A stretch of DNA of 64,000 nt from Asterochloris sp. CNOR1. Its lineage: Eukaryota > Chlorophyta > Trebouxiophyceae > Trebouxiales > Trebouxiaceae. The first letter of the stretch is position 1. Every line of letters starts with the position of its first letter. The position numbers and the translations under genes were made by a program. Under the pieces are notes generated by a model. It saw nothing but the letters and a program-made list of their open reading frames with translations, made no database searches and had not been told where the DNA came from. Where the stretch lies: positions 372,001 through 436,000 of the forward strand of contig OZ017749.1 in assembly GCA_963969365.1 (NCBI GenBank), given 5' to 3'. Of the stretch, positions 1 through 64,000 are shown piece by piece.

Positions 1-232
1 AAACGCCTGGTTACATGCGCTTGCCACAGCTGGCAGGTATCTCAGACTGTATTCGTGCAACCCCAGGTGCAGTACTGCAACTAGCATGTTGGTGGGGCCC
101 TGTGGGGCTGTGCCGTGCCCATCACTCTTAGCTGCTGACCTGGCAGGGCAGCTGATAAGCTCCTGTTCTAAGCATTTGCAGCTTGTGCATGGCCAGTGGC
201 TCTACCTTACCAGTAACAGCTGTGCTGTGCAG

Positions 233-3200
233 GACGTCTGATGCACCACCTGAAGGAGGTTGAGGGCATGAGCCTGCGCACGGTGGAGTTCTGCGTTTTT
301 GATGAGGCCGACCGCCTCTTTGAGATGGGCTTTGCTGCCCAGCTGAGGGAGATTCTCAGCAAAATGGGCTCTCAGCGGCAGGTGAGCTCATAATGGGATG
401 TGCAAGCTGTTCACTGTGAACACATGCAGCACAGGCGCCACATGTGTCCGGTGTTTGGATTGAGCAGACCTTCTCATCTGGGACGTCTTGCAGCTCATGG
501 TCTTGCAGCTCATGATGCCAATAGTCAGATGCATGCTGCTGTACCTTCAATCTGGCTAATGATGCAAGTGACATACTGCTGTGCTGCAAACAGGACACTT
601 TCTGATGTGTCAGGGCGACACATCATGTTGCCAGATGCTTCTTGCCTGACCAGTGCATGGCTGTCACTCATCAAAGGGCTTGTAACTTGACAGCCTGCCA
701 GCATGGCACCTTATGCCACTGGCTTGCTGCCTGCAATGCTGCTGTAGTTGGTGTCATGCTCTCTGCATCCTACGAGGTTGGTACAGCAAGGCTGCTGACA
801 CGCGTCCACCTGCCGGACTGCAGACGCTGCTATTCTCCGCCACCATGCCCTCAGCACTCCACGAATTTGCCAAGGCTGGGCTGCGGGATCCAGAGATGGT
901 GCGCCTGGACGTGGAGTCGCGCATCTCCCCTGACCTAGGCCTGGCCTTCTTCTCTGTCAGGTTCGCTGCGGTGCCTGTGCTGTCAGGCAGACGTCCCAAC
1001 TTGGTCTGATGGATGGCACTGTGTGCCACTGTGGCCTACTTGCGCAGCGTATCTGCCTGAGCATAGAGTGGCGCCTTTCCTGACTGCTGACTTGCCTTCT
1101 GTCCAGTGAGGCCTTGCTGCCAGAGGCTGAACCTGTGAAATGGGCCTTGGCGGGCAGCAGGGTCTGTGCAGGACTAAGGCAGCATGCCTCCTCCTCCGGT
1201 GCCATCATTGGAGGTCCAGACTCTAAGCAGCTTCTAATGGGTCACCCTGGCATGGGTCTACTCGATGGTCCAAGTCGGCCCAGCACTGATGGGCTTGTGG
1301 GCTTAGCTCAAGTGCCTGCTCGTGCAGGCTTGTGACTGTCCCTTGACTTTGCAAGACGACTTGCTGCCTGTAGGGCCGAGGAGAAGCTTGCAGCCCTGCT
1401 GTGGCTGCTGCAAGAGGTCATCCCGGCGGGGCAGCCCACCCTGGTGTTTGCTTCCACGCGGCACCACGTGGAGATGCTGCACGCCATTCTGGAGGGGGAG
1501 GGCGTGGCAGCTGCCTGTGTCTACGGTGCTATGGACCAGGTGTGCTTGGAGTTGCTGGCCTTTTTAAATCTGACGACATGCCAATCTGGGCGTGCATATT
1601 CTGTGCTCGCAGCCTGAGTCTACACTGCTGGTGACCCTGATGAGATGGGTTTTGCTGCTGGATGGGCTTTTGGGGTGCAGCGGCCTGGGAGGGCAGCCGC
1701 CTACGTCCATGATGATGTGGACCAGGCAGGTTGGTACCCCAACTTCGTTTGCAGGCTGCCCACAAGGACTGGATTGGCTAGTTGCCCCTCCGTCCTGCAC
1801 CTTTGGGACAATTGGGAAACTGCACTCTGCAGGCTGCTCGTAAGATCCACGTTGGCAAGTTTTCTGCGGGGCGGGCGCACGTGATGGTGGTCACAGATGT
1901 GGCAGCCCGCGGCATTGACATCCCACTGCTGGACAATGTGGTCAACTTTGACTTCCCGCCCAAGCCCAAGCTGTTCGTGCACCGCGTGGGACGTGCAGCA
2001 CGTGCAGGTAAGAAATTCCGCTGCAAATTGTGCAGAGTTAGAGGGCATCACAGCTGCTGCTTATCCCTGTGCTCCTGGGTACAGTATGCCAGGCTGATGG
2101 CTGTGAAAGGCATCGTTCAAAATAGTCGGTCGCATCCACATTGGTGTTGTCAAGAAACTGTGCAGCCACATTAGGCATCTGCAATTTGCGTGTTTGCCCT
2201 GGTTCTGTGCTCCGCTGCCTAACCCACTGGCACTAGCTGCTCCGTACCAATCACCATTAAGCTGCCTGATGCCGACCCAGACTCTCTTTGCTGCCTGACA
2301 GCTTTTAGTGGCATGCTTTGCTTTTTGTCTACTTGCGACGGTGCGCCCAATGCTTTGGACCTGCTGGACTTGGCCCCTCCCTTCTTGTTTTTCTCAGCTG
2401 TAACTGTTGATTTTTCAGCTGCAACTGCTGATGGGAATTCTCAGCTGCAACTGTTGATGGGCTGCAGGCCGCACTGGCACAGCCTACTCCCTGCTCACCC
2501 GGGACGAGCTGCCCTATGCTCTGGACCTGCACCTCTTCCTGTCGCGCCCTCTTGTTCCGGCACCCATGCAGTCCCTGCAGCAGGCAGCGGCCGCAGCAGG
2601 GACCATCGACCCTCAGGCCAGCATGTATGGCACCTTTCCTCAGGTCAGCACTTGGCTTGAGCTCCGTATTACTTCCAGGCAGGTTGAGCACCCTCAGTGC
2701 CAATCTGTATCAACCGAAAGAGGTTGTGTGCATGCTGGGAGCCTAATGGCGCGTCTTACGTTTTCTTTCTCCTGCTGCTCTGGACAGGAGCTTTAGTGTT
2801 TGATGCGCCTGGCAATCGCATCGTGCAACAGGCGTAAACACTGTCACAGGCTTGGCCGCTGTGCAGCAGACTGTGCCTGCGGCACAATCCGGAGTACCTG
2901 CTCTGGGTCGTCGAGTTGGCCCATGCTGAGGACCGTCCTCAGGGCATTGCTGTGATTTGCAGGCGGCTCTGGAAGACAGCATTGAGCGTGTACGGGAGCT
3001 ATTTGCATCCAGAACAGAGTTGCAGGTGAGGCTTCCGTTGCCGTGAGGGAGGACAGTGCCTTGGCCCTTCTGCTCTGCAAACTGCTCACTGCCTTTGACT
3101 TGCATCTGTTGCACAAGCCTTCAGCAGTGCTGGACCACAGACCTCTTCTGCTCTGCTGCAGGGTTTGCATAAGGCCTGCAACAACGCCTTTGGCCTCTAC

Positions 3201-6200
3201 AAGCGTACCCGCCCTGGGGCAGCTGCAGAGTCAGTATCCAGGGCCAAAGGCATGCTGCAAGAGGGCATACACCCCCTGCTGGCCAAGCACGTCCCCGTGA
3301 CAGCCATCAGCGGCTTGGAGGCGCAGGTGCAGTTCTGCTGCATCACATTCCATGACCTTCTGCATGACACTGATGTGTGCTAGCAGGTGATGCAGTCAAG
3401 CTGCCCTCTGCTGCCATCTGCAGCCCAGGAGCTGGGCGAGTTGCTGCTGCCGTCCTGCAACTCAATTCGTTATTGCGTTATTAGGCAAAGCAAGGGCAAT
3501 GCCTCTGTGCCCTGTGGGGTGAGGGAGGCGGCCTTGAGCTGCCGGCTCATGGCAGGCTGTTGCCAGCAACAAGTCACTGTGCCAGAATCGTGAGGGCTTT
3601 GGTGTCGCTCGCTCTCACATCATGCAGGTGTCAGCATCTGCAGCAGAGGAGGGATTGACTGCTGCAGACAACAACCAAAACTGACTGAAAATGGTTGTGG
3701 TTGCAGGCAGGCATGGCAGACATTGCGCGGGCTCTGAAAGCCTTTAGGCCTGCTCAGACGGTGCTGGAGGCACAGCTTGCGCCAGCCAGGCGTGGAGAGG
3801 GAGCTGGCAGCACTTCAGTGCCTGGTCTGACGGCGGCTCTAGGGCCTGATGGAGGGTTTGTGGACGTCATGGCTCAGAAGCGCAATCAGCACCAGTCAGC
3901 CATTCAGGTGCGCCCTGGCAGGAGCCCACAGCTATGGCTATGTGTCCTGAGCAAGATCAACACTGCCTGGAAGCTGACTGTATCACCACTTGGGTGTGCA
4001 CACTGCTGCAGCGCTTTGTTGGGGGGCAGTGCTGGCCGCTGCCTTGTCTGCAGCAATCTTCCTGGTGCAGATGCCATGCTGCTGGCACAGCCAGCCAGAC
4101 TGCATCAGTGCCAACCCTTCACAGGCGACCCGCAGCTGCTTGCATGGCTGAAGCTGCTGGGAGATCTTCATGTCACTGGTGACCACGCTCTGCTGCAGGT
4201 ACACCTCAGGTCCAGGCATTCAGCCCTGGAGGGAGGTGCTCGCCCTCGTGATTACATGCCCCTGTAAGGGCGCAACTTGACGCCAATAGCAGAGGAGCAG
4301 GATCTGCCTGCTGGTGACCCACATGATGTGCCTGCCTGCAGTCGCGAAAGCGTAAGCGCACAGTCCTGGACGGTAGCAATGCTGCAAACACAGCCTCGGA
4401 CCCTTTCTACGCAAAGCCTGCGGGCACCGGGGGCGTCTTGCTGCAAGATGCTGGCAGCGAGGAGCAGGACCTGCCTGGTGATGAGGCGGAGGGATCAGAT
4501 GGCGAGGATGACTCGGCGTTGGAGGCCTTTGCAGATCCTGCAGCTGTGGAGACGCAGAGGCGGGCAGCCATCCAAGTGAGCTTCTTCCCTGTCCTGGTGT
4601 CCCTGGCCTGCACATGATCAGGCTGCCTTACAGAACTGGAGATGCACTGGCTTCAATCTCCTTCTGCCTTGCTGCCTGTGTGGGCGCCGCATATTGCCCC
4701 CTCCAAACTGTGCATGGTGTGCATCTGTGGTGATCTAAGGAAGCCTTGTCAGTGCTTCATGACGGTGTCATTTATTGGTGGTCAGGAAGGCTGCTACCGC
4801 CTTTAGGGAAGTGAGCCACTGCTGTGGGCAGTGCTGCTGTGGGCAGTGCTGCTGTGGCAGCAGCCTGGGCCCTGCAGCAGCCCTCCTGAGCTGCGCCAGC
4901 ACAGGCCGGCCCCAGACAGCAGCCCTACCTTGGCACGCGTGGACCTGCTGCACCATCGTACATAGACTCTTAGAGGGCCTGCCTGACTTCATCCTGCGCC
5001 AGCGGTGCTGCTGGGGTTGCCAAGAGCAGTATTCTGTTGGGGAGCTATGGCTCACTAGAGCAGCATTCTGCAGGCGTCCACCTCAGACGAGGGCCTGGCA
5101 GTCAGTGGGCGCTTCCAAGACCCAGGTTTCTTCCTGGGGTACGAGCGCGGCGGCAACCGCTACCTGGAGGACGGGCTCGCTGTGGGCAAGGGAGATGACA
5201 TGGTGCTGGACATTGCTGCCGATGACAGGGTGAGCCCTTGGTTCTGCAGCTTTGCTGCGCTGTGTTCGGGCCACCCCAGTGCATAGGAGTGTTCCTGGAT
5301 ATGCATCACTCTGACCTGCCCTACTGTGCCCAGAGAGAATGATGCGCAGTGCTCCAGACAGTGCAGTTATTCTGCATGAGTGCGTGCACCAATGCAGACA
5401 GCGGCCTTGCTTTCAGGCATCGCGCTTCACATCCGGTCTCTTGTCTGCAGGAGGGCTTGAGCGGCCAGAAAAAGAACTTCCACTGGGACAAGCGGCGCAA
5501 GCGCTACGTCCAGTTGCAGCCAGGGGAGCAGGTCACAGCAGGTGGGCACCTTGCAAAGTGGGCACTTTGACATGGCCTCTGGGGACCGAGGGTGCCAGGT
5601 CCTTCCCAGCCAGCACAGGCATCCGGCATGCAGGGCCTGCACCATAAGAATGTGTGCCTAGACCCAGAAGCAGCAGACGGCAGTTTGCAGTGGGGACCGC
5701 CAGTGCTGCAGAGATCAGTCACCTAAGCTCCCTGCAGAACAGCGAGCCTCCTCGGGCTGCACTCTGGGGAGGCATGGCCAGAAGCAGCCAACGGCAGTGC
5801 CACTGTTCAGAATGACTCCCCTGCAGGCAAGCGGATACGGGTCGAGAGCGGCGCTCGGAGCAAGGGGAAGGACGCCCCCAGCGGGCTGTACCAGAAGTGG
5901 GCTAAGTCCCAGAAGAGAAAGGTGCCAGGGGCAGGGGGCAGAGTGGAGGACTCTGGAGCTCAGGATCGGTACAGCAAGGACTTAGCCAACAGGTGGGCTG
6001 GGCGGGAACAACAGGCTTGAAATAGTGGGTGTTGTGTCCAAGGCGTGATTGAAGTGCATGCTTGCCCAAGCTGTGCTGGCCCTGACCAGCAGGTGAGATA
6101 GCATCACAGAACAAACCCGGAGACGTGCTGGTGGGGCGGCTTACTTTTGCAGCAAGCACTGACCAGCAACTGGTTACTCATTTAGACTGTGGCTAGAAGC

Positions 6201-7336
6201 TGGGGTGTGTCAATATTGTTGGTCGGGCTCTGAACCTGCAATCTGCTGGGCTTCTTTTTGCAAGAAAGCCACTGCCAGTCTGTGCTGAAATTCTCTGCGC
6301 TTGGAGAGTTCCACACATGCAAAGCAGGGGGTGAATCAGGGCTGTGTTGATTGATGACAAGCAATGCATTGCTGTAGCGCCCGCAGGGACAGACAACACT
6401 CCGTGCTGCTGCAGTCCTCGTGTGTGCTGCTCTGCGCAGCTGCAGCTCTACCTGCACTGTGGTCTGATGAGCAGCGGTGTTGCTCTGCACTGCTACAGCC
6501 CCATCCGTGCGGGGGTCTGATGAGCATTGTCCTCTCATGTGAATGGCACTTTTTGTGCTTGGTGGTGCAGGTTCAAGAAAGGAGGCCGGGGCTGGTCGAA
6601 CCCCGAGAAGCTCAACCGCAAGGGCTCAGCCGGTGCCAAGGCCAAGGCTGAGCTGCGGACGCCCCAGCAGGTGGGGTCATTGACAACTTTCAGTGTGAAC
6701 TGCATCAGCAGAAAGCGAATGCATGCTGTGCCATAGCTGGAGCCAAGGTGTTTGCAGTAAGAGGCGCCCTGCTTGAGGTCACACCAATGGACTTGGCCCC
6801 AGGCAGCCTGGCTGCACCCTGGTGGCGTCTCTGCAGGACTGTGCTCTCTTAAGGACACTTGTGCTCCAAGCATCTGCATGACAAGCAACAAGTCTTGGGG
6901 CAGGGCTGGACCTTGTCTGCAGGTGCGTGTGGAGCGCCAGCTGGTTGAGGACAGCAAGCCACTGCTTTGTTGAGAGATGTCTTGACATGTTATGACAGGA
7001 ATTTGGAAGGCTACTACATTTGTGCAGGTGCGCAAGGATCGCAAGCTGGCTGAGCAGAGGAAGGCGCGGTCCCAGGGGAGGCAGCCTGGTTTCAAGGCGG
7101 AGGCCCTGGCCCAGGGCGGGCCTGAGCGGCCCCAGTTCCGCAAGGGCGGCAGCACCAAGTATGGTGGTGCTGGCAACAAGGCCGCCCCCCAAGTGGGGAG
7201 GAAAGGGGGCGCTGGCAAGGCTGCAGAGGGCAAGCCGCAGGCTGGCAGGGGCAAGGCTCCCAGGCCACCCAGTGGCCAGGCCAGGAAAGTGATGATGAAG
7301 CGCTCTGCCGCCAAGGGGGGCCGAGGAAAGCGATGA
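233..7336 (+). CDS. DDX54: DEAD-box ATP-dependent RNA helicase, DDX54/Dbp10 type (5' end outside window)
   Basis: This is the 3' part of a nucleolar RNA helicase; the family acts in 60S ribosomal subunit assembly. Fourteen frame-consistent exons are visible: 233-381, 824-960, 1374-1539, 1833-2007, 2468-2643, 2963-3025, 3162-3326, 3707-3907, 4342-4575, 5074-5229, 5451-5541, 5827-5992, 6571-6670 and 7028-7336, giving about 762 residues. Motif II (DEAD, in [12 protein letters not shown]) is in the first visible exon and motif III (SAT, in LLFSATMPS) in the second. Helicase C follows, with [23 protein letters not shown] and the motif VI region [17 protein letters not shown]. Exons at 5.07-5.54 kb ([31 protein letters not shown]) match the DBP10CT domain, which separates DDX54 from other DEAD-box proteins. 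The tail is Lys/Arg/Gly-rich and ends GGRGKR. Motifs Q, I and Ia lie outside the window. Family assignment is firm; single splice sites are inferred. Confidence 0.93.
2396..2463 (+). repeat. Three tandem CAGCTGCAACTGTTGATGG-like units before a helicase 3' splice site
   Basis: Three imperfect copies of about 20-25 bases sit directly upstream of the acceptor at 2467. The last copy runs into the splice site (GGGCTGCAG). Each copy has a CAG and a short pyrimidine stretch, so each could resemble an acceptor. Confidence 0.6.
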
Positions 7337-7487
7337 CAGTGTTGCGAACCGCTCCCTCCCAGATTTGGCCAAATTGCCAGCCATGTGAATTCCACAACAT
7401 CTCCCCAGCCTATGAATGAACCTAGGGGACCCATTCACCCCTGACGCGCTGTTTGGCTCATTGAATGGCTACAGTGCTTTGCGGTAT

Positions 7488-8420
7488 TCACAAGTACTCA
7501 AAGTCGGGGTGTAATACATGTTGGCCCTGCAGTTGAGGTGTGCCTGCTTCGCAAGGTGCTGCCAGTGCAGCTTGGGGTCTAGATGCATATGCCATTGCAC
7601 TTGCACTGCAATCAGCACATTGATTCCTGAGTGCTGCCTGGGGCAGACTGTGCAGATGCTGAGGTCCCTGATCAGCCTGCTTGGCTGCTTCCTCCTGACC
7701 TATGCTGCCACCTGCCAGCAGTGCATCGTAGGGCACTCTATTGCTCACAACAAAAGAGGATATACTGTAGGGATCATTAATGTCTGGTAGCATGCCCTTT
7801 ACTTCAGAACGAAAGTGTGAGCCCTGCCCCAAAACCCTGGCGGGCTCGCGTTCACACGCAGCGCAGCCGAGAAGCGGGGTCGATCTCTCTCCCACAGAGG
7901 GCTGGAGGATCACAGCACTCAGGTGCGCTGTGCTGCTGATGGCTGTGGTGTCTGCTGATACAGACTTGTCTTGCCAGGCTGCCGGGTCAACAGCAACGTC
8001 TCCTGCTGCATGTACTGAACCGCAAGCATGCACCACCTTGCTGTGCCGTTTTACCATCCAAGAACCAGCCGTCATGAAGCAAAGCAATCCGCATGCTGCA
8101 GGCAGACAGCTCTTCTGGCAACGAGCAGGTGCAGGCAGCACAATCAGGACACGTGGCAGCAGGCAGGAGTCAGACTGCTCAGCTAGTTGGTGGCGCTTGC
8201 TGGCATTAGGCAGGTCAGCACTGACAACAGTGCATACTTGGCAGAGGTGCACAGTGCACCGCTCTGATGTTTGATGTTGATAGTTGTCAGCACTGACTGA
8301 ATAGAAACTGCCATCACATTTAGCGGTGCCGCAACCCTCTGCTGTAAGCTGTGCTGTCCTCAAGTCTGCCAAGGCCGCGTCATCTTTCAGCACAGTCTTC
8401 TGCAATTGCTGCCCTCCCAA
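7488..8420 (-). other. Long uninterrupted frame, coding status unknown
   Basis: A 310-codon frame runs on the minus strand, convergent to the helicase. The predicted product is rich in Cys, His, Ala and Ser with no recognisable domain, signal peptide or repeat. A 164-codon frame lies opposite it. In DNA of this composition such a length can arise by chance, and no splice structure or similarity supports it. It is recorded because it is the longest open frame in the 7.3-9.1 kb interval. Confidence 0.15.
7510..7514 (+). terminator. TGTAA poly(A) signal of the DDX54 gene
   Basis: TGTAA lies 174 bases after the helicase stop codon. This is the typical chlorophyte polyadenylation signal and fits the end of this gene. 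Assignment is by motif and distance only. Confidence 0.5.
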
Positions 8421-9131
8421 CCAGCACTTTAGTGCTCAGCAATCTGCCTTGGGCCCCCTGCAGCCAGGTGAAGTGTTGCTGACTATGCATGCAAGAAGCT
8501 CACCCTTCAAAAGGATGGGATCCTGCAATTTGCAGCAGTAGTGTCCTAGTAACTAGGACAGCCTGTTGCTGCTGGTGACTGAGGCTCACGCTGGCCCGTG
8601 AAGATGCCATGCAGCCACCTGGTGCAAGCATCCCCCTGCTGAAGAAGCTGCCCCATACTGCGCTGTGTAACCCCAACTTGACATTCAGAAAAGTCTGTCT
8701 GCCTTGTTGCAGGGTCTCCCTCCGCCAGTGCATCCAGTGTCCACCGGCTGTGTACTGCAAACAGGCAAGCCAAGCAGTCTAGATGCCTTACCCTAGAGCA
8801 CCTTGCTGTCCCAGCTCAAAGCTGTTCAATGGGGTTTTGTGGCTGGCAGCGAGCAGCTCTGTGTACTGTCCTGTCCTGGGAGCTTTGTGCTATCCTCAAC
8901 TGCAATGGGGATGCCAGCTTGTGTTGTGCTGTTTGGCGGCTTGTTGCTGCTCTTCGAGAGGTGCTGTCATGGTGTGATTGCAAGGACATCATGCTGTGAT
9001 TTAAATGTATAGCCGGGGTTCTCAGCTAGGGACATTGGAGCAGCTCTGGCAACAGATCCCTCGGCAGACGCCCCTTGAGGCAACTCATTCATCTGCCGCT
9101 GTGACACGGGACACATGTGCATCTTCTGCAG
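8421..9131. other. No recognisable gene; possibly intron of the next gene
   Basis: I see no conserved coding segment. A short frame at 8803-9012 (+) has a hydrophobic stretch (MPACVVLFGGLLLLFE) that could be an upstream exon of the gene ending at 9446, but nothing ties them together. Confidence 0.3.
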
Positions 9132-9446
9132 GCACACTTCATGGCTTGGAGATACTATGACTTTGACGCCAATTGGGACAAGGTGTACAAGGTATGGCAG
9201 GGCGATGCAGTGCAGGATGAGCTCGAGCGAGCTATGCTGGACTGGTGTGAAGGACACCCAAGACCTCACATGCGCAAGCCCAGGTGGCAGCGAGGGGACA
9301 GCCTGTGGCAGTACAGCGGATCAGCCTACCATGTGGAACGCTCGATGGAGGCTGCAAACACGTTCGTCAACAGTGAAAATGTGTTTGGACAGCTGCTGGC
9401 TGCTCTCAGGCACCATGGACTTGACTTCACTGAGGACCAGCTGTGA
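9132..9446 (+). CDS. Unrecognised protein, terminal exon
   Basis: A clear coding-like exon follows the acceptor CTTCTGCAG at 9131 and ends at TGA 9444-9446. An in-frame ATG at 9141 could start a 102-residue protein, or the exon may be the 3' end of a longer gene. The product is charged and aromatic (MAWRYYDFDANWDKVYKVW), with a Trp-rich middle and the tail DFTEDQL. It has no membrane segment. The composition differs from the surrounding low-complexity DNA, which argues that it is real. I do not recognise a family and propose no function. Confidence 0.45.
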   Translation, partial: AHFMAWRYYDFDANWDKVYKVWQGDAVQDELERAMLDWCEGHPRPHMRKPRWQRGDSLWQYSGSAYHVERSMEAANTFVNSENVFGQLLAALRHHGLDFTEDQL

Positions 9447-11338
9447 ACCCAAAAGGGCACATTGGAGAGCCTAATTTTATGGGCAGGCGATCAATGTCTT
9501 GAGGGTGCCTACTTTCTGCTGGCGATTGAGTGGTTCCCAGAGGAGGAGATAGTCGTTGCGCAACCTCCTGGTGGTCCTGAGTATGACTATGCTCGTGTCT
9601 TTCTATGCAAGCAACGTCTGGTGTTTGACTTTATGGGATATTGGTGGTGCAAGCAGGGCAGTGCATCAGAGGCATGCCCTCAACCCAACATGTCTGATCT
9701 GGTGGGTACATAGCGGCCTGCTCTTCAAGGATCCTGTGTTACAGTCGATTTTGGCTTTTCACCAAACACTCTCAAAAGGTGGAAGGACAGTAGGTTGACC
9801 ACCATTCTATAGAAATGTGCTAGCTAGCACTTTTGATTAGCCTGTGCCACTAGCTAAATGCATGTGAGCTTTGCTGAGCCTCCATTAGTCACTGTAACAC
9901 CTTTGACTCAAGTTGCTATCAAGCTTGATAGCAACATCCATGGAGCACACATGCTACGTAGTATTTTTCAAAGTTCAGGGCGCCATCCTTTCACCGTTCA
10001 GGCACTTGGTACCACTGCGTGGATTGAGAGCGCAACTTGTTGAAAAGGGCTCCCTTTCCACAGTTGTGTTGTTTAGGCAGTGAAGAGGGAGGAGAGCTGA
10101 GCATCTGTATTGGCATTTGCATGTCATCATCAGCAGTTTCAGAGCTTTGCATGTGACCGCGGAGCCTGTTGTCTTGCCCGCAGCACTGGTGGGGTTCCAC
10201 ATGGCACCAAGGCCTGCGCTCTCGCGGCCAGCAAGCTCTGCCTCTGGGCCAGCAGCGCGTCACGCTGGCTCAGCATAACACGGGGTTCTGCTGCCTCAGC
10301 AGGAGCAGCCTGCTCTTGCTGCTGACCAACAGCATGGCCAGCCTCCTCAATGCCCCACAGCAGCAGGGTGTGCTGCTGCCTCCTTGGACTGCCGCCTGCT
10401 ACTTGACCCCACCAGCCTTGTGGGTGCCTCAGCTGCTGCTGTGCCTGCCTGGCCAGGCTGCTGGCGCTTCAATGCTGAGCTAATCTACAAGCCCTTAGCC
10501 GTGGGAACACTCTATCACTTATGGATCAAAATCACTGTTACAGTCTGGCGTGCTGTAGCCAGTGAAGAGCAGAGTGGCTCTGCACCTCCAAAAGTCACAA
10601 AATCAGACTCTGGTCAACTTGCTTTTCTCATCTCAAGGACGACATGGAGCGCAACATTCAGCAGCTTATGCCTGTCCAGTCGGCAACACATGCACGTACA
10701 GGGTGGCGTTACGCACAGGCTGCGTCCAGACTGAATCCTCGATTGCAAGCGCCTGCACACAAGGGCAGGAGACCACGTTTGACAAGGTGATCTGCATGTG
10801 ATGAGGCTGCAGTTCATATTAAAGCCCACAGTGGCTGTGCCTTGCTGCCTTGTCCCTGTGTCTCACATTCGATCGCCTCATCTGAGCCTCCCAATGGCAC
10901 CATCGCATGTGCCTCAGCATGCTAGCTCAGCACTCTGCGTGAACTAACGATGCCTCAGTGTAGGTGCCACCTACTAGGTGGCATACAGCAGAGCAGGTCC
11001 AGACCCCTGCTCCCATCCCCTGGCAACTTTTGCTTCTAGGTAACTGGCTGCCTGGTTGTGCTGCATAATTGATCTGCGCTCTGCTTTGAGGTGACATGCC
11101 TCACTGCATCCAGCGTCGTCAAATAAAAGCACAGGTGCCAGCAGCTGCACCCTGAGGCCCGTGACTGGTTGTGGTGATGCAGCAACTAGGGCCAGTGGAG
11201 CTGCATTCAGATTGACCAGAGTGTTTTCTGAACTGCCCAGCGCGCAGCTGACCAGTGCAGGGTTATCGCGATTTGCACGCAACACTGGCATGCCCTACGT
11301 ACCACAAGGTGCTGTCTGTTCCAGCATGACGTCTGCTC
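9447..11338. other. Gene-poor stretch
   Basis: No conserved coding segment found on either strand. A minus-strand piece near 10200-10280 reads as a short Gln/Ala/Leu coiled segment (QRDALLAQRQSLLAARAQAL) without neighbouring exons; it may be chance. Confidence 0.3.
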
Positions 11339-11709
11339 ATGCATGCAGCACCTCTGCACCAACCATTGGTGGAGCTCACTTCCCTCTGGCTGACAGGAGC
11401 TGCAGAGTCCCAGGCCTCTGGGGCCATCATCAATCTGCCAGATCAACCTCAGCAACAGATGCTCAGCCTAGGGACGTGGGTCAACATCCTCGGGCTTTTG
11501 CTTGGAGGTGTGGGGCTGGGTTTCAACATCACCTCGAGCTGAGCTCAGTGTGTGTGGACTGCCTTCACAATGAAGGCAAAGTGCGAGATTACCTGAACAT
11601 GTCAGGTTCAAGCTTGAAGGTTGAGTGTAAGCAGTGGGTAAACATAGCTGGGCTGGTGCTCAGCTTTTCTGGTGTGCTTGTCGCTGTAGCATCAGGGTGC
11701 AGCTATTAG
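11339..11709 (+). CDS. Two short frames with related membrane segments, uncertain
   Basis: Two frames end in similar hydrophobic tails: 11339-11542 with WVNILGLLLGGVGLGFNITS, and 11599-11709 with WVNIAGLVLSFSGVLVAVAS. The shared WVNI-GL core and similar DNA suggest one arose from the other. Either could be a small tail-anchored membrane protein or a terminal exon of one gene, with the second segment a duplicated exon. There is no family match. Confidence is low because the frames are short and lack clear start contexts. Confidence 0.25.
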
Positions 11710-12504
11710 TGGCGCTGCAAGGCCAAAAGCAACTGTGCTGTGCACAGTCAACGGAAAGCGAAGTCCCTGCTCCTTATTGAAGTCCCCAATATTGAATTGC
11801 TGTTGTCCTGTAAAGCAGGGGAGCAAGGTTGGCAAGCAAGAATGCATCTCTGGTTAGGCACCCTGCTGGTGACTGCCTTGCAGAAAAGCAGACAGGTAGG
11901 CAGGCCCTTCAGGCCATGCTGTGTTGCTGCCAATGCTTCAGCGACTCTGGCTCATGTTTCTGGCCAGACTGTTGCAGCAAAGGCTGCAATCTGCGTACAG
12001 CAGATGCTTTGCCCACCAGCAGTTAGGCCACTGGCTGTTGGTCACGTCAAGCTAAGTTGATGGTCTGGGCAGCCTGCCCGACGCAGTGTGTGTCATGGCC
12101 GCTCACAGCTGATGTGCAGGAGGGTCGGAGCAGCCACACTGTCCAATTTTGTTGGGACGAGCGTTGCAACCACTACATCCAGTGCAGCCACAGAGCAGGT
12201 CGGAGCAGCTGGGCAAACTTCAGAGCCAAGTGGTCACCTCTGACAGGCTACTTGGGGGGCTGAGGTGGAAGGTCTGTTATAGCCTGCAGAGACCTCCAGC
12301 CTGCAGAGGCTACCCCTTTGAGAGTGGGCGCCTGGTCCAAACCCAGCAAATGGCTGTTTGCAGTAAGGGCAGCAAATGCTGCAGACGCCAGCATCACCAC
12401 TCTAGCCCTCCTGCAGGAAGGCAGATGCAGACAACTTCTTGGGCTGCGCTTTAGACAGGATCTGCACAGCCAGAGCAGCGGATGGCAGGGCCTCAAAGCA
12501 AAGC
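11710..12504. other. No recognisable gene
   Basis: Only short frames with random-looking composition on both strands; nothing supported. Confidence 0.3.
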
Positions 12505-12670
12505 GATGGCCTTGCAGGCAAGCAGATGCGGGTAGAGAGCGGCGCTTGCAGCAAAGGCAAGGAAGAAACCTCCTGACACCTGCCAGTTTCTGAGAAAAGA
12601 TATGCTGGACCCATCAACCCCTCAATATGTGGCCAATCGAGTTGTTACAGTGCTTCAGGTTGTTCTAAAA
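12505..12670 (+). pseudogene. Decayed copy of the DDX54 3' region
   Basis: The segment from about 12515 (CTTGCAGGCAAGCAGATGCG) closely matches the helicase intron/exon junction at 5821-5880 (CCTGCAGGCAAGCGGATACG) and continues in parallel through GAGAGCGGCGCT. The following bases (GGACCCATCAACCCCT, TACAGTGCTT) resemble the helicase 3' flank at 7425-7480. It therefore looks like a small copy of the gene's 3' part with the middle deleted, about 5 kb downstream of the parent. It has no open frame of its own. Confidence 0.6.
12645..12649 (-). terminator. TGTAA poly(A) signal of the carrier gene
   Basis: On the minus strand TGTAA lies 167 bases past the stop of the peroxisomal carrier at 12816-12818. 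Assigned by motif and distance. Confidence 0.45.
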
Positions 12671-12815
12671 ATATTCTAAAGTCACATGCATTTCTGGCCA
12701 AGATGCAGTGCTGGATGGCAAACCTTGCCGGCAGTGTGAATAAGGCCTACAGCATGGCAGCCTAAGCCATGAGAACTTCAACCAGCAATTTGTAGTGTAA
12801 AGAAGGTTGGCAGTG

Positions 12816-15800
12816 CTATTGAGACACAGCTGGAGGTGTATTTGCTGTGGCAGACCCCGAGACAGGACCAAGTGTCGGCGTGACTGGCGCTGACAGCATG
12901 ACCTTGGCCGCCTCGTTGAGCTTCTCACGAATGCTGTTCAGCAGCGCGGCTGCCAGCACGCTCTGCAGCATCTTGGCACGCATGCCATCATAGAAGGCAA
13001 AGAAGCCTGCAACAGCAGCGGGGCAGCTCTCGGAGATGCCAATCTTCAGAGGTGTGTCGGGAGTGTTACACAAAGCCATCAGACCCAAAGTAGCCCCTGG
13101 GTGCACTCAAGGGCTAATTTTGGCATAGGGCATGCCCCTCTTGCAAAGCTCAGGGCTCGTGGCTAACTACAACCACCCTGAATGTGGTGTTGCCAGCCTG
13201 CTCTGAGCAGCTCCCATGCAAGGGGAGCAGGCCAGGCATCTTGGCCAGGCGCCTGCTGCCCTTCTATGCGCAGCTGCATCGTCTGCAGAGGCTGAGCAGC
13301 GCTGCAGCCCCGTACGGCATCTGCTGTGCTCTGCAGGTCACAGGTGGGAGAGACAGGAGCCAGCTCCTTGCAGTGTTGAAGCAGGTCCTCACCCTCGTGC
13401 TTCCAGATACGAGTCACTGCATCCACAGCCCCGGTGTACTTCAGATCTACATGGGTGTCCTTGTTGGCGGCCTGCAGGCGGGACTTGACCACCAGCAAGG
13501 GGTAGGTCAGCACTGTCGCGCCCAGCTTGGCGACCGCAGAGATGAGGAAGAACTCGGCAGCAGTGGGTGGGCTGGGCTTGACACCTGCAGTGCAAGTGTG
13601 GGGGAAAGGGCACAAGTGACAAGGCCACGATGGCAGGAGGGGCCTGCTATAGAGGTAGGGCAGTCAGTGAGGCAGGGTGCAAGCTCTGCTTCCTCCTGCA
13701 GCTAAGCCAGGCAATTGTTGAGGCGCCGGTTTGGCCCCTGCACCCACTTCGCTGGTCAGGTCCCCAGGAGTGCACCTCACAGCACATGCCATGCACAACA
13801 TAGCTGTGGACATGGCCAAATGCCCTGCATGGAGCCACTGGCCCAGGGATGCACCATGCCAGACAGTGCTGCAGAAGCGCCAGCCCAGCAGCAGCCTGCA
13901 GCCTGTTTCATCAGCTGTGCAGAGTCCAGCTGCTCTGCCATAGCACAGAGCCCCCCTTCCACGCTGGCTTTGCAACTCCGCTGTTGCACCAGCAGGCGTC
14001 GCTATCACTCCCAGAATGGCAGAGTGTCCCCTCCACCATAGCACAGGAGCCCCCCTCCACATCGGCTCTGCAGTTTCGCCGTCATTTCAGCAGCCGTCGC
14101 TTCCACTCTCAACAGGGCAGAGTGCCTCTTCTGCCGTAGCACAGAGCCCCCCTCAACGTTGGCTGTGCAATCTCGCCGTGGCTTCAGCAGCCGTCGCTTC
14201 CACTCTCAACAGGGCAGAGTGCCCCCTCCACCGCAGCACTCAACACTGGCTCTGCATCCCAGCTGTTGCACCAGCAGGCGTTGGCGCCACTCTCAAAACA
14301 GCAGACTGCTCCCTCCACCATGCCACAGAGCCCTCACTCCTCACTCAACACTGCCTCTGCAACTCTGCTGTTGCACCAGCAGGCGTTGCTAACAGCCTCA
14401 ACAGGGCAAAGCGCCTCCCCAACAAAGGCCCCTGCGAGCTTATACAGCAGCCTGTCTCACCGGCCTTGGCTGTCCGCCCCCGCCACTCAGCCAGGCGTGC
14501 AACCAGCCACTCGTACAGCACATACTGGGCTGTGGGGTTGCTGACCATGATGAGGGACGGCAGGCAGCCACGCCAGAGGCCCTGCACATCAACACTGGGA
14601 TGTGTTCAGCAGCAACTCGTCAGGACATTGGGTGCTGTTCAGCGGGGACCTGTTGGTGTGTGACTGTTGAAGCTGTTCAAGGTTCAAGGGAACTTTGTCT
14701 CCAACAGCACCACTGCCCCAAGTGGCCGCCAGCCCCACGCCATCCATGCTGACTTGTCCAGGCAGCATGATGCAGCCTGATGGCAACTGATATGCCCAAG
14801 GTATCGGCGGTCCGAAGTGCTTTGTTGCTGGCAGCTGCAGGCTTATGATGCGACGCTGTGGCTGGTGGCCCTTGCATACAAGAGGAGGCTGGAAATGAGA
14901 GGACCTTCCCCATGCCCTCTGCTGCAGCCCTGTCGTAACCCTTCCCGGCTGCAGCCCTGTGTTCCAGCATAGCCCAACAGTAGAGATGTGGCACACAAAT
15001 GCTGACCCACACTGGAATGACAAACAAGCTCTTGTATGAGCAAACTGTACGATTGGTTCGAATAACGTGCAAAAGCAAGCTGAAGCAAGCAACACTTGCA
15101 CAGCAGCTGCCGGCCTGAACTCAAGGGTGCAGCACAACTTGCTGGGGCAGGTGCTGCGCATTTGCAGCCCTGTGGTTCCCAAGTTAGGTTGGCGCTCACC
15201 AGCACGCCGTCCTCCCTCACGATCTCTGCAGCCACTGTGAGCGGCCCCTCCCGCCGCGCAGGCTCTGGGAGGCCGTTGCTGCCGCGTTTCTGCTGTGCCT
15301 GCACCGGGGAAGGCCAGGGGGTCAGTGCTGCGGTGTACAGCATGTCAGCCCCCAGGAAGCGCTGCGCCTGCTTTGCAAGGTGCTGGCAGTGCTGCCTGAA
15401 TGACAAGAGCCTCGCCGCCTGCACATGGCTGCTACCACTGGCAGAGTGAGTGCAGGAGCCCATGCCCTGCACTGGTGCACAAATGTGCTACAGTGTTGTT
15501 CCTTTCCCAGAGAGAAACACTTTATTCAGTTTGCAGTGGCATCAGGCAATGCCATTCACCGAGACCCCGCGCCACCCCGGGCCATGTGGGCTGGTGGAGC
15601 CCACATACCGCAGGAACCAAGACCCACCTGCATGTTGGTGGCCACCGTCCATATGGGCTTGAGGACATACACTTAGAAGGGTACACACGCCACCCCGGGC
15701 CTTGTATGCTATTGGAGCTCGCAAGACTCAGGAACAGCAACCCACCTGCATGTTGGTGGCCACCGTCCATATGGGATTGGTCAGCAGCACATTCCCACAG

Positions 15801-17804
15801 CCCGCCAGGAAGGCCACCAGCAGAGAGGCTGGCACCCCGATGTCCTGGCTGGTGGAGTTCGTGCGCCGCTGCAGGCGCGCAACTGCCATCTGCCTGCAGA
15901 AAGAAGGGAGGGGCAGGGCTGCAGTGGTGGCCATCCACACTGGTCTGATGTCCCTGGCAGACCTGTTGCGCCGCTGCAGAGCAATGAAGCTGCACAAAGG
16001 CAGCAGGTCATCATGCACTCCTCAATTCACTAAAGGACCTTGTGGCGGCTGCAGGCTGGCCGTTGGCATATGCTTTAACAATGTGGATAGTGTTCAGTGC
16101 AGTCTGGGTTCATGTCACCATGCTGCTCCCGCCAACAGACTCAGCAGCTGCAGTGTGTGGAGCGTTCTTTGCTGACTGGCGTCAGGCAGCAGGCCACTGC
16201 GCCCCCGGGGGGTGAAGCTGTATGTAGGTGGTCCTACCTGAGAGAGGAATAGAAGTAGAAGTAGACGCCCTGTGAGATGGCTGTGCCAAGCAGCGCAGGC
16301 TCCAGGCCGCGGTACAGGCCCGTCCAGCCATACTTGCTGATGATCTGCAGACAAACATGGTGCGCTGAAAGTCTGTGACACACTTTTCTCTAAAAGCTTT
16401 TCTGGCTCACCAGCCGAGTGCGGCTGTGGTGGCTATTGGTCTGCAGGGCATATGGTAGTCAATGAGCAACCAAGACGGGTCGCATCTGCTAAGGCCAACC
16501 TACCACGCCCACAGGTCCGCTTGTGCCATGGGCACCTCTGCAATGAGTGGGACCAAGTGATGAGCATTTTGGCATGAACTCAAAAGCCTGTAGTTCCCAG
16601 CGCATCTTTGCTGTACAACACGGGCAACGGTGGCAGCCATTCCTAGCAGACATCTGACTCCTGCTGAACTTAGCGCACCTCTGATGTGTTGGCTGTCTCC
16701 TCGCCTCAACTGTGAGACATCTGTTGCGACGCAATCCTGACACCTATTGTGCCAGACACAGACTGCACAGACAGGACCTATGTGCCCTGCGCCACCCAGT
16801 GCACCGCCAGCCTTGACGCAGGCTCTGCTGAGAGCCACCATGGCCCAGAATGCACCGCAGAGGATCGCAGGTAACCCAGGAGTTTGTTTCCGACTGGCCC
16901 AGATGCAGGCCCTGCTGTGACCATCACACTTGTGCAGTGTGGGCCATCGTGCTTCACAGCAGACTTGGACTGCATGTCAGCAGGCCTAGCCCCACCTCTG
17001 CATGTCATGGCCTGGTGGCAACACCTGAGCCCCAGTGAAGGCAAGCGATAAGTGAAGGCATGAGCAGTCTCAGCTACCTGTCCATGAAGGCAACTTAAGA
17101 CCCCAAAAGCACCCCAAGCGCAACATCGATCCGGGACACACGCTCAAACACGTGTCTATCGTGGAAGAGGTCTGCTGTGCCCAGCGCACCTCTGCAATGT
17201 CGGCCAGAGTGCCAGCCGCCCTCTTCCCGGGCACCGATAGGGACTCTTCATCCGCTGGCTTGCCCTGCGCCTTGCGCTTGCCCCGCGTCGCCTGCATCGT
17301 GGAGACCTGCAGCAAGGGCCACACAGACCTTGACATGTTGCAGGTGCAGCATTCACCATTCGGAGGGCCTGGCAATTCAGATGGAGTGCGGATTGCATCA
17401 CTGTGTTGTCTTTGATGGACATGATGCCTGGGGAAGCAAGTACTTGCTGCAGACAAAAAGTCCCCTTGCTTAGACAAGCAACGAGGCATTTCTGGTGCAT
17501 CGAGGACACAAGCTGCTGCAGAAGGCAGTGCACGTGGTGCTGGAGCACAAAAGTGCATGCGGAAGGAGACTGTCACGGCAGTGACTGCAGCAGGCAGCAG
17601 TCCCTGATTGAGGCACTGCAAGGAGGAGCGCGGGGGTTTATCGGGGGTTGTCAACGACAGGGGCGCACCAATGCAGATGGCATTCAATCAAGAGCTAACA
17701 AGCAGAGCTGTTTGGCGCACCGTCATGAGGGGGTATGTGCTGAGCAGGGCTATGATGCCGCCCATGGCGCCAGACATCCCCTCAATGGCTGCATTTGACG
17801 CCAT
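12816..17804 (-). CDS. PXN: Peroxisomal NAD/nucleotide carrier, PXN type (mitochondrial carrier family)
   Basis: Complete eight-exon gene: 17721-17804, 17190-17306, 16238-16344, 15746-15893, 15200-15298, 14461-14581, 13393-13584 and 12816-13006. It gives 352 residues, close to plant PXN (about 330). The family exchanges NAD or related nucleotides across the peroxisome membrane by six transmembrane helices in three repeats. The three carrier signatures are visible: STYPLMTV at the end of repeat 1 helix 1, TNPIWTVATNMQ in repeat 2 and TYPLLVVKSRLQ in repeat 3. Strong plant PXN matches are TAISQGVYFYFYSSLR, CLPSLIMVSNPTAQYVLYE, AVAKLGATVLTYPLLVVKSR and KMLQSVLAAALL. The first start, MASNAAIEGMSGAMGG, directly precedes helix 1 as expected. 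All introns are GT-AG. Several introns hold copies of neighbouring exon edges or minisatellites. Transport substrate is inferred from the family. Confidence 0.93.
13935..14410. repeat. Minisatellite, about five units near 100 bases, in a carrier intron
   Basis: Imperfect tandem units share GTTGCACCAGCAGGCGT (13983, 14268, 14373) or the variant TTCAGCAGCCGTCGCTTCCA, followed by CACTCTCAACAGGGCAGAG and CCCTCCACC. The array lies inside the intron between carrier exons 6 and 7. It explains several long spurious frames here. Confidence 0.75.
15556..15775. repeat. Recent tandem duplication of the 3' edge of carrier exon 4
   Basis: About 36 bases starting at 15622 (ACCCACCTGCATGTTGGTGG and onward) recur identically from 15740, an offset of 118. 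The second copy is the real minus-strand exon end (VATNMQ) plus its GT donor; the first lies in the intron just downstream. The flanks (CGCCACCCCGGGCC at 15570 and 15689) are repeated too, so the unit spans the whole offset. Confidence 0.85.
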
Positions 17805-19650
17805 GGCTGGGCTGATTGGCACTGGCCCCCTGCTGCAAGTGTCAACAAGCCACCTGCAGGGGCACCAAGATAGAGGATGGCCTGCTGGCAGGACGGGAAC
17901 AGCAAATGCTATGGTGGCACCAGATGCAGACCTGTTTTTTCTTTTTGAACGATTCCTTTGAGACTACTTGGTGAAAGCAAAATGCCGGAGTGACCGGGCT
18001 GGTCAGAAGGAAAATGTTCATGGAGCTGCTTAGTCTGAGGACAAATTGCAAGTTGGTTTGTGATGCTGCCTGCTGCATGCGCATTGATGAGCAGCAATGC
18101 ACTTCAGATGCGTACGCACAGGTGGTTTCAGCCTTGCAGAACAATGCTGGTAGCTCGCTTTTCTCCCATGTCAGCTGATCGATCATAGCACCTGTTGCTC
18201 ATGGCGCTAACCAACAGGAGGTAGGCACAGACCATGCATCAGCTAGCAGGGACCATGCATCAGCTAGCAGGGACCATGCATCAGCTGCCAGGGCCCCTTG
18301 CACAGCACTCAGTGCCAAACTGCTTTGTCTGCATTCAGGCAGTCTGAGGCTGCACCTGATCGCATGATGCAAGGGGCTCAGGCTGGTGAGCTACGTTGCG
18401 CAGCATCTGCACTCACTATGGATGGCTGAAGGCCCTTGATCCGTGAGCCCCATTTCAACTTCCTTCTCATGGCCCTTCATCTGTCATGCAGAGCTGCACC
18501 CAGGCCTGAGGGATTCCTCTGCCCCAGACACACAGCAACCAGAGGAAAAGCTGCTGCATTTTACACCGCCCCTGGCGAGCCTGTGCTACCCTCCCGCCGG
18601 CAGCCTCTCTGGCAGCCCCTGGGTACCAGATTCAGCACTAGGGGCAGCTAAAGCAGAGCAGTGAGCTACACCACACAGTCAATCGAACAGAAGCAGTCAT
18701 AATCGAGCAGCGTACAAGCCGCTCAGGCAGGGACCGCTAGCACTGCCACCGCCCCAGAGAAATATTTTTGTTACTGTGCAGTGACAGCAATCAGCGAGCC
18801 ACCAAGGCAGACTGGCTGGCTTGGAAGCATGCCTGCTGCTGGGTTGGGCATGGTGCGCCTGAGGGGCTATAGAGCTGGCACTTTGGCCAGGCAGGTGCTT
18901 CTGCAGGCTTTTGTGATCTTAACGTGCTCAGGTGCTTATTTCAGCACTTCTACGGCTTCTCCGGAAGACAAAGGCCGTTGACCTGCTCCTTTCTCATGCC
19001 TGCCAATGAGAAAGCCAACTTTGCCAAAGTTGCATCAAGACAATGTCAGCAGGCGCTGAGGCTTTCTCCAAATGACGTTGTGGGCTGTGGTCAGCAATTG
19101 TGCACAGTGTCTGTTCTGGATCTTGCAGACTGGCATCTGCCCCTGCCACGCCACCTTCCTGCAGTCAGGGGAGCACTGCATTGCTTTGTGAACACAAGCA
19201 GCATTGTAATGTAGCAGTCGGCAATGCAGTGGTCGGAATGCTGCAGCACCTGCTTGCTCCATGATTGCTGTGAAGGTCACCCAGCAGAAAGCTGGGCAGT
19301 GCAGGTAGAGGGATTCCAGTCCTGGGGCATGGGCTGATACAGGTTTGCAAGTATCTGACACCTGGACTTCTGACAGCACGCACAGCAGCTCTTGCATTGC
19401 TCCAGCTTGATCCCATGGAGGCAATAGGAACATCAAGACCAACAGCTTTGACCACTCAGGCAGCTTAGAAACCCCGCAGCGTGTTGAGCTTCAACCATTA
19501 TGGACAGGAGAAGCATATCCATGATCTTAGAGGAGGGCGGTGAGCTCCCTTCTTTGGGCTCCTGCAACCCATTTTTGGCTTGCAGTCGGGCCTGCTGTCT
19601 CCATGGCATCACTCTGCTGCCTTGCAAACCCATGCCGTTCATTTGTGCAG
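17805..19650. other. Upstream of the carrier; no firm gene
   Basis: This contains the presumed carrier promoter (17805 onward, minus strand) and possible early exons of the Gln/His-rich gene. A frame at 18443-18664 (+) is Pro/Ser-rich (LHPGLRDSSAPDTQQPEEKL) and could be one, but no splice connection is clear. No TATA-like element stood out. Confidence 0.3.
18230..18292. repeat. 21-base tandem repeat, three units
   Basis: GACCATGCATCAGCTAGCAG plus one G is repeated three times head to tail, the last copy diverging after CAGCT. It lies in non-coding DNA 0.4 kb upstream of the carrier start. Confidence 0.85.
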
Positions 19651-21130
19651 AGCAAAGGCAGAGGGACAAGGCTGCGGCCAAGGCGCTGCATGACACCCTG
19701 CAGCGGACCTCCATTCAGGAGGATGCAGAAAGCCCAGATCAGCAAGAACCTGTTGCACCCCAGGCGGAGCTGCACCAGGAGGTGAGGCAGCTGTTCTGTG
19801 CACAGCAGCATGTGGGGCAGCACTCCTCCCTCGATGGCGTGACATGCAGAGCAGAGTGTGGAAGTGCCCCCCAAGACTTGTCATGTCTCATTCAAGCTTG
19901 CGGGTAGCTATGCTGTTTGTTTTGCACCGTGCAGGCAGCCTGTAGGCAGTTCACTGACCGCTGCAAAATTGTCATTGCCAGCAGGTCATGCCATTTTCTG
20001 CTTGAAGAGACAAGCCGCTCTTCTGCCTGCTGGCCCTGGATGCACGCAATCTCATGGCAGTGTTTCTGTGCTGCAGGCAAGGCAAGAGAAGTCGCCCCGT
20101 CACCAGCAGAACAATGCTTTCGGGTCCCTGCAAGGGGCAGGACACCCCCAATTGCAGGAAGCGGCCCCGCAGCAGCAGAAGGCGGCCACTGCTAGCGGCC
20201 AGCATCAGCCGCCCAAGCACCAGGCCTCAGCAGCTTCTCAGGTACACACCTTCTTGTCCACTGCAATGCTGTTTTGCTTGCCATTGTAGGTGTTCGATGC
20301 CCCATTGCCTGGTTGGTGCAGACAATGCAAAACCTCCACACGGCCTTTGCAGCCATCTCAGCACATAGCCACAGAGCCTTTGCAGTGTCAATGGCTGTGC
20401 AGGGACAGCAGGCTCACCCTGCCCTCTTTTCTTTTTGTTTTGCCACGCTGCGGCATGCCAGCATGGCCTTCCCCTCTTCCTGTCCATTTGACTGGTGTCT
20501 GCCCTGCCCTCTGATGCCCTGCCTCAACCCACAGCATGCTGCTTGGGCATGCTGCACCTGCCCTTGGGCGCACTGCCTCACCCTGTGGCATGCTGTACAC
20601 CGCTGGCCTGCCTCTGCACTGCCCATGCTGCGGCATGCGTTACACTACTGGAATCTCTCCTTTTGGCCGTCCATAGCTTGCTCCAGAATTGCAGGGGCCG
20701 CACAGCCAGTGTGAGTGCATTGCACAGTGGGTTACATATTACTGTTATCATTTAGATGTCCTGTTGCAGGGCCAGCATGCTCAGGCAGCCCACCAGCAGC
20801 CCGCGCAGTCTCAGCAGCCCCAGCATCAGCAGCCGCCAGGTGGGGCACACCACCAGCACCCCGGCACGTCCGGCCAGCAGCATGCACAGCAGCTGGGAGG
20901 CAAGCCTGGGCAGCCTACCCAGCAGCATGCACAGCAGCCCGTGGGCAGACCTGGCCTGCCAGCGCAGAGCACCCAGCAGCAGCTCTCTGGGACGGGGAAG
21001 CGGCCGCCGCCGTTGAGAGAGCCCACAAGGACCGAGGCAGGCTTCAGGGTCGCGGACGGCGGGCGTAAGGACCAGCCGGGGACACCCAAGGAGGCACACA
21101 CCATCACTGTGGGCGGGGCTTACTACAACG
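19651..21130 (+). CDS. Gln/His-rich low-complexity protein, partial exon set
   Basis: Three phase-compatible exons are supported: 19651-19781 (Lys/Ala/Glu-rich, QRQRDKAAAKALHDTLQR), 20077-20241 (QEKSPRHQQNNAF then Gln/Ala-rich) and 20770-21130 (many QQ, HQQP and QQHAQQ runs, ending TITVGGAYYNG). All begin after CTGCAG- or GTGCAG-type acceptors and end at GT donors. The product is disordered with no catalytic domain; such Q/H-rich regions occur in nuclear and RNA-binding proteins, but I assign no function. The first exon needs one base from an upstream exon that I could not place. The last ends in phase 1, the same phase the first visible eIF2B alpha exon needs, so fusion to that gene cannot be excluded. 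Reading on past 21130 without splicing would stop at 21213. Confidence 0.5.
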
Positions 21131-21214
21131 GTGAGCGCGACATCATGTGCAACACTGTCAGAAAGCAGGCGGGGGAGTCCGCTGCTGCCTCTGAGGGAAC
21201 CCACCGGGGGTGAG

Positions 21215-21297
21215 GCAGCCTTTGAGGTGGCAGACCGCGGGCGGAAGAGCCAGCTAGGGATACCCAAGGAGGCACACCATCACTGTGGGAGGGGCTA
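21215..21297 (+). repeat. Decayed copy of the last Gln-rich exon's 3' part
   Basis: ACCCAAGGAGGCACACCATC and the following TGTGGGAGGGGCTA match ACACCCAAGGAGGCACACAC and TGTGGGCGGGGCTTA in the real exon at 21080-21122. The copy starts near GGCAGACCGCGGGCGGAAG, which parallels the exon's GTCGCGGACGGCGGGCGTAA. It lies in the presumed intron. Confidence 0.75.
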
Positions 21298-21799
21298 GGC
21301 ACATATGGTGCATGCTGGGGCCAGGCTGTGAGCTTTCCTTGGATGCTGGCCGGCTGGCAGGGAATCTAGATGGGTTCAGGGAAGGGGGGAGGTGATATTG
21401 GCTTGTGTGCCTTGCACATTGTCAGGCATGTGGATGGACAGGCCTGTACTCACCAAAGCCTTTGTTGCGCAAGGAAAGTCGAGCTTGAGCCTTTTGGTGC
21501 ATGAAAGTTTGCAACAAGTGATCCCATCAATCCAGGATGTGAGCCTTGCTGTGGCCTTGCTTGGCGCAATCCCCATCATTGTATCATGGTGAGTTTTGAC
21601 CCTGTCTGGGGTAGTGGTGGAGTTCAAGCCCGACCTAACTTCATGTCTGACAAGGCTTGGCAGTACAAACGACAGAATGCTGCCAGTACCTGCATCTGGC
21701 ATCTCGCTGCTGCTGGCCAGGACCACATCTGACCATTTGAGCCCCCCCCCGCGCTGGACTGCACGCGAGCAGGGGAACCAGCAGGCACCTGCATCGGGT

Positions 21800-22035
21800 T
21801 CTGACACTCAACCTGCACCATGTGAGTCTGGCTGGTGCAGCAGGCACTGGGCATTTAGATGTCAATCTGCGCCAGGTGAGTTTAGCTGGTGCAGCTGATG
21901 CTGGGCGTCTGCGTCTCAACCTGCACCCGGTGAGTCTAGCTGGTGCAGCAGACACTGGGCACCTGAATCTCAACCTGCGCCGAGTGTGTATAGCTGGTGC
22001 AGCAGGCACTGGGCATCTGCATCTCAAGTGCAGGC
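21800..22035. repeat. About 54-base tandem repeat carrying GGTGAGT and GTGCAG in each unit
   Basis: Four to five units share CAACCTGC(A/G)CC, GGTGAGT(C/T)TAGCTGGTG, CAGCAG(G/A)CACTGGGC and ATCTGAATCT. Each holds a donor-like GGTGAGT or close variant followed at short distance by an acceptor-like GGTGCAG. The array lies between the Gln-rich exons and eIF2B alpha. Confidence 0.8.
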
Positions 22036-22530
22036 GCTCACCATCTGGCATGCGTCTTGCTGCTGGCTAGGAAACATCCTAGCAGCGTGACATGGGCGCC
22101 AGTCTTTCAGATGAATCAGAGAGTGACCATCAGCGAAAGCTTGCAGTTGCTTCAGGCATGGGGGCATGTGCCAGAACTTTGCTGCCTGTTGCCCCCTCCC
22201 TTGGAACTCAGCCTGTTTGTCAACGTTTTGCCAGACCCAGCGGCGCAGCGCAATCAGGCTGGCCTAGTCGCCCCGACCTGTTGCAGCCAGCTGCAAGCTG
22301 CAGGGCAGCAGTCTACCACAGCCCTTGCTGTGGCCTTCACTTATCAGCGTCAAGCCCATCTATCTTGCCTGCTGCTGCCTGCTGCAGCCCATCGATTTGG
22401 CTTTCAGCCTTCAAAACAACCCCACTCGCCCTACCTGCTGCTGCTTGCTGCTGCCTGCTGCAGCCCATCAATCTGGTTTTTAGCCATCACCAACTTTCCC
22501 CTATTCCCCTCTCCCGCCTGCTGCTGCTTG

Positions 22531-22962
22531 CTGTAGCTAGCAGTGCATTGGAAGGGCATTGTTGTGCCATGCCCCGGCTCCCTGTGCATGCAAACCCAAC
22601 AGACCGACAGATCTGCTGACCCTGCCCGCTACTGCCTGTTGCAGCCAACAGCGCATCGGAGGGCATCGTCCGGGAGTTCCATGAAGCGCTGGGCAGGTCG
22701 CCGGATATGGCTGTTGCAGTAGCTGCTATCAAGGTGGGTTGCCTTGTTTCTATGCTGTATTTCTGGCATTAGGGCAGAGCAGCAGCGGATGTGTAAGTGG
22801 AGGCGCAAATCAGCTTGTCAAGCAGCCGCCATCAAGGTGGGGCTTGTGGGAATCCTGCTGCCTCAAAGCAGACCAGCAATTTTTGCAGAGTCATGCATGG
22901 TGCCCGCCACTGCCGTGGCAGCGCCACTGCTGTGACAGTGGCAGCCATCAAGGTGGGTTGAG
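22531..22962 (+). repeat. Copies of both edges of the first visible eIF2B alpha exon
   Basis: Upstream, GTAGCTAGCAGTGCATTGGA at 22532 resembles the true junction TGCAGCCAACAGCGCATCGG. Downstream, the exon end GCTGCTATCAAGGTGGGTTG (22722) is echoed by GCCGCCATCAAGGTGGGGCT (22824) and GCAGCCATCAAGGTGGGTTG (22941). Each of the two downstream echoes keeps the GT donor context. Confidence 0.75.
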
Positions 22963-25900
22963 CCTGTGTTGCTGGCACCTGCAGTGCTGGCAGCAAACAT
23001 GCCATCTGCACAAAGTTGTTGTTGGCCTTGAGCAGTGCCCTGACACTAGCAGCATTGCCGCGGTCGCCCTCAAGGTCCAGCCGCTGCTCGTTCCCTTTGT
23101 GTTTTCTTGCATCATGATGCCTCACGATTCAATGTGCTCAAGTAGATGCCGCAGGCGCACACTGCCTTGGAAGGTGCCTGACGCTGCCATGGCAGATGGT
23201 AGCCATCCAGATGACCAGCCTTTCTGCCAGCAGCCTACTGCTGCGTGGAGAATGACCTGACAAGGGTCATGCAGCATGCCACAGGGTCTCGCCGTGTGGT
23301 TCCATGCCTTCCAGGTGCCGCTTGAGCTCAGTCGTTGCTGAGCTGCTGGGGGTTGCCACAGTAAATGACATGTCCCTCGAGTTCTACACGCCTTAAGGTA
23401 CATACAGAATTTTGAGCTTATTTCATGACAAGTCCTGGGGCAGGCCAGTTGCTTTATGACTCAGACGCAGCTCTACAAGGTGGGGGAACCTGACAGGCAT
23501 TGCCCTGGGAAACGCAACCTCAGCTGGTGCAATATTCATGCTGCGCCTTCAAGTCAGGCATGGCTGTGCTGGCTGCAGGCGCTGACCAGCGTCATCCTGA
23601 AGAGCACCTCCAGCACCATGATGGGGCTGGAGAAGGAGCTCAAGGAGGCAGCAGCTTCCCTGCAGAGGTCAGCATACCTTGTCTGTGTGGAGACTGTTCC
23701 ATGGAAGCAGGGGAAGGTCCCAGTTGAGGCTCAGGCAAAGGAGCCAGGCGGGCAGCACTGTTGCTGTACGGGGACACCTGCATTGGCTGCTGCCTCAGTG
23801 CAAAAGTCAACCATGCCTTCTCTGTGCCGAGACTATCCTTTGAAAGCAAGGGGCCTTCAGGATAAGAGGGAGGGCTGCCTCAGCAGTACAGTACACCAGT
23901 GCCTGCTGCACTGCATGGCTGGCAAGAGCTGCAGATGGCAGCAGCAGTTGTGCAGAGGCCTGTTGTCTTGGTCGTCTCTGGGGAGGCCAGCCATGTCTGC
24001 ACCTGGGGAGGACAGCAGCTTGTGCGCGCGGGAGTCACAGCAAGGGTTGCCTTCTTGGAGCGGTCCCTAAGGGAGCTCTGCATGCCGGGAGCAAGAGCAT
24101 GACTCCCTGTCTGCTGCTGGGCTAGACAGTGTGTGCTGTGACTTGAGAGCAGATTGCCACATGTCCTGCCTTCAGGCTCTAGTATGCCTGCTGGGCTGAA
24201 CATCTGTGCTGTGACTTGAGAACAGAGAGCCCCATGGCCTGCCTTTGGGCCTTAGAAAACTGCTCTGCGTGGCAACAACAGCAGCATGGATCCCTGCCCA
24301 GTCGTTGTGTTGGAGTGGGCCACTTCCCACAGCCGGAGCAGCAGCATGACTCCCTGGCCTGCCTGGATGCTTAAGGTTGAGCAGTCTGCTCTGCATGGCA
24401 GGGTGTGCACCCCTGGCTGAACTGAGGCAGCCTTGGCTGGACTGAGGCTGCTCTGCTGAAGAACTCTGCTGCAGCTGGAGCACGTTGCAGTGTTCCTGCG
24501 GAAAGCCGCCTGCCAGCGCTTTATGGTCTCCAGTGACACAGTGGGGTTTGCCATCCCTCCTTCTAAGCAGGCATTTCATCTATGGCCTGAAGCTGCCGGC
24601 AACCGTAGGCCAGACCGATGTGTGACTGGGCTGTGCTTGGCGCTGCAGATGCAACGAGACGGCCATCTCACTCAAGGCCAGCTGCGAGCTCTTTCTGCGA
24701 TACACCACTCGCACATCTGCTCTAGATACAGAGGACGTTGACACTCTCAAGGCGCGCATCATTGAGGTGAGCTCCCGTCATATCTGTGGTGGGCTTGCCT
24801 GCGGCAGCTTGCTCAGTGACTGTTAGGCGGGAGATGCTGCGCGCATGACGTGCTGCCTGGGGTGCTGAGGTAAGCTCCAGCCCGCTTCAAATGCCTCTTC
24901 AGCTGGCACAGAAGTTGGTTGGCAATTGTCCAGCCAGACACAAAGGACTCTCACGCGCGTCATTGAGGCCACTCCGTGCACCGTTGGGGGCTCACACCTG
25001 AATCAGGGTAGTGCATGTGGCAGCTGGTGCGGACACACAAGACCTTAACACTGTCAGGTGCAGATTGCTGAGGGGAGCCACATGCATCATCTGGGCAATG
25101 TGCCTGTTGCTGTTGTTGTCACGGTCACAAGCCTCTACAGGGCTGGCACAGCGGTCACTTGTATTGTCAGGGTGCATATCATTGAGGTGAGGCCCAGCAC
25201 ACCGTGACGGACCACACCCTTCTGGGGTCTGCGCAGGTGACAGCTGCTCAATTGCAGGACATGTGACTCCTGTGGTAGGCAACACCCCCAGCTGACCAGC
25301 AACAGAGCATGCATCCGTGGTGCATCTTGCGCCTCTGAATCTCCAGTCATTGCATGGGCCTTGCTGTGAGCAATACCTGATGCCCTTGGTGCTGAGCAGC
25401 AATGTGGCTAAAGTGCTGTTCTACAATGCTTAGCATCTGCACTTGCCTGCCTGCACGACTGTGTCACTAAGCCACACACATCCCAGGTGGCCGTGCAGTC
25501 ACCAGCTGCCGCCAAAGCCAAAGCCTGTGCCCACATGAAACAGCACTGGCCTGGTGCTACAGAGGGGGAACCACTTTGCAGAGACCTCGACTGCGGCGCG
25601 GCAGACCATCGCAGAGCTGGGGGCGCGCTTCATCCGCCCTGGCTGCACAGTGCTTGTGCATGGTTTCTCCCGCGTGGCTCTGGCCCTTCTGCGCAAGTGT
25701 GCCAAGTCGGTGAGCGCCCCCCGCTTTGCTCCGCTTTGTGACAAAGTCAAACTTTGGAGTGAGATGTCTAGCTGTACTGCTGGCCCAAGTGTGTCAAGTG
25801 GCTGTGTATGTTGCTCTGCTGAGCAGAAAGCTATTTTGGGGCCAGTGCATCACCTGACCAGCCCTGCTATGCAAGCATGCCAAGCCGGAGCACCGTGCAC

Positions 25901-27526
25901 CACTGTTGCACAGACGCTCACGTGTGTTGCTGGCTCTGCTGCGTGTTTGCTCTAAGTTGGTAAGTGGATTGTACATGGCAGAATACCTACCTAGGCGTGC
26001 TGCAATGCCTGAGTTGCGGGTCATGTAACATGCAGGCTTGAGCTGTGGTTCATGATGGGAGATGCTTGGCCAGCTCTGCTCTGTGCTTGTGCGAGTGGTG
26101 CACTATAGTATGGAGCAGCTGCATTGAATGCTGTGAGGACTGAAAGAGCTCTTGGGCTGAGCCTTTTGCCCTCTTTTGGCTGCTTCTTGACAGCCTTCTC
26201 AACTGTGCACGCTGCAGGGCATAGACTTCAGCGTGGTCGTCACTGAGGGGCGGCCGGACGAGACAGGGCTGACCATGGCCCGCCAGCTGGACGAGCTGAA
26301 GGTGCCCGTCACCATGGTTCTGGACTCGGGTGTCAGCTACGCTCTGGAGGTCCTCAGGTCAGCACTGGCTTTGGCTGTTGATCAAAAAGCTGGCAAGACG
26401 TGCAGGGGAAGCTGGTAACCTGTAACAAGGTCGACTGCGACTTGCTGTTGCTGCCTCTCTCCCTCCCCCTGTCTTGTAGCTGCCTTTTTGTGTCAGCTGC
26501 CTCCTGGCAGATGAATCTGGCTTGCCACGATAGAGCTGGCATTGGGCCAGCTACGCCCTGGGGTGGCTCACTTCAGCCTGCAATGCACCACATATGTAGA
26601 AGAGGGGCAGGTGCTGTGTCAATGATAGTGCACATGTACTGGCCCGTCTGCAGGGAGATCAGCCAGAGCAGCTCAAAAGGGGTCTGCAGTCACCTAGGGA
26701 GCTCTGTGCCTGGGCAGGTGGTCTCTGTCCTTCTCCTCTCCATTGATCAGGATTGGTAGTCAGGCACACGCTGCCTCTGGAACCCTGCTTGCGCTTTGCA
26801 GCAGTCTGCAGGTTGGATATGGCTGCTGCAGAGCGGCTCATCAGGCAGTCTGTTGCACCGAGTTAGCAAGGTGCCATCGGTATGCATTCTGGGGACGTCA
26901 TTTCACGCTTCACAGCCTTGGCTGCAGGGTAGACATGGTGTTGGTCGGTGCTGAAGGAGTTGTGGAGAGCGGAGGCATCATCAACAAGCTGGGCACCCAC
27001 CACATTGCCATTGCAGCCAAAGCACAGGGCATCCCTTTCTACGTGGCAGCAGAGAGTTACAAGGTGGGGCTGCACAGTCCTTGCGTGGTGCAGCATCACT
27101 AAGTCTGCCATGCTGCCTGGTGCGAGGCTGCACCTGTCTGCTTGCAGACTGCAGGAGCATGACAGTCTGCCTGCGCTGCACCGCGTTGCTCAGAGCTGCA
27201 CAACTGTCGATTTATGCGTAGTGCTGGTTCCCTTGCTAAGTGACCAGCAGCATTGCACAACATTCTCACCCTGTCCTGCTTTGCTAGTACCCAGGCTCAC
27301 CGCACCTTCGCTGCTGCAGTTCGCTCGCCTGTACCCGCTCAATCAGTCAGACCTGCCAGTGGAGCGCAAGGCCTGTGACTTTGGCCCTCTGCTGCCCAAG
27401 TCGTGTTCTGTTGTGAACCCCTCTCGGGACTACACGCCACCAAAACACATCACGCTTTTATTCACAGACCTTGGTGTTCTCACACCAGCAGCTGTTTCAG
27501 ATGAACTCATTCTCTTGTATGCATGA
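22645..27526 (+). CDS. EIF2B1: Translation initiation factor eIF2B subunit alpha
   Basis: eIF2B is the guanine-nucleotide exchange factor for eIF2; alpha is a regulatory subunit that senses phosphorylated eIF2. Seven exons fit the frame: 22645-22733, 23579-23667, 24649-24766, 25563-25709, 26218-26357, 26928-27063 and 27320-27526, giving 308 residues against about 305 in human. Family matches run throughout: [12 protein letters not shown] at the start, [111 protein letters not shown] and the C-terminus SDELILLYA. The initiator exon is unresolved; only a few residues should be missing, and the first visible exon needs one base from upstream. Three introns carry decaying copies of the adjacent exon edge. 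Confidence 0.94.
24950..25200 (+). repeat. Two copies of the eIF2B alpha exon end ARIIE plus donor
   Basis: The true exon end GGCGCGCATCATTGAGGTGA (24751) is echoed in its downstream intron by CACGCGCGTCATTGAGGCCA (24953) and GGGTGCATATCATTGAGGTG (25170). The second copy preserves the GTGAG donor. Confidence 0.75.
25770..25985 (+). repeat. Two copies of the eIF2B alpha exon end LRKCAKS plus donor
   Basis: The true end (CGTGGCTCTGGCCCTTCTGC, then CCAAGTCGGTGAG, up to 25713) is echoed by GCCCAAGTGTGTCAAGTGGC near 25782 and by GTGTTGCTGGCTCTGCTGCG followed by CTAAGTTGGTAAG near 25923-25965. The last copy keeps a good donor. Confidence 0.65.
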
Positions 27527-28962
27527 ACACGCTTGGAAAATAAGAAGCTGACACAGCTCATGCATGCTCATGTCACCAACTCCCCCAGTCTCGAGTCATA
27601 TAGGTTGTTGCAATCAGGATGATCACAACAACATGCAGAGCGTTCACAGCCTTGTTGTCATCTTAGAGGACTCCTGCAGGGAACTGCGCCAAGGTGTTCC
27701 AAGGTGGGGAAGCTTTCCATGAAAGCATGAAGGTGCTTGAACAGCAGACCACTGCTCTTGCAAGTAAAGTTTTCCATACATCCTTGCAGCATAAACAGCC
27801 AACAGCACATCAAGACTGCAAGCTGCTCCATGACAGATTGGGTGGATCTGAGGATAATCAAATCCGCAACTTTCCTGCCATGAATCAGCTGCACACACAA
27901 CTCAAGGTGTGCAAGTCAAAGTTGCTATTCAGTAGCCGGCTGTGATGCACTTCAGATATTGTGAGCATGGCTGTGCAAATCACTCTCTGACCATCGTGTC
28001 TGGGACCAGTCTCTACAGTGATGAAAGGGCATAGCTGCTGCTTTAAAGCTGGCTGCTGACTCAGTGAGCAATACCATCCTAAAGTGCCAAAGCAGCTAGG
28101 CAGGAGTTGCAACACCCAGAGTGCCTCTGCGGGGTCAGGACACAAGGGCCGGCTTCACAAAGGTGCTAAGCGGATGCTCTCAGCAGCCCCAGGCTTCCCA
28201 CACTCCAGTGCTGCTGCGCCAGGGCGCACTGCACCCAATGCAGACTGTGACAGGTCAGGTTGGGCTGTTAGAGGGTCTGTGCGCCAGCGCTTGCTCAAGC
28301 ACGGCCGCAGTTGCTGTCCTGCAGGAGCAGACGCTCTGCAAACTTGCTGGCATGCAGAGTGTGCCACTTACAACACGGCATGGCAGGCAGACTGCCCACT
28401 GACTTTGTAGGCATTCAATATGGTGTGCACAACTGCAGCAAGAGCTCCTCTTGCAGAACACTTATGGTGGCCAGTGGGAGGCGATGATGGCATAACCAGA
28501 ACTACAGAGTGGGCTTCTGAAGCTCTACATGTACATGTGGGCATTTACATTCCAGTGCATACGTGGAAGGTGTCCGAAAGCAGCTTGCGCAAGTCTGCGA
28601 CACCTCAACTCCAATCAAGTGTCAATACACTCGCAATGAACCTGATGCAGAGCTCTGTCAGGCAGCAATCAGTGCTTCCCTCCTCAGGCTTCCCAACTCG
28701 CAGCAGCTCCTCTGTTCCTCTCAGGCAGCAGTTGAGGCTGCAGCACAGGTTTTCAGGGGGAGCATCACGTACGCAGCTGCATTCCGTGAGTGTGCAGCAG
28801 CGCCATGGCAGGAGGGAGAGATCATTCACACCCCCTCAGGCCTTCATCTGGACACAGGGCATGGTCCCCGATCAAAGCGGCAAGGTGACACAAAGTGCCT
28901 GATGAGCTGCTGATTGCCAGAGGTTCAGAAAGCTAAGCTATGTGCTTGCCATTGGACTGCAG
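27527..28962. other. Intergenic and probable 5' part of the dehydrogenase gene
   Basis: The N-terminal exon(s) of the dehydrogenase must lie here, but none could be identified with confidence. Frames at 28420-28902 and 28563-28913 are open but unlike the family. No TGTAA signal was seen close behind the eIF2B alpha stop. Confidence 0.35.
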
Positions 28963-31670
28963 ACATTCATCGTCACAGGCTCAACATCAGGTGTGTGTGC
29001 GTGTCAGCAATTGCGCTGCTGCACCGCTGATGTGCTGATATCTCAGGGAACTGCTGCTTGATGTGGGATGCTGATGACGTCTTGCCAAAGCTGCAGGCAT
29101 GGGCTTCGAGATTGCCAAGGCGTTGGTGGAGAAGAATGCCAATGTCATCATAGCCAGCAGGAACAAGCAGAAATGCGACCAGTGAGGGCTGCGACTTTGC
29201 CCTGCCAGCGCTTTGAGGCTGCTCACTCATTCACTCTGGCCTGCATGTCTAGCAGGCATCCAGGCTGCTGGCAGTGGAGCACGACACCAGCTGTGCTGCA
29301 CTGCAGGGTGGCTAATGAGTTCAGGGCTATGCGTGGCCGCAGCAGAGTTGAGGCCATGCAACTGGACCTATCCAATTTCAGGTGAGACAGGTGTGCAGAC
29401 ATGTCACTGACACCAGACATGTCTGCAGTGCAATCAGATGTCAGACACCACCCCCTGAGTGGCTTCAGCTGATTGCCCTAAGGGTCTCAAGCTGAGTACC
29501 GCTAGCATCAGACAATACTGCTGAGGGAGCCTGGGGGAATGGGACCTTGTCTGAGAGCTGTCAGGGCTGCTGACTGCCTTAAGTTGGGCTTTGCGGACTT
29601 AAGCAATGCTGCTGACATACACGTATAAAAAACAGGCTGCCTGCAGGTCCATTCACGACTTTGCTGAGAACTTCAAGAAGACTGGCCTGCCCTTGAACTG
29701 CCTGGTCAACTGCGCTGGCGTCTTCCTGGTGCCCCACGACCACACCAAAGAGGGCTTTGAGGTGGGGCCGCCACAGATACTGGACGAGCTAGCTTGGCGC
29801 TTGTCTGCTGTATACATGCAGCTCAGCTGCACAGAGGCAACATCACAGTCGTGGCAGCCGTGGTTGGCGGCTGTGTCAGGGTCTGCAATGGGGCTATGCA
29901 CAGGTTGTGGGCACTGACTAGTCTAAGCTGGGTGCAACATCATGTGGGCACACCTTATGAGCAGCATGGCCTCCATGGCCTGGCACCGTGTGCTTCATCA
30001 TGGCAAGCTGTGCTCATCATGTTGAGCTTCACTATGTTGCTCTGCTGATTTTGCTAGTGCTGCAGCTTGATGCTGGTCTCATGCGCAGCTTCGCTGCAGT
30101 GTGCAGCTTTGCTGCAATGACACCAACACATCATCTTGCCAGCAACTAGAACTGCTGTCTTGGGACCTGCACGAGCCCTGCTGAGCAGCATTTCACAGAC
30201 TGCGCATGAAGCAGGCACTGAGGGTCCAGCAGCAGTTGACTAGCACATCTGTCATCCTGGCACTCACACAGTGCAACCCTGTGCTCCTTGCAGATCACAG
30301 TGGGGACCAACCACTTCGGCCCTACGCTCCTCTCCCACCTGCTCATGGACAACCTGGTGGAGACTGCCAAGCAGACTGGCTCAGCGCGCTGCTGCTTCAT
30401 GAGCAGCACCTTTGAGGCCATTGCCTGGCTCGATTGGGATGATCTTGGGTGAGCTGCTCAAGCGGGCCGCTTTGCGAAGTGCTGCTGCCGTGAGCGGTGC
30501 ACGTGGGGGCAGGCCTGCTCATGCTGGACCCTGCAGCCAAGATTTCTGCTCTGCAGGTGCAACCTGAGCAAAGAGAGTGGGCTCTTCGAGTACGCTGACA
30601 GCAAGATCCTGCAGCTGATGCTCAGCAAGGAGTTGAACAAGAGGCTCAAGGTGGGTCCATGCCCGAAGGTCAATTAGCCCATGTTTTGCAGCTGCTTTGC
30701 AATCGCTGAGCTGACAAGAACAGGTCAGCCCTGCGACACTGCCTTGCCATCTGCAGACCTGCGCCTTGCCAGCTAACTCCTGAATTGGCCTGAGCCATGC
30801 TTCTGTCGCACCTCCACAGGGCACAGGTGTCGAGTGCTTTGCCGCCAATCCTGGTCTGGTGAACACACCTCTGAATCACGCAAACCCCCGGGGAAAGGGG
30901 GACTCCAACAAGGCAACCACCTGGCTTGTGGAGCTGAGCACAATCGTGTACGGCCAGCAGCCATGGCGGGGCTGCAGGTCCCTGCTCAGGACAGCCACTG
31001 ACCCCTCCCTCACAGGCAGGTTCCACGGCAAAGGCTACCTCCAGTGGTGCAGCACAGCACCGTGGTGTCTGCACCTCACTGGCATGCACCCCTGCTGGCC
31101 TGCATAAAAAGCCATCTTGAGGGCTGCATCACCAATGCGGTCAGGTCTGGATGCTGCCTCCTTGTTGACGTCCTGTGTACAGGCGGCCCATCTGTGATGC
31201 AAGAAGTGACTGTAGCTGGGGTGTCCCTGTGAAAGCCGTCTTTTCCCATGCAAGACCCCTTCTTTGTGAATGTCGGCAAGCCAGTCAGATGCCTGCAAGC
31301 GCAGCGAGAGACCTTCTCTACATGTGTGTAAGCTTTCTTCTGTACTGTACTGCTCTCTGCTCTGCAGGCCGAGGCGGCACTTACTACTCTCCTCCCTACC
31401 TTGGCGTTCTCCGTGAGTTGCTGATGCCAATGAGCATGCCTGCGATTCTTATATAGGAGCTGCCACCTTCTCCTCTGACATCTGCTTCTGATACGTGCAG
31501 CTGTGCACATCAATGCGCCAGAGTGGTTCCCTCAGAACAAGTACGCTTACGACGAGAATGCATGGCGCAGAGCCTATGACCAGAGCCTGTCCATGATCAA
31601 TGACAAGTTGACTCAGCAGAATCTCCCCAAGATCTTGCCTGTTGGCAGCAGCATGAAAGCTATCGCTTAG
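28963..31670 (+). CDS. NAD(P)-dependent short-chain dehydrogenase/reductase
   Basis: Nine exons fit: 28963-28990, 29097-29181, 29307-29381, 29647-29761, 30294-30448, 30557-30650, 30820-31015, 31368-31412 and 31501-31670 (TAG). The Rossmann cofactor motif TGSTSGMG is split across the first two exons. The family's NAG motif is present as NCAGV, the catalytic serine lies in CCFMSS, and the active-site YxxxK is YADSK. ANPGLVNTPL is the usual post-catalytic PG motif. The layout resembles retinol dehydrogenase, WW-domain oxidoreductase and protochlorophyllide-reductase-like SDRs; the substrate cannot be told. The seventh intron seems to use a GC donor (ACAG then GCAGGT at 31016), because only that join keeps the frame into GRGGTYYSPP. 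The initiator exon was not found. Confidence 0.85.
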
Positions 31671-32282
31671 CTTGCCTCCTCACACCCTTTGCCAGATTCA
31701 ACAGTTTCTCAACATCAAACCTGTATCTGCTGAGTCACAGTCCCCTCCTCTCGGAAGTAAGTTTCCCCATCTTGGTCATGTCTGCTTATGTCCAAACCAT
31801 TTAACACTGCTTACAACTTGAAAATAATTCACACAGGGCAGTATCAGCGAGTTCAGGCATGACATCCACATGCCATCTCAGCGGGGTACAGTGCCTGTAT
31901 CTGTTCATCACCCCACAACAATCAACCATCGAAGAGCTTAATCAGGGGAAAGGGGTCTTGGGCCACATGCAGCACTCTGGCTTGACGTCTACAATCACCA
32001 GCGGCGGCGGCGATGACCAGCATTGCCTGCACCATTCAAGGCTGCTTCACATAGTGCATTGTGAGCAATACCACCACCAGGGGCTTGTGCTCGCAAGCAA
32101 CAGCAGCGGCAGCTGCCCCAGCTTACCTCACGCTGTGCAGCGCGCCCTCTAGAGGGCCCTCAGCAGCATGCTGGCCGGCACTTGGGCCGAGAATCAGAAG
32201 GACGCATTGGCAACTGCCCTAGCTTGACTCGTGCAGTGCAGCGCAGCCTCAGCAGCATGCTAGACCCCAGTTTGCGCAGCGC
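31671..32282. other. Convergent intergenic region
   Basis: This separates the 3' ends of the dehydrogenase (+) and the first membrane-protein copy (-). Repeated GCAGCAGCATG/CTGTGCAGCGC phrases (32100-32350) resemble the copy's own C-terminal coding region and look like degenerate spill-over. No gene is seen. Confidence 0.3.
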
Positions 32283-35200
32283 TCAGAGAGATGCAGTGGC
32301 AACTGCCCAAGCTCTGGCTGATGCAGTGCAGCAGCAGTCACAGCAGCATGTTAGGTGCTCACCTGACTGCCCGCAAAGATTCACACCAGGCTGCCCATTG
32401 CTGTTTCCTGGGCCTGCGTTCCCGCCGTCAGCGTTCTGCACAATATTGCTGCCGCTGGCGCCGTTGCAGATGTTAGTGCCGCCATTGCTGCCACTGCCAG
32501 GGGTGCTGCTGCCACTGGACCCACCGCCGCCACCGCAGGTGCAGCTGCTGCCCTGGCACTGAGACACGCCGGATGGGCCGCCAACAGGCAGTGAGGGCTG
32601 GGGGCCTCCAGTCTCACAGTCGCCGCTGCCAGACATCTGCAATTGACACAAGCAGAGTCAGCCTCTGCGTTTGCTTGGCAGTCCCTTGTCTCAGACATGC
32701 CAGACTTCAACATGTGGCCGCCAAGCCAAGTCCAGGCAGGGCAGCTGAGCGCTTGTGGTTGCAGTCGCCGCTGTCAGACATCTCAAGCTTGCACTACAAG
32801 TCTGCACACAAATATGGGAGCTCTGCAAAGCCTTGCACTTGGCAGCTGCAGCAAGTCGCATGGGTGTAGCAGGCGAGCAGGCATGTCATGGTGCAGCATG
32901 GACAGCCAGGTGATGCAAGGCGACTGCAGGATGCAGAGAGGCCAGCTGGCCACCTGACCTTCACGCCGCAGTTTGAAGCCGTGGTGTGCACGTCCCCCGA
33001 TCCTGACACGGAACCAGTGACTGGGACGGAAGCTGCAGGCAGGGACCAGTGTCATGTGGTGGTCATGCAAGAAGGCTTGGAGCTTGCGTGAAGGCTGACT
33101 TGCCTTTGGCGTGAACAGCATGTCAGCGAGCCACAAGCTGCAGCAGCACTTGGACACTTCAGGTGGAGGTTGTCAGGAGGCAGAGCAGTGAGAGGCCTGC
33201 CTGTCGCCCGTCTGCAGGCTGCATCGGCTCTCAGAGCAGAGATAACACTGCCTGCCTGCCAGCCCAGGCTGCCAGCCTGCAGGGCATGACAGCTCAGGCA
33301 AATTTGAGCTTGGGGCAGGCTCACCGTCAGAGGGTGCCACCGTGATCTCGCCGCTGCCGCTGCCAGTGACGCTCGCGCTGGGAAAGCTGCCTGCCACTCC
33401 TATGTTGCCAGACCTGCGCATGAAGGGGCAGTCAGTCAGGGGTACCTCCATTTCTGACAGGACTGCGGGGCAAAAACGTCAGGAGTGTGCATGCATGGGG
33501 AGCTAGTTGAATTTCACACAAACATGAGTCTGGTACAAATGCTGCTGATGTGGGCTGCGGTGCTTGGTGCAGCAGCAGCGCACCACTCCAGAAGGAGAGC
33601 AATAGGGCGGCATGCATGTCCTGTCAAACCCAAAAAGCAAACATCAGCCTCACGGGCAAGGAATGCATGTTGGCAGGGCGGGGCTGCAGTGACTGCAAAG
33701 CAAAGCCATGAGTGGCCTGCTTGGCCGCAAAAGAAATGCCATGATGCTATGCAGCTCACCCGCTGGAAGTGATGGTTACTGGGCCAGCGGCCTTGAGCCC
33801 CACAAAGACAACATCTCCTGACCTGCAAGACAAGTAAAATATGAGTCAGTGCTTAGACAGGCGCCACAACACCACTTGCCATTCCCTGCCCTGCGGCTGG
33901 GCCTTGTCTGGCATGTCACTGCAGGCGCAAGCTGAATACAAGCGAGAGCTGTGCAGGTTGATGTCAGGCAGGTGAGGGAAGGTCCTGGCAGGTGCTGTGT
34001 ACCAGGGAGCCAACGACAGCACAGCACAGCCAGCTTGCAGGCAAGCAGGCGCGGCTACACACAGACTGCAGACAGCATGAATGAGATGCAGCAACAGTGG
34101 CAGTGCCATTCTCACTAGCAGTGCCATTCTCACCCATCAGTGGTGGCTGTGACGCTCCCTGTGCTGAGGCTGCTGATGCCAATGTCACCAGAGCCCCCGG
34201 AGCTGGCTGTGAAGGTGGAAGGCGTGAAGCCAGCATCCACCTGGATGGTGCCTGCGCCATCGGTTGCCACCTGCAAGGCCTCTCAGGTTCTTGAGGGCTG
34301 CCTGAAAGACCTTTGGCATTTGGCTGCACTGCCTCCACATATCAGATGGCGGCCAGCAGGCCCCTTTATGGTCCTTGCGCTGCCGGCTACCACCTGCAGG
34401 ATGTGTCAAGTGGCTTCAGCTGAGGACAGCTACTGCTAGCATGCATCATGCTGGTCCCTTTGCCAGGTGGCACCCCTACACCAGATGTCGGACTGTGGTC
34501 AGCTGCCCAGATGAGACAAGCTCCTAGGCCTGGCTCGGCTGCAGATCTACCACCTAAGTGCTGTCAAAGTGGAACGCCGGACGCAGAAGTCCCCCCTCAC
34601 ATGCCTGTGCCATTGCCCACCACCTGCAGGACACTCGTTCCAAATGCCTGGATGCTTGGCCAGCACCATGCCAAGTTAGTGGCCTCATCTGCTAACATGA
34701 TGAGCTGCTCAGTATTGGAGCCAGTGCCACGATACCAAAACCTGCAGGGTCCAAGTCTGATTAATGTCGAATCCTTTCCACTGCCTATTGGGCTACTCAG
34801 CTGCAGGCAGTGCGGGACAACCTCAGGTCCTAAAGACTCAATTCTTGGGACTGGACAATATGATGCAGATCTTGGCCGGATGGACTTGCCAGCGTGGCGC
34901 AACAACAGTAGAATGGTATGCCGCCCGCCTGCTGGCTATGAATCAAGGCGCATAACTTGGCCCAGCAGCTGTGCTGGCAGGGCAGGGCAGCGCAACAGGA
35001 CGTTGAAACTGCGCAAGCAGCCAGAGCCAGGTGGACTTGAAGGAGTGCAGCCTCTGGTGGTCACACCCACACAGGCGCTTGTCAGTTCTACTGCATTTAG
35101 GGTGGTTGCAACAGCACTACCAGGTTGAACCTCGACTGTCCCAAGCGGGGCCTGGCCCACCCAGGCTCCCTGCTGAGTGCAACAGGGACCCTATATAGTA

Positions 35201-36278
35201 GCTACTCGGCTGCCATCAGGCCTGTATCACAAGTGGCGCTGGCAGGCACAACAAAACAATGAACCAGCCCAAGCAGCCTTAGGTAGGTGCACTTGGAATG
35301 GCGCTGCCCCTAGTGGCCACCCAGAGAGCACAGGCCAGCGCATCATACCACATCAGGACAGCACCTTATCAGTTGGGCGGCCGGCAGCCTCACAAAGATG
35401 AGCACAAGCCCGCGCATGCAATCTTCTAAGTCCACCACCTTGTTAAGCTGGGCTGCCGGCAGCGTGACCACGATGCTGGTGGGGGTGCTGGTCTGAGGGG
35501 TGTTGGACAGCTCCAAGTGGAGGTTGCCGCTGGACACAGAGGTCTGGAAGCCCTTGCACACAGCAGCATCGCCGCTGCAGATGGCTGAGTAGCTGGCGTC
35601 AGGCTTCACCTCCACGAACAGTGGTGCGCAGCTGGTCACCTGCGCAGAAACAGTATTGGTGGCATGGGGACAAGAGGAGTGGCGGCAGCTGCTTGCATGC
35701 AATGAAGATCTGCAGGCTATGTGTGGCTGGAGGTGAAGGGGGCAGCAGTGCTTGACCTGCACCGCCAGGGGCGTCCTGGCATAAGGATGGGAAACAGGCA
35801 GGCAGCTGCACATGCAGCACACTCTGGGAGGGTTTGGATGAACGCTTGTGTAGGTGTGGGAGGCAAAGCAGCAGAGCTGCGGGCTGGTGGCATCCCTGAG
35901 CCTGTACTGCACACACCGCGAGGAAAACATGTGCAGCTTGGTGACATGGCCGCAAGCCCAGCAGCCCTCTCTAGCCACAGGGGCCCCAGCCTCCTCAGTG
36001 GATGGTGCTGAGGGGATATGTCAGTGACTGGTACGAGAGGCGCGGCATCAGCACAGGCTGGGGCTGTGGCCGCCGCAGAGCAGACCCACTGTGCTGAAGG
36101 ATGGCTGTGGTCCGCCTGCTCCCAGTGTAGTGCCCCTGCCTGACATGCTGAGAGAGATGCTGAAGATAAGCAGCAGTGCAGCGAGGCCTCCACCAATCAT
36201 AGCAGCTGGCTTGGTGGCAAACTTCTTGAGGCTGTTTGCACTTGGATCTGGATCTAGGAGTTCAAACTGTTGAGGCAT
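32283..36278 (-). CDS. Membrane-anchored SGSGD-repeat protein, GIN/DUF2807-like (tandem copy A)
   Basis: Seven frame-consistent exons: 36090-36278, 35439-35639, 34134-34270, 33760-33822, 33325-33413, 32959-33032 and 32283-32636, for 368 residues. Residues 1-30 are cytosolic-like (MPQQFELLDPDPSANS); a hydrophobic helix follows (MIGGGLAALLLIFSISLSM), suggesting a type II membrane protein or signal anchor. The rest is beta-rich with recurring S-G-(S/D)-G-(D/N/E)-hydrophobic turns: GSGDVVFVGL, GSGNIGVAG, GSGSGEITVAP, GSGDVHTTAS and GSGDCETGG. These recall the right-handed repeats of the bacterial GIN/DUF2807 adhesin head; this is similarity by eye. The C-terminus is Gly/Ser/Cys-rich (CTCGGGGGSSGSS). 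A donor-like GTGAGC inside the last exon may allow a shorter or alternative end. Its start lies 407 bases behind the stop of copy B. Confidence 0.75.
34579..34942 (-). pseudogene. Decayed extra exon copies inside copy A
   Basis: On the minus strand CAG|GTGGTGGGCAATGGCACAGG near 34626 parallels the real exon 3 start CAG|GTGGCAACCGATGGCGCAGG (34270), but hits TGA after eight codons. A further weaker version (CAG|GTGGTAGCCGGCAGCGCA) lies near 34392. Both keep acceptor-like CCTGCAG. Confidence 0.55.
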
Positions 36279-36684
36279 AATGAGGTTTGGGGCTGTGCTG
36301 CTTCTTGTCAGCTTCACTCAGCCTTGGACAACTCAATAAAGGTCCTGCTGTCCAATGTTCAACGCATCCAGGTCACTGCTGGGATGCTGTGCAATCTTCG
36401 AGGTTGCCTCCATCTCCCTGCATGTGGTCATCCAAACAGAAAAGAAATGAAGCCCACCAACTTTTATAAGCTATTTGCACCCATCAGCTGATGCCGGTCC
36501 CAGGAGGTTATGATTTCAGGCTGATCAAGGACTCTGCTGCAATTGATCAGCTTCATTCAGCCTTGGACAACTCAAAATAGCTGTTGTTCGTTGCTTGAAT
36601 ATTGGCCGGTGCGCCCTGTCCTGAGCATAGATTTTTACATTTGTTGATGCATTTTCAAATCACTGCACAAGAGGCTGTTCAACC
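36279..36684 (-). promoter_or_regulatory. Upstream region of copy A, with the copy B 3' flank
   Basis: A 30-base segment beginning GTCAGCTTCACTCAGCCTTG (36307-36336) lies 29 bases before the copy A start. It recurs at 40601-40630, 52 bases before the copy B start, and in degraded form at 36546-36574. Conservation beyond the start codon suggests the duplication carried the 5' untranslated region or promoter. No TATA box is evident. Confidence 0.5.
36635..36639 (-). terminator. TGTAA poly(A) signal of copy B
   Basis: On the minus strand TGTAA lies about 46 bases past the TAA stop of copy B at 36685-36687. Motif and distance fit a chlorophyte 3' end. Confidence 0.5.
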
Positions 36685-39600
36685 TTAGGGGCAGCTGCCA
36701 CTGCCAGGAATGCTGCTGCCACTGGAGCCGCTGCCGCCTTGGCAGCTGCAGCTGCTACCCAGGCACTGACACACGCCGCCTGGGCCGCTCACAGGCAGTG
36801 AGGGCTGGGGGCCTCCAGTCTCACATTTGCCGCTGCCAGACACCTGCAAGCCATCGAGCAAAGTCAGCCTCTGCACTCACTGGGCAATCACCGTCTCAGC
36901 AACGCCTGACGTGTGCACATGAGCCGCCAGGCCAAGTGCAGACGGGACAGCTGAGCGCTGCTGGTCCAGTCGCCGCTGCAAGACATCTGCAGCCAGTGAC
37001 CTAATTCAGCTTAAACACTCACTGGGCATCCGCTTTCAACAGACACGCGGCGTGTGACAGCCCCAAACAATTGCCCCCACGAGGCCAAGTGCAGCTGGTC
37101 GAAATGCGTACCGTGCCGGACATCCCCCACTCAGTTGGCCAACTGCTGCCTCAGACCAGGACAAGGCAGGCAACCTGACAGGCTGGCAGGCTGCAAGCTG
37201 ACATCACTGTAGATGATGGGCCAGACAGTGCCTGTCTGGCACGAGCACTGTGATGCCGGCACTGTGCAGCAGGCCACCACCAGCATGACAGCTCTGCAAA
37301 GCCTTGCACACGCCAGCTGGAGCAAGTCGCACGGGTGCACAGCAGGCGAGCAGGCATGTCATGGTGCAGCATGGACAGCCAGCAAAATATTAATAGGGTT
37401 GTGAGACTACTGTGGCAGGGTAATGTCAGCCAGCAGCACTTTGTGTGGGCTGTTCAGGTGAGGCAAGGCGACTGCAAGATGCAGTGAGGCCAGCTGCTGG
37501 CCACCTGACCTTCACGCCGCAGTTTGAAGCGGTGGTGTACACATCCCCTGAGAAATCCATGACAGATCCAGTGACTGGGATGGAGGCTGCAGGTAGGACA
37601 GGGACCAGTGTCAAGTTGTGTTCATGCAAGAAGGCTCAGAGCTGGCGGCTGGGCTGACTTGCCTTTGGCGCAAACAGCATGTCAGCAAGCCGCAAGCTGC
37701 AGCAGCCCTTGGGCACTACAGGTGGAGGTTGTCAGGAGGCAGAGCAGTGAGGGGCCTGCCTGTCAACCGTCTGCATGCTGCATCGGCTCGAGCAGGGGGT
37801 GCACTGTTTGCCTGGCAGCACAGGCTCTCAGCCTGCAGGGCATGACAGCTCAGGAGGCAAGCTCACCATCAGAGGGTGCCACTGTGATCACGCCGCTGCC
37901 GCTGCCGGTGATGCTTGCGCAGGGAAAGCTGCCTGCCACTCCCACATTGCCAGACCTGCACGTGAAGGTGCAGCCAGTCAGGGGTACCTTCAACCCTAGT
38001 GGGAAGGTTGCCATCACAGGTGAGCAAGCTGGCAGGTGACGAGGCAGGACGTGAGGATCTGCAAAGCCGAGCTATAAGTGGCCTGCCCCACCAAGGAGGA
38101 GATGCCGTGATGCTATACAGCTCACCCAGAATTGATGGTTACTTGGCCAGTGGCCTTGAGACCCACAAAGACGATTTCTCCAGACCTGCACGGCAGGCAG
38201 ATTAGGATCAGAACCAGTGTTATTGATCACACCCCACAACAACAATTGCCAGATTCCTGCCCTGCAGCTGGGCCGTGTCTGGCATGTCACTACAGGCACA
38301 TGCTGAATACAAGCGGGGACTGTGCAGGTTGATATCTGGCAGGAGAGGGAAAGTCCCTGGGAAGGTGCTGTGTACCTTGGAGAGACAACGTCAGTGCAGC
38401 ACAGCCATTGCACAGGCAAGCAAGCAGCTGCACACAGACTGCAGACCGCATGAAGTATCTGAGATGCAGCCTCAAGCCCACTTGCTGAACCTCACCCATC
38501 CTTGTAGGCTGAGACATTCCCTGTGCTGAGGCTGCTGATGCCAATGCTGCCAGAGCCCCTGGAGGTGGCTATGAAGGTGGAGGGCGTGAAGCCAGCATCT
38601 ACCTGGATGTTGCCTGCGCCGTTGGTCGCCTGCACATTTGGAGGCTGCCTGATGCATTTTGTACAGCCAGCTGCACTGCCTGCACATCTCGAACGGCGGC
38701 CAGCAGGCCTTTCATGGTCCTGGTGCTTTGGCCAGCACATTGTGTGAACTGGCCTTAGCTGAATACAGCTATTTGCTAGCATCCATCATGGTGGTTCCTA
38801 CACCAACTCCTGCACCAGGTCTCAATATGAATGTAGCTGCTCATATGCAACAAGCACCTGGGCTTGGCCCAGCTACAGCTCTGCCACATCTGTGTTGTTA
38901 TACTGACAGGTGCGAAGCCAGCGTCCACCTCCATATATCTGTGCCGCTGGCCACAACCTGCATGGCATTTGTTCCTCATGCCTGGATGCTTGTCCAGCAC
39001 CATGCCAAATGGGTGAACCTACCTGCCAACATGACAAGCTGCTCAGTTTTGGGGCTAGCGTCTTGATACCAGCACCTGCAGGGCGCAAGTTTGGCTAGGT
39101 AAATGCACAGACAACAAACTCCCCTCTCCTCCAGGCTGCCTGTTGAGCTGCTCAGCTGCAGGCAGTGCGGGAGATGCTGTTGTCCAAAAGACTCCCGTCT
39201 TGGGGCCGGACAACATGATCTTGGCTGGATGGACATGCCAGCATGGCACACCAACAGACAAATGGCATGCTGCCTCCCTGCTGGTTGAATCAACAAGTCA
39301 ACCAGCTCACCCCAGCAGCTGCACAGGCAGGGCAGGACAGGGCAACAGCACAAGTAAAGAGACCGAGCAGCCAGAGCCAGGAGGGAACTTGAAGGAGTGC
39401 AGCCTGCAAGAGTCACACCCAAAAAAGTGCCTATCTGTTCTACTGTGTCCAGGGCCCAAACACTAGGTTAAACCATGAGTTCCTCAGGAGAGGCCTGGCC
39501 CACCCAAGATCGATGCTGTGTGCAACAGGGACCCTGCTGTAGGTGGAGTCCTGGCGTGCTGTATAAGTCGCGCTGGCAGGCATAAGAGCACAATGGACTA

Positions 39601-40549
39601 GCCCAAGCAGCTTCAGCCAGCTGCACTCAAAACGTGCAAGCCCTGGTGTCCACACCCAACCAGCATGAGCCAGCGCATGCAACCACTGTAGGACATCACC
39701 TGACCAAGCTGGGCTGCCGGCAGCGTCACCAGGATGCTGGTGGGAGTGCTGGTCTGAGGGGTGTTGACCAGTAAAAGCCGGAGGTCGCCGCTGGACACAG
39801 TGGTCTGGAAGCCCTTGCACACAGCAGGGTCGCCGCTGCAGGTGGCTGAGTAGCTGGCGTCAGGCTTCACCTCCACAAACAGGGGGGCACTGCTGATCAC
39901 CTGCACAGCAAAGAGTGTTGATGGCACCGGAGTGAGGAGAGCGCAGGCAGCTGCTTGCACAGGATGGAGGCCTGCAGGCCCTGTGCGGCTGAGTGGAAGT
40001 TGGGGGGTGGAGGGGCAGGGAATCTGGGGCAAGTGCTTGACCTGCAGCGCTAGAGGCGTCCTGGCATGAGGATGAGACACAAGCAGGCAGCTGCAAACAC
40101 AATAATCTGTGAGAAGGCTGCGATGAGAGCTTGCGCAATTGTAAAAGGCAAAGCAGCAGAGCTGGGGTCTGGTGCAGCCTTGAGCCCAAGTTTGGACACT
40201 TCAAAGTGCATGCGTGTCAGCCAGGTGATCATGTGCAAGATATGGTGACACGGCCAACAAGCCTAGCAGCTCTCCCTGGCCATGGGGGCCCAAGGTAACT
40301 ATGTCAGGGGCTGGTACAAGGAAGCGGCATCAGCACAGGCCAGCCGCAGAGCAGACTCGCCGTGCTGAAGGATGGCTGTGGTTCACCTGGGAGCAGCGGG
40401 GTGCTCCTGCCTGACATGCTGAGAGAGAGAGTTAAGACAAGAAGCAAAGCAGGAAGAGCTCCACCAATCATAAGTGCTGGCTTGGTGGCACACTTTTTTG
40501 TGCTGTTTACACCTGGATGTGGATGCAGGAGTTCGAGCTTTTGAGGCAT
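36685..40549 (-). CDS. Membrane-anchored SGSGD-repeat protein, GIN/DUF2807-like (tandem copy B)
   Basis: Same seven-exon plan as copy A: 40361-40549, 39700-39900, 38496-38629, 38126-38185, 37867-37955, 37510-37586 and 36685-36843, for 302 residues. The anchor is MIGGALPALLLVLTLSLSM. The ectodomain starts SSAPLFVEVKPDASYSATC and continues with GSGSIGISSL, SGEIVFVGLKA, GSGNVGVAGSF, FSGDVYTTASNCGVK and SGSGKCETGGPQPSLPV. The C-terminus is shorter than in copy A (ends GSGSCP). Small in-frame differences fit divergence under selection. The first intron begins GCGAGT where copy A has GTGGGT, so a GC donor is needed. Another SCSGD-type exon copy with its own acceptor lies at about 36985 (minus) and might be an alternative end. 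The start is 272 bases from the divergent BRCA1-like start. Confidence 0.75.
38914..38966 (-). pseudogene. Decayed exon 3 copy inside copy B
   Basis: Minus-strand GCAGGTTGTGGCCAGCGGCA then GGAGGTGGACGCTGGCTTCG matches real exon 3 (ATCCAGGTAGATGCTGGCTT), but the frame is lost by one base between the two halves. It keeps an acceptor-like CAG and lies in the large second intron. Confidence 0.6.
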
Positions 40550-40821
40550 AAATGATGGGAGGCATAAGACATGGAGGTTTGAGGGCTATGCTGCTTCTCA
40601 GTCAGCTTCACTCAGCCTTGGACAACTCAATGCAGGTCTTGCTGTCAATGTACAATCTGTTGATGCATTCAAGATCATTGCACACGATGCCGTGCAATTC
40701 TGGGGGCTGTCCTCAGACTGAGCATTGTGGTGGAACTGGCGGATGGATTTTCAGATTTTGGTCAAATGGCAATGAAGGCAATGAAGCTCAGCAGGTAACG
40801 CAGCATCGTGCCCAAGATTGT
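40550..40821. promoter_or_regulatory. Divergent promoter region, copy B / BRCA1-like gene
   Basis: Only 272 bases separate the two start codons on opposite strands, so both promoters must overlap or lie within transcribed leader. The conserved 30-base copy A/B leader is at 40601-40630. I see no other clear element. Confidence 0.5.
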
Positions 40822-43800
40822 ATGCCCCGGCCTCGCATGAGCCTGTCCGATCTGACCCGAAGGCTTCCTGCTGAAGTCATTTGCAGTCTATGGTGATCTC
40901 TCCAGTCCTGCCGTGCTCCAGTCCTGATGTCAATACTGGTGCTGATAGCAGCTGCTGACCTTGCAGTGGAGAACTGTTCCAGGATCCTCATCAACTCAAA
41001 ACATGTGGCCACACCTTCTGTCGGTGAGCTGGCTTGTGCAGCTCACAGTGCGTGTGCTGAAGCTGCCTCAGCTGCCTCAGCTGCTGCAGTCCCTGATTCC
41101 ATGCCTCTCCTGCAGACAATGCGTTGTGGACACACTAGAAGGGCCTGGCATCATCAAGTCGGAGTGCCCATGCTGTCACCGGCCGGCATGGAAGAGGGAC
41201 CTGCACGCCAATCACAAGAAGGCCGCTGTGATGCACCACCTGCAGGCGCTGCTGGCAGCCTGTGCTGACAGCCCCTCAGGTGCTCAGTGCATGCATGCTG
41301 CCCAGGGCTTTATCAACTCAGCATTGTTTCATAATGTGGTTGATCAGCTTCATGGTGCAGCCTTACTGGCAGGGTCTGCCAGGTATTGCATGCTGTGCCT
41401 CTTGCTGCATGTAGGTACTGCAACCTCAAGTGCAGGCCGCCAGGCTGCCACCTCAGGAGCTGCAGTTGCTTCAGCAGGGAGGACCACTGCAGCAGGCAGC
41501 CCAGCATCAGCTGCTGCTGGCGATGAGCAGTGGCCCCAGGATGGTGCCAAACAGGGACTCAGCGAGCACTTGCCGGCTGAGGCTGGTCAGGGTGGCCACC
41601 ATGCTGCCGAGGCTGGGAAGGCCGGCATGGACGCCGAGGGCCAGCCGCAGGCGTGCAGCACCCAGGCAGCACCTGTGTCGCCTGTCAGAAGCCAGCATGA
41701 AGGGGAGTCTGGCAGCGCAGTGACCACAGGGTTGTCAGGCAGCAGGGTCATGCTGCCTGAGGACACAGCCGTGGCGCAAGCGCCAGGCACTCAGGCAGTG
41801 GCAGGGGTCACACCTGCACCAGGTGAGGCGCAACTGCAAGAGCCGATCACTCGAAATGTACACCGCATCTGCAGCATCATGTGTTGCAGACAAGCTGGTG
41901 CCTGATTCTGCACTGAGGCATGTTTGTCTGCAGCAGGCATCGAGCCACCTGCCAAATGTAGCTCGGGGCAGCACGCTGACCTTGGGAGCGGCACAGGCAG
42001 TGAGGCATGTCGGCTAGAGCTGCAATGCGTCATGGAGCAAATGCCTCCCGCCCTGGCAGCCTGGCTACAGGATGATCCTGCCTGCCAGGTGAGTGACACT
42101 GCTGTCCTGGAATCTGAAGCTTTTCTGTAAATTACAGAATACTGCCAACATGTACTTGCTGATGAGTGCAACGTCATGTCAGTGCTGGGACCTGCTGTGC
42201 TGATCGTTAGTGAGCCCAGCCAGATTTTTGAAGAGGCACCTTACCTGCAGATTGTGCACGAGTCACCACAACAGGCCTGTTGGTGCCCCATGCAGGCTCG
42301 CCTGGAAGCAGCTGATCCAAAAAGCCTGCAGGAGGAGCTGCTGCTCCTTTTAGGGAATGTCGGCAAGCTCCTGGTGGAGCAGGAAGCTGCTAGCTGCCAG
42401 GTTTCAGCAGCTGCTGAAGTACCAGGCCCCTTGCCCTTGCAGCCTAATTCCCACTCAGCTCACAGGCAAAGCCTGCAAAGCCATCCACATCTGCAGCAGC
42501 ATCCTGGGAAAGCAGCAGGCCTTGGCCTGGCTGGCGCCTTGGAGCAGAGTGTGCAGCCTGAGCAGCAAGGCTTTGCCCTTGCAGCTGGCTCTCCGCTGGC
42601 TGCTGCTGCTGCTGGGGGCAGGCAAGTAGTGCAGCAGCTTCAGGCCCCTGCTGCAGCAGCAGAGTCTGAGCTTGGCACCCGCGCTGCTAACTGGCTGGTG
42701 CCGAGGCCTCAACTGCAGGCGGCAGCATCCAGGCCTCTTGAAGAGGCTGAACCTGCAGAGGCTGCTGCTGCCGCTGGTGCAGCTGCCTGGTTGCGGCTTT
42801 CAGATGCAGCAGCAGGCGGCCTGCATCAGGCTGGGCCGCAGAGAGGGCACGGTGTGGCAATTGAGCCTGCAGCCGCAGCTGCAGAGTGCAGTGCTGATGG
42901 ATCCAGGGGCCATGCCACTGCAGAGCTTGAGACGGCTGCAGCTTCTCCAACCGAGGCTGCTTTGACGCCCTGCAGCAAGAAGCGCAGCAGGCTTCTCCCA
43001 GCAGGCTTCTCCACCTCCCCTGTGCTGTCAGCTGCCAGCCTCAGCGAGGTGCCCAGCCCGCCCAGCATTATCAGGACCAGCACAGCCAGCAAGGACAGTA
43101 AGGCAGCTGGCGGCCTCTCACATTGCCAGACAGCAGTGCCCAACAGCCTTGCTTCCCTGCTTCTGGCAGGAGGCGTCATGGCAATGAGCGACCTGGACAG
43201 CCTGCCTGCCACTGAGGATGTCTTCCCCGAGTTCCAGCCAGAGAAACCAAGCTGTGAGCAGCGGCAGCCCGTGCTGCCTGGGGACAAGCGCAAGCAGGGT
43301 CGTCTGCAGCAAGCTGAGCCGGGCACCCACGTGCAAACTGGCGCAGCCCTGCCGCAAGGTGCTGCTAGCAGAGCACAGGAGCAGCCTGAGCCTGCAGCTG
43401 TACCGGTGCTGTCCCCGCGACCTCTGAACAGGCTCCGCAAGAGGGCCAGCAGAGGCCCTAGCCCAGGCAAGGAGAACGCAGCAGGTGGTAGGAACACTGC
43501 ACGCAGATCCAGCACGTGCAAGGAGCAAGGGCTGGATGCAGCAGCTGTAGAGCAGCCCCAGTACCAAGAACTAAGGGCAGCTGCCCCCGGCCCTGGGTCA
43601 GCTGCAGTGCTGCCTGTCCCTGAGCCCAGCTGCAGGGCGCCTGTGGCGGAGTGTCCAGATGAAGGCCAGCCGCGGCAGAGCAGGCCCACTGTGGCTGGAA
43701 GCTTTGGAGCCCAGGCACCTGCGTATGTCGTGCACGGCATGGCCCCTGCTCTGCCCAAACCTGGACAGGCTTCCCCAGAGAGACAGGGTGGAGAGGAGCA

Positions 43801-46800
43801 GCAGGGCAGCTGGCAGCCAAGTGGCGCAGGCGCCAGGGATGTCCCTGTGGCGGCAGACGCTGCTGCTGCCACTCCTCGCACTGGGGGCACTCCAGAGGGG
43901 CTGCAGACGGACCTGCCAGCCAGCACAGTCCCTCAGAGGGCTCACAGGACAGCTGCTGCTCCTGTGCAGGACAACAACAGCCCCAAGCCTCCGCCCATAA
44001 CCGTAGATGAGGCAGCAGAGGGAGTGCAGCTGCTGCTGGCCCTCAAGGCCGGGCTCAGGCAGGGCTCTGCACAGCCAAGCCATGGCAGCGCCGCTGCCAG
44101 AGGTGGTGGCAGTGGCGGCCCTGCTGCTGTGGCTGCTGACAGTGGCAGCCCAGATGCCGAGGCTGCACCTGCTGCTGAGGCTGCTGGCAACAGCAGCTCC
44201 CATGCTGTGTTTGGCGCAAGTGGCGGCCCTACTGCTGAGACTGATTCCGATGATGAGGATGACTTCAAGCCTGCAGTGCAAAGGCAGGGCATGCTGCGAG
44301 GGAGGAGTCACAGCAAGCAGCAGCAGCCAGCAGCAGCACCTCAGGTGACGGCCGTCTCTGCACGCTTGTCCCAAACAGAACAGCAGAGACCACTGCTTTA
44401 CATACTTACATTTGCCCAGCTGCTCATGATCAAACACGTCTTGGATGGTGTCTTTGGTGCAAGCTCCTACAGGCTTGTTCAGTGAGAAGTGCGACCAGTG
44501 AACACACGAATACATGCAAGCACTTTCTGCGGCCTGCAGGTCAACCTAATGGGGCACTTGCTGTACACTCTTGGGCACGCCGGCAGTAAGCTTCAAAGGA
44601 GGGTGGTCACAGCCTTCAACTCAATGCCGGTAAATGTGTTGCTGAGGCGGCTGTCATGCGCCAGCCACAGTAGTCACATCATGAGTGCCAGAGTCACCAT
44701 TTGTTGAGTTTGCTGCTTCCAGGGGTGTACAGCTGTGTCTGTAGGGCCAGCAGGTGCACAGGGTGCCTCTATAGGTGCTGCTCTTGTTGCAGCAACTGAG
44801 GTAGTGCGCAGGGCAAGCAAGTGTACAGAGTATGCAGTGGTCAGGGTGCAGAGATGTGTCTATAGGACCAGGCAGAGAGGGTATTTGGTGCTGCTCTGCT
44901 GTTGCGCAGGGCAGGCAAGTGTACAGATCATGCTGAGATGAGGGCGTGCTGGTCTTGCTGTATAGGCACAGCAGGTGCAGACATAGTGTCATTGCTACTT
45001 TCAACAGGACGCTGTACCGCTGTGCTGGGCAAGCAGGTGTACAGAGTATGCAGTGATCAGGGTGTACTGCTTTGCTGTGTAGGGCCAGCAGGTGCAGAGG
45101 TGGTATCATTGCTGCTCTCAATAAGCTGCTGGGCTGCTGCTGTGCAGGGCAAGCAGGTGTACGAAGTGCGCAGTGGTCAGGGCAGGGCGGGCTGGATCGA
45201 CCTGTCTGGTGTGGAAGTGGCTGCGCCTGGCTGCCTACACCAGCAAGGCCAGCTACAGCATCAGGTGCTGGTGCCCACAATGGGGCTGCGGCTGGAGCTC
45301 CTCTGGCCAGGGGAGAACGCCTGGTTCGCTGGCAGCGTCACAGACTTTGACCCGGCCGAGGTGAGCTGTGCCCCTGGCAGCTGACTGCTGGCCTTGGTGC
45401 TGGGCTGGGTTTCAAGGTTCATTTAGCTTCCATAGAGTTGTTACCAGAGGCCGTGCTCCCTAGCAGTCACCAAACTGTTGTGTCCACAGCACTGCTGCCC
45501 ATGCAGTGTTAAGTGACTAATAGCACGGCTGGCTTCTTGGGTCGGTCAGCCATTATTCAGATGTCGTCTCTGTGCTGCAGGGCAAGCATCAAGTGCAGTA
45601 TGAGGACGGTGATGTGCAGTGGGAGAATCTGTTGACTGAGGAGTGGCGGCTGCAGAGCCCAGCGCCAGCGCAGAAGGCTGGTGGGGCAGGTGCCCAAGTG
45701 GAGCTGCCTCCCAAGCAGCTCACTGCACAGGCGGAGCCAGAGCCCTCGGCTGCGGCTGCTGCAAAGCCTCAGGAGGCAGGAGGCAGCCCTGTGGCAGACT
45801 CTCAGCTGATTCAGGGTGGGGCTGCAAGGCTGCTGCCAAAGCAGGAGAATAAACAGCCGGAGGCAGGCTCAGAGCTTCTGGCAGAGCGGTTGGGTGGCAG
45901 GAGTCTTGGGGCGGAGGTCAGCAAGGCTGGCCTGCAGAGCAAGCCACACACCTCTCCCCAGAGTCAGCAGGTGGGCAGCACACGCTTGCGCAGACCTCAG
46001 CCGGGCAGCAAGCGCAGACCCCTGGAGGGTGGCAGCGACACAGGGCAGCATGAGCAGGGGCCACGCAAGCTGGCGCGGCACAGTGTCAGGCAGGGTCCCA
46101 CGGAACAGGCCAATGCTGCAAAGCAGAGGGGCGAGCCAGCTCAGGTGTTAGCCCAGACAAGCAGAGTTCAGATGCATGTCAACCCTGTACGCCGCAGCCT
46201 TAAAGGACGCACCAGGCTTGGCCCCCGTCCCGTTGTGGGAGGCAGGCAGCGCCAGCGCCCCTGGGCTGCGCAGGGCAGCAGGGGAGACCAGCAGCCAGCA
46301 GCAGCCGTGACAGCTGCTGCTGCCATTGACGTGCAAGATCCCTACCTGTTCAGGGGCACTGAGCAGCAGTCTTCCCAGGTGGCCGCTGATGCAGCCTCAG
46401 CAGGGCTGCCAGACAAGCAGCCTCCACAAGCAGCCGTGCCTCCTGCTGCTGCACCAACAAACCCGCTTGGCACACAGCGGCCGCCAGGCAGCAGGTTGAT
46501 GCTGCCGCCAGCAGGCAGGGCTGCAAGGCCAATCGGGAAGCGTAGGGCTGCCAGGCCAGTCAGGAAGCGCAAGGCTGCCAATGGTGATGCCCCTGCGCTG
46601 GAGCGGCAGGCAGGCAGCAGGGCGCCGCCACGGCAGCAGGCTGGTTACAGCAAGCCTGCCACAGGCAGCTCAGCAGCAGCAGCTTCTGCGGAGCCTGGCG
46701 CACACAAGGAGGGCAATGGTGTCTCTGAAACCCAGGCCAACCAGCACCCTCTGTCAGCCTCTTCACAAAGGCTGCCCGACTGGGCACAGGTGAGCGCTGA

Positions 46801-48781
46801 TGGCAGGCAGCAGCTACCAGAGACAGCACAGGCCAGTGCAGGACCTGTTGCAAGGCAGCTGCCGCCTGGGCTGTGCACATTAAGCAGACGGCAAAAGCAC
46901 CCAACTGCTGCTGTACATGTGGCTGAGGCGCGGCCGGCTGGGGATGCCTCTGGCAGACCACAAGCTGCAGGCCGCCCCATCAGCCACGTCCCTGCTGAGC
47001 GCCCAGACAGAGCATCTGCCGCAACCCTGGGGCAGCAGGCAGCAGCTGACCCCTCTGCCGCCTCTCGGCCGCTGCTGGCAGCTGAGAGTTGCCTGGGCCC
47101 CCTGACCATTGTCGCCTCAGGCTTGGACAAGGCAGATATGCAGAAGCTGAAGCACCTCGTCACGTCCAACCAGCTCGGGCCTGCGCACTTTGCAACCGAG
47201 GTGGATGACAGCACCAGCTGCCTGGTCTGCAAGGCAAGCCAACAACCTGTTCTGGTGGTGCCTGCGCATATTGTTTTTCTCCATCCTCCTGTGTGAAGGC
47301 TGCATTGAATGCAAATCTGAGCATGCTGCTGTCCTGAAGCAATGTGATCAGCAGAGCCCAGTCTTGGGTTCCAAGCATGGGAAGAACGCTGCCTGGATGA
47401 ACACATTTGACACTTGACGCAGCAGAGTGACAGCTTCTGTGTCCATTTGGCCCTCCTTTGTTAGCGGGGTAGCCACTCACAGCTGGCCGCCTTGCAGTGG
47501 CCTGTATGGTCATGGCAGGCTCCAGCTAACTGCTGGAAGCAGGGTTGCAAGGTCCTCAAGCAACTGTCTAAGGAGGTCATGCCTCTGTAGGTGGACTCGC
47601 AGGGCAGGGCCAAGCGCTCCCTGAAGTACTTTCAGGCAGGCCACCTCGGCAGCTGGATAGTCACCTTGCGCTGGGTTGAAGAGAGCAAGCATGCTGGGCA
47701 CTGGCTCAGGTTTGAGCCTTTTGAGGTTGCGGGAGACACTGCCGCTGTCGGGTGGCCCCGCACAAGTAAGCCACACTCCACAGCTGTCTGGAGGGACCAC
47801 ACCTGCAAAGTGTTCTGGGATCTTCTGCAGTGCGTCTAGCGGCCGTTGCTGCTGCCTTCCTGCAACACTGCGACATCTGCATGCAGCTGGCTACACCAAA
47901 GAGTTGTGCCATCAGCTCCTGCCAGGCCTAGGACGGCAGTCTTTGCCAGTGCTGTTCCTTCCCTGGAAAGCTGACAGCAGGTGTTCATTCCAGTTCATGC
48001 AGTTCAGTTGGTGGCAGCTACCTCCTTTGCGCACACAGGGCTGCAACCACCTCTCAAAGCATTGCTTTCAGAAGCCTCAACTGAGGGTCAGCCTGGCAGT
48101 CACTTCAGGTCGTGATATTAGAGAGTGACAGCCATCTTCTGATGACATACAGGGCTGCAGCCGTCTCTGAAAGCAATGCCTGGTGCTGCAGTGCGGCTGA
48201 AGGCCTCGACTGGGAGGCAGCCTGGCATCCTCTCAGGGTTCAACTTCATCATCGCCCCAGCGAATCCAGTGCTGGCAGCTATGGTGGAGTGTGCGGGCGG
48301 CAAGGTGCTGGGGGACCGCCAGGCGTACCCTCGGCCAGGCAGCGCAGCTGCGGCGCGATGCCTCGTCATCTCAGCCAGGGCAGACGGCTGGCGCCACAGG
48401 GATGCCCTGCACTGCCAGGTGAGTTGATGTGTCCAAGCAAGCCCATGGCACGCAGGCCTCCAAGGGGTGCTTTTGACACATTCCTTTGCTTGCATTGGCA
48501 GTGGGGACCTAGGTGGGCTGCTGCTACTTCAAAGTCTCCATGAGCAGAACAGCCCCTGCAGCTTGTATTAGATGGCTTAAGTGTCGTCCTGACCGTCCAC
48601 AGCTGGCTGCAGCAAGGCTGGCTCTGACGGGCTCGTTATGCTGCAGGCGCACTCAGCTCACCCCGTCCTGCTCAGCAACTGGGTGATGGATGCAGTCTCC
48701 AAACAGCAGCCCCTGCTTCCGCTCCCTGAGGACTACATCTGTCGATCTGCAGTTGACATGCCCGAATCGGCAGCACAATAA
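40822..48781 (+). CDS. BRCA1/BARD1-like protein: RING, Tudor-like domain, tandem BRCT
   Basis: Ten exons keep one frame for about 1812 residues: 40822-40892, 40967-41023, 41116-41822, 41937-42088, 42296-44344, 45148-45360, 45581-47233, 47591-47765, 48192-48418 and 48647-48781 (TAA). The RING is built by splicing three exons: ICSLC, then TCGHTFC, then RQC and ECPCCHRPAWKRDLHAN, the BARD1/BRCA1 subtype expected to act as an E3 ubiquitin ligase module. Two very long exons encode disordered Ala/Gln/Pro-rich sequence. Between them lies a Tudor-like domain (LRLELLWPGENAWFAGSV, GKHQVQYEDGDVQWENL). The C-terminus holds two BRCT repeats (KRSLKYFQAGHLGSWIVTLR and FNFIIAPANPVLAAMVECAG, then HPVLLSNWVMDAV). 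The family acts in homologous recombination. An optional in-frame intron at 41280-41414 and a NAGNAG acceptor at 41931-41936 are uncertain. The join at 47233 appears to use a GC donor (AAG|GCAAGC). Confidence 0.88.
44740..45190 (+). repeat. Four tandem copies of the 5' edge of the Tudor-domain exon
   Basis: The true junction CAG|GGCAAGCAGGTGTACGAAG at 45148 is preceded by three related copies about 110-120 bases apart, each reading GGGCAAGCAAGTGTACAGAG or similar (44811, 44909, 45028). They are followed by GTGCTGCT/GTGTACTGCT phrases also present in the others. The copies keep acceptor-like CGCAG or GTGCTG contexts. Confidence 0.8.
48060..48245 (+). repeat. Extra copy of the 5' edge of BRCT2 exon 48192-48418
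   Basis: GAAGCCTCAACTGAGGGTCA and GCCTGGCAGTCACTTCAGG at 48071-48110 parallel the real exon start GAAGGCCTCGACTGGGAGGC and GCCTGGCATCCTCTCAGGG. The upstream CACAGGGCTGCAACCACCTC is likewise repeated at 48149. Confidence 0.75.
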
Positions 48782-49813
48782 ATGCATGGGTCCAGATGTC
48801 ATGCTGCACCTTCAACCCCAGACTTCAGGCGTCACAATGTTTGTGACATAACACCTCTGACTCCAATATTTGCCCTTCATTTGATAGTCAATTTCTGCCC
48901 AGTGGTATGATGATCCCTTGCCCAACATGATCCCCTGCCCATCAGCCCTTGCATGCTCCCAAATGGACGGCCATGTGAACCTTGACCAGCAATGCCACCT
49001 GTGCAGTCGACTGTAGTAAGACACAGTGCAGCCTGGATGTCTCCAGAGCATGTCCAGCATACTCTCCAAGCACCTCTCCTAGCAAGTCCCGGTTGCAGTC
49101 CTGCCGGGGAGACAGCACCTCGAGCAAGATCGATGCTGCTCTCCAAACATGTCAGACCATCACTCCATATGATGACACTGCTCGAGCTGTTTCACTGTGT
49201 GATGAGGAAACTGCAGGGGTTGAGTGATTCCTGACATCTGTAGATGCCCTCTGCGACATGCAGACACTTTTTGCCGCCTGGAGCAGGATGCTTTCATATG
49301 AATGACAGCACACAAGCTTGCACAGCCCTGCCTATGAGCAGCTGCCTGCATGCCCTGCAGCTTCAGCGCACCTGCTGCAGCCTCGCATGCGGCAGTAGTC
49401 TTGGTGCAAGGCATGATGTCAAGCTGCAGGGTGTCACTACAGAGAGGGACATGGGCTGCTCACTACAGCCCTCCCTCTAGGCCAGGACTGCCCACACATT
49501 CTCCCTGTCTTGGCTGGGTCCCACCTGTTGGTGGCCATATTCCTGTGTGCTGCCAGTACAACCTACTCAGAAGGGTCCTTCTCCAGGGTCGTTGGGCTGC
49601 TTCCCCGTGCCAGGACCTTGGAGATCGCTCAAGTTTGGAGGCCTTCGGCAGGTCACGGCCAACTTGATGAAGAAAAGCAGTTGCCATGCTAATCTCTTGC
49701 TGGATGCCTCGGTCAAACATTGTGCCGCGTCTGGGTCAATTCAATGAGTCTGCTCTTTTGCAGCTGTTCAAGGGTCGCAGCTCGGCTGATAACTTTGCTC
49801 ACATCCTTTGGCG
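48782..49813. other. Intergenic, BRCA1-like to polymerase gene
   Basis: No coding segment recognised. It should contain the 3' untranslated region of the BRCA1-like gene and the promoter of the polymerase gene; no TGTAA or TATA element stood out. Confidence 0.4.
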
Positions 49814-52800
49814 ATGCCTTCCGCAAGCAAACGCAAGCGACAGCCAGATGATGAAAAGGGCAGCGGCAACATCAAGGCATGTGCACTGATAGCGTGCAAT
49901 GCTGGTGCCAGGCCCCCTCTGAGAACGAATGATGCCTAGTCTGTTGCATCTGTTCAGGTGCTGGTCCTGAAGGCATCAATTGCCAATGTCAATGCCCGCT
50001 TGAGGGCCTGGACCAAGCTGCAGGAGCATGGGGTCACTGTTGAGGCAAGGCACTTGTGCAAAGACTGCAGCTCCTGGGAGTTCCTGCTTGTCTAGATGGG
50101 CCCATGCACTGCACATGTGCCTGCTGTGCAAACAGCCTGCCAGCTGCCTTCAGGAGGTCGACACTCAGGGGCACGTCAGGAACACCCAGTATGGTAAGAC
50201 GGTGCAGCATCCCAGCAGCTCACGTGACCACACTGTGACGCACATCGTGGTGGGCTCCAGGCTGGACCCCCCAGACCTTGCTGAGCGGCTGTACGGCGCA
50301 GTCAGCAGACAATGTGTGCAGCAGCAGGGCATCCATGTTGTGTCGGAGGACTGGATGGTGGTGAGTGCTGCAGGGGCTAAGCTGTTGGGCACCATGCATG
50401 CCACGAGTTAGTCTATGTCACCAGAGGCCTGCCTGTCAATGCGCAAGCCAGAGGAGCCATCTGCTTGCATGCCACCCTGAAACAAGCTCTTCCCTTTGCC
50501 TGCAGCTGCTAAATTCTGATTGTGAGCTGCAGGAGTTCTGTGCGAAGAAGAGAAGGCCGCCTGAGGAGAGGTTTGTGGTGCACGTCCCTTCAGCTGAAGA
50601 ACTGCAAGGTCTGCCTCCTTGTCAACTGCGCAAGCTGCTGCCTCTTGGAATGAGATGGCAGCATGGGGAGCATTGAAGTGTGCAGCTGCCCTTGTGACAG
50701 TTGTTCACCAGCAGCGCCCAGTGTGCATCTCCACCAGTACCAAGCCCTGGCACCATCTCTGCTTACCTGCCTCAGATGGTGCTAAAGCTCTGCTCCAAGT
50801 TTCCCTCCACTGTCGCCCCTCTGGAGCCTCTCAGCATCCTTTCAGCATGATTTGAGCACCTGGCTTTGCTGGGGGAGCACCAGTCTAACACCTCCGTCTG
50901 CTGCCAACTGGTGCACATGCTTCAGCCCCAGAATTGGCAGCCTGGGTGCTGGCCTCATCCCCGCAATTTTGCGCTGCAACAGGTGCACGTGCATGCCACG
51001 CTCTGCCTGCTGCCACAGCAGGAACCCATGCTGTCCTGCTACCTGCAGGGGCCGCCACTGAAGCCAATCCAGACGGTGGCGCTCAGGCCGCTGGGCCCAT
51101 GCGCAAATTCAGACGCTGGCTGGGTGCATCGAACTGGATGAGCGAGCATGATGACATCACAACAATTGAAGAGATTGTCATGCATGTGGGCCTTTGGCTG
51201 CAATGCTTTCCGAATGGCATGTGCATGGTGCCTGGCAGGGTGCCTGTACATGCCACAGGCAGCTTGGCCGTCTTTTGTAAGCTTGTAGACAGGCAACAAA
51301 CAGCCTTACTGAGCAGTACGGCTCAGGCACCTTGACACCTTGAGGATGAACTCGTAAAGGCTGCCTCAACACCCTTGCCTGACATGTGTGCTCCTCCTTA
51401 CAGGGCATCTATAGTGATGAGGTCGCTGTACAACACGGAAATGAGCTGGTCTTGGCAGCGGTGACAGAGCTATACAAGCTTGAGGCAGCCTTGACAGATG
51501 ACATGGATGGGCATGGGAGTGGGAGTCACTACAACCATGTGAGACTGCAGCATACTGACCTTTCTGCTTGACCTATGTGGTGTTGTATGAGGCAGGAGCA
51601 GGCCTGCACTGCATTGCGCCTTGTTGCTGCTGGCCAGCGTTGCCTCTGTGATTGGTAACAGCTGCAGACAGAGGTACCACAGAGGCAGCAGTGGGTCAGC
51701 AGGTGCACATGGGCTGCACACTCTTGCCCACCAGGCACACCGCCACTGTGTGCCCAAGCGCTCTGCCTGCCTAGGGCCCCCCGCAGCTCTGCCCACTTTT
51801 CTCAAAAGTAGCTGACTGCAAGTCAGCGTGGGTATGCCTGAAACTACCTGCCTTGCTTGACATTCTGATTGGTCAATGCGGAGGAGCAACACCTTACACC
51901 GGACCAGATGGCAAAGGAAGCACACCAGTCTATGAGCTGAGCCTGCCCTATCGTGCAGGCTCAGATGTCTTGCCTTGTTTGGCAGCCTGCCTGGTCACAG
52001 CAGACGAGCCCACACCTCCCAGAAGGCAACATGTCTCCAGACATCAAGCCGTCCAAGCTTCAGATTGGGCCACTCTTGCCATGCTTTGCAGGCACAGATG
52101 TATGCGCGTGCTGCTGCCGCCGTGCAAGCCTGCCATTTCAGGATCGATGGCAGGCTTAGACCTGATCAGATACCATACTGTGGGGCGGCCACAGTCAGCA
52201 AGATCCATGAGATTGTCAACACAGGCACCTGCCAGCAGCTGGAGGCCCTCAGGTGGGGACTGTGGCCTTCTGATGCACCAAGTCAGGCAGCAAGACATGA
52301 TCCAACCACAATTTGTTCAAGTTAGGCACTTGCTGGGCCCTCAGGTCATTCTGGCCCTGCTGTTGCAGCAAGTCAGGCCTAACTGTGAGTCACCTGCCAG
52401 GAGCTGAGCTGTCAACTTGAAGCGCCAAGGTTCTGCCCTAACGCACTGTTTAGACAGTCCTGGCTTACCCTTGAGAGGGGACCTGCAGCTGCAGCATTGC
52501 TCACAGTGACTTCCATCCCTCAGCAGGGACATGTGGCTGCAGATCTGGCTGGGAGCTCTGCTTTCACCCACGTGGGGCAACTGCTTGACAAGCCATGCAT
52601 ATCTGTGCAGCTGTGCCGCCATGTGCCATGCAGCCAGGGGCGCCAACATGGAAGCCCCAGCTTGCCCGCTGCAGCTCACCAGTCTGACATGCGACGCTGT
52701 GCAGGCACGATCAGGCGGTATCTAGCTCAGATGGCAGGGTCAGGGGAGGCACCGAGGGCGCCAGCACGAGGCGGGCATTCATGAAGGTGTGGGGCGCTGG

Positions 52801-55800
52801 CCCTAAGGCGGCTGAGGCCTGGTACGATGCCGGCTACAGGTACGCCAGGCAGCCGTCAGCAACCTTATGGATGGACATATGGGGCACTCACGTAAGGGCG
52901 GCTGAAGCCGGGTGCATCTACCAGGTGTGGAGTCAGGCGGCCTTTAGCATCCCTTCTTAGCTGTGCATCTGGGAGTTACTCATGTCTTGGACTTCACTTG
53001 GAGCAATGCATCTGGGAAAGGGTCCCTCGTCTGAAATCCCCACCTTTGCTGTCACACCTGGCCCCTGGTCCTTCTCATTTTGGTGCAGGTCCGCACTCTG
53101 TTGCTGCCGTCTGGTTGGATGGCTGTCATGCCAGCGAGGCAAAGGCAGCACAACGACTTGAGCATGACTCTGCTGGAGGACACCTGTGCGGCCTGCAGCT
53201 GTCACAAGGGGACTGCAATGCGCTGCTGCTGCTTGGTATGCGCTCTGCCATCCCTCAACGCTGCAGCATCGCCTGCAATCTGACCCTTAACGGTGACTTC
53301 ATCTGCAGGACATATGAGGAGCTTGCAGCAGATGCTGTAGCCTCACCTGAGGGCCCCACGGCTCGCGGCGTCAACTTTACAAAGGAGCAGCGCTTCTGGC
53401 TCGAGCACAGGTGTAGCTGGCTGCGTGGTTGCCGCTCTAGAACTGAATGAACACAGTCTGTCTGCTGCCTGCTGCAGCCTGTGAGGTCTGACTCATCGCA
53501 TAGTTTCCAATTGCTTTGCTGTGACAGCCCACAGCAGACCTCTGGTGCTGCCTGCTGGTGCTGCAAGGACTTACATACGCTCTTGGCTGAGACATCAAGG
53601 TGGGAGCTGGGCAGCAGCTGCTATGTGACTCTCAACTCCTGAGGATCTGTTTGCTAAGGTGCTCAGCACCTCTGTGACTTGTGCTTCTTGCAGGGAGGAG
53701 TTGCTGGAGCCTGTCTCTCAGGAAGACCTGCAGGAGATGCAGCAGGCCCTGCTGGCTGCTTTTCAAGCCGTCACAGGTGAGCTACTAGCAGCATCAGAAA
53801 AGAGATCGCATGAAGAGGTGGTCATATGTGGTCACAGGGAGCCACTAGCAGCGCTGTGCCAGATAAGGGAAACTCAAGTCATGGTGGTCATCGGTGGTCA
53901 CAGGTGAGCCACCAGCAACGCTGTGCGAGATAGGAAAAGTTCATGAAGAGGAGGTCACAGGTGAGCCATGAGCAGGCGCCTGTGTCAGATAAGAAGAGTT
54001 TGTGCCAACCCGAGGTCGCACACCTCCAAAGTGGATGTCTGGCAGCAGTGCTGGCAGCATGCCTCCTGCTCCTTACAGACGCAGATGGGGGCACCCAGGA
54101 AATCAGGTACTGGTGCCTAGTGGCAACCAGTGTCTTGCAGCTCTCATGTGACATTGTGTTGAGTGCAGGGAACGCCGACTGGGTGCTGACTGTGGTGGGT
54201 GGGGGGCGCAGGGGCAAACCATCGCATGACGCTGACTTTGTCGTCACCCATCACCATAGGTGCTGCTTGGCAGGTTGCTGCCACGACCCACCTGCCTAAT
54301 GTCGAGCGGCTTGGTGTGGTGCTGCAGCAGGAGTTCTGCTGGCAGGAGCAGCCGTCTGTTCGATGCATGTTCAGCTGCCAGCAGGCAACCCTCTTTGCGG
54401 CCTTGATGTCATTGAGCTCCTTTGCATGGTCTTGTAGCTTATCGTGCCTGTTACTCAGTCCTTGGAGCCCCCGTTTCACTGCACCACCGTTGCTCAACCT
54501 GGACTGCAATCGTCTGTAGACCTGTGGAGGGTATTCTGAAGCCCCTGGTGGCGCATTTGCAACAGGCTGGCCAGCTGGCTCGGGCGGACGAGGCCTTCTA
54601 TCGCATGAACGTGAGCAAAGGCAGCTGTATTTCTCAATTCAAACCATTCTGGTGTGCGTCTTTACGCAGCGAAGAGCAGTTGCCATATGCGAATCAGCAT
54701 GCTCTGGCATGCAGCAACCCCATAGCACATATCGCCGCATGCTGGTGTGTGGCCTGCAGCTGCACTGGAGCAGGCCTATCAAAAGCTTGCAGCAGACTGC
54801 ATGCAGAGCGCCCCTGCACAAAACTCAGGCAGTGGTCTCGAGCTGCCTGTACCAGTGTGCAGTCAGCAGCATTTGTATGTCTGCAGGAGGAAGGGGTTCC
54901 TGGCGGCTTTGGCAAGCGCCACCCAGCTGCCTCTCCCAGCAAGGCAGCCGTGCTGGGCAGCACAGCAGATGAGAGGTGCGCCCAAACACCCTGCACAGGC
55001 TGCTTGCTCTGCACACAGAATGCACGGCAGTACGCAGCATGCCCCCAGTGCTAGCTGTTCAGTCAGCCCCACTCAACAGAGGCCCAAGATGGCTCCTGCC
55101 AGGTCGGTCAAGACCAGTCGCCGCCTGTCAACAACATCCTCCTGGAATCAGGGCCTAATATTAATATATTAATATTATGATTCAGCTGGCACGCTGAGGG
55201 CAGCACTGCTCCTGTACCGCTCTAGCACTGCTCCAGCATAGCTGCACATGTGAGGCCTGAGGCGCCGCCTTGCAATGTGGCGCAGCAAGACAGCACAGGG
55301 CAACTGCGTCAGCCTGTTCAGATGTTGCAGTCACCTGCAGGACTGAGGGGGCTCAGGGTCACCTGTTTGGAGTGTTCAAGACCAAGGCAGGGAGGTGGCG
55401 GCGCCTCGATGTCATTGTTGCAATCAAGGAGGAGCATGCTGCTTGTGTTCTGGGGTGGACGGGGTCGCGACAGTGGCTGCGATTCCTGCGCAACCACGCT
55501 GCCAAGCGCGGGATGGCGCTCAACTCCCACAGGTCAGTAGCCGCAGAACACCTGCTGCCGCACATGGATTGGGTGCTTTCTGAGCATCCACCGGCAGAGA
55601 GCAGTGCCCCTGCTGCTGACAAGCGCTAGATTCCTGCAAACGATTGGCATCTCTCCTGCTGCTGCATGAGTACAGCTATTGCTGGCCAAGGGATTGCGTC
55701 GCTGCCAATGTGTGTCATCATGCCAAAGGCTGCTTCACTGCTTAAGCCTGTGTGTCATCCAGCCACCACCTCATAAGGGCTTTGGACATCTTTGCACTGC

Positions 55801-56127
55801 GGCGTGGGTCTGGTGAACAGCAAGCTGCTCCTGCCAGCAACGGCCCCTGCCTGGCTGCCCCACAAGCATGCGACTGCTGCAATTCAGGGACGATCTAGCT
55901 GAGATGACTCTCTGGCCTCTGTGCACTGCAGGCTTGTGCGCAAGGATGGACGAAGCACAGTGGCTGTTCCGGAGGATGGGCCACCCAATGACAGGAGCTT
56001 GAGCCCACAATGGCCAGCCGGCTGGCTGCAGCAGCATGAACAAGGCAGCTGTGTTACCTCTGAGGCAGACATTCTCAGCCTTCTCGGGGTTCCTTACAGG
56101 CAGCCCCAGGAGCGTAATGCGCCCTGA
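49814..56127 (+). CDS. POLL: X-family DNA polymerase, lambda type (BRCT plus Pol X core)
   Basis: Fourteen frame-consistent exons give about 562 residues (human Pol lambda 575): 49814-49876, 49958-50044, 50157-50360, 50506-50608, 51049-51176 (or -51185), 51404-51538, 52092-52252, 52771-52839, 53309-53410, 53694-53776, 54169-54259, 54520-54610, 55357-55532 and 55932-56127. The start MPSASKRKRQPDDEKG carries a likely nuclear signal. A BRCT follows (VTHIVVGSRLDPPDLAERL, HVVSEDWMV). The lyase/HhH region has AQMYARAAAAVQACHF and IPYCGAATVSKIHEIVNTG; the fingers have VWGAGPKAAEAWYDAGYR. Palm metal ligands are in GGGRRGKPSHDADFVVTH (DAD) and RRLDVIV. GWTGSRQWLRFLRNHAAKRG and the C-terminal EADILSLLGVPYR complete the fold. 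The family fills gaps in end joining and base excision repair. The first two introns seem to start with GC, and some joins there are ambiguous by a codon or two. Confidence 0.9.
52862..52925 (+). repeat. Copy of the polymerase exon VWGAGPKAAEAWYDAGY in its downstream intron
   Basis: CATATGGGGCACTCACGTAA, GGGCGGCTGAAGCCGGGTGC and CTACCAGGTGTGG parallel the real exon GAAGGTGTGGGGCGCTGGCC, AAGGCGGCTGAGGCCTGGTA and CTACAGGTACGCC (52787-52845). It starts about 23 bases past the exon end and keeps a donor-like AGGTG. Confidence 0.75.
53765..54005 (+). repeat. Four tandem copies, about 62 bases, of a polymerase exon end plus donor
   Basis: The real exon ends GTCACAG|GTGAGCTACTAGC (53776). Copies follow at 53832 (GTCACAGGGAGCCACTAGCA), 53897 (GTCACAGGTGAGCCACCAGC) and 53955 (GTCACAGGTGAGCCATGAGC), with shared GCTGTGCCAGATAAG and TTCATGAAGAGG. 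Two of the three extra copies keep a perfect AG|GTGAGC donor. Confidence 0.85.
55156..55177. repeat. Perfect 22-base AT-only palindrome in a polymerase intron
   Basis: The segment begins TAATATTAATA and is its own reverse complement over 22 bases, with no G or C. It sits in GC-rich intron DNA between exons ending at 54610 and starting at 55357. It could form a hairpin; no function is known. Confidence 0.8.
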
Positions 56128-56803
56128 GGATGCATGAAGCTGGCTGAGCTTTGGTCCTCCAGATTGTGCAATGTTGTCCATCTGCAGGTACACTGGCTTC
56201 AGGCACAGCTCAGGGTGCTGTAGATTTGAGACAGCAATGTTAGCAGAATTCCATGACATTGTGCTGCGGCAGCCTCCCAAAAGTCCCTTGCTTCCTGTCC
56301 TGCATCACCTCCCACCCCAATGCTTTTCCTGCTATTCACGTGACAAATCTCAGCCTTCTTGAATTCCTTACTGAACAACACTGTGGAACGGTGGGGTTGT
56401 GCCAGCTTGGAGCCTGCCTGCTGGGCACTGGTTGTCGATGGGCTGCGCAGTTCCACAATGGCATGGTCCTTGATGATGGTGGCCTCCATGAGCAGTGTGT
56501 ATCTGCCACCATTCAAGAAATGTGCAGGGTGCTCCCCGAGGCCCCTCCCGTCCCATGTCACCTCCAGGGCCAGACCAAGCCCTGGCATGAAGAAGCCCTG
56601 CATGCCTTTCTTGCTCCTGCAGCACACAAGCTGTGGGCGTCATCAGAAACACACAAAGCCTGTCTGCCATTGGTCATGTTGCAGGCCCCAACAAGTCATT
56701 TCAGGCTCTAGACATGCAGGTCAGGAGCCCAATGCCTTTGCCTGGTACCTGTGCTGTGGCATGGTGACTCAAACAATTTCATGAACTTGTAAACAAGCCT
56801 GCA
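56128..56803. other. Convergent intergenic region
   Basis: No gene seen. TGTAA at about 56788 is far from the polymerase stop. Confidence 0.35.
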
Positions 56804-57676
56804 TCATCTGGCCTTCATCACATCAGCAAGAACAGCTGCCGGCAGATTATAACTGACACATGCCCTTGCTGGCGCACGACCAGCCGTCCATCCAGGAGGT
56901 GGGTAGTTGTCAAACAGATTGATGAATGCCTCCTCATAGTGCTGCTTCAGCTTGGCGATGGAAAGTTGGCCACCTCCAGATTGGAACTTCCTGACAGGCA
57001 CAAGGATCCTGAATCGAAAAAGGTCAGGAGGGTGTGCCGCTAAAAACTCATGAGCAACCACCAGTGGCTCCTCTCGCAGGCTTCCGTTGGGCCCTTGCAG
57101 GTACTTCATGGAGCGCTTCCGCTGGTCAGTCTGCTGCTCCTTTGGGAGGGCATTGAACTCCTTCTCATCATAGCCAGGGTTGTGAATCAGTTTGCCGTCC
57201 TTACGCATTGGCACTTTGCCAAAAGAGTTTTTGGCCAACACCCTTGGCAAGGCGCTTGTTGTGCAACCCACACTCTCTGCAGCAGATTTCAGCAGACGCT
57301 CAAACTCCTCATACGTCTTGCACTGCAACTCTGGAGTCGCTGCCTTGATGGCGGCTGTTAGCACCTGCACTGGGCCTTGCCGTCCAGCACCAGTTCTGGC
57401 GCCTCCATGCGAGATCTCCCACTCTCCTCCATACATGAACTCCACTGTCCTGTGCTCAGGATCCTTTGGGCGGTGATTCTCGTGGTCGTTGTTGTTCACG
57501 TACAACGACCTGTAGTCGCCAAGCCCCCTCAGGCCATGAGCTGGTCCAGCATCTGCTTTCAACTCATTGAACATCTTGACCTCCACAGACCCAGTCTCTG
57601 TACCAAAGATGAGTGCCATAGAGGCAGCAATGCAGGCTTTGACAGCGCTCTTGGTCTTGAGAGCCTCAGACATCAC
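56804..57676 (-). CDS. Unrecognised 290-residue frame, probably continuing the frame 57673-57879
   Basis: A long uninterrupted minus-strand frame with balanced, protein-like composition (MSEALKTKSAVKACIAASM, GDYRSLYVNNNDHENHRP, VEFMYGGEWEISHGG, FRFRILVPVRKF, YEEAFINLFDNYPPPGW). It has many Lys/Glu and aromatic residues, unlike the Ala/Gln-rich low-complexity genes to the left. It has no membrane segment or recognised domain. Its first ATG overlaps the stop of the preceding frame by four bases (TGATG), and both frames read as one protein broken by a shift near 57685. It is either a damaged gene or two overlapping frames. Being intronless and of unusual composition, it may have entered with the mobile-looking DNA at this end, but that is inference. 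Confidence 0.5.
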   Translation of the reverse strand: MMSEALKTKSAVKACIAASMALIFGTETGSVEVKMFNELKADAGPAHGLRGLGDYRSLYVNNNDHENHRPKDPEHRTVEFMYGGEWEISHGGARTGAGRQGPVQVLTAAIKAATPELQCKTYEEFERLLKSAAESVGCTTSALPRVLAKNSFGKVPMRKDGKLIHNPGYDEKEFNALPKEQQTDQRKRSMKYLQGPNGSLREEPLVVAHEFLAAHPPDLFRFRILVPVRKFQSGGGQLSIAKLKQHYEEAFINLFDNYPPPGWTAGRAPARACVSYNLPAAVLADVMKAR

Positions 57677-57879
57677 AAGGAGATGTACATGGTGGTTGCC
57701 TGGCTTGTGGTGAAAGTGCCTGAGTACTTCTTGATGTTGTGTCCAAAGACATCCTTCAGAGCCGCCAAGCTCTGTCGCGAGATCTGCAGCAGCTGGTCCT
57801 CATTGGTGGTGATGTGGTTGACAACAATCTCAAAGTTGCGATCTTGCCTCTTGCCGCTGCCTGGCTTGGTCTTCGTCAT
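57673..57879 (-). CDS. Unrecognised 68-residue frame upstream of and overlapping the 290-residue frame
   Basis: The product is basic at its start (MTKTKPGSGKRQDRNFEIVV) and polar after (NHITTNEDQLLQISRQSLAA), ending QATTMYISL. The ATG follows GAAAGCAGGCC, which could be an acceptor, so this may be an internal exon of a longer minus-strand gene, possibly the zinc-finger gene upstream. It has no known domain. Confidence 0.4.
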   Translation of the reverse strand: MTKTKPGSGKRQDRNFEIVVNHITTNEDQLLQISRQSLAALKDVFGHNIKKYSGTFTTSQATTMYISL

Positions 57880-57904
57880 GGCCTGCTTTCCTATGAGTGA
57901 GATT

Positions 57905-57993
57905 GAAAAGCTCTAAGTGAGAGCTCAGCCCATGATCACGACAAATTTAATGTTGCCGTCGATGTTCTCGCTGCTGCCATGCTTAGCCTTCAT
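57905..57993 (-). repeat. Decayed copy of the 57879 frame start, placed just upstream
   Basis: On the minus strand GCAGGCTACGATGAAGGCTA, GCAGCAGCGAGAACATCGAC and TTAAATTTGTCGTGATCATG parallel GCAGGCCATGACGAAGACCA, GCAGCGGCAAGAGGCAAGAT and TTTGAGATTGTTGTCAACCA in the real frame. It keeps an ATG but stops after 22 codons. Confidence 0.7.
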
Positions 57994-58059
57994 CGTAGCC
58001 TGCTCGAAGCAAGCAGCCAGCTCTAACTGCCTGAGCACAGACTGATCCTGACCAGAAAG

Positions 58060-58500
58060 GACTGGCACTTGCATGCGAGCCCCTCCCCCCTTTACTTTTG
58101 GTGAATTTGGTGGTGCTCACCTGCCCAGACCAGCTGCATTTGCCAGGCAGATAGGTAGCGCATGTTGAGCAGAAGGGATGCCATGAGCACATGACAGGGG
58201 CATATGAGCCCCTTTCCCCCCTGACATGAGGCCCCCCTCCCCCGACTTGTAGTGATTGTGGTGGTGCTGGCACAGTGCAGCTCTGTCTGCTCAAACACAG
58301 ACACAGAAGGATTGGCTTGCCCACATGAGCCCTCCCTTCTTATTCTTGGTGTTCATGGTGACATTTGCCTACCCAGACCAGCTTTGTTCGCTTTGGCACA
58401 GATTGATGCTGAGCAAAGGGATGAACACGTGCACAATAGCCCCCCCCTCCCCTAAGTTTTGGTGATTTTGGTGCTGCTCAGACACTGATGATCTAGAAGT
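58060..58500. repeat. Minisatellite block 1 with CCTGCCCAGACCAGCT core
   Basis: Imperfect units of about 110-130 bases share CCCCTCCCC, TTTTGGTGATTTTGGTGGTG, CTCACCTGCCCAGACCAGCT and CACAGA(C/T)TGATG(C/T)TGAGCA. Read on the minus strand, the core is GGGCAG|GTGAGC, an acceptor and a donor back to back. Confidence 0.75.
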
Positions 58501-58741
58501 TCCAGATGAGCTGCTGGAGATAGGCATCTCAGAATTAAATCACTGGAATCACTAAATGTTAAGGGAGGAGGGTGAAGGCAATGCAAGGATGTCACTTTGG
58601 TGTGGGGGCTCTGCGGGCGCATCTAGGAGGTCCAGATCTGACTCTTGAGCCCACAAGTCTGGTCCTCCATTCGAAATATTGCAATGACACTGTCTTTGGT
58701 AAAAAGCTGCTGGTCACGCTTATTCTGAGCTGCACGCTCTT

Positions 58742-60335
58742 TCACCAGCTTCTTGATTTTCTTGTGTGGGCTGACAGGGGGCCAGCCTCTGCGTGCTCCT
58801 CAATCTTGCCCTCCACCCAGTCACAGAAGCTCTGCAGCACCCGTGCGCTCTCCATGTCCAGGTGCCCCGCAACTTCATTCCACCTCATGAAGTCTGGCAG
58901 TCCTGCAGTCATCAAGACTGGCTGAGGGCAAGCTGACACAGTACACAGTGGCTCAGCTTGTGCAATACTGGCAGCCTTCAGATCCTCACCAGGCTCAGTG
59001 AGCACCAGTGCGCCTGGTTCCTTCACTACTTTGCAATACACTGAAGCCAAGCGAGGCTGCTTGAGGTTGCACCACACAAGTCTCGCAAAAGCGCTGCCCA
59101 GGTCGAGAGGGTTGTGGTGTCGCAGCAGCGTCTTGGCATGTGTTTTCCAGTCATTCAGAAGAAATTCGTACTCTTCATTGCTGCCACCCACCTGCATGGC
59201 AACAACACATAGTCACATTGAGCGAACGCTGGAGAGGAGGCAAAGTATTGTGTGGCCTGTCTACCTGGGTGCTGAGCTCATGACTTGAAACAAAGAGCAC
59301 AGCTTGGCATGCCCTCAAGGGAGCTCCTGCAAGTTTGGTTCCTGTGAGGAGCGGGTCCCTGAACAAGGTGGACTCGACCTGTCCTTGAAAAGCAGCCAGC
59401 TCTGTTTGCCTGAGCCCAAGCTCATGATGCGCAGAGAGGTTTGACATGCGCATGCGAGCCCCTCCCCCCTTTAGTTGGTGAAATTGGTGGTGCTCACCTG
59501 CCCAGACCAGCTGTACAGATGTATATCAAGCAGAAGGGATGGACACGAGCACATGTTATGGGCATACGAGCCCATCCCCTCCCTACATGAGACCCCCCTG
59601 CCCTGACTTTTGGTGATTGCGGTGGTGCCTTCACCGTGCAGCTCTGTCTGCTTCAGCACAGACTGATGTTTCAATCGAGAGGATTGGCATGCGCGCATGA
59701 GCCCTCCTCTTCTGAATTTTAGTGTTACTTACCTGCCCAGACCAGCTTTGTTCGCCTTAGCACAGATTGATGTTGAGAAAAAGGGGTGGCATGAGCGCAT
59801 GAGCCCCCCTCCCCTATATTTGGTGGTTTTGGTGGTGCTCAGACACTGAAGCTCCATCCACTTCAGCTCAGACTGATGTTGAGCAGGATCATTACGTGAC
59901 GACATGAGGCCCTCCTAGCCCTGGCTTTTGGTGATTTCAGAGAACTCACCTGCCCAGGTAAGAGATCACATCCTCTGCTCACCTCAATGTCCTTCAAGCG
60001 AACGCTTGATGGCTCTGACAGAACTGCTGATGCCTGAGCACTCGGCTTGGCCTGGGCCTCCTCCTCACGCTATCTCTGCAGGGCAGTGAGGGATAAGGGC
60101 CCGCGGGAGCCAAGGCTCCTGGTGAGCGGGAATGCTACTCACACACCTTCTGCGCCTTTGCTGCAGCCAGTGCCTCCTCATATTCTTGCTTCGTGATGCA
60201 GTTGCTGTCTGGATCTTTCTCAGCGTCTGTCAGGAGGTCCCACCCCTTGCAATCGAAGTTGCGCGGCTTCATGTGCGCCACGAAGTGTCCCCGCTGGTCA
60301 CTGAAGTGGTGGCAGGCAGGGCAGCGGAATGGCAT
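58742..60335 (-). CDS. Zinc-finger-like protein, unrecognised family
   Basis: Supported exons are 60147-60335, 59983-60069, a segment ending at 59265 (from about 59453) and 58742-59191. The first exon encodes MPFRCPACHHFSDQRGHFVA followed by HMKPRNFDC, a C-x2-C...H-type C2H2 finger at the very N-terminus, then an acidic stretch with KQEYEEALAAAKAQK. The second joins in phase (REEEAQAKPSAQASAVLSE). The last ends with CDWVEGKIEEHAEAGPLSAH and TGA, though a GTGAAAG donor at the stop could extend the gene toward 57.9 kb. The third exon's acceptor is unresolved. Two minisatellite blocks occupy its introns or flanks. Finger-plus-unknown-body genes of this kind are often mobile-element derived, but I see no transposase motif. 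Confidence 0.5.
59440..59980. repeat. Minisatellite block 2, same family as 58060-58500
   Basis: Four or more units repeat CCCCTCCCCCC, GGTGGTGCTCACCTGCCCAG, ACCAGCTTTGTTCGC and AGACTGATGTTGAGCA. The last short piece at 59944 (CTCACCTGCCCAGGTAAGAG) abuts the real exon end at 59983. Confidence 0.75.
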
Positions 60336-61396
60336 GATGGCCAGTGGTAAACGAGCTGCCGGTCAGGAGTGCAGCTCATTTACTTTTCAAAAAAGTTTGA
60401 AAAGTCTTCGAGTCTGTCACCACTCAAGAAGTCAAGGTGGGGCATGAGCACCATGACTGAGCTCTGCCGCAAAGCAGGGCTTCAATTTTCATGCCGTGTC
60501 GCTGGGTGTTCAGCCAGCTAGCTATAGCCTAGCTTACATAGGTGTATCACAGGCCATGTGACACCCCGCAACATGCCCTTGAACCATCACATGCTATATG
60601 GCATGTCACCATATTGTAGGCCTCTTAAATGATACAAATGACCCAGACTGTCGTCAATACCCTGTGTACACACACATGCTCACCGCACTGAATGTCGTTT
60701 TGCACACATCAAGATGTTCACAACAGCCTGGCATGCTTCGATGCGCCCATGACTGACACCTTCTTGTCCATCAGCTCGTGCACAGATTGTCAGGCCTCTG
60801 GCACAGATTGTCAGGCATGATCCACAACTTCTTGCAGCTGCTCCTCTAGCATCAAGCCTATCTGGTGTATGTCTGAGGAAGTGTTCTACCTCCTGGAGGC
60901 AGCATGACATGTGACAGCCGCAGGCAACCATGCAGACTTAAGGCGCACTCCAGGAGTATGGCTCGGCGCTTCCAGTTGGCACTTTACTCGCCATACCACA
61001 TCTGCACGTGTCTCAGTGCACAACAAGCTTGCTACTTGCAGCTGGCCCCCAGACATACGCAGTTGGTCATGAGGAGCTGCCTCCATCAGCATGTATCAGG
61101 GCCACCAGGCTTGCAGCGTGCCGTCAAAGGGAGATGCGTCAGTGTCCCTGGACACATTACCAGCAGGTGAGGCAGCAACCAAGCTGCAGACCCTTGAACA
61201 GACCCATTATGTGGTGTTGAGCTCAGCCATGACTCTTCACACAGGTCCTGTCTGCTTGCTCCCAGCAAACTAAAGATATCAGATGTCTAAGGGTCTAGTT
61301 ACAATTTCATTGATTTAAGCAACAGAACGTACTGCTTGAGATTTTTGCAGTGCTGCTGAACCTTGGCTGAAGCTGATGGAGGCAATTTGGGGATCT
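60336..61396. other. Intergenic; no gene recognised
   Basis: Presumed promoter of the zinc-finger-like gene next to 60335 and the 3' flank of the Crinkler/RHS-like gene. Only short random-looking frames. Confidence 0.4.
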
Positions 61397-64000
61397 TCAT
61401 CCAGACGTCCATTCATCGAATGTGTCTTGGTCTGGCACCACCACATAAACAGCTCGGTCGATGCTGCTGTCAACTTGCTCCAGTGTGTCAAAGATGCCAG
61501 GTTTCAACTCATGCCGCGTTGAGACCGTGCACTGGAACATGCACCCACTTCTGGGGTGCAAAGCATCAATGCCAGGGAAGTTGGCCTGCTTTGGAACAGC
61601 ATATGCATCTGCAATTGACGGCAGCTGCCTCACATTCTCAAAAGCCTCTCGTTGGAGTGGCGGCAGGACCAGTTCAGTAACCTGTTTGGCAGCGGCGCCA
61701 GGACTTGCTTTGACTGGCCGTCCCGGGCCCGCTTTGGGAGGCAACAGCTCTCTGCAGTCAGAAGAATATTAGTGCTGATTCTCCTGCTTCACTTACTTGC
61801 TCAGACCTCACCTAATCTTGAACTTGCCTCCTCGCGAAAGTGTCTCATGCATCTGGAACTCCATCAGCCCCCCTTTGAAGGCTCTCAAGCCCTGCAAAGC
61901 AACTGTGGCATGCTTAGGCAAGACAGCATGCAACAACAGGCGCCGCCTGCAAGTGCTGTGGCACTGCTTGCTGCAAGAGTGGGACACTCACGGAGGAGGC
62001 CTTGTTGCCACCCGCAGCCAAAAAAGCGCGCTGCTGGTCTCCCAAAGTTCGCGTGACCTGCTCATACACTCTGTGTCTGATCTCATAGGACCTGAAATCA
62101 ACTGTACGGGTTTTGAAGTCGCCTGCACAGCAGTGGTGGCAGGGTTGGGTGACTGCAAACTCGGCAGTTACACGACTGCAGTGCTGTTCACCACTAGACA
62201 GGAATGCTAACCAGATCTCCAAGCAGGAGCTGAGATCAGGAGTAGCCTATGGCTGGCAGTGTCAGGGACCCCCACTGCGTCAGGGTGAAGCCTGAGACCA
62301 ACTGTTCCCACACGAGATTGTCCAAAGCATCCTCAGCATCAGCCAAAGGGTCATTCTTCGGGTCGGCAAAGACCTGCCGGGGGATGCCACCAAGAGATTT
62401 GAGGCGCTCCTTGACCTGCATGCAGCTTTTGATGGTGGCAAACCTTGGCCTGGAGCAAGGCGCGCTCTACAATTGCATGGTGAGCAGCAGGGCGAGATGA
62501 CACGGTTGGGCAAGTTCAGTGACTCTTTTGCTGCCAGCTCACCAGCGAGCGACTCAGCTGTGGGTGCAATTTTGCCGCCACCTTGGAAATCTCAGTTGGG
62601 GTCCAAGGATCCATGATGAGGGCCTGACTGGAGACAGTCATGAATTGTTTCTGATAGTCCTTGAAGCGATCAGGCTTGTAGGAGTGGGCCACAAGGCTCA
62701 GATCAAACCTGTACATTGCATTGGCAAGGGGACTGCATCATCCACCAGGTAGCATAGCCACCCTCTTGGAGCAACTGCAGCAAGGACCACATGCTGGCAC
62801 CTACTGTAGGCTCACAATGCTTGAGATTGTGGCTCATTTCATCTGCGTGCTGTCTTCTGTGCCAGATGACAGCAAGCCTACCTTGCTGGCTTGCTCAACA
62901 GTGATCTGCTTGACTCCACCTTTGCCGTCAAAGACAAAAAAATTCCCTGCCAACCCGAGTTTCAGCATGCCAGAGCACCTCCTTGCCATCTTGAAGCAAC
63001 CTGCAGCATTGTCAGGATTGAGGACTGCGCAGCGCAGGGTGCATGCCCAGATGGATCGCTGGGTGCTAGTCTGCCCTTGGCAACGGTTGCACAGCAGGAG
63101 TCAGGCCACACCTCACTGTATGCATCCCCCAAGCACCCTGAGCTGCCCTCACTTGATGAGGGCCCACACCAGCCACCACGACTTGCCAATCCCTGCGTTG
63201 CCGCTGACCACAAAGCCCTTGAGGCTGCTGTCGGTGACATGGTCCCAGAGCGCCTCATAGACTTCGCGCACGAACAGGTCTTGTCCCCCTCCCAAGCATG
63301 GGACCGGCACAGGGAAGTGCAGGAAGCCGTCCTTATCTAATTGCTTGGGAAACTTGGGGATGGCCGCCGCAAAGTCGATCCATTCTTGAGCGGTTTCCAG
63401 CCCTGCAGGGCAGCACCCTAAAGTCAGTCCTCCTGCCGTGGCGCGCACGGAGCCAAGGTCTAGCAGCCGACCAAAGGTTGCGGGCCGTCACACCATGCTG
63501 GGCAGCAGCAGGTCTTGCAACGACCCAAGGCTCCACCGATTGAGAGCTGATCAATGTCTCCAGGATGCTTCACCGCGTCCCATGTGCAGCAGGAGGCCAC
63601 CAGATTCCTTTGAAAAGGTGCAGCGACCAGCAGGGCAGCATGGCGCTTCCGTGCAATTGTGCAGCTGTCAGGTCAGCCACATGCAAAGGTGCAGTGCAAG
63701 CTGATGCCGCCTGCTCCAGCACTTGCCACCATGCTGCCACCTCCAAGGAGCTGCCCTACCATCATGCCTTACGGTCACTTGACAAGGCGAAGACGCGGCG
63801 GCAGGGACGAGGGGCTTCTGCAAGGTGTGGTGCGCAGCATGCAAATCGCCTGTGCCCTGAGGTGCCCTGTTGCGTGCATAGCCCCGACTCCTGCTGGTGC
63901 CGCCAATTGCAGCAGGTGGACCACCGCAGCCACCGCCACTACCTGGGAACTCAGGTGCTAACGGGACCTCTTGCCGCAGGATGCTGGACGGGCCAAACAA
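61397..64000 (-). pseudogene. Crinkler/RHS-like P-loop NTPase protein, frame-damaged, 5' end outside window
   Basis: Minus-strand pieces in family order: 63153-63402 with EVYEALWDHVTDSSLKGFVV and the Walker A motif GNAGIGKS; 62882-63000 (LLQDGKEVLWHAETR); about 62543-62760 with YLVDDAVPLP and IMDPWTPTEI; 62236-62415 with LKSLGGIPRQVFADP; and 61397-61751 with CMFQCTVSTRHELK and AVYVVVPDQDTFDEW, ending TGA. The order P-loop, MxPWxxxEL-like, GGIPR, QxTVS, VVPxxxF is that of the Crinkler/RHS superfamily of nucleases and NTPases found in mobile elements and eukaryotic effectors. The frame is lost in an A7 run (62936-62942) and again near 62715, so it is probably inactive unless these are sequencing errors. 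The frame at 63668-64000 is Gly/Pro-rich and may be an upstream exon. Confidence 0.6.

Follow-up and report, generated by a model that had tools for sequence, protein, structure and literature searches.

Introns in this genome hold copies of the edges of their own exons, and our analysis confirms that these copies are real and extend beyond the 64-kb window (the whole stretch of DNA analysed here). They are probably small tandem duplications that spanned an exon border and were retained in the intron.

Exon edges recur within their own introns

The survey covered six regions amounting to 314 kb, on which the gene finder was trained (575 introns, 35 predicted genes); "genome-wide" in the claim for edge copies thus stands for 314 kb sampled out of 56.4 Mb. 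Since predicted genes merge neighbours, e.g. eIF2B alpha and a short-chain dehydrogenase, gene counts refer to predicted units. The cut-off for an edge copy was p ≤ 0.01, with length-matched p-values and a null of 60 and 200 random targets drawn from other introns in the sample; introns shorter than 140 nt (88 of 575) lay outside the donor and acceptor tests, and self-alignment rows (100% at offset 0, or lacking an exon part) were disregarded in the tables of edge matches. The test is slightly liberal, as chance-level controls pass at 0.5–2.2%.

At this cut-off, the edge recurs within its own intron at 61 of 482 donors and 36 of 483 acceptors, as against 4/363 and 8/371 mid-exon controls on the donor and acceptor sides. 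The original prediction had proposed this very comparison as its test, and the excess is clear. Segments from the intron interior pass in 17/437 (donor) and 13/448 (acceptor) cases, giving edge-to-interior odds ratios of 3.6 and 2.7, respectively. At least one passing edge is found in 91 of 487 introns, spread over 27 of the 35 predicted genes, where 10–20 introns would be expected by chance.

When introns are swapped between genes, the match rate at exon windows is 0.0–0.4%; the repeats are thus private to their exon, as had been proposed. The excess lies in direct orientation, some cases being near-whole-unit head-to-tail repeats, while inverted exon-edge copies in the same sample stay near chance (3/482 donor, 8/483 acceptor). 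Direct repeats that are private to their exon agree with the local process originally suggested. Whole-exon duplication was considered and rejected, the neighbouring exon having little excess at its far edge (7/465 and 7/471). Weak k-mer echoes in introns lacking visible repeats have direct ratios of 1.86–1.98 at lags below 100 versus 1.64–1.77 beyond, but the shuffle behind them is too weak (inverted k-mers also reach 1.5–1.9 times shuffle) and nothing is drawn from them.

Edge copies in the window

Within the window, 11 of 84 tested donor edges and 8 of 84 acceptor edges have copies, with about 0.8 expected for each. Seventeen introns pass the p ≤ 0.01 cut-off with a copy of the donor or acceptor edge, and 15 of them, in five predicted genes, lie within 12816..59980, the range for which copies had been claimed in several introns across genes; the other two belong to the helicase gene outside that range. 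The matches in four of the 17 (1540-1680, 16441-17189, 50609-51048 and 52840-53308) are weak or short and may be due to chance, and a further one, 21876-22463, begins at an exon lacking coding support. The array at 21800..22027 is a doubtful case because exon 21773-21875, predicted where it starts, lacks that support (LLR -1). In the window the offsets span 76 to 367, plus one weak match at 654, a wider range than the 60–200 bases first reported.

The clearest example is in the carrier gene, where the identical 36-base match noted earlier proved exact: 30 exon and 6 intron bases recur 118 bases away, and similarity around the border extends from -34 to +58 at 83%. This exon edge encodes NPIWTVATNMQ (residues 161-171), within the Mito_carr stretch 141-233. 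A genome search with 15620-15790, which includes both copies, returned only its own locus among the matches listed.

The weak echoes described for eIF2B alpha were recovered in four introns (22734-23578, 25710-26217, 26358-26927 and the one starting at 24767), and the exon edges concerned lie within or beside sequence aligned to solved eIF2B alpha chains. Since the edges in this gene and in the carrier are conserved coding sequence, copying went from exon to intron. The edge ending in the intron at 22734 has an additional 21-base copy at offset 103. At the edge encoding TLKARIIE, the second copy terminates a predicted exon, 25064-25186, which the protein alignment suggests to be false, the true intron then being 24767-25562. 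A decayed edge copy with an intact donor thus apparently led the gene finder to call a spurious exon within a conserved gene, and decoy sites of the kind proposed do exist, at the level of predicted sites. All features are collected in Table 1. The polymerase lambda-like acceptor edge has more copies in the array 44906-45182, and the exon upstream of the acceptor edge at 57849..57887 is just 13 bases long (LLR 0).

Table 1. Exon edges and their intronic copies in the window (window coordinates)
Feature	Position	Strand	Copy or basis
Carrier, edge of exon 15746-15893 with donor, source of the exact 36-base run	15740..15775	-	sequence identity
Carrier, edge copy with GTGGGT within intron 15299-15745	15622..15657	-	offset 118
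eIF2B alpha, exon edge with donor, encodes AVAVAAIK	22710..22739	+	alignment
Copy of 22710..22739 with GTGGGT	22929..22958	+	25/30 identical, offset 219
eIF2B alpha, exon edge, encodes TLKARIIE	24743..24767	+	alignment
Copy of 24743..24767, GT lost	24947..24968	+	21/25 with 3-base gap, offset 204
Second copy of 24743..24767, then GTGAGG	25169..25192	+	14/18 exon bases, offset 420
eIF2B alpha, exon edge	25683..25710	+	
Copy of 25683..25710, GT lost	25861..25888	+	22/28, offset 178
eIF2B alpha, exon edge with donor	26334..26363	+	
Copy of 26334..26363, GT decayed to TT	26548..26577	+	23/30, offset 214
54-base array, unit holds donor-like CAGGTGAG	21800..22027	+	doubtful case
Acceptor edge of exon 20770-21209	20765..20791	+	copy 20398-20424, 22/27, offset 367
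DUF2807 gene, acceptor edge	32617..32642	-	copy 32762-32786, 24/26, offset about 144
DUF2807 gene, acceptor edge	34231..34275	-	copy 34354-34398, 33/45, offset 123
Polymerase lambda-like gene, acceptor edge	45144..45182	+	copy 44808-44846, 34/39, offset 336
Exon start region, from 7 bases inside exon 48192-48418	48199..48227	+	copy 48071-48098, 24/29, offset 128
Acceptor edge	57849..57887	-	copy 57966-58004, 30/39, offset 117
DEAD-box helicase gene, acceptor edge, outside the originally reported range	7023..7063	+	copy 6918-6958, 32/41, offset 105

Origin and decay of the copies

We envision that tandem duplications with units of about 30–130 bp arise anywhere in genes. Those wholly within exons would alter the protein and mostly be lost, whereas those spanning a border would be tolerated as long as splicing continues to use the outer, original site (the first donor or the last acceptor). 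This would leave the duplicated exon edge and its splice site inside a lengthened intron, with the protein unchanged, where they would decay as neutral DNA. Coding constraint acts on the exon copy and should slow its decay, so that such a pair may remain recognisable for up to about twice the time expected of two copies within introns, and this slower decay would probably account for the peak at edges. Recurrent duplication would give near-multiple spacings, and spacings of 79/160, 60/123 and 108/216 are seen.

Several structural features bear on this process, for or against. Near-whole-unit tandem cases include offset 87 with similarity from -19 to 66, offset 84 with -35 to 52, a repeated offset of 29, and the carrier copy at offset 118. 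Homology on the intron side of the border is detected in 8/27 donor and 5/13 acceptor cases; in the remaining 19/27 and 8/13 it is not detectable, a point against the scheme, and may have decayed. Mismatches at codon positions 1/2/3 run at.185/.149/.214 in 27 donor hits and.185/.176/.275 in 18 acceptor hits. Also against the scheme, only one of the listed edge matches of at least 30 nt has an identity of at least 90%; most events would have to be old. Wholly exon-to-intron 30-base matches (21/30) are common at offsets of 70–200 and nearly absent below 70 (none in one count, one at 50–70 in another), which would be consistent with purging of close second splice sites; border-spanning offsets of 29/58 and of 60 are seen in two introns.

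Introns bearing copies are longer (median 429 versus 276 nt among edge-tested introns), in keeping with the earlier suggestion that copying could lengthen introns. Donor copies are found in 8.3% of introns of 140–200 nt, 4.8% at 200–300, 30% at 500–700 and 20.7% above 700 nt. Nine paralogous intron pairs from two window genes differ by inserts of 18–278 nt, few of which clearly match their flanks; two of the inserts (108 and 51 nt) each contain a 29-base piece that is 86–90% like a nearby stretch, and the rest matched flanks weakly.

The copies could also come from duplication that favours exon borders, for instance through breaks linked to transcription or splicing. Such a bias is possible, yet the edge peak does not require it, and we regard it as unlikely to be the main explanation. 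The odds ratios given above speak for it, as simulations of neutral duplication at a constant rate, a model we rejected, miss both the edge peak and the skew to 70–77% identity, reaching ratios of only about 0.9 to 1.5. The short exon parts, which exceed a depth of about 70 nt in 0/25 donor and 1/11 acceptor cases though many offsets are above 100, also speak for it and against our reading. However, a simulation lacking any border preference fits with a chi2 of 29 for 30 points, though only given an old episode and a filter purging close second sites; this is the best of 10 settings (chi2 29 to 322), tuned after seeing the data, and other settings had been run earlier. A threefold border bias fits worse (chi2 76, 212 and 322, from just three settings, one of them at constant rate), and among near-identical copies the excess at edges is at most about twofold for donors and not clear for acceptors. 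The stronger proposal, that in a past episode such border-biased duplication built the introns of this lineage largely outward from the exon edges flanking them, multiplying donor and acceptor copies and so setting intron length and seeding decoy sites, likewise seems improbable to us.

That the copies are functional, as decoy or spare splice sites or as regulated alternative exon ends, appears very unlikely, even though some keep a full donor or acceptor consensus and one was strong enough to mislead the splice model. The original prediction held that the copies include the GT or AG site, and for acceptors this largely stands, with AG intact in 11 of 13 copies (few cases), whereas only 14 of 28 donor copies retain GT. 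The latter is what neutral decay would leave at about 75% identity, and GT is kept no better than the adjoining bases. In two paralogous intron pairs the copy is not clearly better conserved than the rest (18/25 versus 217/274; 31/40 versus 192/269); in the partner intron it is unrecognisable where the alignment places it, although one partner has some acceptor-edge match elsewhere (p 0.015, versus p 0.43 for the other).

An origin as leftovers of intron creation, with an AGGT-containing exon piece duplicated in tandem, would reflect a mutation of the same kind, and one intron has 29/40 matches between its donor and acceptor flanks (null maximum 26), while the downstream half reaches its cut-off in about 13/570 against 6.7 expected. 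Yet the upstream half is at the null (about 6/570 versus 7.1 expected), mean similarity is near null, and the listed copies lie mostly within introns and not at their far ends. We therefore consider this origin highly improbable, and the proposal that copying could create introns is not borne out: apart from this outlier, no clear similarity in register is seen between an intron's donor flank and its acceptor flank. Nor does the suggested shifting of borders find support, with upstream copies in 0.2% of donor-edge windows versus downstream copies in 6.1%; deeper exon windows have upstream copies in up to 4.5%, a figure that pools other-edge copies and within-exon repeats.

Errors in the gene models, i.e. 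false exons or missed repeated exons, may explain single matches, as illustrated by exon 25064-25186 and by edges such as that of 21773-21875, but hardly the excess as a whole, which persists between confidently coding exons (32/230 donor and 21/230 acceptor edges, versus 1/210 and 2/215 mid-exon). Copies also occur in genes with Pfam support, which was sought for parts of the window proteins. Mobile elements or introners inserted with long target duplications are equally remote: a copied edge 75–200 nt away could flank an insert, but among 548 introns of at least 80 nt 22 pairs, involving 37 introns, have sequence in common at E ≤ 1e-3, 10 of these pairs falling within one gene; by blastn with the same threshold, 9 of 1150 edges hit the intron they adjoin and 7 (4 plus, 3 minus) hit any other; and several cases are head-to-tail. 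As a class, introns of different genes have little sequence in common, in agreement with the original view.

Relation to known systems

Border-spanning tandem duplication, the reading we favour, has a counterpart in a potato RdRp gene, for which a border-crossing tandem duplication and an 83 bp intron-internal one are reported (PMC4974935). There too a short tandem duplication across an exon border carries splice signals, but it yielded a new intron and added exon sequence, whereas here the copies lie inside existing introns, many are old, and they affect a far larger share of introns than chance would give. Models of intron gain by tandem duplication (AGGT) likewise place a second exon-edge copy in spliced-out DNA, yet predict an intron as long as the unit, with copies at its far end, which is not seen here as a class. 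In Drosophila, local duplication near splice sites alters gene structure where novel intron positions arise by sliding or tandem duplication (PMC2891723); unlike there, no clear border movement is found here, and upstream copies at donor edges are rare. Our literature search found no prior report of genome-wide exon-edge copies, which is weak evidence of absence as most subscription journals were outside its coverage.

Intron growth by this mutational route becomes measurable, since every copy has a constrained exon to be set against, and a single genome may suffice for reading duplication, decay and splice-site competition. If other lineages have edge copies as well, intron length would partly record the border duplications that were tolerated. 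For annotation, the apparent false exon in eIF2B alpha serves as a warning.

Exon-edge copies in the sampled introns

The sample comprised the window, at 372001-436000 of contig 4, and five 50 kb regions of contigs 1, 2, 3, 5 and 6, in total 314 kb of a 56.4 Mb genome in 21 contigs. A gene finder trained unlabelled on these sequences converged on 35 predicted genes with 575 introns (median 265 nt) and learned the splice consensus CAG/GTGAG for donors and CTGCAG/G for acceptors. Pfam matches, obtained for portions of the six predictions in the window, support a mitochondrial carrier, a DNA polymerase lambda with BRCT, a DUF2807 gene, a DBP10-type helicase and eIF2B alpha, the last fused in its prediction with a short-chain dehydrogenase.

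An edge was defined as at most 40 bases of exon plus 6 of intron and matched against the intron beside it, with 200 random same-length stretches from other introns as the null; introns of at least 140 nt entered the test (487 of 575). At p≤0.01, 61 of 482 donor edges and 36 of 483 acceptor edges have an own-intron copy, versus 4/363 and 8/371 for mid-exon segments, the comparison suggested in the original prediction. The claim made there, that introns of several genes contain decaying copies of the exon border next to them, splice site included, is thereby confirmed across the 314 kb. Intron-interior segments gave 17/437 and 13/448, far edges of neighbouring exons 7/471 and 7/465, and inverted edges 3/482 (donor) and 8/483 (acceptor); chance-level controls span 0.5% to 2.2%. 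In all, 91 of the 487 introns pass, spread over 27 of the 35 predicted genes, where 10–20 would be expected by chance with two tests each. Copies persist outside the window (donor 50/398, acceptor 28/399, p≤0.01) and between two well-supported coding exons (32/230 and 21/230, versus 1/210 and 2/215 mid-exon). Leaving out the contig 3 region gives 42/411 and 24/411, the acceptor excess over interior segments then reaching only p=0.056.

Position, extent and decay of the copies

In a fine scan with windows of 30 bases across 242 introns flanked by confident exons, downstream copies were found for 6.1% of donor-edge windows centred at −10, 0.9% at −40 and 0.2% at −55, and for about 1.3% of windows inside introns. 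Upstream copies at donor edges climb from 0.2% at −10 to 4.5% deep in long exons, and swapping introns between genes reduces exon-window matches to 0.0–0.4%. Matches running wholly from exon to intron (21/30) are common at offsets of 70–200; below 70, one scan found none and another a single case (50–70). Intron-to-intron repeats are present from offset 10, the shortest scanned. Two introns are exceptions to the minimum offset, with border-spanning offsets of 29/58 and 60, and several cases form head-to-tail units.

The extent of homology was followed in 28 donor and 13 acceptor copies, detected by exon sequence alone. It is detectable on the intron side in 8/27 donor and 5/13 acceptor copies, and on the exon side in 13/28 and 7/13 at depth 28–68, and in 0/25 and 1/11 at depth 68–108. 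GT is retained in 14/28 donor copies and AG in 11/13 acceptor copies; the donor dinucleotide does not match more often than neighbouring bases, and codon-position rates reveal only a mild mismatch excess at third positions. These patterns fit an exon held under constraint and a copy evolving neutrally. Since the carrier edge (residues 161–171) falls within the Mito_carr match, and the eIF2B alpha edges lie in or adjoin stretches aligned to solved eIF2B alpha chains, the exon is the source.

Probable border-crossing duplication and intron length

Introns with copies are longer (median 429 versus 276 nt without). The share with donor copies is 8.3% at 140–200 nt, 4.8% at 200–300, 11.9% at 300–400, 26% at 400–500, 30% at 500–700 and 20.7% above 700. 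Similarity in register between donor and acceptor flanks is a mark of intron creation by duplication; here its mean is close to the null, with one outlier, and downstream there is a mild excess (about 13/570 versus 6.7 expected). Among paralogous introns of two window genes, inserts measure 18–278 nt and only two clearly contain a copy of a nearby stretch. We consider it probable that small tandem duplications crossed exon borders, their second copies being kept in lengthened introns; our confidence was lowered marginally because the minimum-offset exceptions and the weak paralogue evidence were counted.

A duplication process biased towards borders is a possible alternative. At a constant rate, simulations of tandem duplication under exon constraint yielded copies that were mostly young, with edge/interior ratios between about 0.9 and 1.5. 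The best-fitting models instead had mostly old duplications (0.4–0.65 substitutions per site) with units of 30–130, events with <30 nt of intron being mostly purged; without any border preference, the best reached a chi2 of 29 over 30 points. The other nine settings, with and without such a preference, ranged from 35 to 322. As settings were picked after the data were seen, this fit demonstrates sufficiency, not proof. The local process at exon borders originally proposed is supported in part: a border preference may exist, and the simulation fits without one.

Earlier reports describe border-crossing tandem duplication in single genes (PMC4974935) and recognise tandem duplication as a mode of intron gain (PMC3443670, PMC2891723). 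No report of genome-wide exon-edge copies was found among the open-access papers listed; within that scope, the frequency of such duplications and their role in intron lengthening within one genome seem new.

Individual genes and repeats

Alignment to a solved eIF2B alpha chain sets query residues 91–137 (47) opposite 6 chain residues. One predicted exon of this gene, with 41 codons and a coding score near zero, terminates in a further copy of the eIF2B alpha edge, then GTGAGG; judging from the protein alignment, it appears to be false and to belong to a single longer intron.

Features by coordinate (window-relative, except the contig 3 region)
Feature	Coordinates	Observation
Carrier-gene intron	13585-14460	array at 13933-14228, 97-base unit, 3 copies
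eIF2B alpha, suspected false exon	25064-25186	
eIF2B alpha, putative true intron	24767-25562	
DUF2807 (PF10988) prediction	32036-40232 (minus strand)	two paralogous units in tandem; seven introns in each half match across halves, best local stretches 71-91%
Two introns	34742-35364; 39076-39704	inverted match of 47-67 nt to an intron of the contig 3 region
Prediction	56240-64000	750 of 776 residues without Pfam match
Introns of the gene without Pfam match (57883-60146)	58134-58775; 59192-60146	alike, 75-80%
Introns of the same gene	57883-58120; 59192-60146	alike, 75-80%
Contig 3 region	1000001-1050000	richest in edge copies: 19 donor and 12 acceptor among 80 introns, p≤0.01

The inverted match common to two window introns and the contig 3 intron is perhaps a dispersed repeat.
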